Shown here in pieces: positions 1-64,000 of a stretch of DNA of 64,000 bases. A program made the position numbers and the translations under genes. Under the pieces are notes generated by a model. That model did no database searches and was not told the origin of the DNA. It saw only the letters and a program-made list of their open reading frames with translations. The stretch covers positions 62,001 to 126,000 of the forward strand of contig JANSYN010000003.1 of the NCBI GenBank assembly GCA_024742415.1, written 5' to 3'. The number at the start of each line of letters is the position of its first letter. The stretch's first letter is position 1. This DNA comes from Gammaproteobacteria bacterium (lineage in GTDB: Bacteria; Pseudomonadota; Gammaproteobacteria; Pseudomonadales; Halieaceae).

Positions 1-724
1 AACCGAACACGGTCGCAAAATGCACAGGTACCGCGATGACAAACCAGATATCCCTGGCACCGAACAGGAAAAAGCGTGCAGCGGACAGCGCGTTGATTTC
101 GGCGCGCTTGGCAAGCAAGCGTGACAATGCAGGCTTGCTGCGCATTTTGCCAAGTCCGGGTGTCAGTAAAATCAGGCTCGCGACCCAGACAGCGAACAGG
201 GTCGCCAACATGGCAGCCACTGCACCCTGGAAGCCCCACAGTGCCAGCAGCGCGCCGCCGAGGAAAAACCCCAGCCCCTTGAGCGCGTTTTTCGAGCCTG
301 TCAGCAAGGCTACCCAACGAAACAGCCGGCCCTGATGACCACTGGGCACCAGCAGTTTCACCGCGCTTTTCGCGCTCATCTTGTTCAGGTCTTTGGCAAT
401 ACCCGACAATGCCTGGGCGGCCATCACCCAGGGCACCGTAAGCAATGTTGTCGGCACCAGCAGCATGGCCAGCGCCAGCAGTTGCAAACCCAGCCCGATA
501 TTCATGGTGCGGTTGAGTCCCAGGTGCGCGCCCAGCCAGCCGCCCAGCAAGTTGGTGACAACGCCAAAAAATTCATAGAACACGAAGAGCAGGGCGATCT
601 CCAGGGGTGAGTAGCCAAGCGCATTGAAATAGAGCACGACCAGCATGCGCAGCGCGCCATCGGTCAGCGTGAATGCCCAGTAGTTGCCTGTGATCAGAAC
701 GTATTGTCGTTGCAGGGTAGTCAT
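1..724 (-). CDS. arsJ: ArsJ-type organoarsenical efflux MFS permease (C-terminus beyond window)
   Basis: Only the first 241 codons are inside the window; the gene runs off the left edge. The ATG at 724 opens a hydrophobic protein whose start (ITGNYWAFTLTDGALRMLVV, residues 11-30) and following GGWLG and LNRTMNIGLGLQ motifs match the ArsJ family of major-facilitator permeases. At least six membrane segments are visible. ArsJ exports 1-arseno-3-phosphoglycerate, the unstable product made when GAPDH uses arsenate instead of phosphate, so the pair removes arsenate from the cell. The start lies 12 bases after the stop of a GAPDH gene, the classic partner, which supports both calls. No arsR, arsC or acr3 is visible on the window side; they could lie beyond the edge. 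Confidence 0.88.
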   Translation of the reverse strand, partial: MTTLQRQYVLITGNYWAFTLTDGALRMLVVLYFNALGYSPLEIALLFVFYEFFGVVTNLLGGWLGAHLGLNRTMNIGLGLQLLALAMLLVPTTLLTVPWVMAAQALSGIAKDLNKMSAKSAVKLLVPSGHQGRLFRWVALLTGSKNALKGLGFFLGGALLALWGFQGAVAAMLATLFAVWVASLILLTPGLGKMRSKPALSRLLAKRAEINALSAARFFLFGARDIWFVIAVPVHFATVFG

Positions 725-736
725 CGAGGCGCAGGC

Positions 737-1747
737 CTACCGCGCAGGCAGGCCGGATATCATCCTCAACAAATCGATCACGCGCTGTGCGTAACCCCAC
801 TCGTTGTCGTACCACGCGTACACTTTGAGCAGAGTGTCATCAATCACCAGCGTGGAAGCCGCGTCCACGATACAAGAGCGCGGATCAGATCGAAAATCCG
901 CAGACACGAGGGGACGCTCTTCATAACCCAGAATGCCGGCCAGAGCACCGCAGGCGGCTGCTTTGAACAGGGCGTTGACCTCGTTTGCTGTGGTGCCACG
1001 GGACAACTGGAACACGCAATCGGTCAACGATGCATTGGCTAAAGGCACGCGCACGGCGTGACCGTGCAGCCTGCCGGCAAGTTCAGGGAATATCCGAGTA
1101 ATTGCCACGACTGAGCCCGTCGTGGTGGGTATCAGGTTCAGCGATGATGCCCTGGCGCGACGCAGGTCGTGGTGGTGTGTGTCGAGTATGCTCTGGGTAT
1201 TGGTAAGGTCGTGAATGGTGGTGATAGCGCCGTGCACAATGCCCAGGTGAGGGTGAAGTACCTGTATTATCGGGGCGAGGCAATTGGTCGTGCACGAAGC
1301 GGCCGTAACGATGCGGTGCTGATCCGGGTCATACACTGAGTGATTCACGCCCATGACAATATCGGGGATGGCATCATCTTTAACCGGTGCAGTGACCACG
1401 ACTCTTCCGACGCCTTGCTCGATATAGTGCGCGAGCTGCTCTGCCTTGAGAAACTTTCCAGAGGCTTCAATCACAACGTCGCAAGCGGACCAGTCAGTTG
1501 CAGCCAACTCCTGGTTGTGCGTGACATTGGCGCGGCTGTTTCCAATGCGTAGGCCGGCAGCGTCGGCCGTTACCTCCCGATGCCAGCGCCCGTGGACTGA
1601 ATCAAACATCAGCAGGTGAGCAAATGACGCGGTGCTGCCCAGAGGGTCGTTGATCTGGATGATATTGCAGTCGTCATGCTCGAACAGGATGCGCAACGCA
1701 AGGCGGCCCATACGGCCAAAGCCGTTGATTCCAACATTTATCGCCAT
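737..1747 (-). CDS. ArsJ-associated glyceraldehyde-3-phosphate dehydrogenase
   Basis: 336 aa, the normal GAPDH length. The N-terminus has the NAD-binding GINGFGRMGR motif (residues 7-16), the catalytic SCTTNCLAP block has its nucleophile at Cys152, and a His follows in TTIHDLTNTQ near residue 179; the C-terminal WYDNEWGYAQR is typical. GAPDH oxidises glyceraldehyde-3-phosphate with NAD and inorganic phosphate; with arsenate it makes 1-arseno-3-phosphoglycerate. The 12-base spacing to arsJ says this copy serves arsenate resistance rather than glycolysis. ATG start at 1747. The gene follows the amidohydrolase by 101 bases on the same strand, so co-transcription with that gene is possible but unproven. 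Confidence 0.9.
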   Translation of the reverse strand: MAINVGINGFGRMGRLALRILFEHDDCNIIQINDPLGSTASFAHLLMFDSVHGRWHREVTADAAGLRIGNSRANVTHNQELAATDWSACDVVIEASGKFLKAEQLAHYIEQGVGRVVVTAPVKDDAIPDIVMGVNHSVYDPDQHRIVTAASCTTNCLAPIIQVLHPHLGIVHGAITTIHDLTNTQSILDTHHHDLRRARASSLNLIPTTTGSVVAITRIFPELAGRLHGHAVRVPLANASLTDCVFQLSRGTTANEVNALFKAAACGALAGILGYEERPLVSADFRSDPRSCIVDAASTLVIDDTLLKVYAWYDNEWGYAQRVIDLLRMISGLPAR

Positions 1748-1848
1748 AGTATGCCCGATCTACCGGTTTGCCAGCGTCGCAGCAGGCGTTGATCTCGCCG
1801 CGACGCCGTATTGTACTGCCAGCCTACACCGGAAAGGTTACAGGAATA

Positions 1849-3573
1849 TCAAACGGTGGGCGCCGCCTGCGGGCCACGGACCAGACGTCCCGGTCGAGCG
1901 CCGGTTTCGACGCCATCTTCGAAGATCACCTGGCCGCTACACAGGGTCAGTTTGTAGCCATCTACTTTCTGGATCAGGCGCCTCGCATTTGCGGGCAGGT
2001 CGTAGGCCATCTCGGGTGGGTGGATGTTCAGGGCGTCAAAATCAATGACATTGAGATCGGCCTTCATGCCCGGCGCGATAAGGCCCCGATCGTGCATGCC
2101 GTAGAAGCTCGCGGTGCGCTGTGTCTGCTGATGAATCAGCGTTTCCAGTGGCAGTTTCTCGCCCCGGGTGCGATCCCTGGCCCAGTGCGTCAGCAGGTAA
2201 CTCGGCATGCTCGCATCACAGATCAGGCCGCAGTGGGCACCACCGTCGGACAAGCCAAACACCGCGTGCGGATGCAGCATCATCTCCCTGAGGGCTTCGA
2301 AATCGCCATCGGCGTAGCCCAGCAGTGGCATATAGATAATCCCCTTACCGTCTGCGGCCATGAGTGTGTCAAACGCCAGTTCGGCAGGGCTGCATCCCAG
2401 TGCCTGTGCCTGGGCGAGCAGGCTCTTGCTGGCGCAGGGCTCGTAGTCAATGGGTTCGCCCAGGGGAAACATATTGCCCCAGTTGGTGAGCGAACTGGTA
2501 AAGACCTCAGGTAAATCCCCAAGGTCCGGCGGGTTGTCGATGATTGCCCGTCGTAGCTGCGGGTCGCGCAGTGCCTCCACGCGCGCCTGTGGCGACAGCC
2601 CGGCCACGGCCTGGTAGGCCTCGTGTAATATGAAGGGATGGCCGCTGCTTTCAAGGCTGAAAAGCACGCCCGCCGGGCGCTGTGCAACCTGAGGCGTGAG
2701 CGTACCGCCCCTGGCGCGATCTTCATCAACCGCCTTGAGTAAACGCTTCCATTGCAACGGGTCTGTTGCGTTCTGCAGGCAGGCAAACGTGACGGGCAGG
2801 CCGGTTTCCTGTCCGATCTGGCTCATCCACTTGAGTTCTTCATCTTCAGGCGTGAGGTCACTGGCGACTTCAAAGACACCGTGACCGACTTCGCCCATGG
2901 CGCGACCGATGCCGATCACTTCCTCGCGATCCGCTGTCGTGCCCGGTGCCAGTTCGCCGTCGCCGGCGCGATGCAGAATCGTGCGCGTGGTTGAAAACCC
3001 CAGTGCACCTGCTTGCAGACCCTCCTTGACAATGCGCGCCATGGCCTCCACGTCTTCGGGGGAGGCCATTTCATTGCGGGCACCGCGCTCGCCCATCACA
3101 TAGGTACGCACCGCTCCGTGTGGAACCTGCGCGGCAAAATCGATGGCGTGCGGTATTTCGTCGATGGCATCGAGGTACTGCGGGAATGTCTCCCACTTCC
3201 ATTCGATACCCTCGGACAGGGCTGCACCGGGAATATCTTCAACACCTTCCATCAACTGGATCAGGTAATCTTCCTTGCCGGGCACTACCGGGGCAAAGCC
3301 AACGCCGCAGTTGCCCATGACTACGGTGGTCACGCCATTCCAGCTAGACGGCGTCAGTAGCGGATCCCAGGAGACCTGGCCATCATAGTGAGTATGAATG
3401 TCCACCCAGCCCGGTGTTACCAGCAGGCCCTGAGCATCGACCTCGCGATGTGCAGGCCCAAGACCTGTGCCAACAGCGGCAATTCGGCCATTGAGTACGG
3501 CCACGTCGCTTACCTTGCCGGGCGCGCCGCTGCCGTCAATAACGGTGCCATTGCGAATTACGATGTCATACAT
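1849..3573 (-). CDS. N-acyl-D-amino-acid deacylase family amidohydrolase
   Basis: 574 aa amidohydrolase of the D-aminoacylase type. The beta-sandwich start MYDIVIRNGTVIDG leads into TPGWVDIHTHYDGQ with metal-binding His60 and His62, then MGNCGVGFAP with Cys89, the residue that bridges or ligates zinc in D-aminoacylases, and a late LSDGGAHCG motif with the catalytic Asp. The family hydrolyses N-acyl-D-amino acids, but many marine homologues are of unknown substrate. ATG at 3573 preceded by AGAGGT about 8 bases upstream. It is transcribed divergently from the nitronate monooxygenase at 3968. Confidence 0.82.
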   Translation of the reverse strand: MYDIVIRNGTVIDGSGAPGKVSDVAVLNGRIAAVGTGLGPAHREVDAQGLLVTPGWVDIHTHYDGQVSWDPLLTPSSWNGVTTVVMGNCGVGFAPVVPGKEDYLIQLMEGVEDIPGAALSEGIEWKWETFPQYLDAIDEIPHAIDFAAQVPHGAVRTYVMGERGARNEMASPEDVEAMARIVKEGLQAGALGFSTTRTILHRAGDGELAPGTTADREEVIGIGRAMGEVGHGVFEVASDLTPEDEELKWMSQIGQETGLPVTFACLQNATDPLQWKRLLKAVDEDRARGGTLTPQVAQRPAGVLFSLESSGHPFILHEAYQAVAGLSPQARVEALRDPQLRRAIIDNPPDLGDLPEVFTSSLTNWGNMFPLGEPIDYEPCASKSLLAQAQALGCSPAELAFDTLMAADGKGIIYMPLLGYADGDFEALREMMLHPHAVFGLSDGGAHCGLICDASMPSYLLTHWARDRTRGEKLPLETLIHQQTQRTASFYGMHDRGLIAPGMKADLNVIDFDALNIHPPEMAYDLPANARRLIQKVDGYKLTLCSGQVIFEDGVETGARPGRLVRGPQAAPTV

Positions 3574-3967
3574 GGTGTGTTACCTCTGTAAGCGTATTGT
3601 TGGTCTTGTCTGGCTGTGGCTGCAGAAAATACTGTAGCACAGGAATGCGTGGGTTGACGTCAATCTCGCGGTGCCGGTTCCCGACGTCGTCGTGGCCTGC
3701 GGGTCAGGTGATGCCGTACTGCGGCCATGCCGCTTGTGCGGAGCCGGCAGCCCGGCTGGACACTGCATTCGATATGACATAAATTATGCCAATTATGTGA
3801 CAGGCAATGGAAGTTCCCGCCCACGATAGTTCCCTAATACAGCACTCCAGCGACCATTCCCAAGCACACCGACGCGATTACCCGGTACCGACGACAACTG
3901 CCAGGTGCGGCGTACTCTGTGGCAGCCGGCGTCGGCGTGATTCAATACTTGCGATGAGGAAAACCCA
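3574..3967. other. 394-base divergent intergenic region
   Basis: The stretch separates two divergent genes and so should hold both promoters. I see no convincing ORF. The only structure noted is an imperfect inverted repeat around 3778-3797 in a locally AT-rich patch. Confidence 0.6.
3778..3797. promoter_or_regulatory. Candidate operator: imperfect inverted repeat CATAA-N10-TTATG
   Basis: CATAAATT on the left pairs with AATTATG on the right apart from one extra base, giving a palindrome-like site in the divergent promoter region between the amidohydrolase and the nitronate monooxygenase. The shape suits a dimeric repressor, but no regulator gene is adjacent. Inference only. Confidence 0.25.
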
Positions 3968-4939
3968 ATGAAAACCCGATTAACTGAAATGCTTGGCATC
4001 GAAACACCCATCATTTGCGGTGGCATGATGCGTGTCGGCACCGCCGAACTGGCCGCGGCCGCGTCCAACGCCGGTGCGCTGGGCGTTATGACCGCCCTGA
4101 CGCAGCCGACTCCTGACTTGCTGGCGCAGGAAATAGAAAAATGCCAGTCGCTCACCAGCAAACCGTTTGCGGTCAATCTCACGGTCGGTGTCGTTTCCAC
4201 TCAAATCAGCTACGACGACTATGTGGATGTGATCGTGCGCAGTGGTGTCAAAGTGGTGGAAACCGCCGGTCGCAGCCCGGAGCCTTTCATGGACGTTTTT
4301 AATGCGCACGGTATCAAGGTCATCCACAAATGTGTTGCCGTTCGGCACGCGCTCAAGGCGGAACGCCTGGGCGTCGCTGCCGTCAGTATTGATGGTTTTG
4401 AGTGTGCCGGCCATCCAGGCGAGGAAGATGTAACGGGCCTGGTCCTGATCCCCGCTGCGGCGCAGCGCTTGTCAATTCCCATCGTGGCCTCCGGCGGCAT
4501 CGCCGATGGCCGTGGGCTGGTTGCGGCGCTGGCGCTGGGTGCCGACGGTATTAACATGGGGACGCGATTCATGGTCACGCAGGAAGCGCCAATCCACCAC
4601 AACATCAAGCAGAAAATCGTCGAGATGGATGAAACCCAGACGCGGCTGATTTTCCGCAGCTACCGAAACACCGCGCGCGTCTATGACAATGTCATCGCCA
4701 GGAAAGTGGCCGAGGTTGAGTCAGCGGGGGGTGATTTTGGACAAGTGCACGAGTATGTCTCGGGCAAGAATCAGGATAAAGCCTGGACCACCGGGGATAT
4801 CGATGCGGGCATGGTGACTGTAGGCATGTGCGGTGGTCTGATCAATGATATACCTACCTGCGATGAACTGGTGCGCAATATCATGCGAGACGCCGACAGT
4901 ATCATCAGCCAGCGCTTTGCCCAGATGATGGCGTCCTGA
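3968..4939 (+). CDS. Nitronate monooxygenase (2-nitropropane dioxygenase family)
   Basis: 323 aa FMN-dependent TIM-barrel protein. It starts with MLGIETPIICGGMM and contains ASNAGALGVM, a glycine-rich phosphate-binding SGGIADGRGLVAALALGADG and GTRFMVTQEA, all typical of the nitronate monooxygenase/2-nitropropane dioxygenase family. Characterised members oxidise nitronates such as propionate-3-nitronate, but many paralogues in lipid-degrading bacteria sit beside acyl-CoA enzymes and may act as flavin reductases or enoyl-CoA-type enzymes; the true substrate is open. A GAGG sequence lies about 8 bases before the ATG. A second paralogue is at 13364. Confidence 0.87.
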   Translation: MKTRLTEMLGIETPIICGGMMRVGTAELAAAASNAGALGVMTALTQPTPDLLAQEIEKCQSLTSKPFAVNLTVGVVSTQISYDDYVDVIVRSGVKVVETAGRSPEPFMDVFNAHGIKVIHKCVAVRHALKAERLGVAAVSIDGFECAGHPGEEDVTGLVLIPAAAQRLSIPIVASGGIADGRGLVAALALGADGINMGTRFMVTQEAPIHHNIKQKIVEMDETQTRLIFRSYRNTARVYDNVIARKVAEVESAGGDFGQVHEYVSGKNQDKAWTTGDIDAGMVTVGMCGGLINDIPTCDELVRNIMRDADSIISQRFAQMMAS

Positions 4940-4942
4940 ACG

Positions 4943-4955
4943 GCGCCTCAGGCGC
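4943..4955. terminator. Small GC hairpin between convergent genes
   Basis: GCGCC-TCA-GGCGC forms a 5-bp stem just after the nitronate monooxygenase stop and across the stop codon of the convergent crotonase. No T-run follows on either strand, so it is at best a weak bidirectional terminator. Confidence 0.2.
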
Positions 4956-5640
4956 TGTGCTGCGTCGCTGCCGCGCGCATCTTGTCCAGTTCCAGTTGCA
5001 TGCGTGAGAGGGTTTGCTCGCGCATAAAGCGTTTGTTTGCGCCGTAGTACTTTTGCGGCAACTGCGCCAGTTCGCTAGCAGTTGTCATCGCGGCGTCCTG
5101 CAGTTCTTCCGGTGCAACCACGCGGTCAAGAAACCCGGCCTTGATGGCTTCTTCTGGTGAAAACACCTGCGACTGGACCACCGCCTGGGTCATGTAATTG
5201 GGAGACAAGCGGTCGGCACACAGCGCTTGCAGCAGGTAGGGCAGTTCCATATTGATGCGCGTTTCGGGCAAGGTGATCCGGAAGTCACCCCTGGCACCGA
5301 TGCGGGTATCGCAGGCGAGCAGGATGAACGCGCCCAGCGCAACGCCGTGCCCGGTGCATGCAGCAATCAGCGGTTGGGGTAAGCCATACAGCCTGATCAG
5401 TAGTTCGAACCCCCTTGAGACCATTGACAGGCCGGCCTCCATGCCTTTTTCAAACTCTTTCAGGTCAAAGCCTGCAGAGAACAAGCCTTCGCGGCCCTGG
5501 AGGATAACGGCTGCGGCGCCGTCTGCCGTGGCTTTATCGAGACTCTCATTGGTGAAGTCCAGTAACGCGTGCCCTACAGCGTTGGCCTTGCCATCATCGA
5601 TGGTTATCAGGGCGATATTTTCGAGTAGCTCGTAGCGCAT
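4948..5640 (-). CDS. Enoyl-CoA hydratase/isomerase (crotonase) family protein
   Basis: 230 aa from the ATG at 5640; an upstream in-frame TTG at 5700 would add 20 residues (CAKCLQEITD and flanks) that do not belong to the fold. The oxyanion-hole signature FSAGFDLKEFEKG and the later ACTGHGVALGAFILLACDTRIG are characteristic of crotonases, which hydrate or isomerise enoyl-CoA thioesters. Length is slightly below the common 255-265 aa. A weak AGAGAT lies 8-9 bases before the chosen start. It ends within 8 bases of the convergent nitronate monooxygenase. Confidence 0.85.
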   Translation of the reverse strand: MRYELLENIALITIDDGKANAVGHALLDFTNESLDKATADGAAAVILQGREGLFSAGFDLKEFEKGMEAGLSMVSRGFELLIRLYGLPQPLIAACTGHGVALGAFILLACDTRIGARGDFRITLPETRINMELPYLLQALCADRLSPNYMTQAVVQSQVFSPEEAIKAGFLDRVVAPEELQDAAMTTASELAQLPQKYYGANKRFMREQTLSRMQLELDKMRAAATQHSA

Positions 5641-5944
5641 GTCGGTGATCTCTTGCAAACATTTGGCACATATGCTGTCATTAAAAAACGGGTAGCGCAA
5701 GCACGCACGGTAATCGCGCCGCAGCGTTACAGCGGCCGTGGGGCCGTCTATAGTGCAGGTATCGCTGAAGATAGCAGGTGCGCTACCGGCACCTCGGGTT
5801 GGCGAACGTCACGGTGCCAGCGGGCGGTTGTAGCCAGCCAGCCACCCAACTGTTTGCGCCGCGCAGCGTTCCACAGGCCAGGCACAGATGTGTGCAGCCA
5901 CGCAGCAGGCGGTGCGGCACTCATAACCACGAGGGAGTAGATTC
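5641..5944. other. 304-base divergent intergenic region
   Basis: This lies between the divergent crotonase and the small membrane protein gene. No coding sequence or clear repeat is visible; the strong ribosome-binding site GAGGGAG near 5931 belongs to the downstream gene. Confidence 0.5.
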
Positions 5945-6328
5945 ATGCTTGCAAAAATGACGGTTGGACTCGCCGCTCTGGTCAGTCTGTTACTGCTGGC
6001 CATTGGCGCGCACTGGCAGATTGATCCAACGGCGGCGGCTGCGGAACTCGGCATGCCACTGCTGGAAGATGGTATCGGCCGCAGCAGCCAGATTGGTGAT
6101 CTCACCGCATTCTTTGTGGTAGGCGGTGTGTTCGGGCTGTTGGGCGTGGTTCGCAAGAACCCCCTGTTCCTGTACACCCCGGCGGCGCTGGTAGGTGCGG
6201 CTGCTGTGTTTCGTACGCTTGCCTGGTTGCTGCACGGTGCTGACTTTGCACCAATGATCATTCCCGAGATCCTTATGCTCATTGTTTACATAGCGGCGAT
6301 CCGCACACTGCGTGTAACGGCTGCCTGA
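5945..6328 (+). CDS. Small integral membrane protein, DUF4345-like
   Basis: 127 aa, with four hydrophobic segments at about residues 4-24, 55-75, 80-98 and 103-121. An ATG with an excellent GAGGGAG site fixes the start. Size and topology resemble DUF4345-type proteins, but I do not recognise a defining motif, so function is unknown. It is followed 50 bases later by the DsbA-fold protein on the same strand, so the two may be co-transcribed. Confidence 0.75.
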   Translation: MLAKMTVGLAALVSLLLLAIGAHWQIDPTAAAAELGMPLLEDGIGRSSQIGDLTAFFVVGGVFGLLGVVRKNPLFLYTPAALVGAAAVFRTLAWLLHGADFAPMIIPEILMLIVYIAAIRTLRVTAA

Positions 6329-6378
6329 TATGCAGTGTCAGGCGAGGGTGGGCCAAGCGCCCAGCGGGAGACAAAGCA

Positions 6379-7764
6379 ATGAGTAAGCAATTCACGGAGC
6401 AGGGTGGTGCAGCGACCATGGATCCCAGCCGGTTGTTACGCTGGGTAACCTCGCGCGTTATGTCAAAAGTCTCGCGGGCCGATGTGCTCGAAAAGCGACG
6501 CGCCCGCACCGAACAGGCCCGGCGTCGCGACGGCTTGCCGCACGTGGTGGAGTATTTTCATCAAGTGGAGGATGGCTACAGTCACCTGGCTGCCCAGGTG
6601 CTCGCGCCGCTCTGTGCCCGTTACGACATACAACTGGTCTGTCACCTGGTATCCGGTCCCAGCGGCAAGAACGCCCCTGAGCCTGAATTATTACTGCGCT
6701 TGTCGCGGTACGACGCCGCTATTGTCGCGCCGGAATATGGTCTGGACTTTCCGGGCGTCAGCGCGCAAGACAACCCGCCGCCGGATAGCGCCAGGGTGAC
6801 GCAGGCGACAGCGATCCTTGCCGGCCTCGACAGCGCAGGCTTTGTGCAGCATGCAGCGGCCGTGGGAGATGCCCTGTGGCGCGCGGACCAGTCTGCGTTG
6901 GATGCCCTGGCCAGTTCGCTGGGCACGGTCGATAACCGCGCGCTGGCGGCACGGCTGGCAGCAGGCGACGCACGTCTGGCACAGTTGAAACACTATTCCG
7001 GCGCAATGTTTTTTTACGGGGGAGAGTGGTACTGGGGCGTTGACCGTCTCTATCACCTGGAAAAACGCCTGGCCGCCCTCGAGGTGGACAAACATGCTGG
7101 CCAGCCACTGCTGGTGGCGCGCCCACCGGTTGAAACCGGCCCCCTTCAGGGTGGGGGGCACCTTACCCTGGAAATCTACCCCTCACTGCGCAGCCCCTAC
7201 ACCTCAATCAGCTTCGATCGCACCGTTGCACTGGCCCGGGCAACCGGCGTTGATCTGGTGGTGCGGCCGGTATTGCCCATGGTGATGCGCGGCGTACCGG
7301 CTACCCGCCAGAAAGGCATTTACATTTTCACTGATACCGCGCGTGAAGCCAGGGAAGCCGGTGTGGACTATGGCAACTTCTACGACCCGATTGGCAACCC
7401 GGCGCGCCGCTGTTATTCACTCTACCCCTGGGCGAAGGCCCAGGGTAAGGACGTGGAACTCATCAGCAGCTTTTTGCGTTGCGCTTTCGCCAAAGGGGTT
7501 AACACCAATAAAACACGCGGGCTGCGCAAGGTCGTGGAAGCGGCCGGGCTCGACTGGGCCGAGGCACAGCAGCATCTGGGTGATTCCGCCTGGGAGGAAA
7601 TCCTTGAGGCCAATCGCCAGTCGATGTACGAGGCCGGCCTGTGGGGTGTGCCTTCTTTTCGCCTCCTGAACGGCGACGGTGAGCCGCTCCTTGCGTTGTG
7701 GGGGCAGGACAGGCTCTGGCTGATATCGCGCGTTATACAGCGGGAACTGGCGAAGTCGGGCTAG
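6379..7764 (+). CDS. Tandem DsbA-fold protein, 2-hydroxychromene-2-carboxylate isomerase-like
   Basis: 461 aa, about twice the usual length of a GST-kappa/HCCA-isomerase protein. The first DsbA-like unit begins near residue 55 (VVEYFHQVEDGYSHLAAQVL), and a second begins near residue 263 (LEIYPSLRSPYTSISFDR) and ends with the typical GLWGVPSFRLL segment carrying the cis-Pro loop. The second unit is closest to 2-hydroxychromene-2-carboxylate isomerases. No CxxC is present, so it is not a thiol oxidoreductase. GGGAG about 9 bases before the ATG supports the start. The neighbouring acyl-CoA enzymes suggest a role in aromatic or polycyclic compound catabolism, but this is inference. Confidence 0.75.
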   Translation: MSKQFTEQGGAATMDPSRLLRWVTSRVMSKVSRADVLEKRRARTEQARRRDGLPHVVEYFHQVEDGYSHLAAQVLAPLCARYDIQLVCHLVSGPSGKNAPEPELLLRLSRYDAAIVAPEYGLDFPGVSAQDNPPPDSARVTQATAILAGLDSAGFVQHAAAVGDALWRADQSALDALASSLGTVDNRALAARLAAGDARLAQLKHYSGAMFFYGGEWYWGVDRLYHLEKRLAALEVDKHAGQPLLVARPPVETGPLQGGGHLTLEIYPSLRSPYTSISFDRTVALARATGVDLVVRPVLPMVMRGVPATRQKGIYIFTDTAREAREAGVDYGNFYDPIGNPARRCYSLYPWAKAQGKDVELISSFLRCAFAKGVNTNKTRGLRKVVEAAGLDWAEAQQHLGDSAWEEILEANRQSMYEAGLWGVPSFRLLNGDGEPLLALWGQDRLWLISRVIQRELAKSG

Positions 7765-7775
7765 CCTCGCCGGTG

Positions 7776-7804
7776 TTGCCGATGTAAACATTGCGGCATA
7801 TAGT
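7776..7804 (+). promoter_or_regulatory. Candidate sigma-70 promoter for the acyl-CoA dehydrogenase pair
   Basis: TTGCCG at 7776-7781 and TATAGT at 7799-7804 are separated by 17 bases, close to consensus. The leader to the ATG at 7993 would be about 180 bases. Confidence 0.4.
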
Positions 7805-7992
7805 GTGGCCCTGTTTTTGGTCAGGGCGCTTTCGCCGCTGGTGAGCGGCCTGAACCGCGTGAATCTTTTACCGCTCTTTATGGTTTCTGCGCGATAGAAC
7901 GTGAATCATTGCGCTGCTGCCCAAAGGGTAGAACAGCAGGTCACGGCGGGCACGATGCACTGCCCCTGGCCATTATTTGGAGGACGCAATCT

Positions 7993-9177
7993 ATGCATAC
8001 ACGATTTAGTGAAGAGGATATCGCATTTCGCGATGAGGTCAGGGCGTTTCTGAAAAAGGCGTGGCTGGACAATACCGAGTTGCAAGCCAAGGTGGGCGCC
8101 TTGTCCACCATGCGAGAAGGCATGATTGAGTGGCAAAAGGCGCTCAATGCACAGGGGTGGATAGCGCCCAACTGGCCGGTTGAGCACGGTGGTACCGGGT
8201 GGAGTGTGACACAGAGTTTCATCTGGGATTCCGAGCGCGCCCTGGCCGGTGCGCCCAGCGTGATGCCGTTTGGCCTGATCATGGTGGCACCGGTCATCAT
8301 TGCCTACGGTAACGATGCCCAGAAGGCAAAGTTCCTGCCGCGCATCCTGGCCAGTGAAGACTGGTGGTGCCAGGGGTATTCAGAGCCAGGTGCCGGTTCG
8401 GACCTGGCGTCACTGAAAACCAAGGCAGAACTTGACGGTGACGACTACGTGATCAATGGCAGCAAAATCTGGACAACCTACGCGCAATACGCAGACTGGA
8501 TTTTCTGTCTCGTTCGTACCGACAATTCCGGTCGCAAGCAGGAGGGCATTACCTTCCTGCTGATTGACATGAAAAGCCCGGGCGTCACCGTCCGACCCAT
8601 TGAAACCATTGATGGCTTCCACCACCTCAATGAGGTGTTCTTTGACAACGTGCGCGTGCCGGTGGAAAACCGCATTGGCGAGGAGGGCAAAGGTTGGACC
8701 TATGCCAAGTCCTTGCTGGTGCACGAGCGTTTGTCGATTGCCGAAGTGGCCGACTCCAAGCGCGGCCTGGCGGAAGTTCGGGAACTGGCGCGCCAGGAAG
8801 TGAACGGCGGCCAGCCGCTGCTCAACGATCCGCTATTTGCCAAGCGTTTGACCGATACGGAAATCGAGCTGATGGCGCTGGAGTACACCGAGTTGCGCGC
8901 ACTGGCAGCCATTGCCGAAGGCAAGGAGCCCGGACCGGAGTCCTCGCTGTTGAAACTGCAGGGCACCGAGGTACAGCAGGCGGTGCAGGAATTGCGCATG
9001 GATGCCGCCGGCTATTATAGCCAGACCCTACAGGGTGATCTTGGCCCCGATCAGTTGGGCCATGCCTTTGCCGACTACGCCCAGAAACAGTATTTCCGCG
9101 GACGCGCCTCGTCGATCTATGGCGGCTCCAATGAAGTACAGAAAAACATCACCGCCAAGTACGTGCTTGGTCTCTAG
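7993..9177 (+). CDS. Acyl-CoA dehydrogenase (larger of an adjacent pair)
   Basis: 394 aa from the ATG at 7993, which has GGAGG about 8 bases upstream; a longer in-frame reading from 7909 has no such site and adds non-family residues. The sequence shows the FAD/substrate segment WCQGYSEPGAGSDLASLKT and a C-terminal IYGGSNEVQKN block. It removes hydrogens from an acyl-CoA with FAD, passing electrons to ETF. A second acyl-CoA dehydrogenase follows after 11 bases, an arrangement known from heteromeric (alpha2beta2) dehydrogenases acting on bulky acyl-CoAs such as steroid side chains; that assignment is inference. Confidence 0.92.
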   Translation: MHTRFSEEDIAFRDEVRAFLKKAWLDNTELQAKVGALSTMREGMIEWQKALNAQGWIAPNWPVEHGGTGWSVTQSFIWDSERALAGAPSVMPFGLIMVAPVIIAYGNDAQKAKFLPRILASEDWWCQGYSEPGAGSDLASLKTKAELDGDDYVINGSKIWTTYAQYADWIFCLVRTDNSGRKQEGITFLLIDMKSPGVTVRPIETIDGFHHLNEVFFDNVRVPVENRIGEEGKGWTYAKSLLVHERLSIAEVADSKRGLAEVRELARQEVNGGQPLLNDPLFAKRLTDTEIELMALEYTELRALAAIAEGKEPGPESSLLKLQGTEVQQAVQELRMDAAGYYSQTLQGDLGPDQLGHAFADYAQKQYFRGRASSIYGGSNEVQKNITAKYVLGL

Positions 9178-9188
9178 GAGGGACAGAC

Positions 9189-10361
9189 ATGGATTTTAAC
9201 CTGAGTGAAGAACAGGCGCTGATCAGAGATAGTATCGAACGCTTCGTCGCGGAAAATTACGAGTTCGACAAGCGTAACGCTACAGTAGCAATGGAGCACG
9301 GTTTCAGTAGCGCACACTGGCAACAGTTTGCCGAGCTGGGCTGGCTGTCCATACCCTTTGCCGAGGAGCACGGTGGCTTTGGCGGAGGCCACGTGGACAC
9401 CATGGTTATCATGCACGAATTCGGTAAGGGGCTGGTCGCCGAGCCCTATTTGCCCACGGTCATCCTGTTTGGCGGTTTGCTGCAGGCGGGCGGTAGCCAG
9501 GCACTGCAGGCAGACTTGTTGCCGCAGTTGATTGGCGGGCAACTGCAAGGCGCCTTTGCCTACCTGGAGCGACAGAGCCGCTATGCGCTGTCCGATATCT
9601 CCACGCGCGCGGTCAAAGAGGGCAATGACTGGGTGCTCAACGGCGAGAAAACGGTGGTGCTCAATGCCGGTGCTGCGCAAAAGATTATCGTCGCCGCGCG
9701 TGCCTCGGGCGAGCAGACGGATGAAGCAGGCATCACCCTGTTTATGGTGGATGCCGGCGACAGCGGTATCGATGCCACCTACTACCGCATGACAGATGGC
9801 CAGGAGGCCGCCAACCTGCGTCTTACCGATGTCAAAGCCGAAGCGGTGATAGGCGCCGCTGGTGAGGGCTTTGGCCTTATGCAGCAGGTCATTGGCGATG
9901 CAATACTGGCCGTTGCTGCCAACGCACTGGGCGCAATGGAAGCCCTGAACGCACAAACCCTGGAGTACTGTAAAACGCGTGAACAGTTTGGTGTGGCCAT
10001 TGGGTCATTCCAGGCGCTGCAACATCGCATGGTGGATATGTTCCAGGCCTGTGAAAACCAGCGTTCACTGCTCTTTCGCGCCGTGTGTGCGGCGGATGCG
10101 CAAAGCGATGATGCACAGCGCTCGCTGCATGCGCTGAAAGTGATGACGGGCAAAGCGGGGCGGCATATCGGTGGTGAGGCAATCCAGTTGCATGGCGGAA
10201 TGGGTATGACGGACGAACTCTCAGTTGGTTTCTACGTCAAGCGCCTGATGATTATCAACACGTTGTTTGGCGACATGGACTACCACCAGCAGAAGTTCAT
10301 CGACCTGGTCAATCGGCCACCGGCAGAGGCAGGCGCATCGGCACGCCCCGAGGCGGCTTAA
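9189..10361 (+). CDS. Acyl-CoA dehydrogenase (second of the pair)
   Basis: 390 aa, beginning MDFNLSEEQALIRDSIERF with AGGAGG about 7 bases before the ATG. The C-terminal domain has YCKTREQFGVAIGSFQALQHRMVD-type helices (positions 9965-10035) and LHGGMGMTDELSVGFYVKRL. The central part is more divergent than in its upstream neighbour, fitting a partner subunit of a heteromeric acyl-CoA dehydrogenase. The 11-base gap and shared strand point to one transcript. Substrate is not evident from sequence. Confidence 0.9.
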   Translation: MDFNLSEEQALIRDSIERFVAENYEFDKRNATVAMEHGFSSAHWQQFAELGWLSIPFAEEHGGFGGGHVDTMVIMHEFGKGLVAEPYLPTVILFGGLLQAGGSQALQADLLPQLIGGQLQGAFAYLERQSRYALSDISTRAVKEGNDWVLNGEKTVVLNAGAAQKIIVAARASGEQTDEAGITLFMVDAGDSGIDATYYRMTDGQEAANLRLTDVKAEAVIGAAGEGFGLMQQVIGDAILAVAANALGAMEALNAQTLEYCKTREQFGVAIGSFQALQHRMVDMFQACENQRSLLFRAVCAADAQSDDAQRSLHALKVMTGKAGRHIGGEAIQLHGGMGMTDELSVGFYVKRLMIINTLFGDMDYHQQKFIDLVNRPPAEAGASARPEAA

Positions 10362-10424
10362 GGCTGCGTCGGCACGCTGCGTGGCCGCTTTCCTGTGGGG
10401 CCACCGCGCTGCGGTGTTGTGCGC

Positions 10425-11096
10425 TCACTCTTTGTTCTGTGCCGTAATAGAATGCAGCCAGTAGTGTTTGATCTGGTAAAATTGGTAGGTGAGCGCCGCT
10501 ACCACGATCATCAGGGCGATGATCGTCGGCACGGCGCTGTTCAACAACCAGCCGGCGGCGACCAGTAGCAGCATCAACGCGATAGCGATCAGCGATTCAC
10601 GGTAGTTGCGCCAGGTCGGAGCTTCCAGTTGAGCAAAAAAGTAGGCATTGGCGGGTTCCCGTCGCGCCGCTGTCACAGTCTGGTGGCCGGTAAACAAAGT
10701 TGCCAGAAATGCCACCGCAACCAGTACGATCCATAATGCCAGTGTTTGCGGATGCATCATGGCAATGGCGGCAAATTCGAGAATGCCGATGAGAAACGGC
10801 ATGATCATCTCCGCCAGAGACGGCAGCCAGGTAAAGCGCAGCACAAAGCTGACGTAGACCACCCAGATAATCAGGATGGATACCAGCCCGGCAACGAGCT
10901 GCATCCAGGCGATGATGGCGTCCCAGCCGCCCGACCACAAGACCTCGAGCCCCACGGCCCGCGTCCAGTAGATTTCCAGTGCCAGCGCCTGGATCATACT
11001 CAGCACTGTAAGAATAATCGTCGGCACCAGCCTCTTAGCGCGTTCCTGGTTATCCTGCACGGCGGCGTGTCTTCCCGTAGTGGTGTTTTGCAGCAC
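10425..11096 (-). CDS. Hypothetical integral membrane protein
   Basis: 223 aa with about six hydrophobic segments (near residues 24-44, 58-82, 90-112, 116-135, 168-186 and 190-208) and a charged N-terminus. I do not recognise the family. The start at 11096 is a GTG with AGGTG 10 bases upstream; another in-frame GTG 12 codons later has a GGGAAGA and is an alternative. It is convergent with the acyl-CoA dehydrogenase pair and 21 bases downstream of the GST gene on the same strand. Confidence 0.65.
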   Translation of the reverse strand: MLQNTTTGRHAAVQDNQERAKRLVPTIILTVLSMIQALALEIYWTRAVGLEVLWSGGWDAIIAWMQLVAGLVSILIIWVVYVSFVLRFTWLPSLAEMIMPFLIGILEFAAIAMMHPQTLALWIVLVAVAFLATLFTGHQTVTAARREPANAYFFAQLEAPTWRNYRESLIAIALMLLLVAAGWLLNSAVPTIIALMIVVAALTYQFYQIKHYWLHSITAQNKE

Positions 11097-11117
11097 TCAA
11101 CTATAGCACCTGGGTAG

Positions 11118-12212
11118 TCAGACCATCTTGTCGGTGCAGTAGAAGGGCAACTCGACACCAGTGTTGACGCCGCTATCGAGCGGGCTGATTTCCCATAGTG
11201 GTGCCCAGCACTGGTGCTTTTGCATTAGCTGCCTGGCGGCTGCCTGGGCATCCTGTGGCATTGCCTCGTAGTGGGCGCGCAGTTGTTCCAGACACCAGAT
11301 GCGGTAACGCGATGCTCTCGCAGCAGGGTACACCACGTCGTCAACCTGTGCGTCAAAGCGTCGCTTGCCCGCCCTGATCGCCTGAACATTGGCGTTGAGG
11401 TAGGGCAGGTAAGTACGGCCAATGTCTTCGAGCCAGGGCGCCCAGCGCTCGGGAATGCCGTCAACCCAGTCTGCGCGGGCATCATCGGCAGTGCAGTTCC
11501 ACAAGCGGGCAACCCACTCCCAGACCGCAGGGGCACGTTGCTTCATAATCTCGGCGGCAACCGGATCTTGCGAAAAATGCCTGAAAAAAGGGCCCATGAA
11601 TGCAATATCAGCAAGGCTGGGGCTATTGCCAAGCATGAATGGCTGGTGCGTTAACAGCGCGCTCAGCCAGTCGAGATTGTTCAGGTAGATGGATTCCACC
11701 TGCGCCTGGTTTGCCGCGGTGATGCCGTCGCCACGGGTATAGCCGCCACGCTGCCTGCGCCGGATCAGCCATCGCTTGGCGATGCGCGGCACCGGTATGC
11801 CCGGCGTGAGCTCGTCGACAAGATGCCTGCTTTGCAGGTAGGCGCCCTCGGCACTGTGCCAGCGAAAATGCATGGCCGGGCGCCAGAGCCACTCATCGGC
11901 GTAGTCTTCGAGCAGCAGGCAGAAAAAATGCTGGAGCGGATCCACCGGTACCAGGCAAGGCTGGGGTTGCTGTGCCTCGAGCCAGGCGATCATCGGTGTG
12001 GTATCTGACATCCAGCGGCCGTCTGCCAGCTTGACGGCGGGCATCTGGCTGGTGCCCGTGTGTTGCTCCACCAGTGGCCGAATGTGTCGCATATTCAGTG
12101 GTTCAAAGCGATAGGCAATACCCTTGATGCGCAGGTACATCTCGAGTTTGCCGGTAAAATAGGACAGGTTGGAGCCGTAAACCGTCAGCGGTAAAGCTGC
12201 ACTATCGAGCAT
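11118..12212 (-). CDS. Large glutathione S-transferase family protein
   Basis: 364 aa from the ATG at 12212, chosen because AGGTGA sits 6 bases upstream; a GTG three codons earlier has none. The N-terminal thioredoxin-like GST domain (LTVYGSNLSYFTGKLEMYLR, then TSQMPAVKLADGRWMSDTTP with the cis-Pro and Ser contact) is clear. A long helical C-terminal domain of some 270 residues makes it much larger than common 200-230 aa GSTs. GST-fold proteins of this size occur in marine gammaproteobacteria with unknown substrates. The SDR gene lies 33 bases upstream on the same strand. Confidence 0.78.
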   Translation of the reverse strand: MLDSAALPLTVYGSNLSYFTGKLEMYLRIKGIAYRFEPLNMRHIRPLVEQHTGTSQMPAVKLADGRWMSDTTPMIAWLEAQQPQPCLVPVDPLQHFFCLLLEDYADEWLWRPAMHFRWHSAEGAYLQSRHLVDELTPGIPVPRIAKRWLIRRRQRGGYTRGDGITAANQAQVESIYLNNLDWLSALLTHQPFMLGNSPSLADIAFMGPFFRHFSQDPVAAEIMKQRAPAVWEWVARLWNCTADDARADWVDGIPERWAPWLEDIGRTYLPYLNANVQAIRAGKRRFDAQVDDVVYPAARASRYRIWCLEQLRAHYEAMPQDAQAAARQLMQKHQCWAPLWEISPLDSGVNTGVELPFYCTDKMV

Positions 12213-12245
12213 CGCAGTCACCTGTCAGCGGTTTATAAGCTGGAA

Positions 12246-13025
12246 TCAAGACTCACCCGTCAGTCGTTGATGCAGGCGATTCATGCCGCCAATCCAGCGA
12301 TCGTAATCCGAGGCCTTGCGCTGCATATAGGTATGCACCTCCTCGTGGGTCAGGATAAGAAAGGCATCGCGCTGCAGATGCTCCACGACGATGTCTGCCA
12401 ACTGTTCGGGCTCCATCATGCCGTCTCCGGTCGCTGCCATGGTGCCGGCCTGTTCGGCGTCAGCAGTCATTGCTGTGCGCACCGCTTGCGGGCACAGGAC
12501 CGAAACGCCAATGCCCCGATGAGCATAGGTCATGGCAATCCACTCGGCAAAACCGACTGCCGCGTGCTTGCTGACACCGTAGGCGGCGCCGCCGATCTGG
12601 TTGAGCAGACCCGCCGCAGACGCGGTGTTGAGTAAATGGCCACCGCCGCGACTTATCATGCGCGGAATCATATGGCGGGCAGCGTAGACATGCGCCATGA
12701 CATTGACGCCCCAGCTGAGCTCCCATTCCTCATTGGCAGACTGCTCGCTGGCACCGGCAATCACCCCGGCGTTGGAGCAGAACAGGTCGATGGGCCCGAT
12801 CGTGTTCTCAATCTCGTCGATGATTCGCACGACATCGGCCTCATTAGAGACGTCAGCGACCATCGCCGGGCAACCCAGCTGCGCAGCCGTTGCACTGGCG
12901 GCATCTGCATTGACGTCAACGGCGACGACCACGCTGGCACCTTCGCGCTGGAAACGCTCGATCAGGGCCTTGCCGATACCGCTGCCGCCTCCGGTTACTA
13001 CAATAATCTTGTCGCCAATCTGCAT
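12246..13025 (-). CDS. Short-chain dehydrogenase/reductase
   Basis: 259 aa classical SDR. The NAD(P)-binding TGGGSGIG motif is at 11-18, NAG at 85-87, and catalytic Ser136, Tyr149 and Lys153 (YGVSK) are all present, so it should be an active oxidoreductase for an alcohol/ketone substrate. ATG at 13025 with GGGAGG 8 bases upstream. It leads the short operon that continues into the GST and the membrane protein. The stretch to the divergent nitronate monooxygenase carries its promoter. Confidence 0.9.
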   Translation of the reverse strand: MQIGDKIIVVTGGGSGIGKALIERFQREGASVVVAVDVNADAASATAAQLGCPAMVADVSNEADVVRIIDEIENTIGPIDLFCSNAGVIAGASEQSANEEWELSWGVNVMAHVYAARHMIPRMISRGGGHLLNTASAAGLLNQIGGAAYGVSKHAAVGFAEWIAMTYAHRGIGVSVLCPQAVRTAMTADAEQAGTMAATGDGMMEPEQLADIVVEHLQRDAFLILTHEEVHTYMQRKASDYDRWIGGMNRLHQRLTGES

Positions 13026-13363
13026 GGGGTTGCCTCCCTGGAGGATAAACAGGTTGCGCTATGGTAGTGACCACCGTATCGAAAGTCACGACACGGCGCG
13101 ACCCTTTCACTGTGCTCGCGCTTTCCCATAGCCACCGGCGGCCTGGTGTTCCTGGCGCTGACTGTGCGCACACTCTGATGACACTCAGCGGCCGGCGATG
13201 GGCGGCATTCATCGCCTGTCAGGCTCTGGTAGCGCACCAAGGATGAATTGTAGTCCTGTTTCCACCGCAGCGGTTGTGTAGCGCGCTGTGCTGGGTAATC
13301 ATCGCAGGTTCAAGGCTGTCACAGTGTGTCGCAGCCAGCTAACTTTACTGGAAACCAGACGCT
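13026..13363. other. 338-base divergent intergenic region
   Basis: It separates the SDR operon from the second nitronate monooxygenase and must contain both promoters. No convincing gene or strong palindrome was seen. Confidence 0.5.
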
Positions 13364-14320
13364 ATGAAGAATCCTGCGATTGATAACCGGGTGACGGCAA
13401 TGACCGGCACGCGGTATCCGATCATTCAGGCCCCGATGGGGTGGATAGCACGTGCCCAGCTTGCGGCAGCGGTAAGCAATGCCGGTGGCCTGGGTGTTAT
13501 CGAGACATCATCGGGGGAGTTGGACAACGTCAAGCTTGAGGTTGAAAAAATGCGTCAGCTGACGAACCAGCCTTTTGGAATGAACGTGGCGCTGTCATAT
13601 GTTAAGGGCCTGAACATCATCGACTTTGTGATAGAGCAGGGCATCAAGTTCGTCACGACCTCCTCGGGCAGTCCCGACGTGTGTACACGTGATTTCCAGG
13701 ACGCCGGCATTACCGTGTTTCATGTGGTACCGACGCTGGAGATGGCACTCAAGGCGATGGACGCAGGCGTAGACGGCCTGGTAGTAGAAGGCGGCGAGGG
13801 CGGGGGATTCAAAAATCCCAGCCCGGTATCGACCATGGTGTTACTGCCACTGATACGCTCGCAAGTTGACGTGCCGATTATTGCTGCGGGCGGTATTGCC
13901 GACGGCGCCTCCATGGCCGGTGCTTTTGCCATGGGCGCGGAGGGTGTGCAGATGGGTACGCGAATGTTGTCGTGTGCGGAATCTCCTGTGCACCACAATT
14001 ACAAGAATGCCGTGGTCAATGCGAAGGCCACAGATACCGTGTTTTTGAATCAGGCATCGCGGCCGGCACTGCGGGCCTTGCGCACAGAACGCACAGCCTC
14101 ACTGGCGTCCTTGGGTAGCTTTGATGTCGGTGAGCACATGGCCAACCTGATGGATGTGTATTTTGGAGGCGACATGGAAGCGGCGATCCCGCTGGGTGGC
14201 CAGGTTGCTGGTCGTATCGACAGTATTAAAACGGCGCAGCAGATTGTTGACGATACGATGTCAGAGTTCTACGGCATCATGGCTGCGCTGTCTTCGCGCT
14301 ATACCGCGCAGCAACCGTAA
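13364..14320 (+). CDS. Nitronate monooxygenase family protein (second paralogue)
   Basis: 318 aa, the same family as the gene at 3968 but clearly diverged. It has IIQAPMGWIARAQLAAAVSN, then SNAGGLGVIETSSGE, the GGEGGGF loop, and IIAAGGIADGASMAGAFAMG for FMN phosphate binding. Such paralogues usually occur as several copies in genomes rich in acyl-CoA catabolism. The ATG is preceded only by a weak GGAAA. Transcribed alone between divergent and convergent neighbours. Confidence 0.86.
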   Translation: MKNPAIDNRVTAMTGTRYPIIQAPMGWIARAQLAAAVSNAGGLGVIETSSGELDNVKLEVEKMRQLTNQPFGMNVALSYVKGLNIIDFVIEQGIKFVTTSSGSPDVCTRDFQDAGITVFHVVPTLEMALKAMDAGVDGLVVEGGEGGGFKNPSPVSTMVLLPLIRSQVDVPIIAAGGIADGASMAGAFAMGAEGVQMGTRMLSCAESPVHHNYKNAVVNAKATDTVFLNQASRPALRALRTERTASLASLGSFDVGEHMANLMDVYFGGDMEAAIPLGGQVAGRIDSIKTAQQIVDDTMSEFYGIMAALSSRYTAQQP

Positions 14321-14404
14321 CAGGGGCAGGGGGCTTACCGGAAGCGAGTGCGCTCACGGGGCGCTACCGCAAAGGCTCTGCAACAAGCTGCTTTGGCAAT
14401 AGCC

Positions 14405-15454
14405 TTACAACAGTTCGCTTGCCATCAGCTCCAGTGCTTCGGGCTGCTCCGTGGTGAGCAGCATCATGTCGAGTGAACCACGTCGGCCCGCTTCTTTCCA
14501 TGGCTGCAGCCGTTCGCGAATGCGCTGGGGCGGGCCAACCAGATTGGTGCTGTCCAGCAGTGCCTCGGGAACCATAGCGGCCGCCCTGGCCTTCTCGCCA
14601 GAGAGGTACAGCGTTTGGATCTGGTCCACCTCGTCGGCATAGCCCATGCGACAGGCGAATTCCGCATAGAAATTCTTGTTGCGTGAGCCCATGCCGCCCA
14701 GTTGGCGAGCCAGGTTGGGCTTCATCATATCGAAAACGCCCTGTACGTCATCGGTGACGATGGCATTGACGAAGGTACAGACGGTGAAGTTCTCGCGCTG
14801 TGTGCGTGCGGTGTCTTTGGCAAAACCGTCAGCGAGGTGTTTGTCCACGATCGTTGCGGTGTCATCCGGATCCAGAAATGAGAGCAAGACACCATCGCCG
14901 ATTTCTGCGGCCAGCCGCAGTCCGCCGGGGCTGATCGAAGCCAGGTAAATAGGTTGGTCCGGGTTGGTATGGGCAACGCTTTTCAGGGGTTTGCCGGCCC
15001 CCGTGGTGTTCTCACCGCTCAGTGGTAGCTGGTAGTGATAGCCCTGGTGAGTCACAGGCGCTTCACGCGCGAGAATCTTGCGCACGATTTCCACGTACTC
15101 ACGGCTGCGGCCTAATGGACGGTCATAAGCGACTCCGTGCCAGCCCTCCGCAACCTGCGGGCCAGAGCTACCCAGGCCCAGCACAAAGCGTCCACCGGAC
15201 AGCGCATCCAACCCTATTGCTGCCATGGCCGCGGCCGCAGGAGTACGTGCAGGCATTTGCATAATGGCGGTGCCGACCTTGATCGTCGTGGTGTGTGCCG
15301 CTAACCAGGCAGCGCTGCTGACGGCGTCACAGCCGTAGGCTTCCGCCGCCCAGACCGAGTCGAAGCCAAGGGCCTCTGCCTGCTTCACGCGCTCGATATT
15401 GAGCGTAGGGTGCGCGCTGAACGCCGTTGAGATCAGCCCCAGTCCAAGTTTCAT
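14405..15454 (-). CDS. LLM-class (luciferase-like) flavin-dependent oxidoreductase
   Basis: 349 aa from the ATG at 15454, which has AGGAG about 8 bases upstream; the 31 residues before it in the open frame are not family sequence. Typical features are MKLGLGLISTAF, the FDSVWAAEAYG motif, TIKVGTAIMQMPARTP and RFVLGLGSSGPQVAEGWHG. Proteins of this group use FMNH2 or reduced F420; F420-type naming is common, but cofactor use cannot be read here. Substrate unknown. Confidence 0.87.
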   Translation of the reverse strand: MKLGLGLISTAFSAHPTLNIERVKQAEALGFDSVWAAEAYGCDAVSSAAWLAAHTTTIKVGTAIMQMPARTPAAAAMAAIGLDALSGGRFVLGLGSSGPQVAEGWHGVAYDRPLGRSREYVEIVRKILAREAPVTHQGYHYQLPLSGENTTGAGKPLKSVAHTNPDQPIYLASISPGGLRLAAEIGDGVLLSFLDPDDTATIVDKHLADGFAKDTARTQRENFTVCTFVNAIVTDDVQGVFDMMKPNLARQLGGMGSRNKNFYAEFACRMGYADEVDQIQTLYLSGEKARAAAMVPEALLDSTNLVGPPQRIRERLQPWKEAGRRGSLDMMLLTTEQPEALELMASELL

Positions 15455-15559
15455 CGGTTGCTCCTTTTTTGGGCAGGCCAGCGATACGCCGGCGTTGGTT
15501 AGGCAGGGCGCCGCACTGCTTGTACAGGCCTTGCAAGTAAATGCCACTGCCCGCTGTGG

Positions 15560-15973
15560 TTATTGCTTGTAGCTCCACCGCAGGTTGAGTACAAAATTAC
15601 ACGGGGGCACGACAAAAAGCACCGCCAGCATTCCCCAAAGATAGTGGAGCTGCAGTTGCGTCACTACGAGGTACATAATGACCGTGTTTAACGCCATACC
15701 GGTGACGGAAACGATCAGGAATCTCGCGAATCGAAGATGCAGTTGGTCTGTCTGGCGAAAGGTCCACGCAGTGTTCAGCGCGAACGAAACGAGCACTGCA
15801 AACACAAAGCCCACCACTGAAGCCGGTACCGGCGCCAGTAACGCAAGCTCAACCAGGCTTCCCGTGACGACAAAATAAACCAGTGTATTGATCACCCCGA
15901 CCACTGCAAATTTCCCTGCAACCAGTGCGAGCGGCCCCCGGTGTTTTTCCACGGGCTGGCTAGCGGGACTCAT
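15560..15973 (-). CDS. GtrA family membrane protein
   Basis: 137 aa with four transmembrane helices, spanning the whole protein, and the GtrA-type FAVVGVINTLVYFVV and FALNTAWTFR motifs. GtrA proteins are thought to flip undecaprenyl-phosphate-linked sugars made by a GtrB-type glycosyltransferase. The ATG at 15973 overlaps the end of the glycosyltransferase gene by 14 bases, so translation is probably coupled; no clear ribosome-binding site is present. The open frame continues upstream, but that part is out-of-frame shadow of the GT2 gene. Confidence 0.85.
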   Translation of the reverse strand: MSPASQPVEKHRGPLALVAGKFAVVGVINTLVYFVVTGSLVELALLAPVPASVVGFVFAVLVSFALNTAWTFRQTDQLHLRFARFLIVSVTGMALNTVIMYLVVTQLQLHYLWGMLAVLFVVPPCNFVLNLRWSYKQ

Positions 15974-16922
15974 CAGCGCCGGGAGGCAGGATTTTTTCGT
16001 CAATAAGGTAGCGCGGCCTGCCGCGCACCTCGTCGTGGATCTTGGCCAGGTAGGCACCGATGACGCCCAGGCACAGGATGGTGAGGCTGCCGAAAATGAG
16101 AATGAGCAGTATGACGCTGGTGAAGCCTTCAACGGCTTCACCATTGATCTTGTTGTAGAACGTGTGTGCGCCCATGGCCAGCGCAAACAGCAGCGAGCCA
16201 GCGCCCAGGACAGTCATAAGATGTAGTGGTAACGCGGTGAAGGAGGTCAGGGCGCTAATGCCCAACCTGAGCCTGGACAGGGACGTCCACTTGCTTTTAC
16301 CACCGCGCCGGTCGCCCAGTTCGAAATACAGCTCGCGATGACGAAAGCCCAGCCACAGCGTGGTACCGCGGAAGAACAGGCTGTAGTCGCGCATTTCCCT
16401 GAGTATGTCGACCACGCGCCGATCAAGCAGCTTGTAGTCGGTTGCGCCGCGTATTTCGTAGCCGGTGATGCGCCGGAAAAGCCTGCCAAAACCGTATGAA
16501 GTCACGCGATCCAGTAAGGGTGCGTTGCGATCTTCCGACTTCACGGCGTGGATAATATCGACGTCGCCCTGTAGCCAGATGTCGACCATCTCAACCAGCA
16601 TGCCCGGAGGGTGTTGTAAGTCGGCATCAATGACCACCACTGCATCGCCGTCACATTCCTTCAGCCCTGCGAGAATGGCGGCCTCCTTACCGAAGTTGCG
16701 TGAGAAGCGCAGCAGTTTGATATTGCTGTGTTTGCCGGCTTCGCTGCGCAGCAGGGCCCAGCTGTTATCGGTGGAGCCATCATCCACCAGGATCACTTCA
16801 AAGGGCAGCGGTAGCGATGCGAGCTTTTCATAGAGCTTGGCGAAAAGCGACGGCAACACAGCCTCTTCGTTGTAGATAGGCACAACGAGTGAGATCAATT
16901 GCGCTGTTGTTGCGTGCTGCAT
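15960..16922 (-). CDS. GT2 glycosyltransferase, GtrB/DPM1-like
   Basis: 320 aa. The GT-A domain shows SLVVPIYNEE (11-20), LVDDGSTD (45-52) and the metal-binding DADLQHPPG (99-107); two transmembrane helices near residues 230-250 and 265-290 anchor it. This is the layout of polyprenyl-phosphate glycosyltransferases, which load glucose or another sugar on undecaprenyl phosphate in the inner membrane. It overlaps gtrA-like downstream. No specific third-component glycosyltransferase that would transfer the sugar to an O-antigen or protein is next to it. Confidence 0.88.
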   Translation of the reverse strand: MQHATTAQLISLVVPIYNEEAVLPSLFAKLYEKLASLPLPFEVILVDDGSTDNSWALLRSEAGKHSNIKLLRFSRNFGKEAAILAGLKECDGDAVVVIDADLQHPPGMLVEMVDIWLQGDVDIIHAVKSEDRNAPLLDRVTSYGFGRLFRRITGYEIRGATDYKLLDRRVVDILREMRDYSLFFRGTTLWLGFRHRELYFELGDRRGGKSKWTSLSRLRLGISALTSFTALPLHLMTVLGAGSLLFALAMGAHTFYNKINGEAVEGFTSVILLILIFGSLTILCLGVIGAYLAKIHDEVRGRPRYLIDEKILPPGADESR

Positions 16923-17104
16923 GGAGTGTTGCTCGTCAATTCAGGTGTGGGCTGACGGTCGACGCTGCGTGCCATCGTATCGAGTGCATAGCGGTACGGC
17001 AACGATAAACTGCGCGCGCTCCAGTACTGTGCCTGCGCGCTGCTCTGCTACGGTCGTGGGCAAGCCTGCGCTGGTAGTCACGCTAGCCTTCCGCAGCCGT
17101 GCTA

Positions 17105-18391
17105 TCACTGTGATACCCAGGCGGCCATGCGCTCAATTGCGTCGGTGACGTTGGGGCAATAACGTTTGACAAACGCCTCGTCGACGGCTTCCTGTGCAGC
17201 CTTTTCCAACGCCAGCGCACCATCGAAGTCAACGATTGCCAGGCGCAGGGATAACTCCTGTGCGGGCCTGCCGAAGCATTCTCCTGGCAGGGTGGCGACG
17301 CCGGTTTCTTCCAACAATCTCTCGCACAGGGTGGCGCCGTCGTTAATGCCGCGCTGCTCAAGCGCGGCACGATGCGCCTCGAACTGCGGGAAAAGATAAA
17401 ACCCGCCCTGGGCGGGCCGTAGCGCTGCCCCAGCCGCACTGAGCGTTGAATAGGCATGCTCGGCGAGCGCTGCGAGTACCTGCCTGCTGTGCAGCAGGTA
17501 GTCCTGCATTTGCGGCGTGTCCTGCAGCGCTGTTACCGCGGCGTACTGGATAGGCGCACTGGTCGAGGTAAAGGTTTCGCTCGCAACAGCGGCCATTGCC
17601 GTGGCAAGCCAGGCAAGGTTTTGTGGAAAGACAAAAAACCCCAGTCGCCAACCGCCGGCGCCACACCACTTACTCAGCCCGTTGCTGATAATCGTGCCTT
17701 CCGGGTAGTAGCGTGCCAGCGACTCATGTTCGCCCGTGTAATGTGTAGCGCTGTAGATTTCATCTGACAGCACCAATACGCGATACCTGCGCAGTACTTT
17801 TACCAGTTCCAGCAATTGCCCATGGTTGTAGCAATGGCCGGTAGGGTTGCTCGGTGAGTTAAGAATCAGCAGGCGCGGGCGTTCAGGATCCCGGCTGCAC
17901 AATTCCTCGAGAGCATCCGGCTCCACCCCCAGCCCGGCTTCCGGACGTGTTCGCAACCAGTGAATATGCCGGCCGATAATGCGCGCCTGCGGTGCATAGG
18001 ACACCCACGAAGGCGAGGGGATGACCAGATCTCCGTAATACACCAGTTGTATCAGGAACATCAGTTCTTTCGTACCCGGGCCGACCAGCACGTTTTCCGG
18101 CAGGTACTCCAGGCCCTCGGTGCGTTTAACCCAGTCGGTGACCGCCGTACGTAAAGCCTCAAGGCCCATAACGCAGAGGTAATCTTTCTGGTGGGCGTTG
18201 TCAGCCAGGCTGTCGCGCACAACGGCGGGTACGGGGAAGGGCGACTGTCCCAGTCCCAGGCGGTAGACCTGCCTGCCTTGCGCGAGCATCTGGCGTGAGC
18301 GTTCATTGATCGCCAATGTGGCGGATTGACCCATGCCCCGAACGTTGAGGTTCAAGTAGACCTCCGGGGCGCGAAATTCCTTCAAGTTCAT
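17105..18391 (-). CDS. Class I/II pyridoxal-phosphate aminotransferase
   Basis: 428 aa from the ATG at 18391; a TTG six codons earlier is an alternative. The PLP fold is shown by LNSPSNPTGHCYNHGQL, LVLSDEIYSATHY and the Schiff-base lysine in SNGLSKWCGAGGWRLGFF. This matches aspartate-type aminotransferases of fold type I. The specific amino donor is not evident. It stands alone, 182 bases upstream of the glycosyltransferase, with a long gene-free region on its 5' side. Confidence 0.85.
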   Translation of the reverse strand: MNLKEFRAPEVYLNLNVRGMGQSATLAINERSRQMLAQGRQVYRLGLGQSPFPVPAVVRDSLADNAHQKDYLCVMGLEALRTAVTDWVKRTEGLEYLPENVLVGPGTKELMFLIQLVYYGDLVIPSPSWVSYAPQARIIGRHIHWLRTRPEAGLGVEPDALEELCSRDPERPRLLILNSPSNPTGHCYNHGQLLELVKVLRRYRVLVLSDEIYSATHYTGEHESLARYYPEGTIISNGLSKWCGAGGWRLGFFVFPQNLAWLATAMAAVASETFTSTSAPIQYAAVTALQDTPQMQDYLLHSRQVLAALAEHAYSTLSAAGAALRPAQGGFYLFPQFEAHRAALEQRGINDGATLCERLLEETGVATLPGECFGRPAQELSLRLAIVDFDGALALEKAAQEAVDEAFVKRYCPNVTDAIERMAAWVSQ

Positions 18392-18568
18392 TAGCGAGCG
18401 CTCGTGCAACGTGTTGTTGTGCGTAAGTAGAACAAACTTTACTGGTCAGGGCGATGGAAACGTCGCTATCGGGATTGTCGGGTATCGGTTGTTCTGCGGG
18501 ATAGGCCAGGCGTTCCCGGCTAACGCTGCTAGCGACCTGCGAATTGCGTCCGCTCGTTAGCCCCCTGA

Positions 18569-18584
18569 TTAAAACCTGTTTTAA
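18569..18584. repeat. Palindrome TTAAAAC-CT-GTTTTAA
   Basis: Perfect 7-bp arms around a 2-base centre, upstream of the aminotransferase gene. Possible operator or hairpin. Confidence 0.6.
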
Positions 18585-18612
18585 AGCCCGCTAAAAAAAC
18601 CTGCAATGTGCG

Positions 18613-18629
18613 GACGTTCTGAGAACGTC
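18613..18629. repeat. Palindrome GACGTTCT-G-AGAACGTC
   Basis: Perfect 8-bp arms around a single central base. As RNA it would fold with a 7-bp stem and a TGA loop; as DNA it would suit a dimeric regulator. No T-run follows, so it is not a typical terminator. Confidence 0.65.
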
Positions 18630-18726
18630 TTACGAATCACAGGCCCCTTGAAGCCGTCAGGCGACGCCACGGAATACGCCTGGTGAAGCCCAGGGTCAAG
18701 GAGGGGCTCACGGGCATGTGATGGGC

Positions 18727-18735
18727 TGTGGATAT
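18727..18735 (-). other. DnaA-box-like motif (one mismatch)
   Basis: TGTGGATAT reads ATATCCACA on the minus strand, one mismatch from the TTWTNCACA consensus. Confidence 0.35.
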
Positions 18736-18760
18736 CCTGGTGTCCAAATCATCTATTTAA

Positions 18761-18776
18761 CATAATATATATTATG
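18761..18776. repeat. Perfect 16-bp AT-rich palindrome
   Basis: CATAATATATATTATG is exactly self-complementary and lies between the two DnaA-box-like motifs. Confidence 0.7.
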
Positions 18777-18782
18777 CGCAGC

Positions 18783-18791
18783 TGTGGATAA
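18783..18791 (-). other. DnaA box (consensus match)
   Basis: TGTGGATAA reads TTATCCACA on the minus strand, an exact match to the DnaA-box consensus, 56 bases from the weaker box and next to the AT-rich palindrome. A replication role is not shown. Confidence 0.45.
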
Positions 18792-19547
18792 ATCCATGAG
18801 TGGGTCAATAGCTTGTCTATACAGTGTTTAGTCGTGCTTTTTGGTTCGAACGCCTCTGCCAAGTGCCTTCACCAGTTAGCGGGTACGAACTTCGCTTCAA
18901 TGGAATATGGTTAGTCCGGTACTGCTCAGCGGCGCGCAAGGACGCGTTGCAGTGTGAGATGCAAGTTGGGTTTGAGGTTTCAAAGCAAGCGATTGTGACT
19001 GTTGCTCAGACGGCCGGCATTTCCCTGGTTGCGCTGTCGCCCCGAAACTACGGTGCTCAAACCGTTGTTGCGGTAGCGATCATTCGCGAATAACGGCATG
19101 GCTGACATTCGCTTGCCGTGATATCGGTAATGGTTTAACCACTTTGTCAGGCTTACCTGTTGGCCTTCGGGGGTGTATGCATAGCGAAGACGTTAGCTAG
19201 TGCGGACAGCCAGCCATGATGACATTCGGTTCGCAGCGTTCGCGGGCAACACAACGGGCGTCATGGCTGCTTTTATTGTGGGCGAGTATTGTGTGCGAGT
19301 ACTGTGCGCGACGACTGTGATCGAAGCAGCTGACTGGCCTCTCCGATGGCGCCTGGCCGAAGCCAAGAGCCCGTATTACCCCTATAAAAAACAATAGGTT
19401 ATGACTACTAAATTATGTGAATTCTACAATAAACTACATTTTGTAGCACGATATCGATGCGCTCGGGCGCGCTTCACCGCTGATGTTATGTTAAATAGAC
19501 AGGGTCCCCTCGTTGCGCCACGCCAGCAATGCTGCCAGGGATCCCCG

Positions 19548-20714
19548 TCAGAGCGCGGCAATCTCCTGCCCCAGCACCTGCAGGAACTTCGCACCCACTG
19601 CCCCATCGATCACCCGGTGATCGCAGGACAGTGTCGCGCTGACGATGGTTGCCACCGCCGGCTTACCGTCCTTGATCACTGCACGCGGTTCGCCCTTGCC
19701 CAGCGCCAGAATCGCGCCCATCGGAGGGTTGATAATGGCGGTGAAATTGCTCACGCCAAACATGCCCAGGTTTGAAACCGTAAAAGAACCGCCACTGATA
19801 TCCTCTTTGGCGAGACTGCCCTGCCGGGTTTTTTCTGCCAGTGTAGCAATCGCCTGCGCTAGCTGCTGGGGTGACATCTCCTGAACAGCACGTACGGTTG
19901 CGGGGTACAGACCCTCGTCTGTGGCGATGGCAACGGAGATATTGGCGTCCCTGAACTGGTGAATATCATCGCCAACGAGATTGACGTTGACGCGCGGTTC
20001 TTTCATCAGCGCTTGCGCCACGCACCATACGATCAGATCATTCACTGACACCTTGGTGTCGCCGCTCTCGTTCAACCGGGAGCGATGGGCAAGCAGCCCA
20101 TCCAGTTCGTAATCCACGCTGAGGTAAAAATGCGGAATCTGCTGCTTGGCTTCGCTCAGCCGCCGCCCAATGGTTTTGCGCGTTGCTGAAAGCGGAATAA
20201 TCTCGACCGCGTCAGCGTCGGCGCCGTCACCACCTGTGGCGGCTGCGCGCACATCCTCTTCGGTGATGCGCCCTCTCCTGCCGGTACCTTCTATGCTGTT
20301 CAGGTCCACGCCAAGTTCCTGCGCCAGTTTGCGCACAGACGGGCTTGAGCGCGTCGCGGCATCAGCAGCGCCGGCAGGTTTGGCAGCAGCGGGTGTGGTT
20401 TCTGGGGTTTTGTCTTTGCTGCCACCGGTGAAGCTGCCGATAAATGCGTCTATGGCAGCGTCATCAACGTCGGGAGCGGCGATAACACCCAGCAGCGCGC
20501 CCACCGGGTGGGCGTCGCCCTCCTGGGCAATGATGCGGCGCAGAACGCCGTCAACAGGCGAATCCCACACGTTGACGATTTTGTCGGACTCCATTTCAAA
20601 GACTTCATCGCCCTTGGCGACTACGTCGCCTTCCTGTTTGTTCCAGGTGTTGATGGTGCCTTCGACCATCTCGATGCCCCACTTGGGCACCGCTATCGGA
20701 TAAATTTGACTCAT
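19548..20714 (-). CDS. Dihydrolipoamide acyltransferase (E2) of a 2-oxoacid/acetoin dehydrogenase complex
   Basis: 388 aa with the full E2 plan: an N-terminal lipoyl domain with the lipoylated Lys45 in EMESDKIVN, an Ala/Pro linker, a peripheral-subunit-binding domain (SPSVRKLAQELGVD, then GTGRRGRITEEDV), and a CoA acyltransferase domain ending with LSCDHRVIDGAVGAKFL, which holds the catalytic His and Asp. It transfers the acyl group from E1 to CoA. The PKWGIEM start of the lipoyl domain resembles acetoin-dehydrogenase-type E2. It is the last gene of the E1alpha-E1beta-E2 operon, 3 bases after E1beta; no E3 gene follows. Confidence 0.92.
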   Translation of the reverse strand: MSQIYPIAVPKWGIEMVEGTINTWNKQEGDVVAKGDEVFEMESDKIVNVWDSPVDGVLRRIIAQEGDAHPVGALLGVIAAPDVDDAAIDAFIGSFTGGSKDKTPETTPAAAKPAGAADAATRSSPSVRKLAQELGVDLNSIEGTGRRGRITEEDVRAAATGGDGADADAVEIIPLSATRKTIGRRLSEAKQQIPHFYLSVDYELDGLLAHRSRLNESGDTKVSVNDLIVWCVAQALMKEPRVNVNLVGDDIHQFRDANISVAIATDEGLYPATVRAVQEMSPQQLAQAIATLAEKTRQGSLAKEDISGGSFTVSNLGMFGVSNFTAIINPPMGAILALGKGEPRAVIKDGKPAVATIVSATLSCDHRVIDGAVGAKFLQVLGQEIAAL

Positions 20715-20717
20715 GAC

Positions 20718-21731
20718 TTAGCGGCTCTGGGCCATTAACTCCTTGATGGTGGTTTGTATTTTTTCAACGCTGGGAATGTACGCCGCTTCCAGTTCGGGTG
20801 AGAACGGTGTTGGGCTGTGCGGCGCGCACACCTGTTTTACAGGCGCCTTCAAGGCGTGAAATGCTTTGTCGGCTGCCAGCGCCGCAACGTCTGCGGTGAG
20901 GCCACAACGCGGCGGAGATTCGTCAACTACGATAAGGCGACCGGTAGCCTCGACGCTTTCCAGAATGGCGGCCTCGTCCAGCGGCGAACTTGTGCGTGGA
21001 TCTATCAAATCGCAACTGATGCCTTCGGCCTCCAGTGCATCAATTGCAGCGGCAGCCCGGTTGACCATCTGGCCGAAGGCGACCACGGTAACGTCGTCAC
21101 CCTCACGAACGAAGGCGGCCTCGCCAAACGGGATCGTGTACATTTCGTCGGGCACCTCGCAGGCTTCCTGATACAGTGCCTTGGGCTCAAAAAACAGTAC
21201 CGGATCATCATCCCTGATCGCCTGCAGCAGCAGCCCCTTGGCGTCATACGCGTTGGAGGGGATGACCACTTTCAAGCCGGGAAAAGACGTCATGACCTGG
21301 TACATGGACTGACTGTGCTGGCCTGCCGCAGAAAAGCCGCCGCCCGAGGCAAAGCGAATCACCGCAGGACATTTGCTCTTGCCGCCAAACATATAGCGGA
21401 ACTTGCCCATCTGATTGACGATCTGGTCCATGCAGACTCCGATAAAATCCGCAAACATGATTTCTGCCACGGGCCGCATACCGACCAGCGCAGCACCGGC
21501 GGCAGCGCCGACAATCGCTGATTCTGAAATCGGTGTATCAATACAGCGGTCTGGACCAAAGGTCTTGTACAGGCCAGAGGTGACGCCAAAGACGCCACCC
21601 ACAGAGCCGACCTCACCCTGGCTGCCGTTGCAGCCGGCGACATCTTCGCCGATCACGAATACCGATTCGTCCGCCGCCATCGCCTGGTGCAGGGCTTCGT
21701 TGATCGCATCGCGCATTGTTTTTTCTGACAT
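20718..21731 (-). CDS. 2-oxoacid/acetoin dehydrogenase E1 component, beta subunit
   Basis: 337 aa transketolase-like subunit. MRDAINEALHQAMAADESVFVIGEDV and a central GGFSAAGQHSQSMY with the catalytic His mark it as E1beta, which forms an alpha2beta2 thiamine-diphosphate enzyme with the upstream gene. ATG at 21731, 11 bases after the E1alpha stop. Whether the complex acts on acetoin, pyruvate or a branched 2-oxoacid cannot be fixed from sequence; acetoin-type is most likely because of the E2 lipoyl domain and gene order. Confidence 0.92.
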   Translation of the reverse strand: MSEKTMRDAINEALHQAMAADESVFVIGEDVAGCNGSQGEVGSVGGVFGVTSGLYKTFGPDRCIDTPISESAIVGAAAGAALVGMRPVAEIMFADFIGVCMDQIVNQMGKFRYMFGGKSKCPAVIRFASGGGFSAAGQHSQSMYQVMTSFPGLKVVIPSNAYDAKGLLLQAIRDDDPVLFFEPKALYQEACEVPDEMYTIPFGEAAFVREGDDVTVVAFGQMVNRAAAAIDALEAEGISCDLIDPRTSSPLDEAAILESVEATGRLIVVDESPPRCGLTADVAALAADKAFHALKAPVKQVCAPHSPTPFSPELEAAYIPSVEKIQTTIKELMAQSR

Positions 21732-21742
21732 GATCGTGCCTC

Positions 21743-22729
21743 CTAAGCGCTGGCCTGGCCGGAATAATTGATGTAAACGTCTTCGGTGACCTGTTCGGGT
21801 GTGGGTCGTGCGGCCGCCTTGGCGGCACTGACGGACTCTTCGATCAGCGTCATGACTTCTGCATCGATAGCGTCCAGTTCTTCCATACTCAGTTCACCGC
21901 TCGCTTGCATGGTTGTGCGGAAGTTTTTCAGGCAGCAGGAGTTTTCGCGCAGGTCATCGAGTTCACCCTCGGCGCGGTAGGTTTGCGGGTCGCCTACAAA
22001 GTGGCCATGGAAGCGCCCGGTTTCGGCAAATACCCCGGCGGGGCCATTGCCGGCACGCGCATGCTCTATGGCTTTGCCCGCTGCCTCATAGACTGAAAAG
22101 AAGTCTGCGCCGTCGGCGACAAACACGGGAAAGCCAAAACCCTCTGTGCGCGCCTTGAGGTCGTCGCACCCTACTGCATAGCTGATGTTGGTGTGTTCCG
22201 AGTAGTAGTTGTTTTCAATCACAAACACGGCAGGCACCTTGAGCACCACTGCAAGGTTCATCGCTTCAAAGCAGGTACCCTGGTTAACAGAACCATCACC
22301 TGAAAATGACACGGCAACGCGGCCGTTCTTGCGAATGCGCGCGGCCAGCGCGGCACCGACGGAAATGGGCGGCCCACCGGCGACAATGCCATTGGCGCCA
22401 AGAATACCCTTTTCCATATCGGCGACATGCATCGAGCCGCCCTTGCCTTTGCACAGGCCCTCAGAAGAGCCAAACAGCTCTTTCATCATGCCGATCACGT
22501 CAGCACCCTTGGCGATGCAGTGCCCATGGCCACGGTGGGTAGATATGATCGTGTCGTCATTGTCCAGATGCTCGCAGACGCCCACCGCGTTGGCTTCTTG
22601 GCCGGTGTAAAGGTGAGTAAAACCCGCTATCTGGCCGTTCATGATCTCTGCGTGTGCCCGTTCTTCAAACTCACGAATGGTTTTCATCTGGCGGTAGGCG
22701 CGCAGCAGTTTTTCTTTCGGTAAGCTCAC
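21743..22729 (-). CDS. 2-oxoacid/acetoin dehydrogenase E1 component, alpha subunit
   Basis: 328 aa. The thiamine-diphosphate motif runs from GDG (144-146) to NN (173-174), and HLYTGQEA (39-46) and GKGGSMHV (96-102) are typical of E1alpha. The start is a GTG at 22729 with AGGAG 9 bases upstream; a later ATG at codon 15 would lose conserved helix residues. It decarboxylates the 2-oxoacid or cleaves acetoin together with E1beta. First gene of the operon; a 12-bp palindrome and a 13-bp tandem repeat lie in its upstream region. Confidence 0.92.
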   Translation of the reverse strand: MSLPKEKLLRAYRQMKTIREFEERAHAEIMNGQIAGFTHLYTGQEANAVGVCEHLDNDDTIISTHRGHGHCIAKGADVIGMMKELFGSSEGLCKGKGGSMHVADMEKGILGANGIVAGGPPISVGAALAARIRKNGRVAVSFSGDGSVNQGTCFEAMNLAVVLKVPAVFVIENNYYSEHTNISYAVGCDDLKARTEGFGFPVFVADGADFFSVYEAAGKAIEHARAGNGPAGVFAETGRFHGHFVGDPQTYRAEGELDDLRENSCCLKNFRTTMQASGELSMEELDAIDAEVMTLIEESVSAAKAAARPTPEQVTEDVYINYSGQASA

Positions 22730-22757
22730 GTGGTTACTCCTGATTCAGTGACTGCAG

Positions 22758-22769
22758 GCAGGTACCTGC
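22758..22769. promoter_or_regulatory. Candidate operator: perfect 12-bp palindrome
   Basis: GCAGGTACCTGC is exactly self-complementary and ends about 30 bases upstream of the E1alpha GTG, a position suited to repression of the dehydrogenase operon. No cognate regulator gene is adjacent. Confidence 0.3.
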
Positions 22770-23193
22770 AGATCGGTAATGCCAGGCACGGCTGACTGTT
22801 GTTATTGGCCCCTTGGGCGACGCAGCAGCCCATCGCTGCCCTACGGCGCAGACGCCTGGGAGGCGCGCACAGGCACGCGTCGACGTGCGTATTATTCCGG
22901 TGAATATAGGGGAACTGGCGCAAAAAAACAAACAGGATTGCATGTTTTTTCTGATGAGCGCTGAGCGCGCTGGTCTGCCCTGGTGCGCAGGACGCACGCG
23001 TAGGCTCCCAGGCACAACTGCTGCGCCACGGTCGTAGCACCCGGCGCGTGGGAGTGCGACAGCAGTTGTGCTCACGCCCGGTGTTGTCGGCAATGCGCCA
23101 CAGCGATTACCCCTGCCCGCCGTTGCTTGCAAGGACATCATTGCTAACGCGGTGCTTCCTGCCTGCGTGGCGAGGGCTATCGAATAGCGTACT

Positions 23194-23271
23194 CGCGCAG
23201 CGTATCCGCGCAGCGTATCCGCGCGGCGTATCCGCGCGGCGTATCCGCGCGGCGTATCCGCGCAGCGTCCT
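23194..23271. repeat. Six-copy 13-bp tandem repeat
   Basis: Units of CGCGC(A/G)GCGTATC repeat six times head to tail: copies 1 and 2 have A, copies 3-5 have G at the sixth base, and copy 6 has A but a changed end; a degenerate seventh begins at 23272. The 13-base period keeps no reading frame, so the array is non-coding. It lies just past the sulfotransferase stop codon, about 460 bases upstream of the E1alpha start. Confidence 0.95.
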
Positions 23272-23294
23272 CGCGCGCCGGTGGTGGGAACGGC

Positions 23295-24473
23295 TCACTC
23301 GGAGATAGGCCAACGACCGTCGCCGGTGTAAAAGGCAAAGCGCTCTGCGATCAGTTCGCGAGTCAGCCCATATTCGGCCAGGTCGTACTCGTGCTTGCCG
23401 TGCTTGCCCTTGGGATTGGCGTCAATGTGTGCCTGTAGCACTGCCCTGGCGTCGGCTGACAGAGGCAGCTCAAACGACTGGTAGACGCGCTCGACCACGC
23501 CCATCGGGTTCTCGACAAACTCTGCCTGTGAGCAGTCCACGAACAGCTCCTGCGGATAGCGGGCGCGCATGTCGAGGCCGCGTTCCAGCGACAGTGCATA
23601 CCACTCCATCACAGCGCGTCCGATCTCGCCGGCATCGATGTGGCTGTAGTCGCCGGCGTACATGTGCATCACCACCTTGTTCATGCTGTTGATAGACGGG
23701 ATGACTTTTTGCGGATCACGATGGCACCAGATGAAGCGCGCATCGGGGAAGACCTCGAGAATCGCGTCGATGCCCCACATGTGGGCCGGTGCCTTGAGCA
23801 TCCACTGCTCGCCAGGGTTGCGCCAGTTCAGCATTTGCATTTGTTGCTTCTGGTAGGCGTACATGGGCCGCAGGTCTTGCTGCAGGATCCAGCTTCGATA
23901 CGGTTCGAGCATGATCTCAAAGCCCAGCTGCACGCCGGTAAAGGCATAGGCGTGCAGCAACACGCATTCCTCGGGTGTGTCTGCATCAACGAAGTGGATT
24001 TTGGCGAAATCCGAGTTACGCGTCTCTTCCAGTGCCTTGACCAGGTAAGGGTAACGTGGGTCCTCCTGTCCTGGCTCGCAGCCAGGCCATGGATCCGGGA
24101 ACTGGACTTCCCATTGCAGCAGGCCGCGATTCTCAGGGGCTGCCACCAGCAGGTTGAGCAGCGCTGAGGTACCGGAGCGTGGCAAGCCTGTGACGAAAAT
24201 GGGCGCGGTGATTTTTTGTTCGTGAATGGCCGGGATCGTCTTGAAGGCGTTTTCACACTTCAGGCGCGTCGCCAGTTGCATAACCACTCGGTCGCGGCAA
24301 CGCTTGCGACCCTCCGGATCGCGAATGTGGTTGTCATAGGTTTGCAGAAGGGTTTCAAGGCCTTCCCGAAATGGCAGTTTGCCAAAGTCATCAAAACCCG
24401 TTTGTCCGACCGCTTCGGCTATCAGTTCGTCTGCATCGTAGTTGACTGTAGTGTTTATCGCCTCTTCGCTCAT
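23295..24473 (-). CDS. PAPS-dependent sulfotransferase family protein
   Basis: 392 aa from the ATG at 24473, which overlaps the stop of the upstream DUF1214 gene as ATGA; a longer frame upstream has no support. The 5'-phosphosulfate loop is TGLPRSGTSALL (95-106) and the 3'-phosphate-binding segment is WCHRDPQKVIPSINSMN. It moves sulfate from PAPS to a hydroxyl on a small molecule or glycan; marine gammaproteobacteria carry many such genes with unknown acceptors. The sat-cysC pair at 46.6-48.4 kb could supply PAPS. Last gene of the 21-kb minus-strand island. Confidence 0.88.
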   Translation of the reverse strand: MSEEAINTTVNYDADELIAEAVGQTGFDDFGKLPFREGLETLLQTYDNHIRDPEGRKRCRDRVVMQLATRLKCENAFKTIPAIHEQKITAPIFVTGLPRSGTSALLNLLVAAPENRGLLQWEVQFPDPWPGCEPGQEDPRYPYLVKALEETRNSDFAKIHFVDADTPEECVLLHAYAFTGVQLGFEIMLEPYRSWILQQDLRPMYAYQKQQMQMLNWRNPGEQWMLKAPAHMWGIDAILEVFPDARFIWCHRDPQKVIPSINSMNKVVMHMYAGDYSHIDAGEIGRAVMEWYALSLERGLDMRARYPQELFVDCSQAEFVENPMGVVERVYQSFELPLSADARAVLQAHIDANPKGKHGKHEYDLAEYGLTRELIAERFAFYTGDGRWPISE

Positions 24474-25573
24474 TTCAACTCCGACAGTTTGGCGACACGG
24501 GTGTTCAGGGTGGGATGCTCCTGTGCACCAATCCAGCGCCAGCACATCGTGCCGAGGCTGTGGCCGGCCGTTTCAATCCAGTTCGGCACGCCAGGGTCAG
24601 TGTGCGACACCACCACGCGCACGCTGCCGTCCTGCTCGTAATGCGCCGTGTGCTTGTTGACGTGAATGGTGTGGTGGCGGTAGTCAAGGGATTCCATCCA
24701 CCAGTTGTCCAACTGGAAGTTCCAGGTCTGGCACTCGGGAATGGTGGGTGCTTCGATGATGAACACCTCGTCTTCCGCAAGCTGCCAGGCGCTGTGAAAA
24801 TAGAAGATATTGGGGTCGCCGCCAATAGCCTGGCAGTAGGCCTGGTCAGCGGGCGGCAGTTCGTTCAGTGTGGGCAGGAAGCTCTCGGCCCAATCCTCAA
24901 ACATTTTTGCCGAGCCTTGCATAAACATCGCCGCGCCCTGCAGGCCGCGTTCAAGTTTTTCTGCTGACAAGGGCTCCGGCCGGTCATCGCCCGCACCGAT
25001 ACGCTCGATCTTGATCTCGGCGCGTTTTTCGTTGACCCGATCCTGGAAGGTCTGGCGAACGGTGATAGAGTTCGTGCCATTGCCCATAGGCAACCAGTTT
25101 CCAGGCTGCTCTTCGCGGCTGATAATAATGTCGATTTCACCGTTGGGGCCGATCTCCATCTGGCGATGGTCAATATGCCCGGTGACCTCCATGGTGCCAT
25201 CAACGGCATACTTGTTGATGATGGAACTAATGCCCAGGTAATTGACGGTGCCGCGCGTGCCGGTAATGCGATAGTTGTACTTAGGATTGATCGGCGCGCT
25301 CTCGTAGCGGTTGTCTGGATTATCTGCGCCGAGCTTGATCGTTTCGTGCGCGCCGCAGCGCAACTGCGGGAACATGGGGTCGCGAAATTCAAGGAAGCTT
25401 TCCAGCCCCCCGCGCAGCAGGCGCGTCAGGTAGCGATAGCCCTCAGCCTGGTTGAAAGGATCCTTGGGCGCCTTCTCCGATTGAATAATCTTACCGGCTT
25501 CTTTAAGGGCGTCGCAAAACTGCTCCCAGGTGGTGCCATCGACCACGCGTTTCTCGGCATCGGACATAGACAT
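24470..25573 (-). CDS. DUF1214 domain-containing protein
   Basis: 367 aa from the ATG at 25573 (an ATG two codons later is equally possible). No signal peptide or membrane segment. The C-terminal half holds a DUF1214-like beta-rich domain (FYFHSAWQLAEDEVFIIEAP, then WNFQLDNWWMESLDYR), a fold of unknown function. Its 4-base overlap with the sulfotransferase start suggests the products act together, perhaps on the same metabolite. A family role in substrate binding is often supposed but not shown. Confidence 0.8.
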   Translation of the reverse strand: MSMSDAEKRVVDGTTWEQFCDALKEAGKIIQSEKAPKDPFNQAEGYRYLTRLLRGGLESFLEFRDPMFPQLRCGAHETIKLGADNPDNRYESAPINPKYNYRITGTRGTVNYLGISSIINKYAVDGTMEVTGHIDHRQMEIGPNGEIDIIISREEQPGNWLPMGNGTNSITVRQTFQDRVNEKRAEIKIERIGAGDDRPEPLSAEKLERGLQGAAMFMQGSAKMFEDWAESFLPTLNELPPADQAYCQAIGGDPNIFYFHSAWQLAEDEVFIIEAPTIPECQTWNFQLDNWWMESLDYRHHTIHVNKHTAHYEQDGSVRVVVSHTDPGVPNWIETAGHSLGTMCWRWIGAQEHPTLNTRVAKLSELK

Positions 25574-25731
25574 AGCTGAACCTTTTGTGACGTTCTGTTG
25601 GGTGGCTTGCAAGTGTCTGTAATGCACGCACCTGAATCAATGGCTGGCGCAATCATGCAACTGCAAAAGTCTGCATAGCCCCAAAAGGGTCTAGCCCATT
25701 GAACCGCGTTGCAGGTGCCAACATCCCCGTG

Positions 25732-27849
25732 CTATTCGTCCGTGCGCGGTGCCCCGACATAGTCAACATAGATAGGTGAAGTCCACGCGTGCGGTTCGGC
25801 CGGGCTAAGGCAATCCTCATCGGCCGGTGCATTTTCGTCAATGCAGTAGCGCCTTTCGATGCAGTTGCCCGCATCGTCATGCTGACAGCCAAAGGGGTCA
25901 CCACTGATCAAGGGCTCGGCCCGCTGCAGAACCCGTGCATAGTACAGCGCTGGCCGTTGCACCGATGCAAACTCCGGGTCATCGAATTCCGCGCTGCAAC
26001 CGGTGCCATCTGCGGGGCAGTCGAATACCTTCCAGCGGTGGTCGATCAGTGCTGCAACAGGCTCCGCCGGATCGACCTGTGGTCGAATACGTACGATTTC
26101 AATGCGCTCTACAGGTTTGCGCCGGTCGGCAGGATGATAGCACTGGCCACCACACAGCGATGCGACGCGCGCATCGCCCAGCGCCGAGCGTGCATATCCA
26201 GGACACCCCGGCTGTTGTTCAAAAGCACCCAGTGCCTTGACGCGAAAGCGCGGAGTTTGTGACATCACAACCTCGCTGCCCATGGGTACTTGCCCCGCCG
26301 GCCCATTGAGCAGGTCGAACCAGACCAGTGTTCTGTCGCCGGAGGTGGCGTAAACGTGACGTTGCTCCAGGCCCTGCCAGATGGCATCCCGGTGGCGCCC
26401 ATTGGCGTGCACGGCAACGAGCCCGCCCGTGTAGTAAAAGCTGCCTGATTCCCTGTCCGCTGTGTAGGACCATGTCGGTTCACCGCTGACGCTCTTGTTG
26501 TCGGTAGCGAGTCGCCGGTTGACTTCCTTGTACGAATTGCCCGGCCGCGCCAGGTGGTTGTCGCTGGAGCCGATGAGTCCAAAGCGCGTGCGCCTGGGTC
26601 TGCCCTGCGCATCAAAACCCAGCGCCAGATTGTATTGCGTTGACTGCCGTGGCACATACATGGAAGCGGGCTGAAAGGTATTTTGCAACTGGCCGCAACC
26701 GGCCCAGTCGTCGAGTGTGGCATTGGCAATGACGTTACGACCCTTGCGCGGGCCTGCTTGCAGGAACGCGCTCACGGTGCGCTCTATCTCTTGCGCGCAT
26801 TGTGCTGACGCGGGATCGTCGCAGCGTGCGCGTATGATCTGCGCTGCCTGTTGACAGCACGGGGTGAAATTCGGCGTTGCATCGGGGCAAACAAGGTCTC
26901 CGCTGTCGTCGACCGCGATACGTTGAAAATCCTCGTAGCGCTCTGAGTTGCCATGTCCTGAATAGGTTTCCAGCAGGCGCTGGTACCGCGCTTCGTACTC
27001 ATCCAGCTGGTTGCGGAAGTCAGCGGTAAGCGGGTTGGTTGTGCCCCAGGCAAGACCATGTGGTATGACCAGGCTGTCCAGGGCCCATTCGTCCAGCTTC
27101 CTGTAAAGCACCGAGGGCGTAGCCGCGACTTCGCGGCAGTCATCGGGCAAGTCTCGCACGGGTACGTTGGCGGCGCAGGTCGGGGTCTCGCGTGACTCCT
27201 TGAAGTACCAGCCCATGTCAGCGCTGGTTTGCAGGTCTTCCGCCAGGCTAATCAGTCCCAGCAGTGGCGCAGGCACCCGCGTAAAGATGTAGTTGCGGGC
27301 AGAGGCAATGGGGCGTGTGGGTGTTGCGCCCTCCTCCCAGGTGCGAAAAATCACGTTCTTGTGGCCGTAGTGGCTGGGCACGTCGTCGCTGTTACCGTTG
27401 GACCATTCCCACCCGACAAAAGACACCATGTCGGGAAACTGCGCGTCACCTGCGTTGGCATTGCAGGCCCGCACGGCATCGACCGTGTCGGCCCAGACGC
27501 GCGGCGTCAGGCCTTCCGCATGATCATTGATACTCCAGAAATCCAGTGCCGAGCAGTAGCGCGCGTAATCGCACGCATCGGCAGGTGTTACCACTCCCAC
27601 GTCTTTCATCAACGCCGTGTTGAATACGTAGGCATCCAGTGAATAGTTTGTATGGGTATGCAAGTCGCCGAACAGTATCTGTGGCTCGCCCGCTGCCTGG
27701 ACAATCGCGGGGCGCGGGCCGGCAGTGACTGGCAGGGATTGCCACGGGCCACCGCCCGCCAGCCCGCTGCCTACCGCGTAGAACCAGCCAGTGGCAAGTA
27801 CCAGCATGCCCAGTAGCACCAGTGCCAGAAGTACCATTTTTCTTAGCAT
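25732..27849 (-). CDS. DUF3604 domain-containing, membrane-anchored protein
   Basis: 705 aa from the ATG at 27849 with AAGGAG 10 bases upstream; a GTG seven codons earlier is less likely. An N-terminal hydrophobic anchor (residues 5-27) precedes a large periplasmic DUF3604 domain opening with ILFGDLHTHTNYSLDAYVFN, a PHP/metallophosphoesterase-like His-rich segment. Cys pairs (for example CCQQAAQIIRARC) fit an exported, disulfide-bonded protein. DUF3604 proteins are frequent near sulfatases and TonB receptors; a hydrolytic role is plausible but unproven. Confidence 0.85.
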   Translation of the reverse strand: MLRKMVLLALVLLGMLVLATGWFYAVGSGLAGGGPWQSLPVTAGPRPAIVQAAGEPQILFGDLHTHTNYSLDAYVFNTALMKDVGVVTPADACDYARYCSALDFWSINDHAEGLTPRVWADTVDAVRACNANAGDAQFPDMVSFVGWEWSNGNSDDVPSHYGHKNVIFRTWEEGATPTRPIASARNYIFTRVPAPLLGLISLAEDLQTSADMGWYFKESRETPTCAANVPVRDLPDDCREVAATPSVLYRKLDEWALDSLVIPHGLAWGTTNPLTADFRNQLDEYEARYQRLLETYSGHGNSERYEDFQRIAVDDSGDLVCPDATPNFTPCCQQAAQIIRARCDDPASAQCAQEIERTVSAFLQAGPRKGRNVIANATLDDWAGCGQLQNTFQPASMYVPRQSTQYNLALGFDAQGRPRRTRFGLIGSSDNHLARPGNSYKEVNRRLATDNKSVSGEPTWSYTADRESGSFYYTGGLVAVHANGRHRDAIWQGLEQRHVYATSGDRTLVWFDLLNGPAGQVPMGSEVVMSQTPRFRVKALGAFEQQPGCPGYARSALGDARVASLCGGQCYHPADRRKPVERIEIVRIRPQVDPAEPVAALIDHRWKVFDCPADGTGCSAEFDDPEFASVQRPALYYARVLQRAEPLISGDPFGCQHDDAGNCIERRYCIDENAPADEDCLSPAEPHAWTSPIYVDYVGAPRTDE

Positions 27850-27927
27850 AGTCTCGTGACTCCTTGGCACCCTGTCGTGTCAGCTGTTATCGGCACGCGA
27901 TGTCTCTGTCGGGTGCTGTGATTGCCT

Positions 27928-29631
27928 TCACAGCAGTTTGAGCAGTTGCTCAAACACGCGAATCACTGCGCCGTGATACCAGGGCACTGGTGGGTCTTCC
28001 TCGGGCACCCCATATTGGATGCGCAATGCCGCCAGCTGCCGCTTTAACAGAGCAATCTCTGCGGCACGTTCGGGACGGCCGTACAGATTGGCCTGCTCTT
28101 GTGGGTCCGTGTGCAGGTCAAACAGCTCCCATTCGTCGTCCTGGTAATAGTGAATAAGTTTCATGCGTCCGGTGTGAATGCCGTAGTGACGTGCCACGCC
28201 GTGAAAGCCCGGATTCTCATAGAAGTGGTAATACAGCGCCTCGCGCCATTGCGTAGGCTCTTGCTGCAGTAGCGGCAGCATATTCCTGCCGTGCATGGGC
28301 TGCGGTGCAACCACTCCGGCAGCGGCGAGTAGCGTGGGCGCAAAATCGATGTTCTGTACCAGTGCCTGCGAACTGCTGCCAGCTTCCACCTGGCCTGGCC
28401 ATTGCACCAGCAAGGGTACGCGGGAGGACACTTCATCCATCCAGCGCTTGTCAAACCAGCCGTTCTCACCAAGGAAAAACCCCTGGTCGGACGTGTAGAT
28501 GACGATTGTATTTTCCAGCAGGTCATTGGCCGCCAGATAGTCAAGCAGTCGGCCTATCTCCCTGTCCATGCTTTTGACGGCGGCAGCATAGGTCTTGATA
28601 TAGCGTTGGTACTTCCAGCGAACCTGCGCGTCGCCGCTGGGTTTGAGTCGGGCATACTGTGCATTGCCGGCAGAGAAGGCTTTCTCCCACAGGGTTGCTT
28701 GTTCGGGCGTTAAATGACGTGGCATGCTCAGCTTGACGTCGTTGTTGGTCATCCAGTCTGCGATGGACATTCTCGCCTCACGCCGGGCAGCGACTTCATC
28801 GCTCAAATCGCGCAGTAATGTTGGCGGCTCCTCGATACGCGCGTCTTCGTCCCAGTCGCGCAGTTCCTGCGGCCCTGGCAGCCAGTCCCGATGCGGCGTC
28901 TTGTGGTTGTAGATCAAGAAGAAGGGCTCTGGCCTGCTGGCGTTCTCTGCCAGCCACGCAATGGCTTTGTCGGTGATGATGTTGGCCACATACCCGCTGG
29001 TTTTTTCTATCCCCTGGGCGCTGCGGAACTCGGGGTTGTAGTATGTCCCCTGTTCGAAACTGTTATGGATGACTTCCCAGTGATCAAACCCCACCGGATC
29101 ACTGTACAGGTGCCACTTGCCGACAACTGCCGTGCTATAACCCGCTTCCTGTAAAAGCAAAGGTAGTGTCTGTTGTTCGCCATTGAAGGGTCCGGACCAT
29201 TCATTGCTGTAAAAGCCGTTGGCGTGACTATGCTTGCCGGTCAGCATCGTGGCGCGACTCGGCCCACAGATTGAATTTGCCACGTAGGCCCGATCAAAAC
29301 GCATCCCGTTTCGCGCGATCCGATCAATGTTCGGTGTAGACAGCTGCAGGCGCGATTCGCCGTAGGCGCTGACCGCGGCAACGGCATGATCGTCAGACAT
29401 AATAAACAGGATGTTCGGGGGCTTTGCTGCCGCGGGCACCGTCCACAGTGCCCCTACAAGAAGCAGCAGAAGCAGCGCACGGGCCGAATGCCCCGCCGCG
29501 CACAGCCTGCGGGCCTGTCGCTGCCTCGCGCCGGGAGGCCGGATTGCGCACCTCCCGGCCGGCAACTGCGCTGTCTGGCGCAACAACGCGAGCAGGTGCG
29601 GGTGACATGAAGGCTGGTGTTCTGAGTCCAT
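27928..29631 (-). CDS. S1-family sulfatase (formylglycine-dependent), exported
   Basis: 567 aa from the ATG at 29631, supported by AAGGAAG 9 bases upstream. The active-site motif CGPSRATMLTG places the Cys to be converted to formylglycine at 122, after NILFIMSDDH with metal ligands Asp80 and Asp81. The signal-like helix (residues 51-68) follows an unusual 50-residue Arg-rich N-terminal stretch, so the true export start could be debated, though no better start codon exists. It removes sulfate esters from a carbohydrate or related substrate in the periplasm. It sits 11 bases after a second sulfatase gene. Confidence 0.9.
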   Translation of the reverse strand: MDSEHQPSCHPHLLALLRQTAQLPAGRCAIRPPGARQRQARRLCAAGHSARALLLLLLVGALWTVPAAAKPPNILFIMSDDHAVAAVSAYGESRLQLSTPNIDRIARNGMRFDRAYVANSICGPSRATMLTGKHSHANGFYSNEWSGPFNGEQQTLPLLLQEAGYSTAVVGKWHLYSDPVGFDHWEVIHNSFEQGTYYNPEFRSAQGIEKTSGYVANIITDKAIAWLAENASRPEPFFLIYNHKTPHRDWLPGPQELRDWDEDARIEEPPTLLRDLSDEVAARREARMSIADWMTNNDVKLSMPRHLTPEQATLWEKAFSAGNAQYARLKPSGDAQVRWKYQRYIKTYAAAVKSMDREIGRLLDYLAANDLLENTIVIYTSDQGFFLGENGWFDKRWMDEVSSRVPLLVQWPGQVEAGSSSQALVQNIDFAPTLLAAAGVVAPQPMHGRNMLPLLQQEPTQWREALYYHFYENPGFHGVARHYGIHTGRMKLIHYYQDDEWELFDLHTDPQEQANLYGRPERAAEIALLKRQLAALRIQYGVPEEDPPVPWYHGAVIRVFEQLLKLL

Positions 29632-29642
29632 GTTCAGCTTCC

Positions 29643-31409
29643 TTATTTCGCAGGCACGACGACGGTAACTACGTTGCTTTCTTCCCAACCGTAGCGCACC
29701 GCCTTGGCCTCGACAGTAGTGCCCGGGCTTACCGGCACCGGCCTGCTGTAGAGCTGCCAGGCCCCGTTGTTGATGCGATAGCCCACTGAGGCGGATTCAC
29801 TGGTGCTCAGTTGCAGGCGACCTTCATCCAGTTGCGCAACGGGCGGCGCGGTCACCGGTGTTGTGCCTTCGGGCTGAAAGTCCTGTGCCATTGAGCTTTC
29901 AGGCCTGTCGCTCCAGTCCTCGATGCTATCCAGCCAGGCTTCCAGTGCCAGGCGCATGCGATCAGCGTCCAGTTGGTACTGCGGTTGCTCAAGCACGTTG
30001 TTGAGCTCGAAGGGATCTTTCTGCAGGTCGAACAGGCGCTCCTCCCCTACGGGTTCGAACCACAATCGTTGCCTGGCATTGAGCCGGCCGTCTTCATAGA
30101 GCGCGCGCATTTCGCGCACCATGTCGATATTGTCGCGAAAGCGCAGCGGATGACCGCCAGCGAGGTGGGGATGCCAGCTACGAATATACTTGAAGCGCTC
30201 ATCCGAGACTGCGCGTTGCCGATCCGGTATTTCATCAATCCGGTCGCGCGAGGCGAAGACGTAGCGCCTGCGCTCGCCGCTTAAAAAATCACGGCCGTGC
30301 ATGTGCGCGGGTACTTCCACACCGGCCAGTCGCAGCACTGTGGGTGCGATATCAACAAAGCTCACCATGCGTAGATCAACCGAGCCTGGCGCAACGCCCT
30401 GGGGCCGATACGCTTCTGGCCAGCGAATAATCATCGGGACCTTGATGCCGGAGTCGTACAGTTCACGCTTGCCGCGCGGCAACCCGTCACCGTGATCGGT
30501 GGTCCAGATGACGATCGTAGAATCTGCCAACCCGTCGCTTTCGAGTTGCTTGAGCAAGGCACCCACCTGCCTGTCCATGATTGCAATGTTATCGTAATGA
30601 CGTGCCATGTCGGCGCGCACAGTCGGTGTGTCAGGGTAGTAAGGCGGTACGATAATCGCGGCGGGGTCGGTAGATTGCGCCAGTTCCACGTCGGGCGATT
30701 GCACCGCGCGCAGCACCTGCATCACCAGGTGGATAATACTGTGTGGCCAGTGTCCCAGTGGCTGGAATATGCCGCTTTCGTGGGTGACCGCAAAATTCGT
30801 GAAGCCGAAAAAGGGCTGTGACGGCTTGCGATTGCGCCAGCTGGTGTCGCGCCCGGTGTCGTCCCAGATCGTAAATGGCCCGGAGCGCCAGAAAGGGCCG
30901 CTGAACTGGTAGTCCAGTTTCGTATCCGTGTAGGTGTAGTAGCCCGCACGTCTTAACAACTCCGGATAGGCTTTGGCGTAAGGCGGTGGTACCGACAGGT
31001 AGCCGCCATTGGGGCCGCCGCTACTGCGCATGTGCTGGCTGCCGGTGGCAATCTGATGCATGCCCAGAATGTGCGCCGCCCGGCTCGGCGCACACACACC
31101 GGCCGTGGTAAACGTGTTGGGGTACATCACACCCTGCTGTGCCAGAGCATCCAGGTTGGGGGTGTCTGCCACCGGATCACCAAAGCGTCCGACCCTGGCG
31201 CTCATGTCTTCTGCCATTAGCAGCAGTATGTTAGGCGCAGCGCGTGCTGGCGCGTTATGGCGTGCTGTTCCGCTTGCGGTAGTTTGTGCCGTTTGTGCAG
31301 AATCTACCGCGGGACTCGATGCGAGCACCAGGGCATGCCCTTGCAGCACTGGCAAGAGCAGACCCGACAGCAGGCCAATAACGATAACTCGCACCGCGCT
31401 CAAAACCAT
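29643..31409 (-). CDS. S1-family sulfatase with C-terminal beta-rich domain
   Basis: 588 aa, ATG at 31409 inside the end of the TonB-receptor gene (10-base overlap). A signal peptide covers residues 1-28. The formylglycine motif is VCAPSRAAHILGMHQ with Cys106, after LLLMAEDMS (62-70), where Glu67-Asp68 replace the more usual Asp pair. The last 80 residues (YRINNGAWQLYSRPVPVSPG, then VEAKAVRYGW) form a small domain resembling the chitobiase/hexosaminidase C-terminal type, possibly glycan-contacting. It hydrolyses sulfate esters, probably in the periplasm. Confidence 0.9.
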   Translation of the reverse strand: MVLSAVRVIVIGLLSGLLLPVLQGHALVLASSPAVDSAQTAQTTASGTARHNAPARAAPNILLLMAEDMSARVGRFGDPVADTPNLDALAQQGVMYPNTFTTAGVCAPSRAAHILGMHQIATGSQHMRSSGGPNGGYLSVPPPYAKAYPELLRRAGYYTYTDTKLDYQFSGPFWRSGPFTIWDDTGRDTSWRNRKPSQPFFGFTNFAVTHESGIFQPLGHWPHSIIHLVMQVLRAVQSPDVELAQSTDPAAIIVPPYYPDTPTVRADMARHYDNIAIMDRQVGALLKQLESDGLADSTIVIWTTDHGDGLPRGKRELYDSGIKVPMIIRWPEAYRPQGVAPGSVDLRMVSFVDIAPTVLRLAGVEVPAHMHGRDFLSGERRRYVFASRDRIDEIPDRQRAVSDERFKYIRSWHPHLAGGHPLRFRDNIDMVREMRALYEDGRLNARQRLWFEPVGEERLFDLQKDPFELNNVLEQPQYQLDADRMRLALEAWLDSIEDWSDRPESSMAQDFQPEGTTPVTAPPVAQLDEGRLQLSTSESASVGYRINNGAWQLYSRPVPVSPGTTVEAKAVRYGWEESNVVTVVVPAK

Positions 31410-33721
31410 TTGTAGCGCAACTCCAGGCCATACGTACGCTCTGCGAGCTTGCCGTAGATATGGTTATAGCCATTTGGAACAATATTGGGATTGTTCGCGA
31501 AGATCACCGAGGCGTAGAACTCATCCGTCACGTTTTTCACGAAGGCGGTGACCTTCCAGCGATTGTCCGGCCCCAGTAATGCGATCGACGTATCCACAAT
31601 CGTGTAGGCATCCTGCACGGTATTGTCGTCCTGCGTGATCGAATACAGTACATCGTCCTGTGCCCGCACTGCACCGAGAAGGTCAACCTTCAGGCCATTA
31701 TCCAGCGGTATGCTATAGGTACCGGTCAGGTTCAGTTTCCAGTCAGGCGAAAATGGCAGATCGCCGCCGGACAAGTCCTGTAGATCATTGGGGCATTCAC
31801 CACGGAAGACTTGTCCGCCGCTGCAGGGGCCCTCGGCGTAGTCCTCGATGCTTGCGTCGATCAACGCCGCGCCGCCACTGAGCCTGAAGCGCTCGGTCAC
31901 CTGCGCAAGAAAATCAATCTCCAGTCCCAACGTGGAGACTTCCCCGGCGTTGATCAGCAGGAAACTGCCGGGATCGTCGTCTGGATCGCAAGCCGGATCG
32001 TCGGCCGGACAGTCTGGTATTCCATCGGGATCAAAAAATGCCTGGGCCTGAAACTCGTCGTAAACCGCGTAAAACAAGGCGGCGTTAATACGCAGGCGCC
32101 CGTCCAGGGTCGTGGTCTTCAGCCCCAGTTCCCAGGCGTCGGAGGTTTCCGGCTCTACCGGTTCAAGATCGACTGGATCCGTGCCGAAGATAATATCAAA
32201 GGCGGGACCCTTATAGCCCTGGGTGAAGCTCAGGTAAGTCATCCCGACATCGCTGTAATCCCATTGCAGGGCAATCTTGCCGGATAAATCGTTCTCAGAG
32301 GTTCCCCCCGGCGTGGGTGGTACCGAGTTGGGAAGGCCAAGGCCCTGACCGTCCTGAACGCGCTCGAAGAGGAAATCCACTTCATCTTCGGTATAGCGCG
32401 CGCCCAGGATCAGGCGCACATCCCGGGAAACGTTCCAGGTGGCTTCACCAAAAGCAGCCCAGTTGGTGGTATCGACGCTAAAGTCGGCAAAGGCCGAGCC
32501 GGGAGAGCCGTCGACGATTTCGAATTCGCGCAGGAATTCGCGCTCTACGTCCTGGTCAAAGTAAAACAGGCCGGCCACATAGGTAAGTTTGTCATCTGCG
32601 GGCGACAGCAGGCGCAGCTCCTGAGTGGCCTGTTCGGTTTGCGTTTCCCCGAACTGGTTGAAGCCGAGCGCATCGATGGGCTGCGAGTCGATGTCGCCGA
32701 AGCCGTTTACCTTGAACTCGCGTCGCGCGGTAATCGAGGTTAGCGTGTACTGTCCGATATCCCAGTTTATCTGCAGCGAATGCCCGGATGTCTTGCTGTC
32801 GCTAAAGGGAATCTGGTTGATGTTCAGGTCTTTGTTGTCCTCGCCGGGCACGACGGGCGCGATATTCGCCAGTATCTCGTCGACCGTCGCATCATTCCCG
32901 CCAAAAGGCTCTAAAGAGCGCAGCGGCGACCCGGTACAGTTACAGGACCTGTCGCTGTAGTCACTGGTGAACATCAGTTCCAGGTTATCTGCAGGCAGCC
33001 AGCGCAACTTGCCACGCACGGTCCATTCGTCACTGCCGTTGAGGTCATTGTCATCGAAGTCGTTGCGCGTGAAGTCGTCCACACTGATCCCGGTGGCCGA
33101 CAGGCGGTATCCCAGTGCGTCAGTGAGAGGGCCCGACAGCGTCGCACCTGCCCGGTACTCGTTGTCATTCACCGCCGTGGCACTGACCTCACCCGTGGTG
33201 GTCTCCGTGGGGTTCTGGGTGATCACATGCACCACCCCCGCCGTCGAGTTTTTGCCAAACAGCGTGCCTTGCGGCCCTCGCAGCACCTCGATGCGCGCGA
33301 TATCCAGCATCTGCATGAAGGCTTGTCCGGAGCGTCCGAGCACCACGCCATCGATCATGGTTGAAACACTGGGCTCAACTGCAGAACTGAACGACTGGGT
33401 GCCGATACCCCGAATGGAAAAAGAGGTCTGGCGCGGGTTGCCGCCCTTTTGCAGGTTCAGCGACGGCACCAGGAAGGTCAGCTCTTCTGCGCTGGTAATC
33501 TGGGCATCGAGTATGTCATCGGTAGTCAGTGCTGTGACGGCGACAGAGACATCCTGCAGGCTCGCTTCACGCTTGGTCGCAGTGACCAGAATCTCTTCCA
33601 GCACCCGCCGATCATTGGCTTGGGCGGCTGCCAATGGGCTGGCCAGGCAGGCGGCGATGCCTATGCTCGCAGCCACCGTCGGGAGCGACGGGTACCCCCG
33701 GAGCGCGGATGGTTGGCACAT
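31400..33721 (-). CDS. TonB-dependent outer-membrane receptor
   Basis: 773 aa from the ATG at 33721 with AGGAGA 7 bases upstream; the open frame continues upstream only as shadow of the GMC gene. It has a signal peptide (to about residue 34), a TonB-box/plug start EEILVTATKREASLQDVSVAV, plug motifs IRGIGTQSF and VLRGPQGTLFGKNSTAGVV, and a beta-barrel ending in the terminal aromatic residue (YKWF). It imports a large substrate across the outer membrane using TonB energy. Gene order receptor-sulfatase-sulfatase suggests a sulfated ligand. Confidence 0.93.
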   Translation of the reverse strand: MCQPSALRGYPSLPTVAASIGIAACLASPLAAAQANDRRVLEEILVTATKREASLQDVSVAVTALTTDDILDAQITSAEELTFLVPSLNLQKGGNPRQTSFSIRGIGTQSFSSAVEPSVSTMIDGVVLGRSGQAFMQMLDIARIEVLRGPQGTLFGKNSTAGVVHVITQNPTETTTGEVSATAVNDNEYRAGATLSGPLTDALGYRLSATGISVDDFTRNDFDDNDLNGSDEWTVRGKLRWLPADNLELMFTSDYSDRSCNCTGSPLRSLEPFGGNDATVDEILANIAPVVPGEDNKDLNINQIPFSDSKTSGHSLQINWDIGQYTLTSITARREFKVNGFGDIDSQPIDALGFNQFGETQTEQATQELRLLSPADDKLTYVAGLFYFDQDVEREFLREFEIVDGSPGSAFADFSVDTTNWAAFGEATWNVSRDVRLILGARYTEDEVDFLFERVQDGQGLGLPNSVPPTPGGTSENDLSGKIALQWDYSDVGMTYLSFTQGYKGPAFDIIFGTDPVDLEPVEPETSDAWELGLKTTTLDGRLRINAALFYAVYDEFQAQAFFDPDGIPDCPADDPACDPDDDPGSFLLINAGEVSTLGLEIDFLAQVTERFRLSGGAALIDASIEDYAEGPCSGGQVFRGECPNDLQDLSGGDLPFSPDWKLNLTGTYSIPLDNGLKVDLLGAVRAQDDVLYSITQDDNTVQDAYTIVDTSIALLGPDNRWKVTAFVKNVTDEFYASVIFANNPNIVPNGYNHIYGKLAERTYGLELRYKWF

Positions 33722-33783
33722 ACACTTTCTCCTGTAATTATTGTGGGTATGTCTTGTTGCCTGCCTGCGCGTTTCGCAGGGTT

Positions 33784-35484
33784 TTAAATGACTCCTGCGG
33801 CAAGCTGCTTGACCGCGTAATCGCAGGCACGCGCGGTAAACGCCATATATGTGAGCGAGGGGTTCACGCACGAGGCCGACGTCATAAAAGAGCCGTCGGT
33901 GACAAACAGGTTGTTCACATCGTGCGCCTGGTTCCAGCCATTGAGCACTGACGTGGCTGGATCCTTGCCCATGCGCGCCGTGCCCATCTCGTGAATGCCC
34001 TCGCCCGGCAAGGACATCTTGTCGTCTCCGGCGATCGTCAGGACCGCACCGGCCGCCTTGAGGATACGATCGGCCTGGCGCGTTGCGTCCCTGCGCAGAT
34101 TGACTTCGTTGTCGCTCCATTTCATATCGAAGGCGACTTGTGGCATGCCGAAGCGATCGCGTTCTTTGGCCAGGTACATGCGATTGGACTCACGCGGCAG
34201 GCACTCGGTAAAACCCGCGAGCGCGAAGATCCATGGGCCGGGCTTACGCAAATCTTCCTTGAGCCCGGCGCCAAACCCCCTGGCATTCAGCTGGGTCTGC
34301 CAGTCAGAGCGCAACAGGGCTGTCTGGTAGCCGTAGCCGCGCAGGAAATCCGCATCATCATCCTGGCCCTCGAGATTGCGAAAGCGCGGTATGTACAAGC
34401 CGGTGGGTCGATTGCCCAGGTAGTAGCTGTCCATATTGTCCAGAAACAGCCCCATGCCACTGAGACCCAGTGTGTGGTCCATCAGGTAATGACCCAGCAC
34501 ACCGCTGCGGTTCGCCAGCCCATCGGGAAACGCCTCGCTGGTTGAATTCATCAGTATCTGTGTACTGGCCACTGTGGAAGCGCACAGGAAAAACACCCTG
34601 GCGCTGAACGCGCTGCGCTCGCCGCTGACGGTATCGATGACATGCACCCGCGCGATCTTGCCGGTTTGTGGGTCGTGCTCAAGTCGTTCTACCAAGGCGT
34701 TGGCTTTCAGGGTCATGTTTCCCGTGGCAGTAGCCGCCGGGAGTGTGGAGCTTTGTGAGCTGAAGTAACTACCGGTTGAGCAGCCACGATGGCAGGGCCC
34801 GCAATAGTGGCAGGCACTGCGTCCCGGCAGATCTTCTGTCAGAACCGCCACGCGGCCATTGGTCAGCGTGATATCCGGCGCTTTCTTTTTCAGGCGGCCA
34901 TGAATGGTTTTTTCCAGGGCCATCCACGGCATTGGTTTCTGGAATTCGCTGTCCGGCAGTTGTGGCAGGTTTTCTGCCTTGCCGTTAATGCCCACGAATT
35001 TCTCGACATAGCTGTACCAGGGGGCGATATCACTGTAGCCGACGGGCCAGGCAACTCCGTGGCCGTCCTGTTCATTGGCACGAAAATCCATTTCGCTCCA
35101 GCGGTAGGTCTGGCGACCCCATAGCAATGAGCGCCCTCCTACGGTGTTGCCGCGAATCCACATGAAAGGGTCGGTGTCGTCTACAACATAGGGATTGTCT
35201 TTCTCATTCAGCCAGAACTGCCGGGTGGCCTCGGAAAACGCATAAACGCGGTTGGCCATCGGGTATTCGCTTTCGTACAGCTCGCGGGGTTTCTTGCCGT
35301 GGTATGGCAGCTTCCAGTCGGGGGCGTGTTCCCCAAGGTAACCTGAGCCATGTTGTAACTCGCGCCCGCGATCGAGCACTAATACCTTCAGGCCTTTCTC
35401 GGTGAGTTCCTTTGCCGCCCAACCGCCAGAAATGCCGGAGCCCACGACGATCGCGTCAAAGTCATAGTGTGTTGTTTCAATCAT
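33784..35484 (-). CDS. GMC-family FAD oxidoreductase with Cys cluster (glycoside dehydrogenase-like)
   Basis: 566 aa. The FAD-binding motif is VVGSGISGG (13-21); His498 (HEMGTARMG) and Asn541 (NPSLT) form the His-Asn pair typical of pyranose-oxidase-type GMC enzymes. A CxxCxxCxxxC cluster at 225, 228, 231 and 235 resembles the iron-sulfur site described for FAD-dependent sugar dehydrogenase large subunits. With the Tat-exported small subunit encoded 9 bases upstream it should form a periplasmic membrane-associated sugar or glycoside dehydrogenase, perhaps acting at C3 (inference). No signal peptide, so export would be by hitch-hiking on the small subunit. ATG with GAGGAAG. Confidence 0.9.
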   Translation of the reverse strand: MIETTHYDFDAIVVGSGISGGWAAKELTEKGLKVLVLDRGRELQHGSGYLGEHAPDWKLPYHGKKPRELYESEYPMANRVYAFSEATRQFWLNEKDNPYVVDDTDPFMWIRGNTVGGRSLLWGRQTYRWSEMDFRANEQDGHGVAWPVGYSDIAPWYSYVEKFVGINGKAENLPQLPDSEFQKPMPWMALEKTIHGRLKKKAPDITLTNGRVAVLTEDLPGRSACHYCGPCHRGCSTGSYFSSQSSTLPAATATGNMTLKANALVERLEHDPQTGKIARVHVIDTVSGERSAFSARVFFLCASTVASTQILMNSTSEAFPDGLANRSGVLGHYLMDHTLGLSGMGLFLDNMDSYYLGNRPTGLYIPRFRNLEGQDDDADFLRGYGYQTALLRSDWQTQLNARGFGAGLKEDLRKPGPWIFALAGFTECLPRESNRMYLAKERDRFGMPQVAFDMKWSDNEVNLRRDATRQADRILKAAGAVLTIAGDDKMSLPGEGIHEMGTARMGKDPATSVLNGWNQAHDVNNLFVTDGSFMTSASCVNPSLTYMAFTARACDYAVKQLAAGVI

Positions 35485-35493
35485 GTGTCTTCC

Positions 35494-36114
35494 TCAAAAA
35501 GCCGTGCCGGCCCAGCTGCTGTCGTCAGGTGAAAGTGGCAGTTCGCCGTCAAACCGCATCGGCATCGGGTTGTAGCGAAGTACCTGTTTTGCACCGACCT
35601 CTGAGGTAAAAAAGCCCCAGACGGTCAGTTCCTTGATCTGGCAGATGAACGGAGCATCGCTAATGAACTGCCGCTGCACATTGGCGAAGTCGTACCAGGG
35701 CGAATCGGACGCGGCGTCCTCTAACTGCTCCATGATGTCCAGTTGTTGTGTGGCGTTGAGTTCGTCAAATGGCTTGCTATATTCCTGCGGGATACGCTGT
35801 TCCATATCCCGCAGTCCGGCGGTGAAAATTGCGCGCTCCTGATCATTGAACCAGTCTGCCGCCATGAGCTCGATGTAGGCAGGAACACCAGCGTCAATGG
35901 CCCCGGGCGTTGCAGTGCGCGGGATGACAATCTCGGCCATCGCGGCAATGATGCGCCGCTGTGCCGGACTCAGGTAATCCACCGGGGTCCTGATGTAATC
36001 CGGTGCGTTGGCCAGATAGCGCTCCTGCTCAGGCGTCAAGGTAAATCCCAGCTGGCTGGCGCTGGCGCCGGTGATAAGCAGGGTTGCGCACTGCATAAAC
36101 TCTCGTCGATTCAC
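35494..36114 (-). CDS. Gluconate 2-dehydrogenase subunit 3 family protein (Tat-exported small subunit)
   Basis: 206 aa from a GTG at 36114, fixed by AGGAG 9 bases upstream. The N-terminus NRREFMQCATLLITGASASQ is a twin-arginine signal, followed by the family segment LSPAQRRIIAAMAEIVIPRT. Such small subunits help fold and export the GMC flavoprotein partner; the GMC gene begins 9 bases after this stop. Known complexes also need a cytochrome c subunit, which is absent here. Confidence 0.88.
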   Translation of the reverse strand: MNRREFMQCATLLITGASASQLGFTLTPEQERYLANAPDYIRTPVDYLSPAQRRIIAAMAEIVIPRTATPGAIDAGVPAYIELMAADWFNDQERAIFTAGLRDMEQRIPQEYSKPFDELNATQQLDIMEQLEDAASDSPWYDFANVQRQFISDAPFICQIKELTVWGFFTSEVGAKQVLRYNPMPMRFDGELPLSPDDSSWAGTAF

Positions 36115-36133
36115 GATGTATTCTCCTGATGTC

Positions 36134-36406
36134 CTAGTGGCCACGCAGTTTCGCAAATACCATTGGCAGCAACAGAACTGCCGCGGCACTGCCGATACTG
36201 GCGTGGAGTTTGTAGCCTGAGGCGCCCAGGTAATAGCCCGCAGCCTTGAAAGCGCCGTAGCCCCAGTACACCGCCTCGACCTTTATCAGGTGGTAAAGCT
36301 CATAAAAGGCCGTCGCAGTAGCGGGCAGCAGGAAGTAGATATACAGCGCTAAACACAGCGCGATGATCCAGCGTCTGGTAGGTATTGTCATAGTTGATAT
36401 CGCCAT
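36134..36406 (-). CDS. Small two-helix membrane protein upstream of dehydrogenase subunits
   Basis: 90 aa from the ATG at 36406 (GGAG 11 bases upstream); a later ATG at 36391 is possible. Hydrophobic segments lie near residues 14-34 and 66-84, with Tyr/His-rich sequence between them. I do not recognise the family. It is 19 bases upstream of the Tat-exported subunit, in the place where a cytochrome subunit might be expected. It has no CxxCH, so it is not a c-type cytochrome; a role as membrane anchor is speculation. Confidence 0.65.
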   Translation of the reverse strand: MAISTMTIPTRRWIIALCLALYIYFLLPATATAFYELYHLIKVEAVYWGYGAFKAAGYYLGASGYKLHASIGSAAAVLLLPMVFAKLRGH

Positions 36407-36494
36407 GCGTTGGTGGTCTCCGAGGGCGCGTATGTGCCGCTGTGGCTGAACAGCCGGCACGGGCATTCATTTTGCGTAAAGCGACCGGTGCGAT

Positions 36495-37337
36495 TCACAG
36501 GTTCGTCCGAATAAAGGTAATGCCGTGTTCGTAAACTTCCTCACGCGAGGTAAACGCATTGCGCCACACGTTGGCTGCACTGGCCAGGTTCTGGTCTGTC
36601 GTGCCGAACGCCTCGATGACGAGCCAGCCTGAGTAATTAATCTTGCGCAGCGCTTCAAAAGTAGCGGCCCAGTCGACCTGGCCCGTTCCCAGTGTGCCAC
36701 GGTGGCTTTCGCTGAGGTGTATATGTTTGAGCGCCGGCGCGGCCCGGGCTAGCGCTACGCCGGGTGCGGGTTCTTCGATGTTGGCGTGGTGCGTGTCATA
36801 GTGAATACCGACGTTGTCCAGGCCGACCTGCTCCACCATGCGCGCACAGTCTGCCACGGTATTGATCAGGAACACTTCAAAGCGATTGAGAACCTCCAAT
36901 CCCAGGGTGATGCCCTGTGTTTGTGCATATTCACCGCAGGTGCGCAGGTAGTCTGCACACCACTGCCACTCCTTTTCGGTGGCGCCTGCGCCGGTAAAAT
37001 ATTTGTGTGCCTGGTAAATCCCTCCGATCAGAATGTCCGCTCCCAGCAGCGCCGCGCCGTCGATGCTGCGTTTGAGGTTCTCAACTGCCGCCGCACGAAT
37101 GCCCGGTTGGGCAGAAATCGGGTTGGCCTGTTCCCCCACGAACGCCGACGCGGTGCGTGCCAGGCCAAGCTCGTCGCAGGCCCGGGCCATTTGCAGGAGT
37201 TCCTGCTCGCTTTGTTCTGCAACGGGAATCTCCACCCCGTCGTAACCGCAGGCCGCCAGTGCCGCGAATACAGGTATGTCGCGGGGAGTAATGTGCGTGC
37301 CCCACAGCAGCATATTCATCCCTATTTTTATCGACAT
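36495..37337 (-). CDS. TIM-barrel sugar epimerase, D-tagatose/D-psicose 3-epimerase-like
   Basis: 280 aa of the sugar phosphate isomerase/epimerase (AP-endonuclease 2) superfamily. It starts MSIKIGMNMLLWGTHITPRD and carries HLSESHRGTLGTGQVDW near residue 210, which is characteristic of D-tagatose/D-psicose 3-epimerases, with metal-ligating Glu, Asp and His residues in GLEVLNRFE and GIHYDTHHANIEE. It would epimerise a ketose at C3, or act on a 3-keto sugar derivative in this context. ATG at 37337 with AGGCG. Confidence 0.85.
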   Translation of the reverse strand: MSIKIGMNMLLWGTHITPRDIPVFAALAACGYDGVEIPVAEQSEQELLQMARACDELGLARTASAFVGEQANPISAQPGIRAAAVENLKRSIDGAALLGADILIGGIYQAHKYFTGAGATEKEWQWCADYLRTCGEYAQTQGITLGLEVLNRFEVFLINTVADCARMVEQVGLDNVGIHYDTHHANIEEPAPGVALARAAPALKHIHLSESHRGTLGTGQVDWAATFEALRKINYSGWLVIEAFGTTDQNLASAANVWRNAFTSREEVYEHGITFIRTNL

Positions 37338-37384
37338 TCGCGCCTGCTCGCCTTTATCGGTATCAACAGCGGTAACGCTGGCAT

Positions 37385-38044
37385 CTAGGATAAACCCCTT
37401 ACGGGCACCAGAGCGCCGTGCACTGCTCGAGCAGCGTCTGAGCCAAGAAAACAGATCACATTGGCCAGGTCCTCAGGGTCTACCCACAGCGACGGATCAG
37501 CATCGGGCATACCGGCACGATTGGCCGGGGTATCGATCACGGTAGGTAAAACCGCGTTGACATTTATGCCCTGTCCGCGAACTTCATTTGCCAGGCTTTC
37601 GGTGATGCGCATCACAGTGCTTTTGGAGGCACAGTAAGCCGACATATCCGCCTGGCCCTGAAGCGCGCCATAGGCACCGATGTTAACGATACTGCCGCGA
37701 GTACGTGCCAGCAGCCTGGGTACCGCTATGCTCAGCACGTTGCGCAAGGTGGTGACGTTGATCCTGAACAGGAAATCCCAGTCGGCGTCATCCGACCAGG
37801 CAGCGGCGCCCATCGCGAAACCGCCCGCGATGTTAAACACGCCGTCAAAATCACCCATCGCATCAAAACAGCCCGCGACTGCCTCGGGCGCAGTCAGGTC
37901 AACCACGTGACGCTGGTCGGTTACCTCGTCAAAGGCAATATCCAGTTCGTGGACCAAAGCACCGTGCTGACGGGCCACCGAGCAGACTGCGCGACCCAAT
38001 GCGCCGTTGGCGCCGGTTACGACGAAGGTTTTTCCTTGCAACAT
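37385..38044 (-). CDS. Short-chain dehydrogenase/reductase lacking the catalytic serine
   Basis: 219 aa, shorter than common SDRs. TGANGALG (10-17) and YCASK (Tyr137, Lys141) are present, but the position 13 residues before the Tyr, normally Ser, is Ala124 in NIGAYGAL. It may use another residue, accept an unusual substrate or be non-enzymatic. Its neighbours are sugar enzymes and a sugar permease, so a polyol or keto-sugar substrate is reasonable. GAGG lies 12 bases before the ATG. Confidence 0.82.
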   Translation of the reverse strand: MLQGKTFVVTGANGALGRAVCSVARQHGALVHELDIAFDEVTDQRHVVDLTAPEAVAGCFDAMGDFDGVFNIAGGFAMGAAAWSDDADWDFLFRINVTTLRNVLSIAVPRLLARTRGSIVNIGAYGALQGQADMSAYCASKSTVMRITESLANEVRGQGINVNAVLPTVIDTPANRAGMPDADPSLWVDPEDLANVICFLGSDAARAVHGALVPVRGLS

Positions 38045-38140
38045 TTATCTCATCCTCTGTGTTGTAGCGTCACGGCAGCCAGGCTGCCGTGTGTTCAAGG
38101 CGTTACTGCCGTTGCCTGCGTGCTGCCTGTGGCCGGAACA

Positions 38141-39424
38141 TCAGCTATCCCGACGGCGGTCGGCAAGCCAGATAATGCCAAATACCGGCAGCAGCAACAG
38201 GGGTACTATCGCAACCGACTGGAATGACTCCACAGACGCGTAACGTTCGACATCGATCAGAGCCTGCCCGCTAAGCAGGTCCAGCTGCGCGATGCCGCCG
38301 GCCGCTTCGAGTTTGGCCTTGTCGTAGATCGCACCCATCTGTGGCAATACAAACTGGATGGCCATGCCGCCGGCAAAGCCCATCAGCCCCAGTGCCAGTG
38401 CACCGCCTTTCGGGAAACGCTCTGCAATTATGCCCAGCATGGTTGGCCACAGGTAACACACACCAATGCCCCACACCGTGGCAGCCGCAAACGCCAGCAA
38501 CGGCGTATCGGCCAGGCTCAGCAGGTACAACCCCACGCCTGCCGCAAGACAGCTCACAAACATCAGCCCGATGGAAGAGATACGATCTACAATCGGCCCG
38601 GCAAAATGCCGCATCACAAACATCAGCGCGCTCACATACACCAGTAGCAGGATGCCCTGCATGCCGACAATCTTCGACAATGAGATATTCACCCATTGGC
38701 CGGGCGCTAATTCTGCGGTCGCGGTGAGGAACATGCAGGCCCAGAAAATCCAGAACATCGGGCGTTTCACCAGCTCGGCGAGCATCTCGCCGTAGCTGAC
38801 TCCCGCAGCAACGCGCTCAGTGACCGGGAACGCCGAAGTGGCGACCAGCCACAACAGGACGAGTGCCGGTGCCATCAGCACCAGCATGTTGAGCTTCCAG
38901 TCCCAACCGAAGCTTGCGATACCCACGCCGAGCAAACCGCCGATGACGATACCGGCAGGCCACCAGGCATGCAGGATATTCAGCCGGTGGGTTTTTTCCT
39001 CGGGGTACAACGCTGCAACCATGGGGTTGGAGGCAGCTTCCACTGCGCCCCAGCCAAGGCCAGTGAGCAGAAGGCTTACCAGCACCAGCGTGCCGACAGA
39101 ATCATCGATGGGCATCATCGTCGCCGCAAGCAGCCCTGCCGAGCCAGCGATATAGCCCAGGGCAGATAGCAGCAGCATTTTTTTCATGCCTATCAGGTCT
39201 ACCAGTGCACTGCCGAACAGCAGCGTCAATGCAAACCCGGTAAACGTGGCGCCCAGTGCCTCGCCAAGCAAGGTCGCCGAGTTGGCCAGGTCGATCTCAT
39301 CATAGATATTGGCCTGTAAATCCGGCGCGATATTGGCGCGCACCGCGAAGCCAAGTCCAATCATGAAGATGGAAAGATTGCCCACATAATAGAGGCGCTT
39401 GCGGTCGATTACGTGTTCGGTCAT
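38141..39424 (-). CDS. MFS transporter, probably sugar-specific
   Basis: 427 aa with about twelve membrane helices. LFGSALVDLIGMKKMLLLSA is the MFS loop 2-3 signature region, and GWGAVEAASNPMVAALYPEEKTHRLN-type sequence (positions about 38985-39065) resembles FucP/sugar-proton symporters. It lies among sugar epimerase, isomerase and kinase genes, so it likely imports the xylose-containing sugar or oxidised sugar product across the inner membrane. Specificity cannot be read from the sequence. Confidence 0.85.
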   Translation of the reverse strand: MTEHVIDRKRLYYVGNLSIFMIGLGFAVRANIAPDLQANIYDEIDLANSATLLGEALGATFTGFALTLLFGSALVDLIGMKKMLLLSALGYIAGSAGLLAATMMPIDDSVGTLVLVSLLLTGLGWGAVEAASNPMVAALYPEEKTHRLNILHAWWPAGIVIGGLLGVGIASFGWDWKLNMLVLMAPALVLLWLVATSAFPVTERVAAGVSYGEMLAELVKRPMFWIFWACMFLTATAELAPGQWVNISLSKIVGMQGILLLVYVSALMFVMRHFAGPIVDRISSIGLMFVSCLAAGVGLYLLSLADTPLLAFAAATVWGIGVCYLWPTMLGIIAERFPKGGALALGLMGFAGGMAIQFVLPQMGAIYDKAKLEAAGGIAQLDLLSGQALIDVERYASVESFQSVAIVPLLLLPVFGIIWLADRRRDS

Positions 39425-39470
39425 GCGATAGGCTCCGAATTATAATTATGTTGCGGTTGTGGCAGCGTCA

Positions 39471-40526
39471 CTAATCGATGCCCAGTATACGCCTGTTACT
39501 GGCTTCATCGGCAGCGGCGCCGGCAAAGTCATCAAAGGCCTTGTCGGTGGTACGAATAATGTGGCGATTGATGAACTCTACACCCTCACGGGCACCGTCT
39601 TCGGGGTGTTTCAGGCAGCACTCCCACTCCAGCACAGCCCACCCGCTGAAGTGATAGCGCGCCAGCTGGCTGAAAATCGCGCTGAAATCGATCTGGCCGT
39701 CTCCCAGGGAACGAAAGCGCCCGGGGCGATCGACCCAGCTCTGGTAGCCACCGTACACACCACTGCGACCGTTGGGGTTGAACTCTGCGTCCTTGACGTG
39801 AAACATCTTGATGCGCTCGTGATAGATATCGATGAACTGTAGATAGTCGAGCTGCTGCAGCATAAAGTGACTGGGGTCGTAGAGTATGTTGCACCGTGTA
39901 TGGTTGCCGGTTGCCTCCAGGAAGCGTTCGAAGGTCACGCCGTCGTGGAGATCCTCACCGGGGTGAATTTCGTAGCAGACATCCACGCCCGCTGTTTCAA
40001 AGGCATCCAGTATCGGTAGCCAGCGATCAGCCAGTTCCCTGAACCCGGTTTCTACCAACCCCTGTGGTCGCTGCGGCCAGGGGTACAGGGTGTGCCACAA
40101 TAAAGCGCCGGAAAATGTCGCATGCGCGCGCAGTCCGAGATTGGCGCTGGCTCTGGCCGCCAGTAGTAATTGATCGACTGCCCACGCCTGTCTGGCGCCC
40201 GGGTTGCCATGCACCCGGGGTGGCGCAAAGCCATCGAACTGCTGGTCATAGGCCGGGTGCACCGCAACGAGCTGGCCCTGCAAGTGCGTGGACAACTCGG
40301 TAATTTCCACGCCATTATTGGCACAAATGCCGCGCAGCTCATCGCAGTAATCCTTACTTTCGGCGGCCTTGTCCAGGTCAATCAGCCCCGCCTCCCATGT
40401 CGGCAATTGTATTCCCTTGTAGCCAAGATCGCCGGCCCAACGCGTAATGTTGTCCAGCGTGTCGAACGGGGCCTGATCGCTGGCGAACTGGGCGAGAAAA
40501 ATCGCGGGTCCCTGCATTTTTGACAT
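39471..40526 (-). CDS. TIM-barrel sugar phosphate isomerase/epimerase family protein
   Basis: 351 aa, longer than the epimerase at 36495. Metal-site motifs typical of the superfamily occur in order: VCYEIHPGEDLHDG (Glu, His), NILYDPSHFMLQQ (Asp, His), MFHVKDAEF (His, Asp) and WAVLEWECCLK (Glu). Members include hydroxypyruvate isomerase, inosose dehydratase and TIM-barrel glycoside lyases that cleave 3-keto glycosides. The gene is paired with a Gfo/Idh/MocA oxidoreductase only 3 bases upstream, a pairing common in inositol and keto-sugar pathways. Exact reaction unknown. Confidence 0.85.
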   Translation of the reverse strand: MSKMQGPAIFLAQFASDQAPFDTLDNITRWAGDLGYKGIQLPTWEAGLIDLDKAAESKDYCDELRGICANNGVEITELSTHLQGQLVAVHPAYDQQFDGFAPPRVHGNPGARQAWAVDQLLLAARASANLGLRAHATFSGALLWHTLYPWPQRPQGLVETGFRELADRWLPILDAFETAGVDVCYEIHPGEDLHDGVTFERFLEATGNHTRCNILYDPSHFMLQQLDYLQFIDIYHERIKMFHVKDAEFNPNGRSGVYGGYQSWVDRPGRFRSLGDGQIDFSAIFSQLARYHFSGWAVLEWECCLKHPEDGAREGVEFINRHIIRTTDKAFDDFAGAAADEASNRRILGID

Positions 40527-40529
40527 GTG

Positions 40530-41702
40530 CTATTCCTCGTTAGATAACTGCGTAGAAAAGGTGTGCCATTTTTGCTCGCTGTTGCTTGCCGCAACTGCCA
40601 GCTCGATAAAAGCCATGCCGCGAATGGCCGCTTCAATGCCGGGACAATCCTGGCCGCGTTCGCCGGGCGTCTCACCTAGCTCATAGGCGCGGATCTGTTC
40701 GGCAAAGGCGCAGTAGAGGTTGGCAAACGCCTCCAGGTAGCCTTCCGGATGCCCCATGGGCGTGCGCGTGTTGAGGCTGGCCAGGCTACCCAGGTAGGCG
40801 CCGCCCGTGCGCAGCATCTGCGCCGGACGATCATTGGTTTTCAGCCACAACGTATTCGGCTCTTGTTGTGTCCACGCCAGACCGCCCTTGTCGCCGTACA
40901 CACGCAGGCTCAGGGCGTTTTCCTCGCCGACACAGACCTGGCTGGCATGCAGCAACCCTTTGGCGCCGTTGTTAAACCGTAACAGCACTGCGCCATCGTC
41001 ATCGAGCGTACGGCCTGGGACAAACGAAGTCAGGTCGGAACAGAGCTGGATGATTTGCAGCCCCGACACGTACTCTGCCAGGTTGGCTGCATGGACACCG
41101 ATGTCTCCCATGCAACTGCTGACGCCGGCCTGCGCGGGATCCAGGCGCCATGCCGCTTGCTTGTTATCCTGAGCTTCCTGGTTGTCTGCCAACCAACCCT
41201 GCGGGTACTCAACGACGATCTTGCGCAGGGTACCCAGTTCGCCGGTAGCGACTCTCGCCCGCGCCTCTTTAACCAGCGGATAACCGGCGTAGGTGTGGGT
41301 CAGGCCGTAGAGCAAGCCGGTTTCGCGCAGCAGGCTGCGCAGTTCCAGGGACTGCGCGAGGTCGAGCGTGGCGGGCTTGTCTGACAGCACGTGAAAACCG
41401 GCCCGCAACGCCGCCTCGGCTACCGGGAAGTGCAGGTTATTGGGAGTCACAATGGCAACGAATTGCATACGCTCAGTGGCCGGCAAAGCCGCTTCTGCCG
41501 CCATCATGTGTGTGTAGCTGTCGTACACGCGGCGGGCATCGAGATACAGCGCGGCCCCGGAACGCTGCGAGCGCTCTGCGTCGGCGCTAAATGCACCGCA
41601 GACCAGTTCAATTTCACCATCCAGTGCGGCGGCCATGCGGTGCACGGCTCCGATAAAGGCGCCCTCGCCGCCTCCGACCATTCCCATCCTGATTTTTCCC
41701 AC
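40530..41702 (-). CDS. Gfo/Idh/MocA-family NAD(P)-dependent oxidoreductase
   Basis: 390 aa. It begins at a GTG (41702) with AGGAGAG 6-8 bases upstream and shows the Rossmann start MGMVGGGEGAFIGAVHR, VLSDKPATLDL (an E/DKP motif variant) and the active-site helix GDIGVHAANLAEY with the Asp-His pair. The family oxidises or reduces sugars, inositols and sugar derivatives, including at C3. Together with the TIM-barrel partner it could process 3-keto glycosides; this is inference from gene pairing. Confidence 0.88.
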   Translation of the reverse strand: MGKIRMGMVGGGEGAFIGAVHRMAAALDGEIELVCGAFSADAERSQRSGAALYLDARRVYDSYTHMMAAEAALPATERMQFVAIVTPNNLHFPVAEAALRAGFHVLSDKPATLDLAQSLELRSLLRETGLLYGLTHTYAGYPLVKEARARVATGELGTLRKIVVEYPQGWLADNQEAQDNKQAAWRLDPAQAGVSSCMGDIGVHAANLAEYVSGLQIIQLCSDLTSFVPGRTLDDDGAVLLRFNNGAKGLLHASQVCVGEENALSLRVYGDKGGLAWTQQEPNTLWLKTNDRPAQMLRTGGAYLGSLASLNTRTPMGHPEGYLEAFANLYCAFAEQIRAYELGETPGERGQDCPGIEAAIRGMAFIELAVAASNSEQKWHTFSTQLSNEE

Positions 41703-41768
41703 TGTTTGCTCTCCTGCGGCGCTATCTTCTGTGTAAGTGGATGTCCAGCACGCGTTGTGCAGACCTGT

Positions 41769-43103
41769 CTACAGGAACTGGTTAATCACGTTTTCACACC
41801 ATTCCTGCCTGCCACTGGTGTGCGCAGGCTCGCCGCCCGCGATCGCCAGGTCACGCAAGGCTGTCAGGTCAAGTGCGCCGCGTGTAAACGCTGCGCCATC
41901 GCCACTGTCGAAACTGCTGTAGCGGTCAAGCTTGTACGCATTGAGGGCACCGTTGTCGACAATGGCGAAGGCCGCTTCCAGAGCGCGGGCAAACGTGTCC
42001 ATGCTGCCGATGTGGCCGATGAAAATATCTTCCAGATCCACTGATTCACGCCGCACCTTGGCATCGAAGTTGAGTCCGCCATGGCCAAGGCCACCGTTGG
42101 CCAGTATCACCAGCATCGCATGTACGGCATCATACAGATCAGTGGCAAACTGATCGGTATCCCAACCGTTCTGTGGGTCACCCCGGTTGGCGTCGATACT
42201 GCCGAGCAGGCCTGCGTCAGTGCACATCTGCAACTCGTGCGCGAAGCTGTGGCCGGCCAGGGTGGCATGATTGGCCTCAATATTGAGTTTAAAGTCGCCG
42301 TCCAGGTCAAAGTGGCGCAGGAAGCCGATGACTGTTTGCGCATCGAAATCATACTGGTGTTTGCATGGCTCCATCGGTTTCGGTTCGATCAGGAAGGTGC
42401 CGGTAAAACCAATACTGCGCCCATAGTCACGGGCCGCGTGCAGGAAGCGCGCAAGGTGTTCCAGCTCGCGTTGGGTGTTGGTGTTGAGCAGGCTGGCATA
42501 CCCTTCCCTGCCGCCCCAGAAGACGTAGTTCTCCCCACCCAGCGCAACCGTGGCATCCAGCGCGGCTTTTACCTGTGCCGCAGCATGGGTGACCACGGCA
42601 AAGTCGGGATTGGTGGCCGCACCATTCATGTAGCGCGGATGGCTAAACAAATTGGCCGTGCCCCACAACAGCTTCATGCCGGTACTCTGTTGGCGCTGGG
42701 CGGCCAGTTCTACCATTGCCGCCAGGTTGTTTTCGCTGTGTGCGATACTGCTGCCTTCGGGCGCCATGTCGCGATCGTGGAAGCAGTAGTAAGGCGTGCC
42801 GAGCTTGGTAAAGAACTCAAAGGCTGCATCCATACGCTGGTGTGCGGCGCGCATAGGGTCTGGTGCGTCATCCCACGGGAAGCGCTGTGTATCGTCACCG
42901 AAAGGGTCTGCGCCCCTGGCGCAAAAGGTGTGCCAGTAGCACACGGCAAAACGCAGATGCTCAGCCATGGTGCGCTCGCCCACTTTGCGGTTGGCGTCGT
43001 AAAACTTGAACGCCAGGGGGTTGTCGGAGCCGCGGCCTTCATACTGGATCCTGCCAATGCCGGGAAAGTACTCCCGATCGCCCGTAAAATATGAAGCCGT
43101 CAT
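41769..43103 (-). CDS. xylA: Xylose isomerase
   Basis: 444 aa from the ATG at 43103 (AGGGAGA 7 bases upstream), the expected length for a class II xylose isomerase; the longer upstream frame is rejected. [26 protein letters not shown] and [19 protein letters not shown] carry the metal-binding Glu, His and Asp residues. It converts D-xylose to D-xylulose in the cytoplasm. The kinase gene xylB is 19 bases upstream and a regulator is divergent, a full xylose module. It opens the run towards the oxidoreductases. Confidence 0.96.
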
Positions 43104-43122
43104 GGGGTGTCTCCCTTGGAAA

Positions 43123-44604
43123 TCATTCGTACAACGCGCGAACAAGCTGCACATGGCGCTGGTAGTTGGCGTAGCTGTCCTGGTAAAGCGTGGCGTGAGC
43201 TGCATTGGGTGTGCAGCACCGCTGTGGGTCTTCCTTGAGTTGTGAATCAACAAGGCTGATCAGTTCGCTGCGGCTGCCACCGTGTTGTGTCCACATCGCC
43301 TGCAACGCCGCGCCCAGTGCGGCACCTTCATCCAGCGTTTGCACACTCACGCGCATCTGCAGGATATCTGCCACCATCTGGCGCCATACCGCACTGCCGG
43401 CACCACCGCCGGTCAGGCGCAGCGAATCTGTTCGAGCGCCCAGTGCGTGCAACTTGTCCAGGCCCGCACGCAGGCTGTACACCGAAGACTCCATCGCCGA
43501 ACGCAGCAGGTTCGCTGCGCTGTAATTGGATGTCGTCAGGCCAAACAGGCTGGCACTTGCGCGCGGCAGGTTGGGCGTGCGCTCACCATTGAAGAACGGC
43601 AGTGTGAGCACGCCGTCGCTGCCGGGACTCGCCGCTTGCACCTGGGCATCCACCTGGGCAACCTCGAGTTCGAGGAGCGCGCGGGTCAGTTCAGTAGATG
43701 CCGTACAGTTCATGGTGCAAACGAGCGCCAGCCAGCCACCGGTGGCATCACAGAACGCCGCAACTTGACCACCGGTATCGATGATGGGCCTGTCACTGTA
43801 GCTGAAGATTGTTCCGGACGTGCCCAGGCTCACCGTGGTGCGGCCGGTGGCGACGCTGCCGGTACCTATGGCGGCCATCATGTTGTCGCCAGAGCCGGTT
43901 GCCACTGCAATGCCCGCGGGCAGGCCCAGCGCGCTGGCCGCCTGCGTGCGCAAGCTGCCGATGGTAGTGCCGGGCTCAACCAGCGGTGGCAGGCACTCCT
44001 GCAATTCGCGCTGGCTATCAATGGCCGTGAGCACGGCGGAGTTCCAGCAACGCTGGCGTACGTCCAGCAGGCCGGTGCCTGACGCATCGCCATACTCCAT
44101 CGTGTACTCGCCGGTCAGGTAATAGTTCAGGTAATCGTGGGGTAACAGTATCGTGGCCAATGCCGCGTAGCGCTGCGGGTGACACTGCTGCAGCCAGAGA
44201 ATTTTTGGGGCAGTGTATCCGGGAAGCACCGGATTGCCGGTATGCGCAATGCAGGCCTCAACGCCCCCCAGCGCTGCGGTAAGCTGCTCGCATTGGGTGA
44301 CGGTTGCGGTGTCGCACCAGAGCTTGACGGGAGCCAGAACCGCGCCAGTCTTGTCCAACGGCACAAAGCCGTGTTGCTGACCCGATACTGCCAACGCCTT
44401 AACCGAACGCCTGAGCCCAGGGTCCAGTTGTGCGCAGCAGTCCTGCAGAGCATCCAGCCACCACTGCGCCTGTTGCTCGCGCGTGCCATCGGCGTGACTG
44501 ACGAGCGTCAGCGTGGCCGAGGCGATATCAGCAATGCGGCCTGCCTGCGCGTCATAGATCAGCGCCTTGACGCTTTGTGTGCCAACGTCAATACCCAGGT
44601 ACAT
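43123..44604 (-). CDS. xylB: Xylulokinase
   Basis: 493 aa from the ATG at 44604 ([16 protein letters not shown], aligning with known XylB starts); a GTG four codons earlier is an alternative, and neither has a clear ribosome-binding site. FGGY-kinase motifs include [29 protein letters not shown] with the catalytic Asp, and [20 protein letters not shown] in the ATPase domain. It phosphorylates D-xylulose to xylulose-5-phosphate for the pentose phosphate pathway. First gene of the minus-strand island, divergent from the regulator at 44789. Confidence 0.95.
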
Positions 44605-44740
44605 GAACGCTGTCACTGGCCGGGGCGACGGTATTGCAGAGCATGATCGACCTCAATTTATGGTTAGTCTTTGGGTCTTGAGCCGTCCGGTACAAGTGTG
44701 CGGCCGACTCCGTCATGATCTACTGACACTGGGCCAAGTT

Positions 44741-44769
44741 CTTGTATAGAATCCCTGTTAACTTGTATA
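44741..44769 (+). promoter_or_regulatory. Tandem direct repeats CTTGTATA, 21-bp spacing
   Basis: CTTGTATA occurs at 44741-44748 and 44762-44769, start-to-start distance 21 bases (two helical turns), in the divergent promoter region between xylB and the AraC-type regulator. Direct repeats at this spacing are the usual operator form for AraC-family activators, so these are the best candidate sites for the adjacent regulator. Confidence 0.45.
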
Positions 44770-44771
44770 AA
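44742..44771 (+). promoter_or_regulatory. Candidate promoter of the AraC-type regulator
   Basis: TTGTAT at 44742-44747 and TATAAA at 44766-44771 with an 18-base spacer overlap the direct repeats. The start codon is only 17 bases after the -10, which would give a very short leader and fits the lack of a Shine-Dalgarno site; a second in-frame ATG at 44843 would give a longer leader. Confidence 0.35.
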
Positions 44772-44788
44772 TTCGGCGTGCACGACCT

Positions 44789-45514
44789 ATGCTGCCAAAG
44801 CTGAAATTCGCGTCCATTGGCGAGGCAGGACACAGTTTTGCCATGCTCGATCTGATTCCTGACACCCACGCCTGGGTGAAAACCACGCAGGGTCGCTTTG
44901 CTTTCGGTAACCGCCTGTTCTTCGAGCGCTTCGGATTCAGTTCCATGCAGGGTCTGGTGGGCAAGTGTGATTTTGACATCGCACCGGCATCGTTGGCTGA
45001 AAAGTACTGTGCAGACGACGCTTTTGTACTGGCCGGCGGAGAAGTCATCGACAGACTGGAATTGATCCTGGGTGAACACAACCCCGGAGACTGGTTTCTG
45101 ACCTCCAAATGGCCGATCTACGATCTCCAGGGCACCATCATTGGCAGCCTCGGGATCAGTCGCCACCTCAATCGTACCGAGGGCAGCACCACTGCGTACC
45201 ACCAGTTGCAGGTGCCAGTCGATTACATCAACGAAAATTTTGCCAGCGCTATATCGGTAGAATCCCTGGCCAGTGCCTGCAACCTGTCAGTCAGTGCGCT
45301 GGAGCGGCGCTTTCGCAAATACCTGAACAAGACGCCCAGGCAGTACATTGTCGAAGTCCGCCTTGATCGTGCACGCCAGTTATTGCTGGAAACAGATAAA
45401 CCTATCGGGGCAATTGCCATGGAGACAGGTTTCTCCGATCACAGCCATTTTACGCGCACGTTTCACAGGTATTATGGCATTGCCCCGCGCGATAAGCGCC
45501 AGACCGGCGCTTGA
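44789..45514 (+). CDS. PAS-AraC family transcriptional regulator (XylR-like by context)
   Basis: 241 aa. A PAS-like sensor covers about residues 18-125 (MLDLIPDTHAWVKTTQGRF, then GLVGKCDFDI), and an AraC/XylS helix-turn-helix pair fills 140-240 (ISVESLASACNLSVSALERR and GAIAMETGFSDHSHFTRTFH). E. coli XylR is about 390 aa with a sugar-binding domain; this PAS type is different, so the ligand may not be free xylose. It is divergent from xylB and probably controls the island and itself through the 21-bp-spaced repeats. Confidence 0.87.
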   Translation: MLPKLKFASIGEAGHSFAMLDLIPDTHAWVKTTQGRFAFGNRLFFERFGFSSMQGLVGKCDFDIAPASLAEKYCADDAFVLAGGEVIDRLELILGEHNPGDWFLTSKWPIYDLQGTIIGSLGISRHLNRTEGSTTAYHQLQVPVDYINENFASAISVESLASACNLSVSALERRFRKYLNKTPRQYIVEVRLDRARQLLLETDKPIGAIAMETGFSDHSHFTRTFHRYYGIAPRDKRQTGA

Positions 45515-45531
45515 CGGCGCTGTCTACTTCG

Positions 45532-46491
45532 CTAGCGACCGGAATAGGCCGCCTGAAACGCCTCTGCAAAAGCTTGCAGGCTAGTCGCCGGAAGGTCATT
45601 GATGCCCGCGGCCCCTGCCCTGCCACCGCCTGTAGGGAATTGCATGCACAGATCCGCCGCGCCCTGTTTGTTGGTCATCGGGGCGCGCACACTGACCAGG
45701 TAATTACCGTTGTCCTTCACCGTTAGCACGGCATGCGCACGCTGCGGGTTGTCTGTTGCCAGATCATTGCTGTAGACGCCGCTGACCCTGCGGGCCCAGG
45801 CTTCATTGGGCAAGATATACAAGGCTGTCGCAGGGCTGGCCTGCTCCGGCTGCAGTGCCGAGGCCATTGCCATGTCGGCCTTGTAGCCCTCGCTCAAGCG
45901 CGTGAAATCCGGCGAGTGTGCAACGAAGTCCAGCGGCCCCGGGGCGTCGTACAGCTTGAGATAGAGATCTTTGGGATCAAAATGCAGATCCTCGAGCGTC
46001 GGACCGTAGCCGTTGTAGTTGATGTATGTGCCCAGATCTTCCAGCAATGCCAGATCGGCGTTCGATATTTCCAGGCCTTTGGCCAGCGCGCGCGCGGTAT
46101 CCTTGAGGTTATCGCCAAACGCACCGGTTACCGCCCAGTCAAGGTGTGCGCCCTGCAGATGGCCATTGACCAGCGCCGCGGTGCAGACGTCCGGAGATTC
46201 GTTGATGATGGCGTTGAGCAGTGGATGATCTGGAATGTCGCCGGGTTTGTGATGGTCGACATAAAACACCTGGGCTCCCGCATCGAGCGCCGCCAGCAAC
46301 GCGCTCTTGTTTTTGTCCATGGAGACATCGAGCACGGTGATGTGATCCCCCGCTGCGGCGGTAATACCATCGAGCAGGTTGATGTCCCGCTTGACTCCAG
46401 TAACCAGTTGGGCATTGCGCGGCTCGGCCTTGCGTAGCTGCAAGAGTGCACAGATGCCGTCCGCATCGCCGTTAAAAAGGTCGTAGTTCAT
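45532..46491 (-). CDS. DHH-family phosphoesterase
   Basis: 319 aa from the ATG at 46491 (AGGAA upstream); an upstream TTG would add seven residues. NYDLFNGDADGICALLQ provides the first metal Asp residues and VFYVDHHKPGD is the DHH motif, followed by GAFGDN. The C-terminal PTGGGRAGAAGI resembles the DHHA1 GGG(H) substrate loop. Family members cleave phosphodiesters such as oligoribonucleotides or cyclic dinucleotides; the substrate here is unknown. Convergent with the regulator, 90 bases downstream of sat. Confidence 0.82.
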   Translation of the reverse strand: MNYDLFNGDADGICALLQLRKAEPRNAQLVTGVKRDINLLDGITAAAGDHITVLDVSMDKNKSALLAALDAGAQVFYVDHHKPGDIPDHPLLNAIINESPDVCTAALVNGHLQGAHLDWAVTGAFGDNLKDTARALAKGLEISNADLALLEDLGTYINYNGYGPTLEDLHFDPKDLYLKLYDAPGPLDFVAHSPDFTRLSEGYKADMAMASALQPEQASPATALYILPNEAWARRVSGVYSNDLATDNPQRAHAVLTVKDNGNYLVSVRAPMTNKQGAADLCMQFPTGGGRAGAAGINDLPATSLQAFAEAFQAAYSGR

Positions 46492-46580
46492 ATTCAGGAA
46501 TTCCTGTTGCAATAAATACCCAGGGCCCGATTGTGCGATGGGCGCCCCAGGCGCCCATCAAACACGCTGGCGCCCCTTGA

Positions 46581-47771
46581 TTAGCCGGCGTCCAGAGACT
46601 GGTAATAGTCGGAGAGTATCCGGGCGACTTCCGGGCGCGAGAACTCCGGTGGCGGCGCAATACCCTTGCCCAGCATTTCGCGAACGGCGGTGCCGGATAA
46701 CAGCACAAAGTCATCGGGAGTGTGGTCCGGTACGTCACGCATCATGACAACCTTGTTCAGCTTCTTGCTGTAAGCGGTGTGATCGGCGCTGAAAATTTCG
46801 AGTTCGAGCGCGTCCTCGGGAACTTCTTCATCGAAGATGGTCTGGGCGTCAAAGCCGCCATAGTAATCACCCACCCCGGCGTGGTCGCGACCTACGATAA
46901 GATGTGTGCAACCGCAGTTTTGGCGGAATACTGCGTGCAGGACCGCCTCTCTTGGCCCCGCGTAGAGCATGTCAAAGCCGTAGCCGGTGACCATGACCGT
47001 ATTGGGCGGAAAGTACACTTCAACCATCTTGCGAATAGCGGCGTCGCGGACATCCGCCGGAATATCGCCGGGCTTCAGTTTGCCCAGCAGCATATGGATC
47101 AATATGCCATCGGCATCCAGTTGTTCCATCGCCATCCGGCACAGTTCCTCGTGGGCGCGGTGCATCGGGTTGCGCGTTTGGAAGGCAACGACTTTCTCCC
47201 AGCCATTAGCGGCAATCTCATCACGGATTTCCACGGCGGTGCGGAAAGTGTCGGGGAAGTCGGTTTTGAAGTAGGAAAAGTTCAGTACCTCAATCGGCCC
47301 GGACAACAGGGTCTGACCCAGGCCGGTAAAGGTTGCCACGCCGGGGTGTTTTTCATCCAGCGTGCGGAAAATCTTCTCGGCCATGAACGCAATCTGTTCA
47401 TCGCTGACCGCTTCAACGGCCTCGACATCCATCACTGCCAGCACGGGGTGACCCTCTACATTGGGGTCTCGAAGCGCGATGCGGCTGCCCGCCGTAACAC
47501 CGGTGTCGTTGGTGAGATTGACAATGGGAACCGGGAAAAACAGGCCATCAACGGTATGCATCTTCTCCGCGGCCGATAGCGCGTCCGCAAGGTTCATGTA
47601 CCCTGTCAATGGATTGAAATAACCGCCTGCAAGCATCACGGCATTTGCCGCAGCGGCAGAGTTCAGCAGCAGCGAAGGCAGCGCTTCGGCCTCGGCCAGC
47701 AGCGCTGCGCGTTTTTGCTCATCTTCTACATACAGTGGATTCAGTTCGTCTGAACCATGTGGCTTGATCAT
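46581..47771 (-). CDS. sat: Sulfate adenylyltransferase (single-chain ATP sulfurylase)
   Basis: 396 aa from the ATG at 47771 with GGAGCG; the 13 preceding in-frame residues are rejected. The nucleotide-binding motif FQTRNPMHRAHEE and GRDHAGVGDYYGGFDAQ are diagnostic. It makes adenosine 5'-phosphosulfate from ATP and sulfate. Most enterobacteria use CysDN; this is the Sat type found in many marine and sulfur bacteria. It is paired with cysC 13 bases upstream, so the pair makes PAPS. Confidence 0.94.
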   Translation of the reverse strand: MIKPHGSDELNPLYVEDEQKRAALLAEAEALPSLLLNSAAAANAVMLAGGYFNPLTGYMNLADALSAAEKMHTVDGLFFPVPIVNLTNDTGVTAGSRIALRDPNVEGHPVLAVMDVEAVEAVSDEQIAFMAEKIFRTLDEKHPGVATFTGLGQTLLSGPIEVLNFSYFKTDFPDTFRTAVEIRDEIAANGWEKVVAFQTRNPMHRAHEELCRMAMEQLDADGILIHMLLGKLKPGDIPADVRDAAIRKMVEVYFPPNTVMVTGYGFDMLYAGPREAVLHAVFRQNCGCTHLIVGRDHAGVGDYYGGFDAQTIFDEEVPEDALELEIFSADHTAYSKKLNKVVMMRDVPDHTPDDFVLLSGTAVREMLGKGIAPPPEFSRPEVARILSDYYQSLDAG

Positions 47772-47784
47772 GTTGCGCTCCAGC

Positions 47785-48402
47785 TTATTGAGTGATGATG
47801 CCGCGCTCACGTAGCGCGCTCAGTATGATTTGTACTTCCTCTTCCAGCGTCTGCTGGTCAGAGTGCAGGTGAATTTCTGGCCTGGGGGGTGCTTCATACG
47901 GGTCATCAATGCCGGTAAAATTCTTGATCTCGCCAGCACGGGCCTTCTTGTACAGGCCTTTTGGGTCGCGCCCCTCGGCAGCCTCCAGCGAACAGTCGAC
48001 AAAAATCTCAATGAAATCCATGCCGGCTTCCTCGTGCAGTTGCCGCACCTGGTCACGGTCTGCCGCGTAAGGGCTGATAAAGCTGCTCAGCGCTATGACA
48101 CCTGAATCAACGAACAGTTTGGCCACTTCACCGATACGGCGGATGTTCTCGGTGCGGTCCTCGGCGCTGAACCCCAGGTTCTTGTTGATCCCCATACGTA
48201 CGTTGTCGCCGTCCAGACGGTATGACAGCACGCCCATCTCGTTCAGTGTGCCTTCCAGTTCTACTGCAACGGTACTCTTGCCAGAGCCAGATAAACCGGT
48301 AAACCACAGGGTTGCGCCCTTGTGTCCAAGCAATTTTGCGCGGTGTTCGCGCGTGATGTCGCCCTCGTGCCAGTGCACGTTGGTCGCCTTCTGGTCTGTC
48401 AT
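47785..48402 (-). CDS. cysC: Adenylyl-sulfate kinase
   Basis: 205 aa. The P-loop is GLSGSGKST (36-44) and FISPYAADRDQVRQLHEEAG with LYKKARAGEIKNFTGIDDPYE is the APS-kinase signature. It phosphorylates APS to PAPS, the sulfate donor for sulfotransferases and the reduction pathway. ATG with AAGGAG 9 bases upstream. First gene of a two-gene operon with sat; a LysR regulator is divergent. Confidence 0.95.
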   Translation of the reverse strand: MTDQKATNVHWHEGDITREHRAKLLGHKGATLWFTGLSGSGKSTVAVELEGTLNEMGVLSYRLDGDNVRMGINKNLGFSAEDRTENIRRIGEVAKLFVDSGVIALSSFISPYAADRDQVRQLHEEAGMDFIEIFVDCSLEAAEGRDPKGLYKKARAGEIKNFTGIDDPYEAPPRPEIHLHSDQQTLEEEVQIILSALRERGIITQ

Positions 48403-48676
48403 GGTCGTGTTGCTCCTTTGAATTAACTGGAATCAGGTTCGATGGTTTGTGCTGCTGTTGCGCCGAAACGATGATGCGCCCGCCTATTCACATCACAGCT
48501 CACATCACAGCGCCCGCGCCGGCAGCACAATCGGCAATGTGGGCAGGGCTCGATGGGCGTCCATACTACGGCGATGTAATCTCCATGTAAAACAGGATAT
48601 TATGGATGTACTTACCGGAATTACCGGTAGCGTTGCGAATGCAGCATCGGCGCGGTCTTCCCCGGGAGCAAATCTT

Positions 48677-49561
48677 ATGAAGTTCACCCTGCGGCAGTTG
48701 CAAATTTTCCTTGCGGTGGCGCGCTTCCAGAACATCTCGCGGGCGGCCCAAAGTTTGCACATGTCCCAGTCCGCGGCCAGCGAGGCACTGCTCAACCTGG
48801 AACAGACCTACAATGTGAAGCTGTTTGATCGCGCGAACAATCGCCTTGCCCTGAGTGCGATCGGTCATACCTTGCGCAAAGAAGCGCAAAGCCTGCTCGC
48901 CCATTGCCAGGATTTCGAGGAAAGCCTGCGCGACCATACCGATATCGGCCACATCAAGGTTGGCGCCAGTTTTACCATCGGCAACCACCTGGCAACGCGG
49001 TACCTGGCAGGCTATATCGCACAGTATCCCGAGGCCGATGTCCAACTGGACATTGCCAATACGCCAGATGTCGTCGCCAGGGTTTTGAATTTCGAAGTCG
49101 ATATCGGCATGATCGAGGGCGAAGTCCAGCACCGCGAACTGGAGCTGATTCCATGGCGTGAAGATGAAATGGTGGTTTTTTGTGCCGCCGACCACCCGCT
49201 GGCGTCCAAAAAAACGCTAACCAGTAAAGACATCAGGGAAGCACAGTGGATACTTCGTGAGCCCGACTCGGGGGCGCGGCAAACACTGGAGCGCGCGCTC
49301 GCAGGCCTGCTCCCGGATATCCACGTGTACCTGGAGCTGCGCCATAATGAAGCTATCAAGAACGCAGTCGAATCCGGCCTTGGTATAGGGTGTCTTTCCA
49401 ACATCGTACTGAAGAAGAATTTCGCCAATGGCGACCTGGTGCCGTTGCGCTTGCCGCGGCGCGATATGCGGCGCACGTTTTACTTTGCCTTGCCCCGACA
49501 ACGTTTTCACCAGGACACCGTTGAGGCATGGATGCGCACCTGCCGTGCCACCGACGCCTGA
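48677..49561 (+). CDS. LysR-family transcriptional regulator
   Basis: 294 aa from the ATG at 48677 with GGGAG 8 bases upstream; the longer frame from 48449 has no support. The winged helix-turn-helix (LRQLQIFLAVARFQNISRAA, then SQSAASEALLNLEQ) fills residues 1-60, and a ligand-binding domain follows. Divergence from cysC-sat suggests control of PAPS formation, though the closest characterised relatives are not recognisable. TTACCGG repeats at 48612-48618 and 48621-48627 in its promoter, with palindrome TACCGGTA, are possible binding sites. Confidence 0.88.
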   Translation: MKFTLRQLQIFLAVARFQNISRAAQSLHMSQSAASEALLNLEQTYNVKLFDRANNRLALSAIGHTLRKEAQSLLAHCQDFEESLRDHTDIGHIKVGASFTIGNHLATRYLAGYIAQYPEADVQLDIANTPDVVARVLNFEVDIGMIEGEVQHRELELIPWREDEMVVFCAADHPLASKKTLTSKDIREAQWILREPDSGARQTLERALAGLLPDIHVYLELRHNEAIKNAVESGLGIGCLSNIVLKKNFANGDLVPLRLPRRDMRRTFYFALPRQRFHQDTVEAWMRTCRATDA

Positions 49562-49627
49562 TGACACCGCTGGTCGCCATTGTCGCTTTGTGGGAGCATT
49601 GACGCTCTATCAACAGGGGTTGCCGTT

Positions 49628-49888
49628 ATGCCGCAGTCAGTGATTTTCAAGATCGCTGTATTTGTCACGCTGGTCGTGCTGGTCGCAGCGCTGTACTGGC
49701 TGACACTCGACGAACCCGAGGATCCCTGCGCCAATCCACAGGGCGATATCAGCGGTGCGGTTTTGGCTGATGAGCACGGCGACCAGGATGCACTGGTGAA
49801 CCGGGCAATCATAATGAAGAGTCGATGCGAGCGCGAGGCGCGTGAGCGCGCCGAGCAGGCCGAGCGCGACAGTCAGCAGAAAGAGTAA
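49628..49888 (+). CDS. Hypothetical single-pass membrane protein
   Basis: 86 aa from the ATG at 49628 (weak AGGGG upstream). One membrane helix at residues 6-25, then an acidic stretch and a charged, probably helical C-terminus rich in Arg/Glu (residues 64-86). Family not recognised. It follows the LysR gene by 66 bases and is convergent with sohB. Confidence 0.6.
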   Translation: MPQSVIFKIAVFVTLVVLVAALYWLTLDEPEDPCANPQGDISGAVLADEHGDQDALVNRAIIMKSRCEREARERAEQAERDSQQKE

Positions 49889-49936
49889 AGACGGAGCCGC
49901 GCAGCCAGGCGCAAGCGGTTGGCATCGACCAAGCGG

Positions 49937-50998
49937 TTAGAAATGCGGCCCCTGGCTGCGCTGCAGGAGTTTCAGTATGGCGCGTTCGATGGCGCCCTCT
50001 GCGGCGAGACCGAGCTTCTCCTGCCAGTTTTTCTTGTGCACAAAACGCACTTCGAAAACATCCCAGTCCTGCAGGCGTTGCTGGATGTAATCGTCACTGG
50101 TGGCCAGTTCATCCACGAGGCCTTCAGCCAGTGCCTGCTGTCCATACCAGACTTCTCCGGTAGCGACCTTGGCGATATCGAGCTGCGGGCGGTTACTGCT
50201 CACAAACTGCTTGAACAAGTCGTGAGTCTCTTCCAGTTCTTCGAGGAACTTTTCCCGGCCCTTGTCGGTGTTCTCGCCGAACATGGTCAGCGTGCGCTTG
50301 TATTCGCCGGCAGTCAGTAACTCGAAATCAATGTCGTTTTTCTTCAGCAGGCGATGAAAATTGGGTAACTGGGCCAGTACGCCGATTGAGCCGAGAATGG
50401 CAAACGGCGCGGCAACAATGCGGTTGGCGACACACGCCATCATGTAACCGCCGCTGGCCGCGACTTTATCTACAGCAACCGTGAGGGGCACATCGGCGCT
50501 GCGCAGGCGCTGCAATTGACTGGCGGCAAGACCGTAGCCGTGCACTACCCCGCCGGGGCTTTCAACGCGCACCATGACTTCATCGCCCTTGCGAACCTGT
50601 GATAGCACGACGGATATTTCTTCGCGCAGGTTGTCGGTCGCGCTGGCGCGGATATCGCCGTCGAAGTTAAGTACATACAGGCGTTTGGAATCGTCTTGCG
50701 CCTCCTCAGCGCGCGCTGACTTGCGCTGCTTCTTCGCTGCCTTGGCCTCGGCCTTGTGCGCTTTCTTTTCCGCTTTTTTGCGTTCTTTTACGGCAGCAGG
50801 GTCATCAGCGGCAGCGCGAATGGCATCGGCCAGCGCTTCGTAACGGTCATTGAGCTTGCGCACTTCAATGTGACCTTCGTGCTGCTCGGAGCGCTGTCTT
50901 GAGCCGATGGAGATAATGCCTGCGACCACAATGAGAATCGCAGCCACAAACGTCACCACCTGGGCCAGGAAAAGTCCGTAATCAAATAGGTAATCCAA
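49937..50998 (-). CDS. sohB: SohB inner-membrane signal peptide peptidase-like protease (family S49)
   Basis: 353 aa beginning at TTG (50998) with GGGAG 8 bases upstream; the opening DYLFDYGLFLAQVVTFVAA aligns with known SohB starts. One N-terminal helix (9-29), a Lys/Glu-rich stalk (72-100), then the S49 domain with the nucleophile Ser in AASGGYMMAC and the general-base Lys in GEYKRTLTMFGENTDKG. It cleaves membrane peptides in the inner membrane. It follows nudC by 12 bases. Confidence 0.93.
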   Translation of the reverse strand: MDYLFDYGLFLAQVVTFVAAILIVVAGIISIGSRQRSEQHEGHIEVRKLNDRYEALADAIRAAADDPAAVKERKKAEKKAHKAEAKAAKKQRKSARAEEAQDDSKRLYVLNFDGDIRASATDNLREEISVVLSQVRKGDEVMVRVESPGGVVHGYGLAASQLQRLRSADVPLTVAVDKVAASGGYMMACVANRIVAAPFAILGSIGVLAQLPNFHRLLKKNDIDFELLTAGEYKRTLTMFGENTDKGREKFLEELEETHDLFKQFVSSNRPQLDIAKVATGEVWYGQQALAEGLVDELATSDDYIQQRLQDWDVFEVRFVHKKNWQEKLGLAAEGAIERAILKLLQRSQGPHF

Positions 50999-51010
50999 GA
51001 ATATCTCCCG

Positions 51011-51826
51011 TTAGCGCTGCATCGAATCGATGTGAGCTTGAATAAGTTGGCCCGAGATCGATGCGACGGGTGGGATCAAGGGTAGGTCGCTGTAGTGAAA
51101 CCACTGTGCGTCGGCGATTTCTACCTGATCGCAGACGATATCGCCGCCTGCGTAGTCAGCAAAAAATCCCAGCATCAATTGATTGGGAAAGGGCCAGGAC
51201 TGGGACTGAAAATAGCGCAGGTTGTTGACCTCCACGCCGACCTCCTCGCGCACTTCGCGAATCAGTGTCTCTTCGGCGCTTTCGCCCGCTTCGATAAACC
51301 CGGCCAGCGTGCTGTACATCGGTTGCGGGAAGTTCGCATTGCGTGCCAGGAGCATCTCTTCACCGCGCGTGATCAATACAATCACACACGGCGCAATACG
51401 CGGGTAGTTGATCACACGGCAGGGGTCGCAGCGCATGGCGCGCTCCTGATGATCAATGCGCATGGGTTGTCCACAGCGCCCACAAAACTGGTGATCTCTC
51501 TCCCAGGCCAGTAATTGCTGGGCGCGGCCTGCCAGCGCAAACAGCTGTTCGTCGACACGACCAAGAATATGGTAGAGGTTGCCCTTTTGGTATTGCAGTG
51601 GGTCTGGCTCATCGACCTCGTGTATCTCAACGACGTAGCAGGGGCGGTCCCGCCAGTAACCCAGAAACTGTCGACGCACCTCGTTCCAGCCGCTGTGGCG
51701 CACCTGCTCTGCCGGAATCAGGCAGCCTTCTGCCAGGCGCATGTCGCTCAATAGTTGGCCCTGGTGAAACACGATGTGCAGTTCATCGACGCTTGCCTGG
51801 GGAATAGTGTTGTCGGGACGAAACAT
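51011..51826 (-). CDS. nudC: NAD(+) diphosphatase (NudC), zinc-ribbon Nudix hydrolase
   Basis: 271 aa. The zinc ribbon uses Cys115, 118, 133 and 136; the Nudix box runs from Gly176 to Gly197 (GFIEAGESAEETLIREVREE), and SQSWPFPNQ (208-216) is the NADH-pyrophosphatase signature. It hydrolyses NAD(H) and can remove NAD caps from RNA. ATG at 51826 with AGAGGG. Likely in one transcript with sohB. Confidence 0.94.
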   Translation of the reverse strand: MFRPDNTIPQASVDELHIVFHQGQLLSDMRLAEGCLIPAEQVRHSGWNEVRRQFLGYWRDRPCYVVEIHEVDEPDPLQYQKGNLYHILGRVDEQLFALAGRAQQLLAWERDHQFCGRCGQPMRIDHQERAMRCDPCRVINYPRIAPCVIVLITRGEEMLLARNANFPQPMYSTLAGFIEAGESAEETLIREVREEVGVEVNNLRYFQSQSWPFPNQLMLGFFADYAGGDIVCDQVEIADAQWFHYSDLPLIPPVASISGQLIQAHIDSMQR

Positions 51827-52029
51827 AGTGGCCCTCTGCGGCGTGAGACAAGGCGGCTATAGTATGCGCACGCCCTGCACTGGGCAAGGGCGCAGCCGCT
51901 CAGTGGTCCTGCGAGCGCGCTGCGCAGCGATGCTATGGTGCGCTAAACCTGCATAAAGACGCTACGAATGCACAGGTCAATAACGTATGATGCCGCCAAA
52001 ATTCAGCGAGGGAGGCGTTCTTGCCCGCC

Positions 52030-53535
52030 ATGACTGACAGTGTAGCAACAGCCTTCTGGAAGAATTTCCTCGGCAGTTCACCGAACTGGTACAAGTACTC
52101 CATTGTGGGCTTTTTGCTGCTCAACCCCCTGTTCTTATGGTTACTCGGCCCGTTTATTACGGGCTGGCTGCTGATTGCTGAATTTATCTTTACCCTGGCG
52201 CTGGCCCTGCGTTGCTACCCCTTGCAGCCCGGTGGCCTGCTGGCGATTCAGGCCGTGGTTCTGGGTATGACGTCTGCAGACTCGGTGTATCACGAAACCG
52301 TGGCCAATTTTGAGGTGATACTGCTGCTGATGTTCATGGTTGCCGGCATCTATTTCATGAAAGAACTGCTGCTGTATGTGTTCACCCGAATTTTGCTGAG
52401 TGTGCACTCCAAGGTGGTGCTCTCGCTGCTGTTTTCGCTGGTTGCTGCGTTTCTCTCTGCGTTCCTGGATGCACTGACCGTGACCGCCGTGTTGATCAGC
52501 GTTGGTGTCGGCTTCTATTCGGTGTACCACAAGGTTGCCTCGGGCCAGGGTTCGAATCCGGCAATGCATGACCACTCTGATGACGGTTCGGTGCAGCAGC
52601 AACACCGGGAAGACCTGGAGCAGTTTCGTGCCTTTCTGCGCAGTCTGCTCATGCACGGCGCTGTCGGCACTGCGCTGGGTGGTGTTTGCACGTTGGTAGG
52701 TGAGCCGCAAAACCTGCTGATAGCCACGATCATGCAGTGGGATTTTATTGAATTTGCAACAAAGATGGCACCGGTGACAGTGCCCGTCCTGTTTGCCGGG
52801 CTGGCGACCTGCGCCCTGCTGGAGGTCACTGGCAAATTCGGCTATGGCGCCGCCCTGCCCGACACCGTGCGCCGCGTATTGGTAGAGTTCCAGGATCGTG
52901 AAGAGGCCCAACGCACCACGCGCGCTTCCGCCCGATTGATCGTGCAGGCCATCGTTGCTGTAGTGCTAATCACCGCCCTCGCGATGCACTGGGCCGAAGT
53001 TGGCCTGGTGGGATTGATGGTGATCGTGCTGTTGACGGCGTTTAATGGGGTGGTTGAGGAACACCAACTGGGTCATGCCTTTGAGGAGGCCCTACCTTTT
53101 ACTGCGCTGCTGGTGGTGTTCTTTGCGATCGTGGCGGTCATTCATGACCAACACCTGTTCACACCTGTGATCGACACGGTACTTGCGATGGAATCTGGTT
53201 CGCGGCCGGCGATGTTTTTTCTGGCCAACGGATTTCTCTCCATGATCAGTGACAACGTCTTTGTCGCCACGGTTTACATTAATGAGGTCAAACTGGCGTT
53301 TGAGGCAGGCGCTATCTCGCGTGACGAATTTGAGCATCTGGCCGTGGCAATCAACACAGGCACCAACCTGCCCAGTGTTGCAACGCCCAATGGGCAGGCA
53401 GCCTTCCTGTTCCTGCTGACTTCCGCGTTGGCGCCACTGATAAGACTGTCTTACGGGCGTATGGTGATTATGGCGCTGCCGTATACTGTGGTAATGGGTG
53501 GACTGGGTTTCTTGTGCGTTGCGCTGTTTATCTAG
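52030..53535 (+). CDS. nhaB: Na+/H+ antiporter NhaB
   Basis: 501 aa from the ATG at 52030; the distance to the NFLG motif then equals that in known NhaB proteins. A TTG nine bases earlier has better spacing to GGAGG and is an alternative. NhaB hallmarks include [56 protein letters not shown] and [15 protein letters not shown]. About twelve membrane helices. It exchanges sodium for protons at the inner membrane, as expected for a marine bacterium. Confidence 0.95.
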
Positions 53536-53725
53536 GTAGCCCGCTGTCCATCCGACGCACCGGCTGCCTCACTTATTACTAGTACCGTGACTATCCAGCC
53601 GCCTGGCTGATCGGCGCGGACTCTGCTGTCGGGGCACTGCGGCAAGGCTTCTGCCTGCGCTCGTGCACAGCACGGTGTCTGACGTTACCAGGACGTCGCA
53701 ACTGGCGTTGCTGCACGCCTGCGAA

Positions 53726-54478
53726 CTAGTCTGCGCGCGCATCCACGCTGTCACTGGCCACATGATTGGCAGCACGCCACAGCACCCGACCGCCATTGCT
53801 TGCTGCTATGGCGTCAAGTTGTTCCTCGTGGGCACCCAGCTCTGCGGCGCTGGGGTTGATTACCGGCAGGGCTGGACGTTCTCGTGGCAGTCGCCGAATG
53901 GGCTCACCGCCTGCCTGTCCAGAGGATTCATCGGGTCCGTCTGCCAGTTGCAAGGCGGTTTGCCCGCCGGTCATAGCCAGGTAGACGTCAGCGAGGATTT
54001 CGGCATCGAGCAGCGCGCCGTGCAGGTCACGCTGTGAGTTGTCCACCATGTAGCGCTGGCATAGCGCATCGAGATTATTGCGCTGCCCCGGATGCTTGGA
54101 GCGCGCCATCACCAGCGTGTCTATCACGTCACACAGCGCATCCAGTGGGGCCTGGTCGGCCTGCACACGCTGTAGCTCGTGGTCGAGGAAGCCCAGGTCG
54201 AAGGGTGCGTTGTGGATGATGAGCTGCGCGCCACTGACAAAGGCCATGAAATCCTCGGCGACCTGGGCAAACACCGGTTTGTCTGCCAGGAAGTCCGGGG
54301 TAATGCCGTGGACCTCGATGGCGCCCTGGTCAATGTCACGCTGTGGATTGATGTATTGATGAAAGTGGTTGCCCGTCAATCGGCGATTGACCAGCTCAAC
54401 ACAGCCGATCTCAATAATGCGATGGCCCTGGCTCACTTCCAGCCCGGTGGTTTCTGTATCCAGTACGACTTGTCTCAT
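53726..54478 (-). CDS. dnaQ: DNA polymerase III epsilon subunit (3'-5' proofreading exonuclease)
   Basis: 250 aa DEDDh exonuclease. Exo I is LDTETTGL with Asp7 and Glu9; FIIHNAPFDLGFLDHE-like exo II (LIIHNAPFDLGFLD) and the exo III His/Asp in HGALLDAEILADVYL follow. The C-terminal tail contacts the polymerase alpha subunit. It proofreads replication. It is 125 bases downstream of rnhA on the same strand, the familiar dnaQ-rnhA neighbourhood. Confidence 0.95.
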   Translation of the reverse strand: MRQVVLDTETTGLEVSQGHRIIEIGCVELVNRRLTGNHFHQYINPQRDIDQGAIEVHGITPDFLADKPVFAQVAEDFMAFVSGAQLIIHNAPFDLGFLDHELQRVQADQAPLDALCDVIDTLVMARSKHPGQRNNLDALCQRYMVDNSQRDLHGALLDAEILADVYLAMTGGQTALQLADGPDESSGQAGGEPIRRLPRERPALPVINPSAAELGAHEEQLDAIAASNGGRVLWRAANHVASDSVDARAD

Positions 54479-54603
54479 ACCTGTGATTTCCTCATGCGCT
54501 CCTGTGCGAACGCTTTGTCATTGCACTGTGCAAGCGTGCGCATCGTTGCAGTAACCCAGTGGCGTACTCCGGTGCTTTTCGCGGTCAAGCGAACACGGTT
54601 CCC

Positions 54604-55041
54604 TCAAACATTGAGTTCATCAATGCCGCGGTTTGCCAGTTGATCGGCAATGTCGTTTTCACGGTGCCCGCTGTGCCCTTTCACCCAATGCCATTCAATC
54701 TGGTGACGCTGGTTCTGTTCATCCAGTTGCTGCCAAAGATCGATGTTTTTCACGGGTTTGCGCGCGGCGGTTTTCCAACCCTTCTTCTTCCAGCCATCGA
54801 GCCAGGTGGTGATGCCATTCTTGACGTAGACGGAGTCCGTGGTAAGCCTGACCTTGCACGGTCGCGAGAGGCTGCGCAGACCCTCGATCGCAGCGGTCAG
54901 CTCCATGCGGTTGTTAGTCGTGTTCTCTGCGCCGCCGAAGCGTTCTTTCTCGACCCCATCGTAACGCAGCAACACGCCCCAACCGCCAGGCCCGGGGTTG
55001 CCGCGACAAGCTCCGTCGGTAAATATTTCTACAACTTTCAA
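54604..55041 (-). CDS. rnhA: Ribonuclease HI
   Basis: 145 aa. Catalytic residues Asp9, Glu47, Asp69, His123 and Asp133 all match the E. coli enzyme, in [31 protein letters not shown] and [10 protein letters not shown]. It removes RNA from RNA-DNA hybrids. The start is a TTG at 55041, 4 bases after the stop of the methyltransferase gene, with GGAAG inside that gene, so translation is probably coupled. Confidence 0.95.
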
Positions 55042-55045
55042 TGTG

Positions 55046-55840
55046 CTACGCTTCCTTCGCAGAATTTACATGAACCTTGTGCGCAGGCTCCGCAGGCGTG
55101 GGTGCCGGGGCTGCCGGTTTTGTAACCAGGCCGACGAGCCGCTCTCGCCGTAACCGCACCACGCGCCGTGGCCTATTCAGACCTGCGACCTGCTTGCTGG
55201 CGTGAATCACGTACACGCCACCTACAGGCAGGTTAAAGCGGGCGCACCACTGGTCCAGGCACAGCAAGGTGTCGCGGATGCGGTGTGCACCGGCCGGCGG
55301 TACCGCACAGACCCTGGTCACCGCCTGCACCTCGCAGCCAAGCACCCGCAGCCAGTCTGTCAGGCGGTTCTCGCTGATGGGCCGATGCTGGCGCCAGAGC
55401 GAAGCGCGTGACAGACCGCGCAGGTAGGCGTTGATGCCAAGCAGGCTGTAGGGGTTAAAGCCCACAATCAGCAGTTGACCCTGCGGCGTGAGCACGCGCT
55501 GCATTTCGCGCAAGGCCTGGTGCGGATGCGGTGTAAACTCCAGGCAGTGTTGCGCAACGATAGCATCGATGCTGTCGCTTTCCAGCGGCAGCTCATCGGC
55601 CTGGGCCAGCAGCTGCACGTCGCTGGAGTTGTGTTCAGCACAATACACGCGATGGTTGATTGGGCTGACGTCAGCCAGTGGCTCCTTGCCGCACAAGCCC
55701 AGTTGCAGGCTGTGATAGCCAAAGCTGCGGTCAAGGCAGTCCTGCGCTGCGCTTCTGACCTGTTGATCGAGATACAGGCCGGTCTGATTGCGATACCAGG
55801 ATTCCAGTTGAGAAAAAATATCGCTACACTGTGCCGCCAT
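55046..55840 (-). CDS. Class I SAM-dependent methyltransferase, YafS-like
   Basis: 264 aa from the ATG at 55840; the 46 residues before it in the open frame are not family-like, though an ATG at 55882 is possible. [19 protein letters not shown] and [20 protein letters not shown] are methyltransferase motifs of the YafS group; motif I is degenerate. A Pro/Ala-rich tail ends the protein. Substrate unknown. It leads the methyltransferase-rnhA-dnaQ run, divergent from gloB, an order seen in other gammaproteobacteria. Confidence 0.85.
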
Positions 55841-56144
55841 GTGCTTGCTGGAACTCGCCGTTGCCCAGAATCGAGTGGCCATACTACTGGGCACTGCCTG
55901 CGCAAGTCTACCGCCGTTGCGATCACACAGGTGCAGGGTGCGCCCGCGATGGTTTTGTCCGGGCTTTTCGGTCGCCACTGGCGCAGGAACAACAGCGCGC
56001 GCCGTGCCGCCTGTCGTCAGCCAGCAGACCCGACTGAACGATGCACAGCTTACAGTCCTGGTTTAGCGTCTTGTATTTGGCGCCTTCTATTCAGCGGTTT
56101 TTACCCACCGCTTTCATTGCACTCCACAGCAGAGGGAGCCTGGC
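55841..56144. other. 304-base divergent intergenic region
   Basis: This lies between the methyltransferase and gloB and should contain both promoters. No gene or repeat stood out. Confidence 0.5.
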
Positions 56145-56918
56145 ATGCTAACGATCGAACCCATACCCGCATTCAGTGACAACTATATCTGGCTCTTCCA
56201 TGACAGTGGCTCGAACCGGGCCTGCGTCGTTGATCCCGGCGATGCAAGCCCGGTCGAGGCGGCATTGCAGGCGCGCGGATTGACGCTGGATACCATACTC
56301 ATCACCCACCACCACTTCGATCATGTTGGCGGCCTGGAGCAGCTGTGCGCGAATCACGCCCCACAGGTCTATGGGCCGCATAACCCCGCCATTGATCGCA
56401 TCGGGCACCGCCTGGGTGCGGGCGATAGCATTGAAGTACTCAATGTTCGATTTGATGTGATGGAGGTGCCCGGCCATACGCTGGATCACATCGCCTACTT
56501 CCACCAGGCAGAGCAGCCCCTGGTATTCTGCGGAGACACCTTGTTTGCCGCTGGCTGTGGCCGTGTGTTTGAGGGTACGCCGCACATGATGCTGCAGTCG
56601 CTGGAGGCGCTGGCATCCCTGCCCGCGGCGACTCGCATCTACTGTGCGCACGAATACACGCTGGCCAACCTGGCGTTTGCCCGGGCAGCAGAGCCGGCGA
56701 ACGAAGACGTGGCCGCACGCCTGCGCGAGGCCGAAGCCGCGCGCGCACAGGGCCAGCCTACCGTTCCCTCGACACTCGCGCAGGAACTGGCCACCAATCC
56801 TTTCCTGCGCTGCCGCACCGCGGCACTGCGCACCAGTCTCGCGCAACAGGGTCGCTTGAGCAGCGAGCTCCCGGACGAGGTGTTTGCAACCGTGCGCGGC
56901 TGGAAAGACAACTTTTAG
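56145..56918 (+). CDS. gloB: Hydroxyacylglutathione hydrolase (glyoxalase II)
   Basis: 257 aa metallo-beta-lactamase-fold enzyme. THHHFDHVGG (54-63) binds the two metals, with more ligands in VPGHTLDHI and FCGDTLFAAGCGR; a C-terminal NPFLRC segment contacts glutathione. It hydrolyses S-lactoylglutathione in methylglyoxal detoxification. AGAGGGAG precedes the ATG by 6 bases. mltD follows, as in E. coli. Confidence 0.95.
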   Translation: MLTIEPIPAFSDNYIWLFHDSGSNRACVVDPGDASPVEAALQARGLTLDTILITHHHFDHVGGLEQLCANHAPQVYGPHNPAIDRIGHRLGAGDSIEVLNVRFDVMEVPGHTLDHIAYFHQAEQPLVFCGDTLFAAGCGRVFEGTPHMMLQSLEALASLPAATRIYCAHEYTLANLAFARAAEPANEDVAARLREAEAARAQGQPTVPSTLAQELATNPFLRCRTAALRTSLAQQGRLSSELPDEVFATVRGWKDNF

Positions 56919-57018
56919 GTGAAAAACGCAGATATCACTGGCGTCGAATTCGGCCAAACACCATAATGATCAGTAGCCATTAGGGGAGCGGAAAAATCAA
57001 TCATAATCTATTAATATC

Positions 57019-58383
57019 ATGAGGTTGTGGCCGTTACTTGCAGTTGGTTGTACGGTTTTTTCTCTAACTGCCTGTCAATCCACGCCGTCGATCGAGGGGA
57101 ATGTAGCAGCCGCCGCGCCGGATGCCGCGAACAACGCCCCGCCTGGTAACACCATCACCGAGCCGGCTTCGGCATCGCGCCCAGGAGCGACTACCAACGT
57201 CGACCCCGCCCCAGAAAATATCTGGGACAGAATCGCCAGCCAGCTTAGCTGGCAATCCCTCGACAACCCCCGTATTGCCAGGGAACGCGACTGGTACCTG
57301 TCACAGCGCGGGTTTATGCCGCTGATTGCCAGTCGGGCACAGTACTACCTTTACCACATTGTTGAAGAAGTGGAAGCGCGTGACCTGCCCATGGAACTGG
57401 CGTTGTTGCCGCTGGTTGAAAGCAACCTGAATCCGTATGCCAGCTCCTCGGCACATGCCGTGGGCCTGTGGCAGATAATGCCCGCTACCGGCAAACACCT
57501 TGGCTTGCAGCAGGACTGGTGGTACGACGGCCGACGCGATGTGCGCGCCTCTACGCGCGCCGCACTGGATTATCTCGAAGAGCTGTATGCGCTATGTGAT
57601 GAAGATTGGCTGTTGACGCTTGCCGCTTACAATGCGGGCCACGGTCGCGTGAACCGCGCGCGGCGCTCCAATAGCAAGAAAGGCCTGCCGGATGATTACT
57701 GGACGATAAAACTGCCGCGCGAGACCCGCCGCTACGTTCCAAAGCTGATTGCGCTGACGCAGATTGTAGCGGCACCTGCACGCTATGGCGTCAACATTCC
57801 TGTGGTTCCCGATGAGTCACCGTTTGAAGTGGCAACACTGGGCGGACAGCTTGAAATCGCGCGTGCGGCACAGCTCGCAGAAATAGACATCGGGCAGTTG
57901 CGCGCCTTGAATCCCGGGCAACTGCGTTGGGCAACGGCGCCCGATCTGCCAGCCGAATTGTTGGTGCCTGCAGGGAGCGCAGAGCGTCTTGAGCGTGCCC
58001 TTGCCGAGTTGGACGATTCAGAGCGGGTGCGCTGGGAGTACTATCGCATTCGACCGGGCGATTCCCTGATCCGTATCGCGCGCAAGTTCGATACAGAGGT
58101 CGCCCTGCTGAAGGAAGTCAATGGCATCACCGGCAGCCGCATTCGCGCAGGCAAGACCCTGATGATTCCAAGCGGCGGTGAGTGGGCCTCCAGCCTGGCG
58201 CTGGCGTCGAACCAGCAGCCGGCCAGGCGCCAGGGCTATCGCGTCAAACGAGGGGATTCGCTGCACCGCATTGCAGGGCGTTTTAACGTTTCTGTACGCG
58301 AAATCGTGGCATGGAATGCGCTGGATCCCAAAAAATACCTGCAGCCCGGGCAAACACTTACACTGTATGTCAGCGACGGTTAA
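57019..58383 (+). CDS. mltD: Membrane-bound lytic murein transglycosylase D
   Basis: 454 aa lipoprotein: the signal ends in the lipobox LTAC with Cys19. The SLT domain has the catalytic Glu134 in LLPLVESNLNPYASSSAHAV and GLWQIMPATG. Two LysM peptidoglycan-binding domains follow near 336-380 and 400-445 (YRIRPGDSLIRIARKF and YRVKRGDSLHRIAGRF). It cleaves peptidoglycan strands from the outer membrane. There is little ribosome-binding site; the local upstream sequence is AT-rich. Confidence 0.94.
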   Translation: MRLWPLLAVGCTVFSLTACQSTPSIEGNVAAAAPDAANNAPPGNTITEPASASRPGATTNVDPAPENIWDRIASQLSWQSLDNPRIARERDWYLSQRGFMPLIASRAQYYLYHIVEEVEARDLPMELALLPLVESNLNPYASSSAHAVGLWQIMPATGKHLGLQQDWWYDGRRDVRASTRAALDYLEELYALCDEDWLLTLAAYNAGHGRVNRARRSNSKKGLPDDYWTIKLPRETRRYVPKLIALTQIVAAPARYGVNIPVVPDESPFEVATLGGQLEIARAAQLAEIDIGQLRALNPGQLRWATAPDLPAELLVPAGSAERLERALAELDDSERVRWEYYRIRPGDSLIRIARKFDTEVALLKEVNGITGSRIRAGKTLMIPSGGEWASSLALASNQQPARRQGYRVKRGDSLHRIAGRFNVSVREIVAWNALDPKKYLQPGQTLTLYVSDG

Positions 58384-58395
58384 GCCACACACGCT

Positions 58396-59550
58396 GTGTC
58401 CTTAGCGCTGTGTCACACACCCTACGGCGACTTTCAGCTGGCGCCCTTCCCTGCCCGCCATCGTGAGCAATTGAAAGGTTGGTGCGCCGCCGACCTGCTG
58501 CTGCTTGAGAGCGCCGCAGCACTGGGACTGCAGGGCTCTGCGCTGCTGGTGGTCAACGATGCCCACGGAGCCTTGTGTTGTGCACTGCAGCCCCTGGCCC
58601 ACTGGACCGATTCCAAGCTTAGCCAGCGCGCCATGTTGCGCAACCAGCAGCGCAACGGCCTGGTCGCAACACCCGTTGTGTGGAGCGTAGATGACCCTCC
58701 GGCGGCCAGCGTTGCCGTTATGAGAATTCCCAAGCAACTGGACTATCTTGTCTACCAGTTACAGGCCCTGGGCCGAGCGTTGCCTGAAGGCGCGTTACTG
58801 CTGGCTGCAGGCATGGATAAGCACCTCAGTCCGCGCAGCGCTGAACTCATCGAACGTTACTTTGGGCCTACGCAGCGACATCGGGGGCAGAAAAAAGCGC
58901 GCGTGTTTAGCGCAAGGAACAGTCGCAGCGGCAGCAGCGCGCACGATAGCGACCCGGACCACGCCGCCACAGCTGGCAGCGTGGAGGCAACCGCTCAATA
59001 CCTGTGCGAGCCCGCAGGCGGTGTACTGACGTCGCGCCCCAATGTGTTCAGTGGCCAGGGCCTTGACCAGGGCAGCCGCCTGCTGTTGCAGCATTTGCAC
59101 CGGGTCCATCCGGCTCAGGTTTGCATTGATCTGGCTTGCGGTAACGGTGTGCTGGGCCTGGCCGCATTCCGGCAGAAACTGGCACAGCGCGTGCTGTTCT
59201 GTGATGAATCCGCGTTGGCTGTCGCCTGCGCACGCGACAACGCCCGGCGCCTGTACGATCATGAGCGCGATGCCTTTGACTTCGTGCATGCCGATGGCCT
59301 CAATACGATCACTCGCGCCAGCGCACAGCTTGTTCTATGCAACCCGCCCTTCCATCGCGGCCATACGCTCGACACTTTCACCGGCCAACGTCTGGTGCGC
59401 CAATGTGCGCGGCACCTGCCCGCGAATGGCCAGTTGCTCATGGTGACGAATAACCACCTGCCTTACCTGCCCCTGCTGCGCAGGCACTTCACAGTTGCCG
59501 AGCGCGTTGGTGCAGACAGGCGTTACGATGTACTTCTGGCGCGTCAGTAG
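58396..59550 (+). CDS. rlmG: 23S rRNA guanine-N2 methyltransferase RlmG-type
   Basis: 384 aa starting at a GTG (58396), 13 bases after mltD. The N-terminal non-catalytic half (LLVVNDAHGALCCALQP, IPKQLDYLVYQLQALGRALP) and the catalytic half with CIDLACGNGVLGLAAF and the guanine-methylating NPPFH motif match RlmG/RsmC-type proteins; the closest layout is RlmG, which modifies G1835 of 23S rRNA. Convergent with cobB. Confidence 0.85.
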   Translation: MSLALCHTPYGDFQLAPFPARHREQLKGWCAADLLLLESAAALGLQGSALLVVNDAHGALCCALQPLAHWTDSKLSQRAMLRNQQRNGLVATPVVWSVDDPPAASVAVMRIPKQLDYLVYQLQALGRALPEGALLLAAGMDKHLSPRSAELIERYFGPTQRHRGQKKARVFSARNSRSGSSAHDSDPDHAATAGSVEATAQYLCEPAGGVLTSRPNVFSGQGLDQGSRLLLQHLHRVHPAQVCIDLACGNGVLGLAAFRQKLAQRVLFCDESALAVACARDNARRLYDHERDAFDFVHADGLNTITRASAQLVLCNPPFHRGHTLDTFTGQRLVRQCARHLPANGQLLMVTNNHLPYLPLLRRHFTVAERVGADRRYDVLLARQ

Positions 59551-59595
59551 GTCGTCACGGCCAGGTGCGCGCAGGCAGACTGTGCAGCGATGCCG

Positions 59596-60324
59596 CTAGA
59601 AACTGGCGCCACTGAGCAATTCTTCGACCAGTAGCGCCACCTGTTCCGTCGCGTTACCCACACGGTGTTCGTGAAAAGCGGGCGCTAAGTCACTGTGTGC
59701 CTTGTTGACCTCAATCGCGTAGGCGCCGTGTGCGCGTGCCTCCTGGACGAATCCGGCGGCAGGATACACAACGCCTGAGGTGCCGATGGCGATAAACAGG
59801 TCGCAGGCTGCCAGCTTGCTGCCGATAGACGGCATGTTGTAGGGCACTTCGCCAAACCAGACGATGTCCGGACGCAAACCACCGGGCGCCATACACTTGG
59901 GGCAAACGGTTTGTGCATCGAAAGCCTGCGGCGCCGGCAACCGCGCGCAGCAGTTCAGGCACAGCATGCGCCCGAGCTCGCCGTGCATGTGGCACACCTG
60001 TGCGCTGCCGCCGCGCTCATGCAGGTTATCGACATTCTGGGTGACCAGAAACACGTCACCGGGATAGGCGTCCTGCAGTCGTGCAATCTCGCGGTGTGCG
60101 CTGTTGGGTTGCACCTGCTCAAGTTGTGCGCGGCGGGCGTTGTAGAACCGATAAACACGTTGGGGATTGCGCGCAAACGCTTCTGGCGTCGCGATCTCCA
60201 TCGGGTCGTGGCCTTCCCATAGTCCGTCGCTGTCTCTGAAAGTTTGCAGGCCTGACTCCGCCGATGCGCCGGCGCCGGTCAGTATCACAATACGCGCGCT
60301 CGCGTCGTTTATAGGGGCGGGCAT
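59596..60324 (-). CDS. cobB: NAD-dependent protein deacylase, SIR2 family (CobB-type)
   Basis: 242 aa from the ATG at 60324, overlapping the stop of the helicase gene (TGATG). TGAGASAESGLQTFR (16-30), TQNVDNLH (95-102) and catalytic His114 are present, zinc Cys lie at about 122, 125/126, 141 and 144, and Tyr61/Arg64 in YNARR are the pair linked to desuccinylase activity of class III sirtuins. It removes acyl groups from lysines using NAD. The overlap with a DNA-repair helicase gene is an unusual setting. Confidence 0.93.
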   Translation of the reverse strand: MPAPINDASARIVILTGAGASAESGLQTFRDSDGLWEGHDPMEIATPEAFARNPQRVYRFYNARRAQLEQVQPNSAHREIARLQDAYPGDVFLVTQNVDNLHERGGSAQVCHMHGELGRMLCLNCCARLPAPQAFDAQTVCPKCMAPGGLRPDIVWFGEVPYNMPSIGSKLAACDLFIAIGTSGVVYPAAGFVQEARAHGAYAIEVNKAHSDLAPAFHEHRVGNATEQVALLVEELLSGASF

Positions 60325-63300
60325 CAGCTTGACCGCCGGATATCTGGCTGCATTTCCACAGGGTGCCACAGTCCCAGTGCGGTAAAGTACAGCGCCGCAT
60401 GAACGGGCCGCTGATCCAGTTGGCGCACCGCGTGACAATAATGAGCCAGTTGGTCAGCATAGCTGGCTTGCTCACGATGGGTGAAGCTGGCAATCGTCTC
60501 CCCCGCCTCCGGCTGGCTGTTTTTATAATCTACGACCCAGCGTATGCCTGCGTCCCGATCGACAAAGCTGCGATCAATGACAATGTTTCTTGGCATGCCC
60601 TGATCAACGTAGCTCAGTGACCACTCGCTGTGTGCCTGCTCATGCTCATTGCTGAGAATCCAGCGGCCTTTGCCTCCGGGCTGCAAGGTGGTGGCTACAG
60701 CGTCCTGCACACGCTGCAGCGCGGCTTCCAGGTACTGGCCATGCAGTCCTGCCTCCTGGAGTGCAAGACGCCAGCGCGCGCGGTGCGCTGGAGGCGCACT
60801 ATGGGGCAGCTCGGGTAACTGCGTCAGCAGTTCCAGTGCAAGGTGCACAGCCGTTCCAGTGCAGCGCTCGATAAAGTTATCAGGGCGTTCCGGCCTGTTT
60901 TCAGCGGGCGTTGTTGTGACGGGTGAAGCTGCTGCCTTGGGCAGGGATGCCAGCCGCTGCAGTTGCGGTGGGTCCTGCATGGCAGTGTCCTGCTGCGATT
61001 GGGCTTGCGTAATCGTGGCCTGCGCCTCGAAAACCGGCCAGATGGGCTTGAGCAGTGTGGCTTGCGCTGGCGCGTCAAACGCAGCTTGCTTTTCATTCCA
61101 GTGCAAGGTGGCCGTCAGGGTGAGATGGCGCCTGGCACGTGTTGCCCCAACGTACAGTAGACGAGTGGCCTCCTGCAGTGACTTCTGCTGGCGTTGCTGG
61201 CGTAAAAAGTTGTACAGGCTGGGTGCCTTGTCGGACTTGTCATCGGCCGCCAGCAAAAACACCCGCTCACCGTTGCCCGTCGTAAACTCGTCCCATAACA
61301 GAATGTCCCGCGTATCGCCGCGTGTGCGCGAGGCGGTACTGGGAATGATCACACTGTCAAATTCCAGCCCCTTGGCTTTGTGCAGTGTCATAAGCTGTAG
61401 CCGACTGTCGGGATCGCCGCCGCTCATAAAGCGCTCCTGGGTTTGCCGGGTCAGCCAGCCGATGTCCAGTGCGTTACCGGTGGCGACAGCAGGCTCCAGC
61501 AAGCGCAGGAAGCTCTCTGCATCTTCCAGGTCTGCCGCCGTGCGAGCACACGCGGGGCCGCCGAGCATCGTCCATACTTGTTCGATCCATACCCTGAGTC
61601 CGAGGCGGTCGCGCTTGGCCTGTGCCCAATGCATAACACTGAGCAGGTGCCCGACGCGGACCTGGCCGTCATCGCTAAGCTGCTGGCGCACCTCGGGAAG
61701 CCCCAACCTGGCCAGGACTGAGCGATGATCCGGTTCCTGCTCATCACCGGCGATGACCAAGAGGTCTGCCAGTGTCAGACCGGTCCAGGGTGCGCGCAGC
61801 AGTGCCATCCACGCCAACCTGTCTGCCACGTTGGCAAGGGCGGCGCACAGAGTGAGCAGATCGGCAACGACCGGCGAGTCTGCCAGGGTATCCAGATCCG
61901 GGGCGTAGTAGTCTATCTGCAGCTCACGCAGGCGTTTTGCGATGGGCCGCAGCTGCGCGCGCCCACGCCCAAGCACTGCGATATCGTCGAATCCTGCTGT
62001 CAGGTGCGCCTGAATTTGTGAGCAGACAAACGCCAACTCTGCTGCCGTAGCGCAATCCCCGTAAAAAGCGCGCAGCGTGGTACCTGCCTGCGCCATCGCG
62101 CCATTAACCGGCTGTGCTGCCCGGTACTGAATCAGGCCCTTGTACATGTCGTCCTGCGCTGGAAATGCATCGACGAAAGTGGCGTTAACCCAGTCAACCA
62201 GCTGTGGGTCAGAGCGGAAGTTACTGCGCAGTTGCAGGTTGTTGAGTGTTACGCCGTTAAAGCCCTCCAGCCCTGCCTTGATAAACAGCCCCACGTTGGC
62301 ATCACGAAAGCCGTAGATCGACTGCATGGCATCACCCACAATCAACAGCGTACGCGGCGCCTGTGGGTTGCTCTGGTTGTGCTCACCCCAACCGCGCGTC
62401 AGCCGCTGCAGCAAGATGTACTGGTTGATCGCCGTATCCTGAAATTCATCCACCAGGAGGTGATCAATGCTGTAGTCCATTCGCAAGGCGAGCTCAGTGG
62501 GTTGGTCATCCTCGCCCAGTGCCAACAGCGCGGATTCTGCCACCTGACTGTGATCCACCGAACCACGCCGTTCAAACACCAGCAGAAGTTGCGCACCCAG
62601 AATTGGCAGCAGGCGCGATAAATGCAACACAAGCTGCCAGCTCTCCTGGCCGGGCGCGATATCGGGTAGCGTATCGATGCGCTGTAGCTGGTTGGCAAGT
62701 TCGCTGTCTGTCCTGAGCGAGTCGATAAGTTCCTTAAGCTCTGCCTTACGCGCGCTCGCCTCGCCCTTGCCGGCGGGAAAGCCGTTGTTTTTATTGATGG
62801 CCTTCAGCCATTGGCCATCCTGCGTCAATAGCATCCGGCGCAGTAAACGCCAGTGTGGCAGGGCCGAGGCTTCTGCCGGCGGAAAGCCGGCGGGCGTTTC
62901 CAGCTGCAGATTGCTCGCAGCATACTGCAGCAGTGGCGCCAGCGCGCGCGTGTGCGCTGTCAACAGCGCGGTAATATCCTGCAATTGCTCTGCAACAACG
63001 CCTTCGACCGCTTGCACCAGGTAAGCCTCGGACTCATGCGGTGAGTGATGCACACCGATATAGTCACGCCACTGGTCACGGCGCGCAAGCATGGTCATCA
63101 GCAGTGTCTGCAGTTTTCCCCAGTTGTTGTCAAAGTGAAGTAACAGCGGGCGCAGATCATCTGCTATCGCGGATTGTTGCTCCAGCAGTGCAAACAGTGA
63201 TTGCACTGCTTCTTCATAAAGCTCGGTGGCATCGTCTGTTGGTGAGGCCTGGCCACCAAACGTGCTCATGACAGGCATCTGATTAACCAGTCCGCGACAA

Positions 63301-63665
63301 AAACCATCGATCGTTTTGATGTTCAGCCTGGAAAAGTTCGTGCGTAATTGCCAGTCGCCGGCGCGTTCGGCGGCCAGTGCCGCGAGTGCAAGATCGCGCG
63401 TCACCTGCTCATGCGGGCTCGTCACCGGCAAGTTGTCATCTGCTGCCGCCAGGGCCTGGATAACACGCTCGCGCATCTCCGCTGCCGCCTTGCGCGTGAA
63501 GGTGATGGCCAGTACCTGCTCGGGGCGTGCAACGCGCGCCAGCAGACCCAGGTAGCGTTGTATGAGCAGTTCAGTCTTGCCGGATCCGGCAGGCGCACTG
63601 ACGCAAAAGCTCTGCAGCGGATCGATTGCCCGGGCACGCTCGGCGGCGTCCACGATGACGGTCAT
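60324..63665 (-). CDS. UvrD-type helicase-nuclease, AddA-like
   Basis: 1113 aa. Walker A APAGSGKTELL (24-34), helicase motif ITFTRKAAAEMRER, DEFQDT motif II, a LMTLHKAKGLEFDSVIIP motif and a C-terminal PD-(D/E)xK-like nuclease with WVVDYKNSQ match AddA-type exonuclease subunits. With the partner encoded upstream it would resect double-strand DNA ends for recombination. It overlaps that gene by ATGA (63662-63665) and cobB at the other end, so three genes are translationally linked. Confidence 0.9.
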   Translation of the reverse strand: MTVIVDAAERARAIDPLQSFCVSAPAGSGKTELLIQRYLGLLARVARPEQVLAITFTRKAAAEMRERVIQALAAADDNLPVTSPHEQVTRDLALAALAAERAGDWQLRTNFSRLNIKTIDGFCRGLVNQMPVMSTFGGQASPTDDATELYEEAVQSLFALLEQQSAIADDLRPLLLHFDNNWGKLQTLLMTMLARRDQWRDYIGVHHSPHESEAYLVQAVEGVVAEQLQDITALLTAHTRALAPLLQYAASNLQLETPAGFPPAEASALPHWRLLRRMLLTQDGQWLKAINKNNGFPAGKGEASARKAELKELIDSLRTDSELANQLQRIDTLPDIAPGQESWQLVLHLSRLLPILGAQLLLVFERRGSVDHSQVAESALLALGEDDQPTELALRMDYSIDHLLVDEFQDTAINQYILLQRLTRGWGEHNQSNPQAPRTLLIVGDAMQSIYGFRDANVGLFIKAGLEGFNGVTLNNLQLRSNFRSDPQLVDWVNATFVDAFPAQDDMYKGLIQYRAAQPVNGAMAQAGTTLRAFYGDCATAAELAFVCSQIQAHLTAGFDDIAVLGRGRAQLRPIAKRLRELQIDYYAPDLDTLADSPVVADLLTLCAALANVADRLAWMALLRAPWTGLTLADLLVIAGDEQEPDHRSVLARLGLPEVRQQLSDDGQVRVGHLLSVMHWAQAKRDRLGLRVWIEQVWTMLGGPACARTAADLEDAESFLRLLEPAVATGNALDIGWLTRQTQERFMSGGDPDSRLQLMTLHKAKGLEFDSVIIPSTASRTRGDTRDILLWDEFTTGNGERVFLLAADDKSDKAPSLYNFLRQQRQQKSLQEATRLLYVGATRARRHLTLTATLHWNEKQAAFDAPAQATLLKPIWPVFEAQATITQAQSQQDTAMQDPPQLQRLASLPKAAASPVTTTPAENRPERPDNFIERCTGTAVHLALELLTQLPELPHSAPPAHRARWRLALQEAGLHGQYLEAALQRVQDAVATTLQPGGKGRWILSNEHEQAHSEWSLSYVDQGMPRNIVIDRSFVDRDAGIRWVVDYKNSQPEAGETIASFTHREQASYADQLAHYCHAVRQLDQRPVHAALYFTALGLWHPVEMQPDIRRSS

Positions 63666-64000
63666 GACGACACTTCCCCGTCATCGTGTGCGATCAACCG
63701 CGCGCGCTCGTCACTGGCAGGGTGATCCGCGTCATGGTCGACTGCACCCTGGGCACTGGTTTCTGGGCTGCTGTCAATGGCGCGATCGATGCGACAAAGG
63801 GGCTGTAAGCCACACCAGAGGCAACTCTGCGGCGCAAGCGGGTCGACCATTGCCTTGCCCTGCACGTAATCGTTGGCCAGGCGCCGCAAACGCTCGCGCC
63901 AGCGCCTATTGAGAGCTTCCCAGGTCGCGGAGGCTTCACCGGCTCGACGCAGTACGGGCTCGATGTCACTGCTAACGCCAGGAATGCCTGCTACCGACCC
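63662..64000 (-). CDS. PD-(D/E)xK nuclease family protein, AddB-like (N-terminus beyond window)
   Basis: Only the last 112 codons are visible; the frame is open to the right edge. The tail has a helical RRWRERLRRLANDY segment and then SCLWCGLQPLC, a C-x2-C-x5-C group like the iron-sulfur Cys cluster at the end of AddB-type nucleases. Immediate overlap with the AddA-like helicase gene supports this. The last 40 residues are acidic and polar. Completeness cannot be judged. Confidence 0.8.
   Translation of the reverse strand, partial: GSVAGIPGVSSDIEPVLRRAGEASATWEALNRRWRERLRRLANDYVQGKAMVDPLAPQSCLWCGLQPLCRIDRAIDSSPETSAQGAVDHDADHPASDERARLIAHDDGEVSS

Follow-up and report, generated by a model that had tools for sequence, protein, structure and literature searches.

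Several described systems resemble parts of the locus analysed here. In A. tumefaciens, a non-hydrolytic glycoside operon codes for GlycDH-TAT, AtOGE, AtHYD and a Gfo enzyme, according to the part of its source available to us (PMC10628242); neither 'sulfat-' nor 'xylose' occurs in the main text of that paper. Levoglucosan is degraded by the LgdA-LgdB1-LgdB2-LgdC pathway through oxidation, beta-elimination, hydration and reduction, with enzymes of the PF01261 and Gfo families, as set out in the accessible portion of the report (PMC10066097). Caulobacter possesses a LacABC/DUF1080 lactose 3-dehydrogenase pathway (PMC9007349). Finally, sulfatase-rich loci of marine bacteria act on polysaccharides such as ulvan and lambda-carrageenan.

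We compared these systems with an island of a marine bacterium, in a window of 64,000 nt, the whole stretch of DNA analysed (GCA_024742415.1, contig JANSYN010000003.1, positions 62,001 to 126,000, forward strand). The island is a run of 16 minus-strand ORFs from xylB (44604) to a sulfotransferase gene (23295). Its features and flanks, in window coordinates, are:

45532..48402, minus strand, flanking genes for a DHH-like protein, ATP sulfurylase and APS kinase (PAPS supply; profile matches)
44789..45514, plus strand, divergent PAS-AraC regulator (PAS_4 and HTH_18)
44736..44788, no strand assigned, AT-rich element, conserved, adjoining the AraC start (15 intergenic regions aligned)
43123..44604, minus strand, xylB, xylulokinase (TIGR01312, 538 bits, above cut-off)
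41769..43103, minus strand, xylA, xylose isomerase (TIGR02630, 672 bits)
40530..41702, minus strand, Gfo/Idh/MocA oxidoreductase, candidate 3-keto-sugar reductase (PF01408/PF22725)
39471..40526, minus strand, TIM barrel, putative 2-hydroxy-3-keto-glycal hydratase (8ro4 match)
38141..39424, minus strand, MFS permease (PF07690)
37385..38044, minus strand, SDR oxidoreductase, optional (Pfam)
36495..37337, minus strand, TIMB, a TIM barrel of the ketose 3-epimerase family (sequence and model matches)
36134..36406, minus strand, small membrane protein of 90 aa, conserved ahead of the subunit 3 gene (homologous ORFs)
35494..36114, minus strand, gluconate 2-dehydrogenase subunit 3-like protein with a twin-arginine signal, RREFM (PF13618, 108 bits)
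33784..35484, minus strand, GMC flavin dehydrogenase, candidate glycoside C3-dehydrogenase (PF05199/PF00732)
31400..33721, minus strand, TonB-dependent receptor (PF00593, PF07715)
29643..31409, minus strand, sulfatase S2, CAPSR motif, S1_8-like (PDB matches)
27928..29631, minus strand, sulfatase S1, CGPSR motif, GlcNAc-6-sulfatase-like (5g2v, 466 bits)
25732..27849, minus strand, DUF3604 protein with an N-terminal membrane segment seen by eye (PF12228, 75 bits)
25688..25705, minus strand, conserved 18-bp element GGTTCAATGGGCTAGACC ahead of DUF1214 (upstream alignment and locus scan)
24470..25573, minus strand, DUF1214 protein (PF06742, 33.7 bits)
23295..24473, minus strand, sulfotransferase with a TGLPRSGTS loop (PF13469, 125 bits)

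With the A. tumefaciens operon, as far as the available part of its source describes it (PMC10628242), the island shares a GMC dehydrogenase with a Tat partner, a hydratase, a Gfo reductase and two TIM barrels; it differs in having no detected AtOGE homologue and in adding an MFS permease, a TonB receptor, sulfatases, DUF3604 and xylAB. The four-step chemistry and the PF01261 and Gfo families are shared with the Lgd pathway (PMC10066097), in which, from the same portion of the report, the substrate is of a different class and the first oxidation is by an NAD enzyme, whereas in the island it would be by a flavoprotein predicted to be exported. Like the marine polysaccharide loci, the island has S1 sulfatases, one of them S1_8-like, and a TonB receptor; unlike them, it has one oxidative sugar-processing route in place of a GH domain (none in the 16 island genes or 24 flanking proteins; Pfam, E≤0.001), a PL gene and a SusD-like lipoprotein (no such family among the 16 genes by Pfam). 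LacABC has a cytochrome c partner. No such partner is evident in the island, because CxxCH occurs only as CGPCH inside the GMC protein, and DUF1080 is also missing. The initial annotation was aware of no described system of this composition. That none is described does not hold for the core, which belongs to a known pathway, but it does for the combination, since none was found in the openly accessible literature, our search being confined to papers outside subscription. The chemistry of the cut is known; what looks new is that it is coupled to sulfatases and xylose genes.

The ORFs and the corrected starts agree with the unidirectional arrangement and the small gaps or overlaps noted previously: with gene starts adjusted by a ribosome-binding-site scan and by relatives, the intergenic gaps range from -10 to 96 nt, with the single exception of 158 nt between DUF3604 and DUF1214. 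Pfam and NCBIfam identified xylulokinase, xylose isomerase, Gfo/Idh, two AP_endonuc_2 TIM barrels, MFS, SDR, gluconate_2-dh3, GMC, a TonB receptor, two sulfatases and a sulfotransferase. Four genes of the run (DUF3604, DUF1214, the SDR and the 90-aa membrane protein) had gone unnamed in the initial annotation. When related genomes were examined for the gene order, as it had recommended, the core gene set was found to recur throughout the genus and also in members of other families, and the run is therefore more than chance. The order Gfo-TIM-MFS-sub3-GMC is kept across the genus; G052 and the Spongiibacteraceae locus L132 have the core in the same order with additional genes interspersed, and in Pseudoalteromonas (L149) the set is present with its order rearranged. 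Among the genus loci examined, G116 and G125 alone have orthologues of the SDR (71-73%). Conservation of xylAB and the 23-36 kb part only apart from each other had been named as evidence against a single locus; we found xylAB, sulfatases and core together in five species (in G127 over three contigs). Sulfatases and xylAB are each also found without the other, and their association within the genus is not significant (5/3/1/5, Fisher p=0.14, 14 genomes). Optional modules surround an oxidative core consisting of the GMC protein with its Tat subunit, the hydratase, Gfo/Idh and MFS.

By homology, the predicted genes of the core are those of the described "3-keto" route for glycosides, which proceeds by oxidation, elimination, hydration and reduction. 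The hydratase TIM barrel matches the solved structure 8ro4 ('2-hydroxy-3-keto-glucal hydratase') over its full length (residues 2-350, 605.6 bits), and the four predicted activities and the gene types match the A. tumefaciens operon in the available part of its description (PMC10628242), both of which support the earlier suggestion that cleavage would be by oxidation. The Gfo/Idh protein is, by family and gene neighbourhood, a candidate for the reductase step of the four-step pathway: it is 48% identical to the Gfo adjoining the hydratase on an Agrobacterium plasmid, and a Gfo is annotated next to the hydratase in nine of 11 plasmid regions (L148, L149, L152, L179-L183, L186), the remaining two being L185, annotated only 'oxidoreductase', and L184, without annotation. 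The C3 dehydrogenase and its Tat-exported partner are assigned by sequence family (PF05199/PF00732, PF13618, RREFM); relatives of the GMC protein in the PDB include fructose dehydrogenase and pyranose oxidase (the GMC tree leaves out L061 and the partial GMCs of G118, G123 and G129). The 90-aa protein, whose start was set by ribosome-binding-site scan and relatives, has 24 homologous ORF rows, five of them second copies of one contig. TIMB may be an epimerase or an eliminase. Its sequence matches ketose epimerases in the PDB (best, 3vyl), and its predicted model (pLDDT 85.4) finds only ketose 3-epimerases among the best 50 structure matches listed; we therefore do not call it an eliminase. AtOGE (8bvk) is absent from its 52 PDB matches, the presence of 8bvk in that PDB copy being unconfirmed. 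TIMB is absent from the loci of G116, G126, G033 and G052. No beta-eliminase of the AtOGE, LgdB1 or DUF1080 type was identified in the island, and a profile search matched PF06439 proteins only elsewhere in the genome.

We consider it probable, with modest confidence, that the 14 genes from xylB to DUF3604 form a single catabolic unit acting on a sulfated glycoside, with oxidative release of the sugar and conversion of xylose to xylulose 5-phosphate. The basis of this model is the homologies, the gene order, their conservation and the recurrent xylA/hydratase/Gfo neighbourhood; its reactions, their locations and regulation, and xylose as the sugar are predictions. The TonB receptor would let the compound enter the periplasm. 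Sulfate would next be removed by S2 and S1, once these had been activated by the formylglycine-generating enzyme that the genome encodes; the Tat-exported GMC/subunit-3 dehydrogenase would oxidise C3 of the terminal sugar, and the MFS permease would import the 3-keto product. A lyase step, by TIMB or by a 3-keto lyase encoded elsewhere, would then give the aglycone and a 2-hydroxy-3-keto-glycal, which the second TIM barrel would hydrate and Gfo/Idh would reduce to the free sugar, leaving XylA and XylB to convert xylose to xylulose 5-phosphate.

Xylose as the product is supported by the position of xylAB, which heads the core in nine of the 15 resolved genus genomes (three of 18 are unresolved), and by the fact that the hydratase, Gfo and xylA also adjoin in Azospirillum (L181), Sulfitobacter (L183) and Pseudosulfitobacter (L182); this neighbourhood in distant bacteria bears out the proposed joining of xylose catabolism to glycoside oxidation. 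The xylA gene is the sole genome match at E≤1e-60. The core may instead yield glucose, because the named substrate of the hydratase is glucal and the matching run of L132 contains a glucokinase. In that case the core would act on glucosides, and xylAB would handle a second sugar of the compound or merely hitch-hike. Consistent with this, xylAB is missing from the head in six of the 15 resolved genus genomes. Across the class, the hydratase (E≤1e-130) and xylA (E≤1e-120) occur together in 8 of 369 genomes, a co-occurrence (8/2/5/354, p=7e-12) that is confounded by lifestyle; they are adjacent nowhere outside the window genome, lying on separate contigs in the seven other genomes that hold both. 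We nevertheless regard the glucoside explanation as rather unlikely, given the neighbourhood in the three distant genera and the insertion of xylAB, in five genomes, between the shared AT-rich element and Gfo.

Desulfation together with oxidation, another element of the initial annotation, is upheld by the linkage of sulfatase genes to the core in another genus (L187) and in Spongiibacteraceae (L132). The TonB receptor, the two sulfatases and DUF3604 constitute a second module, whose link to the core is not confined to this genus: receptor, S2 and DUF3604 in G052, S2 and DUF3604 in L132. CxPSR is kept in both sulfatases, and FGE-sulfatase family matches above cut-off, for the formylglycine-generating enzyme, are present in the genome. 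S1, with orthologues of 65-71% identity in relatives, is like a 6-sulfatase and so fits a hexose, not xylose. For S2, the five top-scoring PDB sequences, which represent three proteins, are S1_8B, S1_8A and S1_8C sulfatases, at 242-185 bits, the next match scoring 105; the S1_8 family is reported, in the accessible part of the source, as 2-O-desulfating, and to include a xylose-2-sulfate sulfatase (PMC12549532). An alignment of 12 DUF3604 sequences revealed an invariant HxH/DH/E/H/DxH set. By comparison with the PHP motif, these residues are presumably PHP-like. The predicted DUF3604 structure, with a mean pLDDT of 50.7, was set aside; the PHP-like reading comes from the invariant residues. 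A more specific version of the catabolic unit is a GH-free route for sulfated xylose, which we hold to be quite unlikely as a whole. A terminal xylose would first have to lose its 2-O-sulfate, of the kind present in ulvan-type Xyl2S, through S2 before C3 oxidation and C1-C2 elimination could give 2-hydroxy-3-keto-xylal, to be converted by the hydratase, Gfo and XylAB to xylulose 5-phosphate. Desulfation would thus be the gate, and DUF3604, secreted or membrane-anchored, with a PHP-like metal motif and travelling with both sulfatases, would be a new partner for desulfation or ester removal.

The PAS-AraC regulator probably switches the xylB-DUF3604 block in this genome, where, as previously noted, it stands at the head; the gene is divergent and codes for PAS_4 and AraC HTH domains. 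It is not a fixed head: orthologues (55-70% identical; 43% in Pseudoalteromonas) adjoin the core in most relatives examined, but the gene is missing in G117, G124 and G130, which all bear xylAB and in which xylB follows DHH. The AT-rich element, whose limits are approximate and were set by eye, is common to five heads with xylAB and ten without (G027 fits poorly); it is likely the operator/promoter of the divergent pair.

The DUF1214 and sulfotransferase genes are probably a separate two-gene unit, a neighbour rather than a part of the catabolic block. The initial annotation had placed sulfation within the system, in which case the sulfotransferase would draw on the PAPS genes next to the island and re-sulfate the released aglycone or an intermediate. 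The pair does follow the core in the same direction in the genus, and the DHH protein (27 bits, slightly below Pfam's threshold of 28.1), ATP sulfurylase and APS kinase adjoin the island in 12 relatives of the genus (in G117, at a contig end, APS kinase is lacking), though not in G025, G027 and G028. Such a role is improbable: in other genera the pair lies away from the core, eight genomes that lack any GMC match at E≤1e-60 carry a sulfotransferase of at least 66% identity, and five others have it on a different contig or >50 kb from GMC. The largest gap of the run precedes DUF1214. In addition, the 18-bp element is conserved upstream of DUF1214 in 22 of 25 loci (the alignment omits the DUF1214 loci L154, L155, L156, L160 and L163, which were judged by whole-locus scan). 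Its pattern was defined after the alignment was inspected, and a loose form occurs genome-wide at about the same rate as a reversed control, so only the position ahead of DUF1214 carries weight. The separate location and this upstream element argue against a promoter shared with the core, and we rejected the sulfotransferase as a pathway member.

The GH absence noted initially was confirmed on the island and its flanks by Pfam, but it is not diagnostic, since a GH3 hydrolase occupies the same slot in relatives G115, G116 and G121. These three relatives are what favours an ordinary hydrolytic locus, with a GH elsewhere or a GH3 lost from the slot and oxidative genes that process the freed sugar, which is very improbable given that the 99.65%-complete genome has no GH3 match (the only GH family searched genome-wide) and that a 3-keto-glycal hydratase would be expected only after elimination.

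DUF3604, as the recurrent partner of two sulfatases, and the DUF1214-sulfotransferase unit with its own conserved element are singled out for functional work. If the catabolic-unit model and its gated form are true, they would provide a concrete sequence of steps, with 2-O-desulfation preceding C3 oxidation, which purified enzymes would allow to be assayed. Sulfated marine glycosides would then be dismantled without glycoside hydrolases in coastal Halieaceae, and CAZyme-based surveys would therefore miss the route.

The initial annotation described a sixteen-gene unidirectional run, and this was confirmed: in the window genome (G000; 4.14 Mb, 99.65% complete), all the genes, starting with xylB (44604) and ending with the sulfotransferase (23295), lie on the minus strand, with a PAS-AraC regulator in divergent orientation at the head. 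With starts corrected, intergenic gaps ranged from -10 to 96 nt, the exception being DUF3604/DUF1214 (158 nt). The order given by Pfam and NCBIfam, which assigned no family to the 90-aa membrane protein, was as follows.

First half: xylB, xylA, Gfo/Idh, TIM barrel A, MFS, SDR, TIM barrel B, 90-aa membrane protein
Second half: gluconate_2-dh3 (sub3), GMC, TonB receptor, sulfatase S2, sulfatase S1, DUF3604, DUF1214, sulfotransferase

TIM barrel A matched the 2-hydroxy-3-keto-glucal hydratase of PDB 8ro4 over its whole length (605.6 bits) and is called the hydratase below. The A. tumefaciens operon described in PMC10628242 encodes GlycDH and its Tat partner together with a Gfo oxidoreductase and two TIM barrels that resemble sugar isomerases; the island carries the same gene types. 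The steps set out there are C3 oxidation, beta-elimination, hydration (for which that paper's evidence is preliminary) and reduction, and ginsenoside deglycosylation is cited as the context of the dehydrogenase's discovery. Homology gives the proposed oxidative core good support. PDB relatives of the island GMC were fructose dehydrogenases, glucose dehydrogenases and pyranose oxidases. Sequence, profile and model comparisons all placed TIM barrel B nearest to ketose 3-epimerases; it is absent at several loci. The window genome holds three PF06439 (3-keto-disaccharide hydrolase) domains, all outside the island; a PF06439 match in C4 lies within a 1308-aa open frame. Near S2 of genome G115, a 1304-aa fusion joins a 3-keto-disaccharide hydrolase, DUF7133 and cytochrome c (L188:2229-6143).

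GMC matches (E<=1e-60) were found in 42/140 family genomes and in 17 of the 18 genus genomes. Forty stretches around GMC places were fetched and mapped with the window proteins, and a recurrent order emerged: Gfo-hydratase-MFS-(TIM barrel B)-(small protein)-sub3-GMC, usually with a divergent AraC. The Pseudoalteromonas arrangement was AraC / Gfo-hydratase-MFS-DUF1080-GMC-sub3-TIM. G125 carries two tandem GMC-sub3 pairs, one adjoining an SDR and sulfatases (L030:1-5528). A ThuA-family protein follows GMC at three loci without TIM barrel B (L187:13726-14619, L132:12071-12925, L075:11759-12613).

The link between desulfation and the core was supported by two loci. In G052, from another genus, the order is AraC / Gfo-hydratase-MFS-(S1-like)-sub3-GMC-TonB receptor-S2-ThuA-DUF3604-sulfatase; in Spongiibacteraceae (L132) it is S2-LacI-Gfo-hydratase-MFS-glucokinase-sulfatase-sub3-GMC-ThuA-DUF3604. 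Within the genus, the full set of TonB receptor, S2, S1 and DUF3604 lies ahead of DUF1214 in the window, in G116 and in G127 (whose GMC is on another contig). The set is without the receptor in G125 and without S2 in G115; G119 has two sulfatases only. Sulfatases occupy this slot in 6/15 resolved genus genomes and are missing from it in 9/15 (G118 scored from coordinates only); GH3 fills it in G121, and AraC-GH3 precede the receptor in G115 and G116. S2 matches (E<=1e-100) occurred in 30/140 family genomes and 18/18 genus genomes, inside the island in four of the latter (window, G116, G125, G127). S2, S1 and DUF3604 are also found as a group on contigs that have no GMC match (G010, G053, G028, G126), so the module is conserved in itself, and it either became attached to the core repeatedly or has been passed on along with it. 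In the GMC tree the window clusters with G125a and G127 (96/88); sulfatase-linked GMCs made up 5/8 of the wider clade vs 1/13 of the next (p=0.014, descent ignored). DUF3604 (25732-27849; L132:17645-19516), which travels with S1 and S2, has an invariant HxH/DH/E/H/DxH set that we take to resemble PHP metal enzymes; within the literature searched, a single paper mentions this domain.

Both sulfatases keep CxPSR, and the window genome has FGE-family matches. The best five PDB sequences for S2 were S1_8 enzymes (242-185 bits; next 105). S1_8B and S1_8C act as 2-O-sulfohydrolases according to a lambda-carrageenan paper, which also refers to an exo-xylose-2-sulfate 2-O-sulfohydrolase of the same family (PMC12549532); ulvan contains Xyl2S-Rha3S (PMC8511951). 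Elimination yields a 2-hydroxy-3-keto-glycal, so it would make chemical sense for 2-O-desulfation to come ahead of C3 oxidation. S1 resembles GlcNAc-6-sulfatase (466 bits), a likeness that does not fit xylose. Halieaceae were described as rich in sulfatases (87 in six strains; PMC10100682), and the words xylose and GMC do not occur in the main text of that paper.

Sulfation, also proposed as part of the system, was not supported: the DUF1214-sulfotransferase pair occurs away from the core and has its own conserved upstream element.

25688-25705, minus strand: 18-bp element ahead of DUF1214-sulfotransferase, GGTTYAA-N5-YRSACY
45532-48402: DHH-like protein, ATP sulfurylase and APS kinase, flanking the sulfotransferase locus in the genus

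Sulfotransferases >=66% identical to the window's were present in genomes without a GMC match at 1e-60 (G026, G029, G030, G031, G032, G037, G038, G039), or on another contig or >50 kb from GMC (G025, G027, G028, G033, G044). DUF1214 adjoins the sulfotransferase in 11/13 such loci (G026 counted twice, G037 left out). The element's end lay 88-118 bp upstream of DUF1214 in 19/20 aligned upstream regions, and the element was present at 22/25 distinct DUF1214 loci (>=70% identity), five of them added by scan; it was not found ahead of DUF1214 in G025, G027 and G044. Its stricter form had a single match in the window genome, against 2 for the reversed control, and its loose form occurred there at background frequency. 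The element is kept in several genera in which the pair changes location. From these sequence comparisons we conclude that the pair is probably a separate unit. The DHH-like protein, ATP sulfurylase and APS kinase, possibly a PAPS make-and-clear set, lie next to the island in 12 relatives from the genus and do not do so in G025, G027 and G028; they may be tied to the sulfotransferase.

The position of xylAB varied. xylA matches (1e-60) were found in 20/140 family genomes, with a single match in the window genome. xylAB stands immediately ahead of Gfo in the window, G115, G116, G117, G122, G124, G125, G127 and G130, and is missing there in G119, G120, G121, G126, G128 and G131; G118, G123 and G129 were too fragmented to score. 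G126 and G128 have xylAB at another site that has no core genes around it, and G120 has it on a different contig. AraC is found beyond xylB, at the head, in 5/9 xylAB heads (window, G115, G116, G125, G127). In G117, G124 and G130 (L067, L041, L038) AraC is absent, and xylB comes about 115-125 nt after a DHH gene in the same direction; the sulfatase module is likewise missing from these three. The G122 contig stops here. Next to the AraC start lies a conserved element common to five heads with xylAB and ten without, so xylAB appears to have been inserted under the same control in the genomes sharing it. Independent support came from single runs holding hydratase, Gfo, xylA and xylB in Azospirillum brasilense (L181) and Sulfitobacter (L183), and from xylA-hydratase-Gfo together in Pseudosulfitobacter (L182). 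Sugar ABC transporters, a possible import route for xylosides, lie beside these genes in all three. By coordinates, xylA was <3 kb from the hydratase in at least nine records (8 Azospirillum, 1 Sinorhizobium) among the best 60 of 185 matched xylA records; in Burkholderia stagnalis both are present, far apart. Among 369 class genomes the hydratase occurred in 10, xylA in 13 and both in 8; however, only the window genome of these eight has both on one contig, which counts against the link. Xylose is the likely product of the core, and the island would set a known catabolic chemistry in a gene combination that is new.
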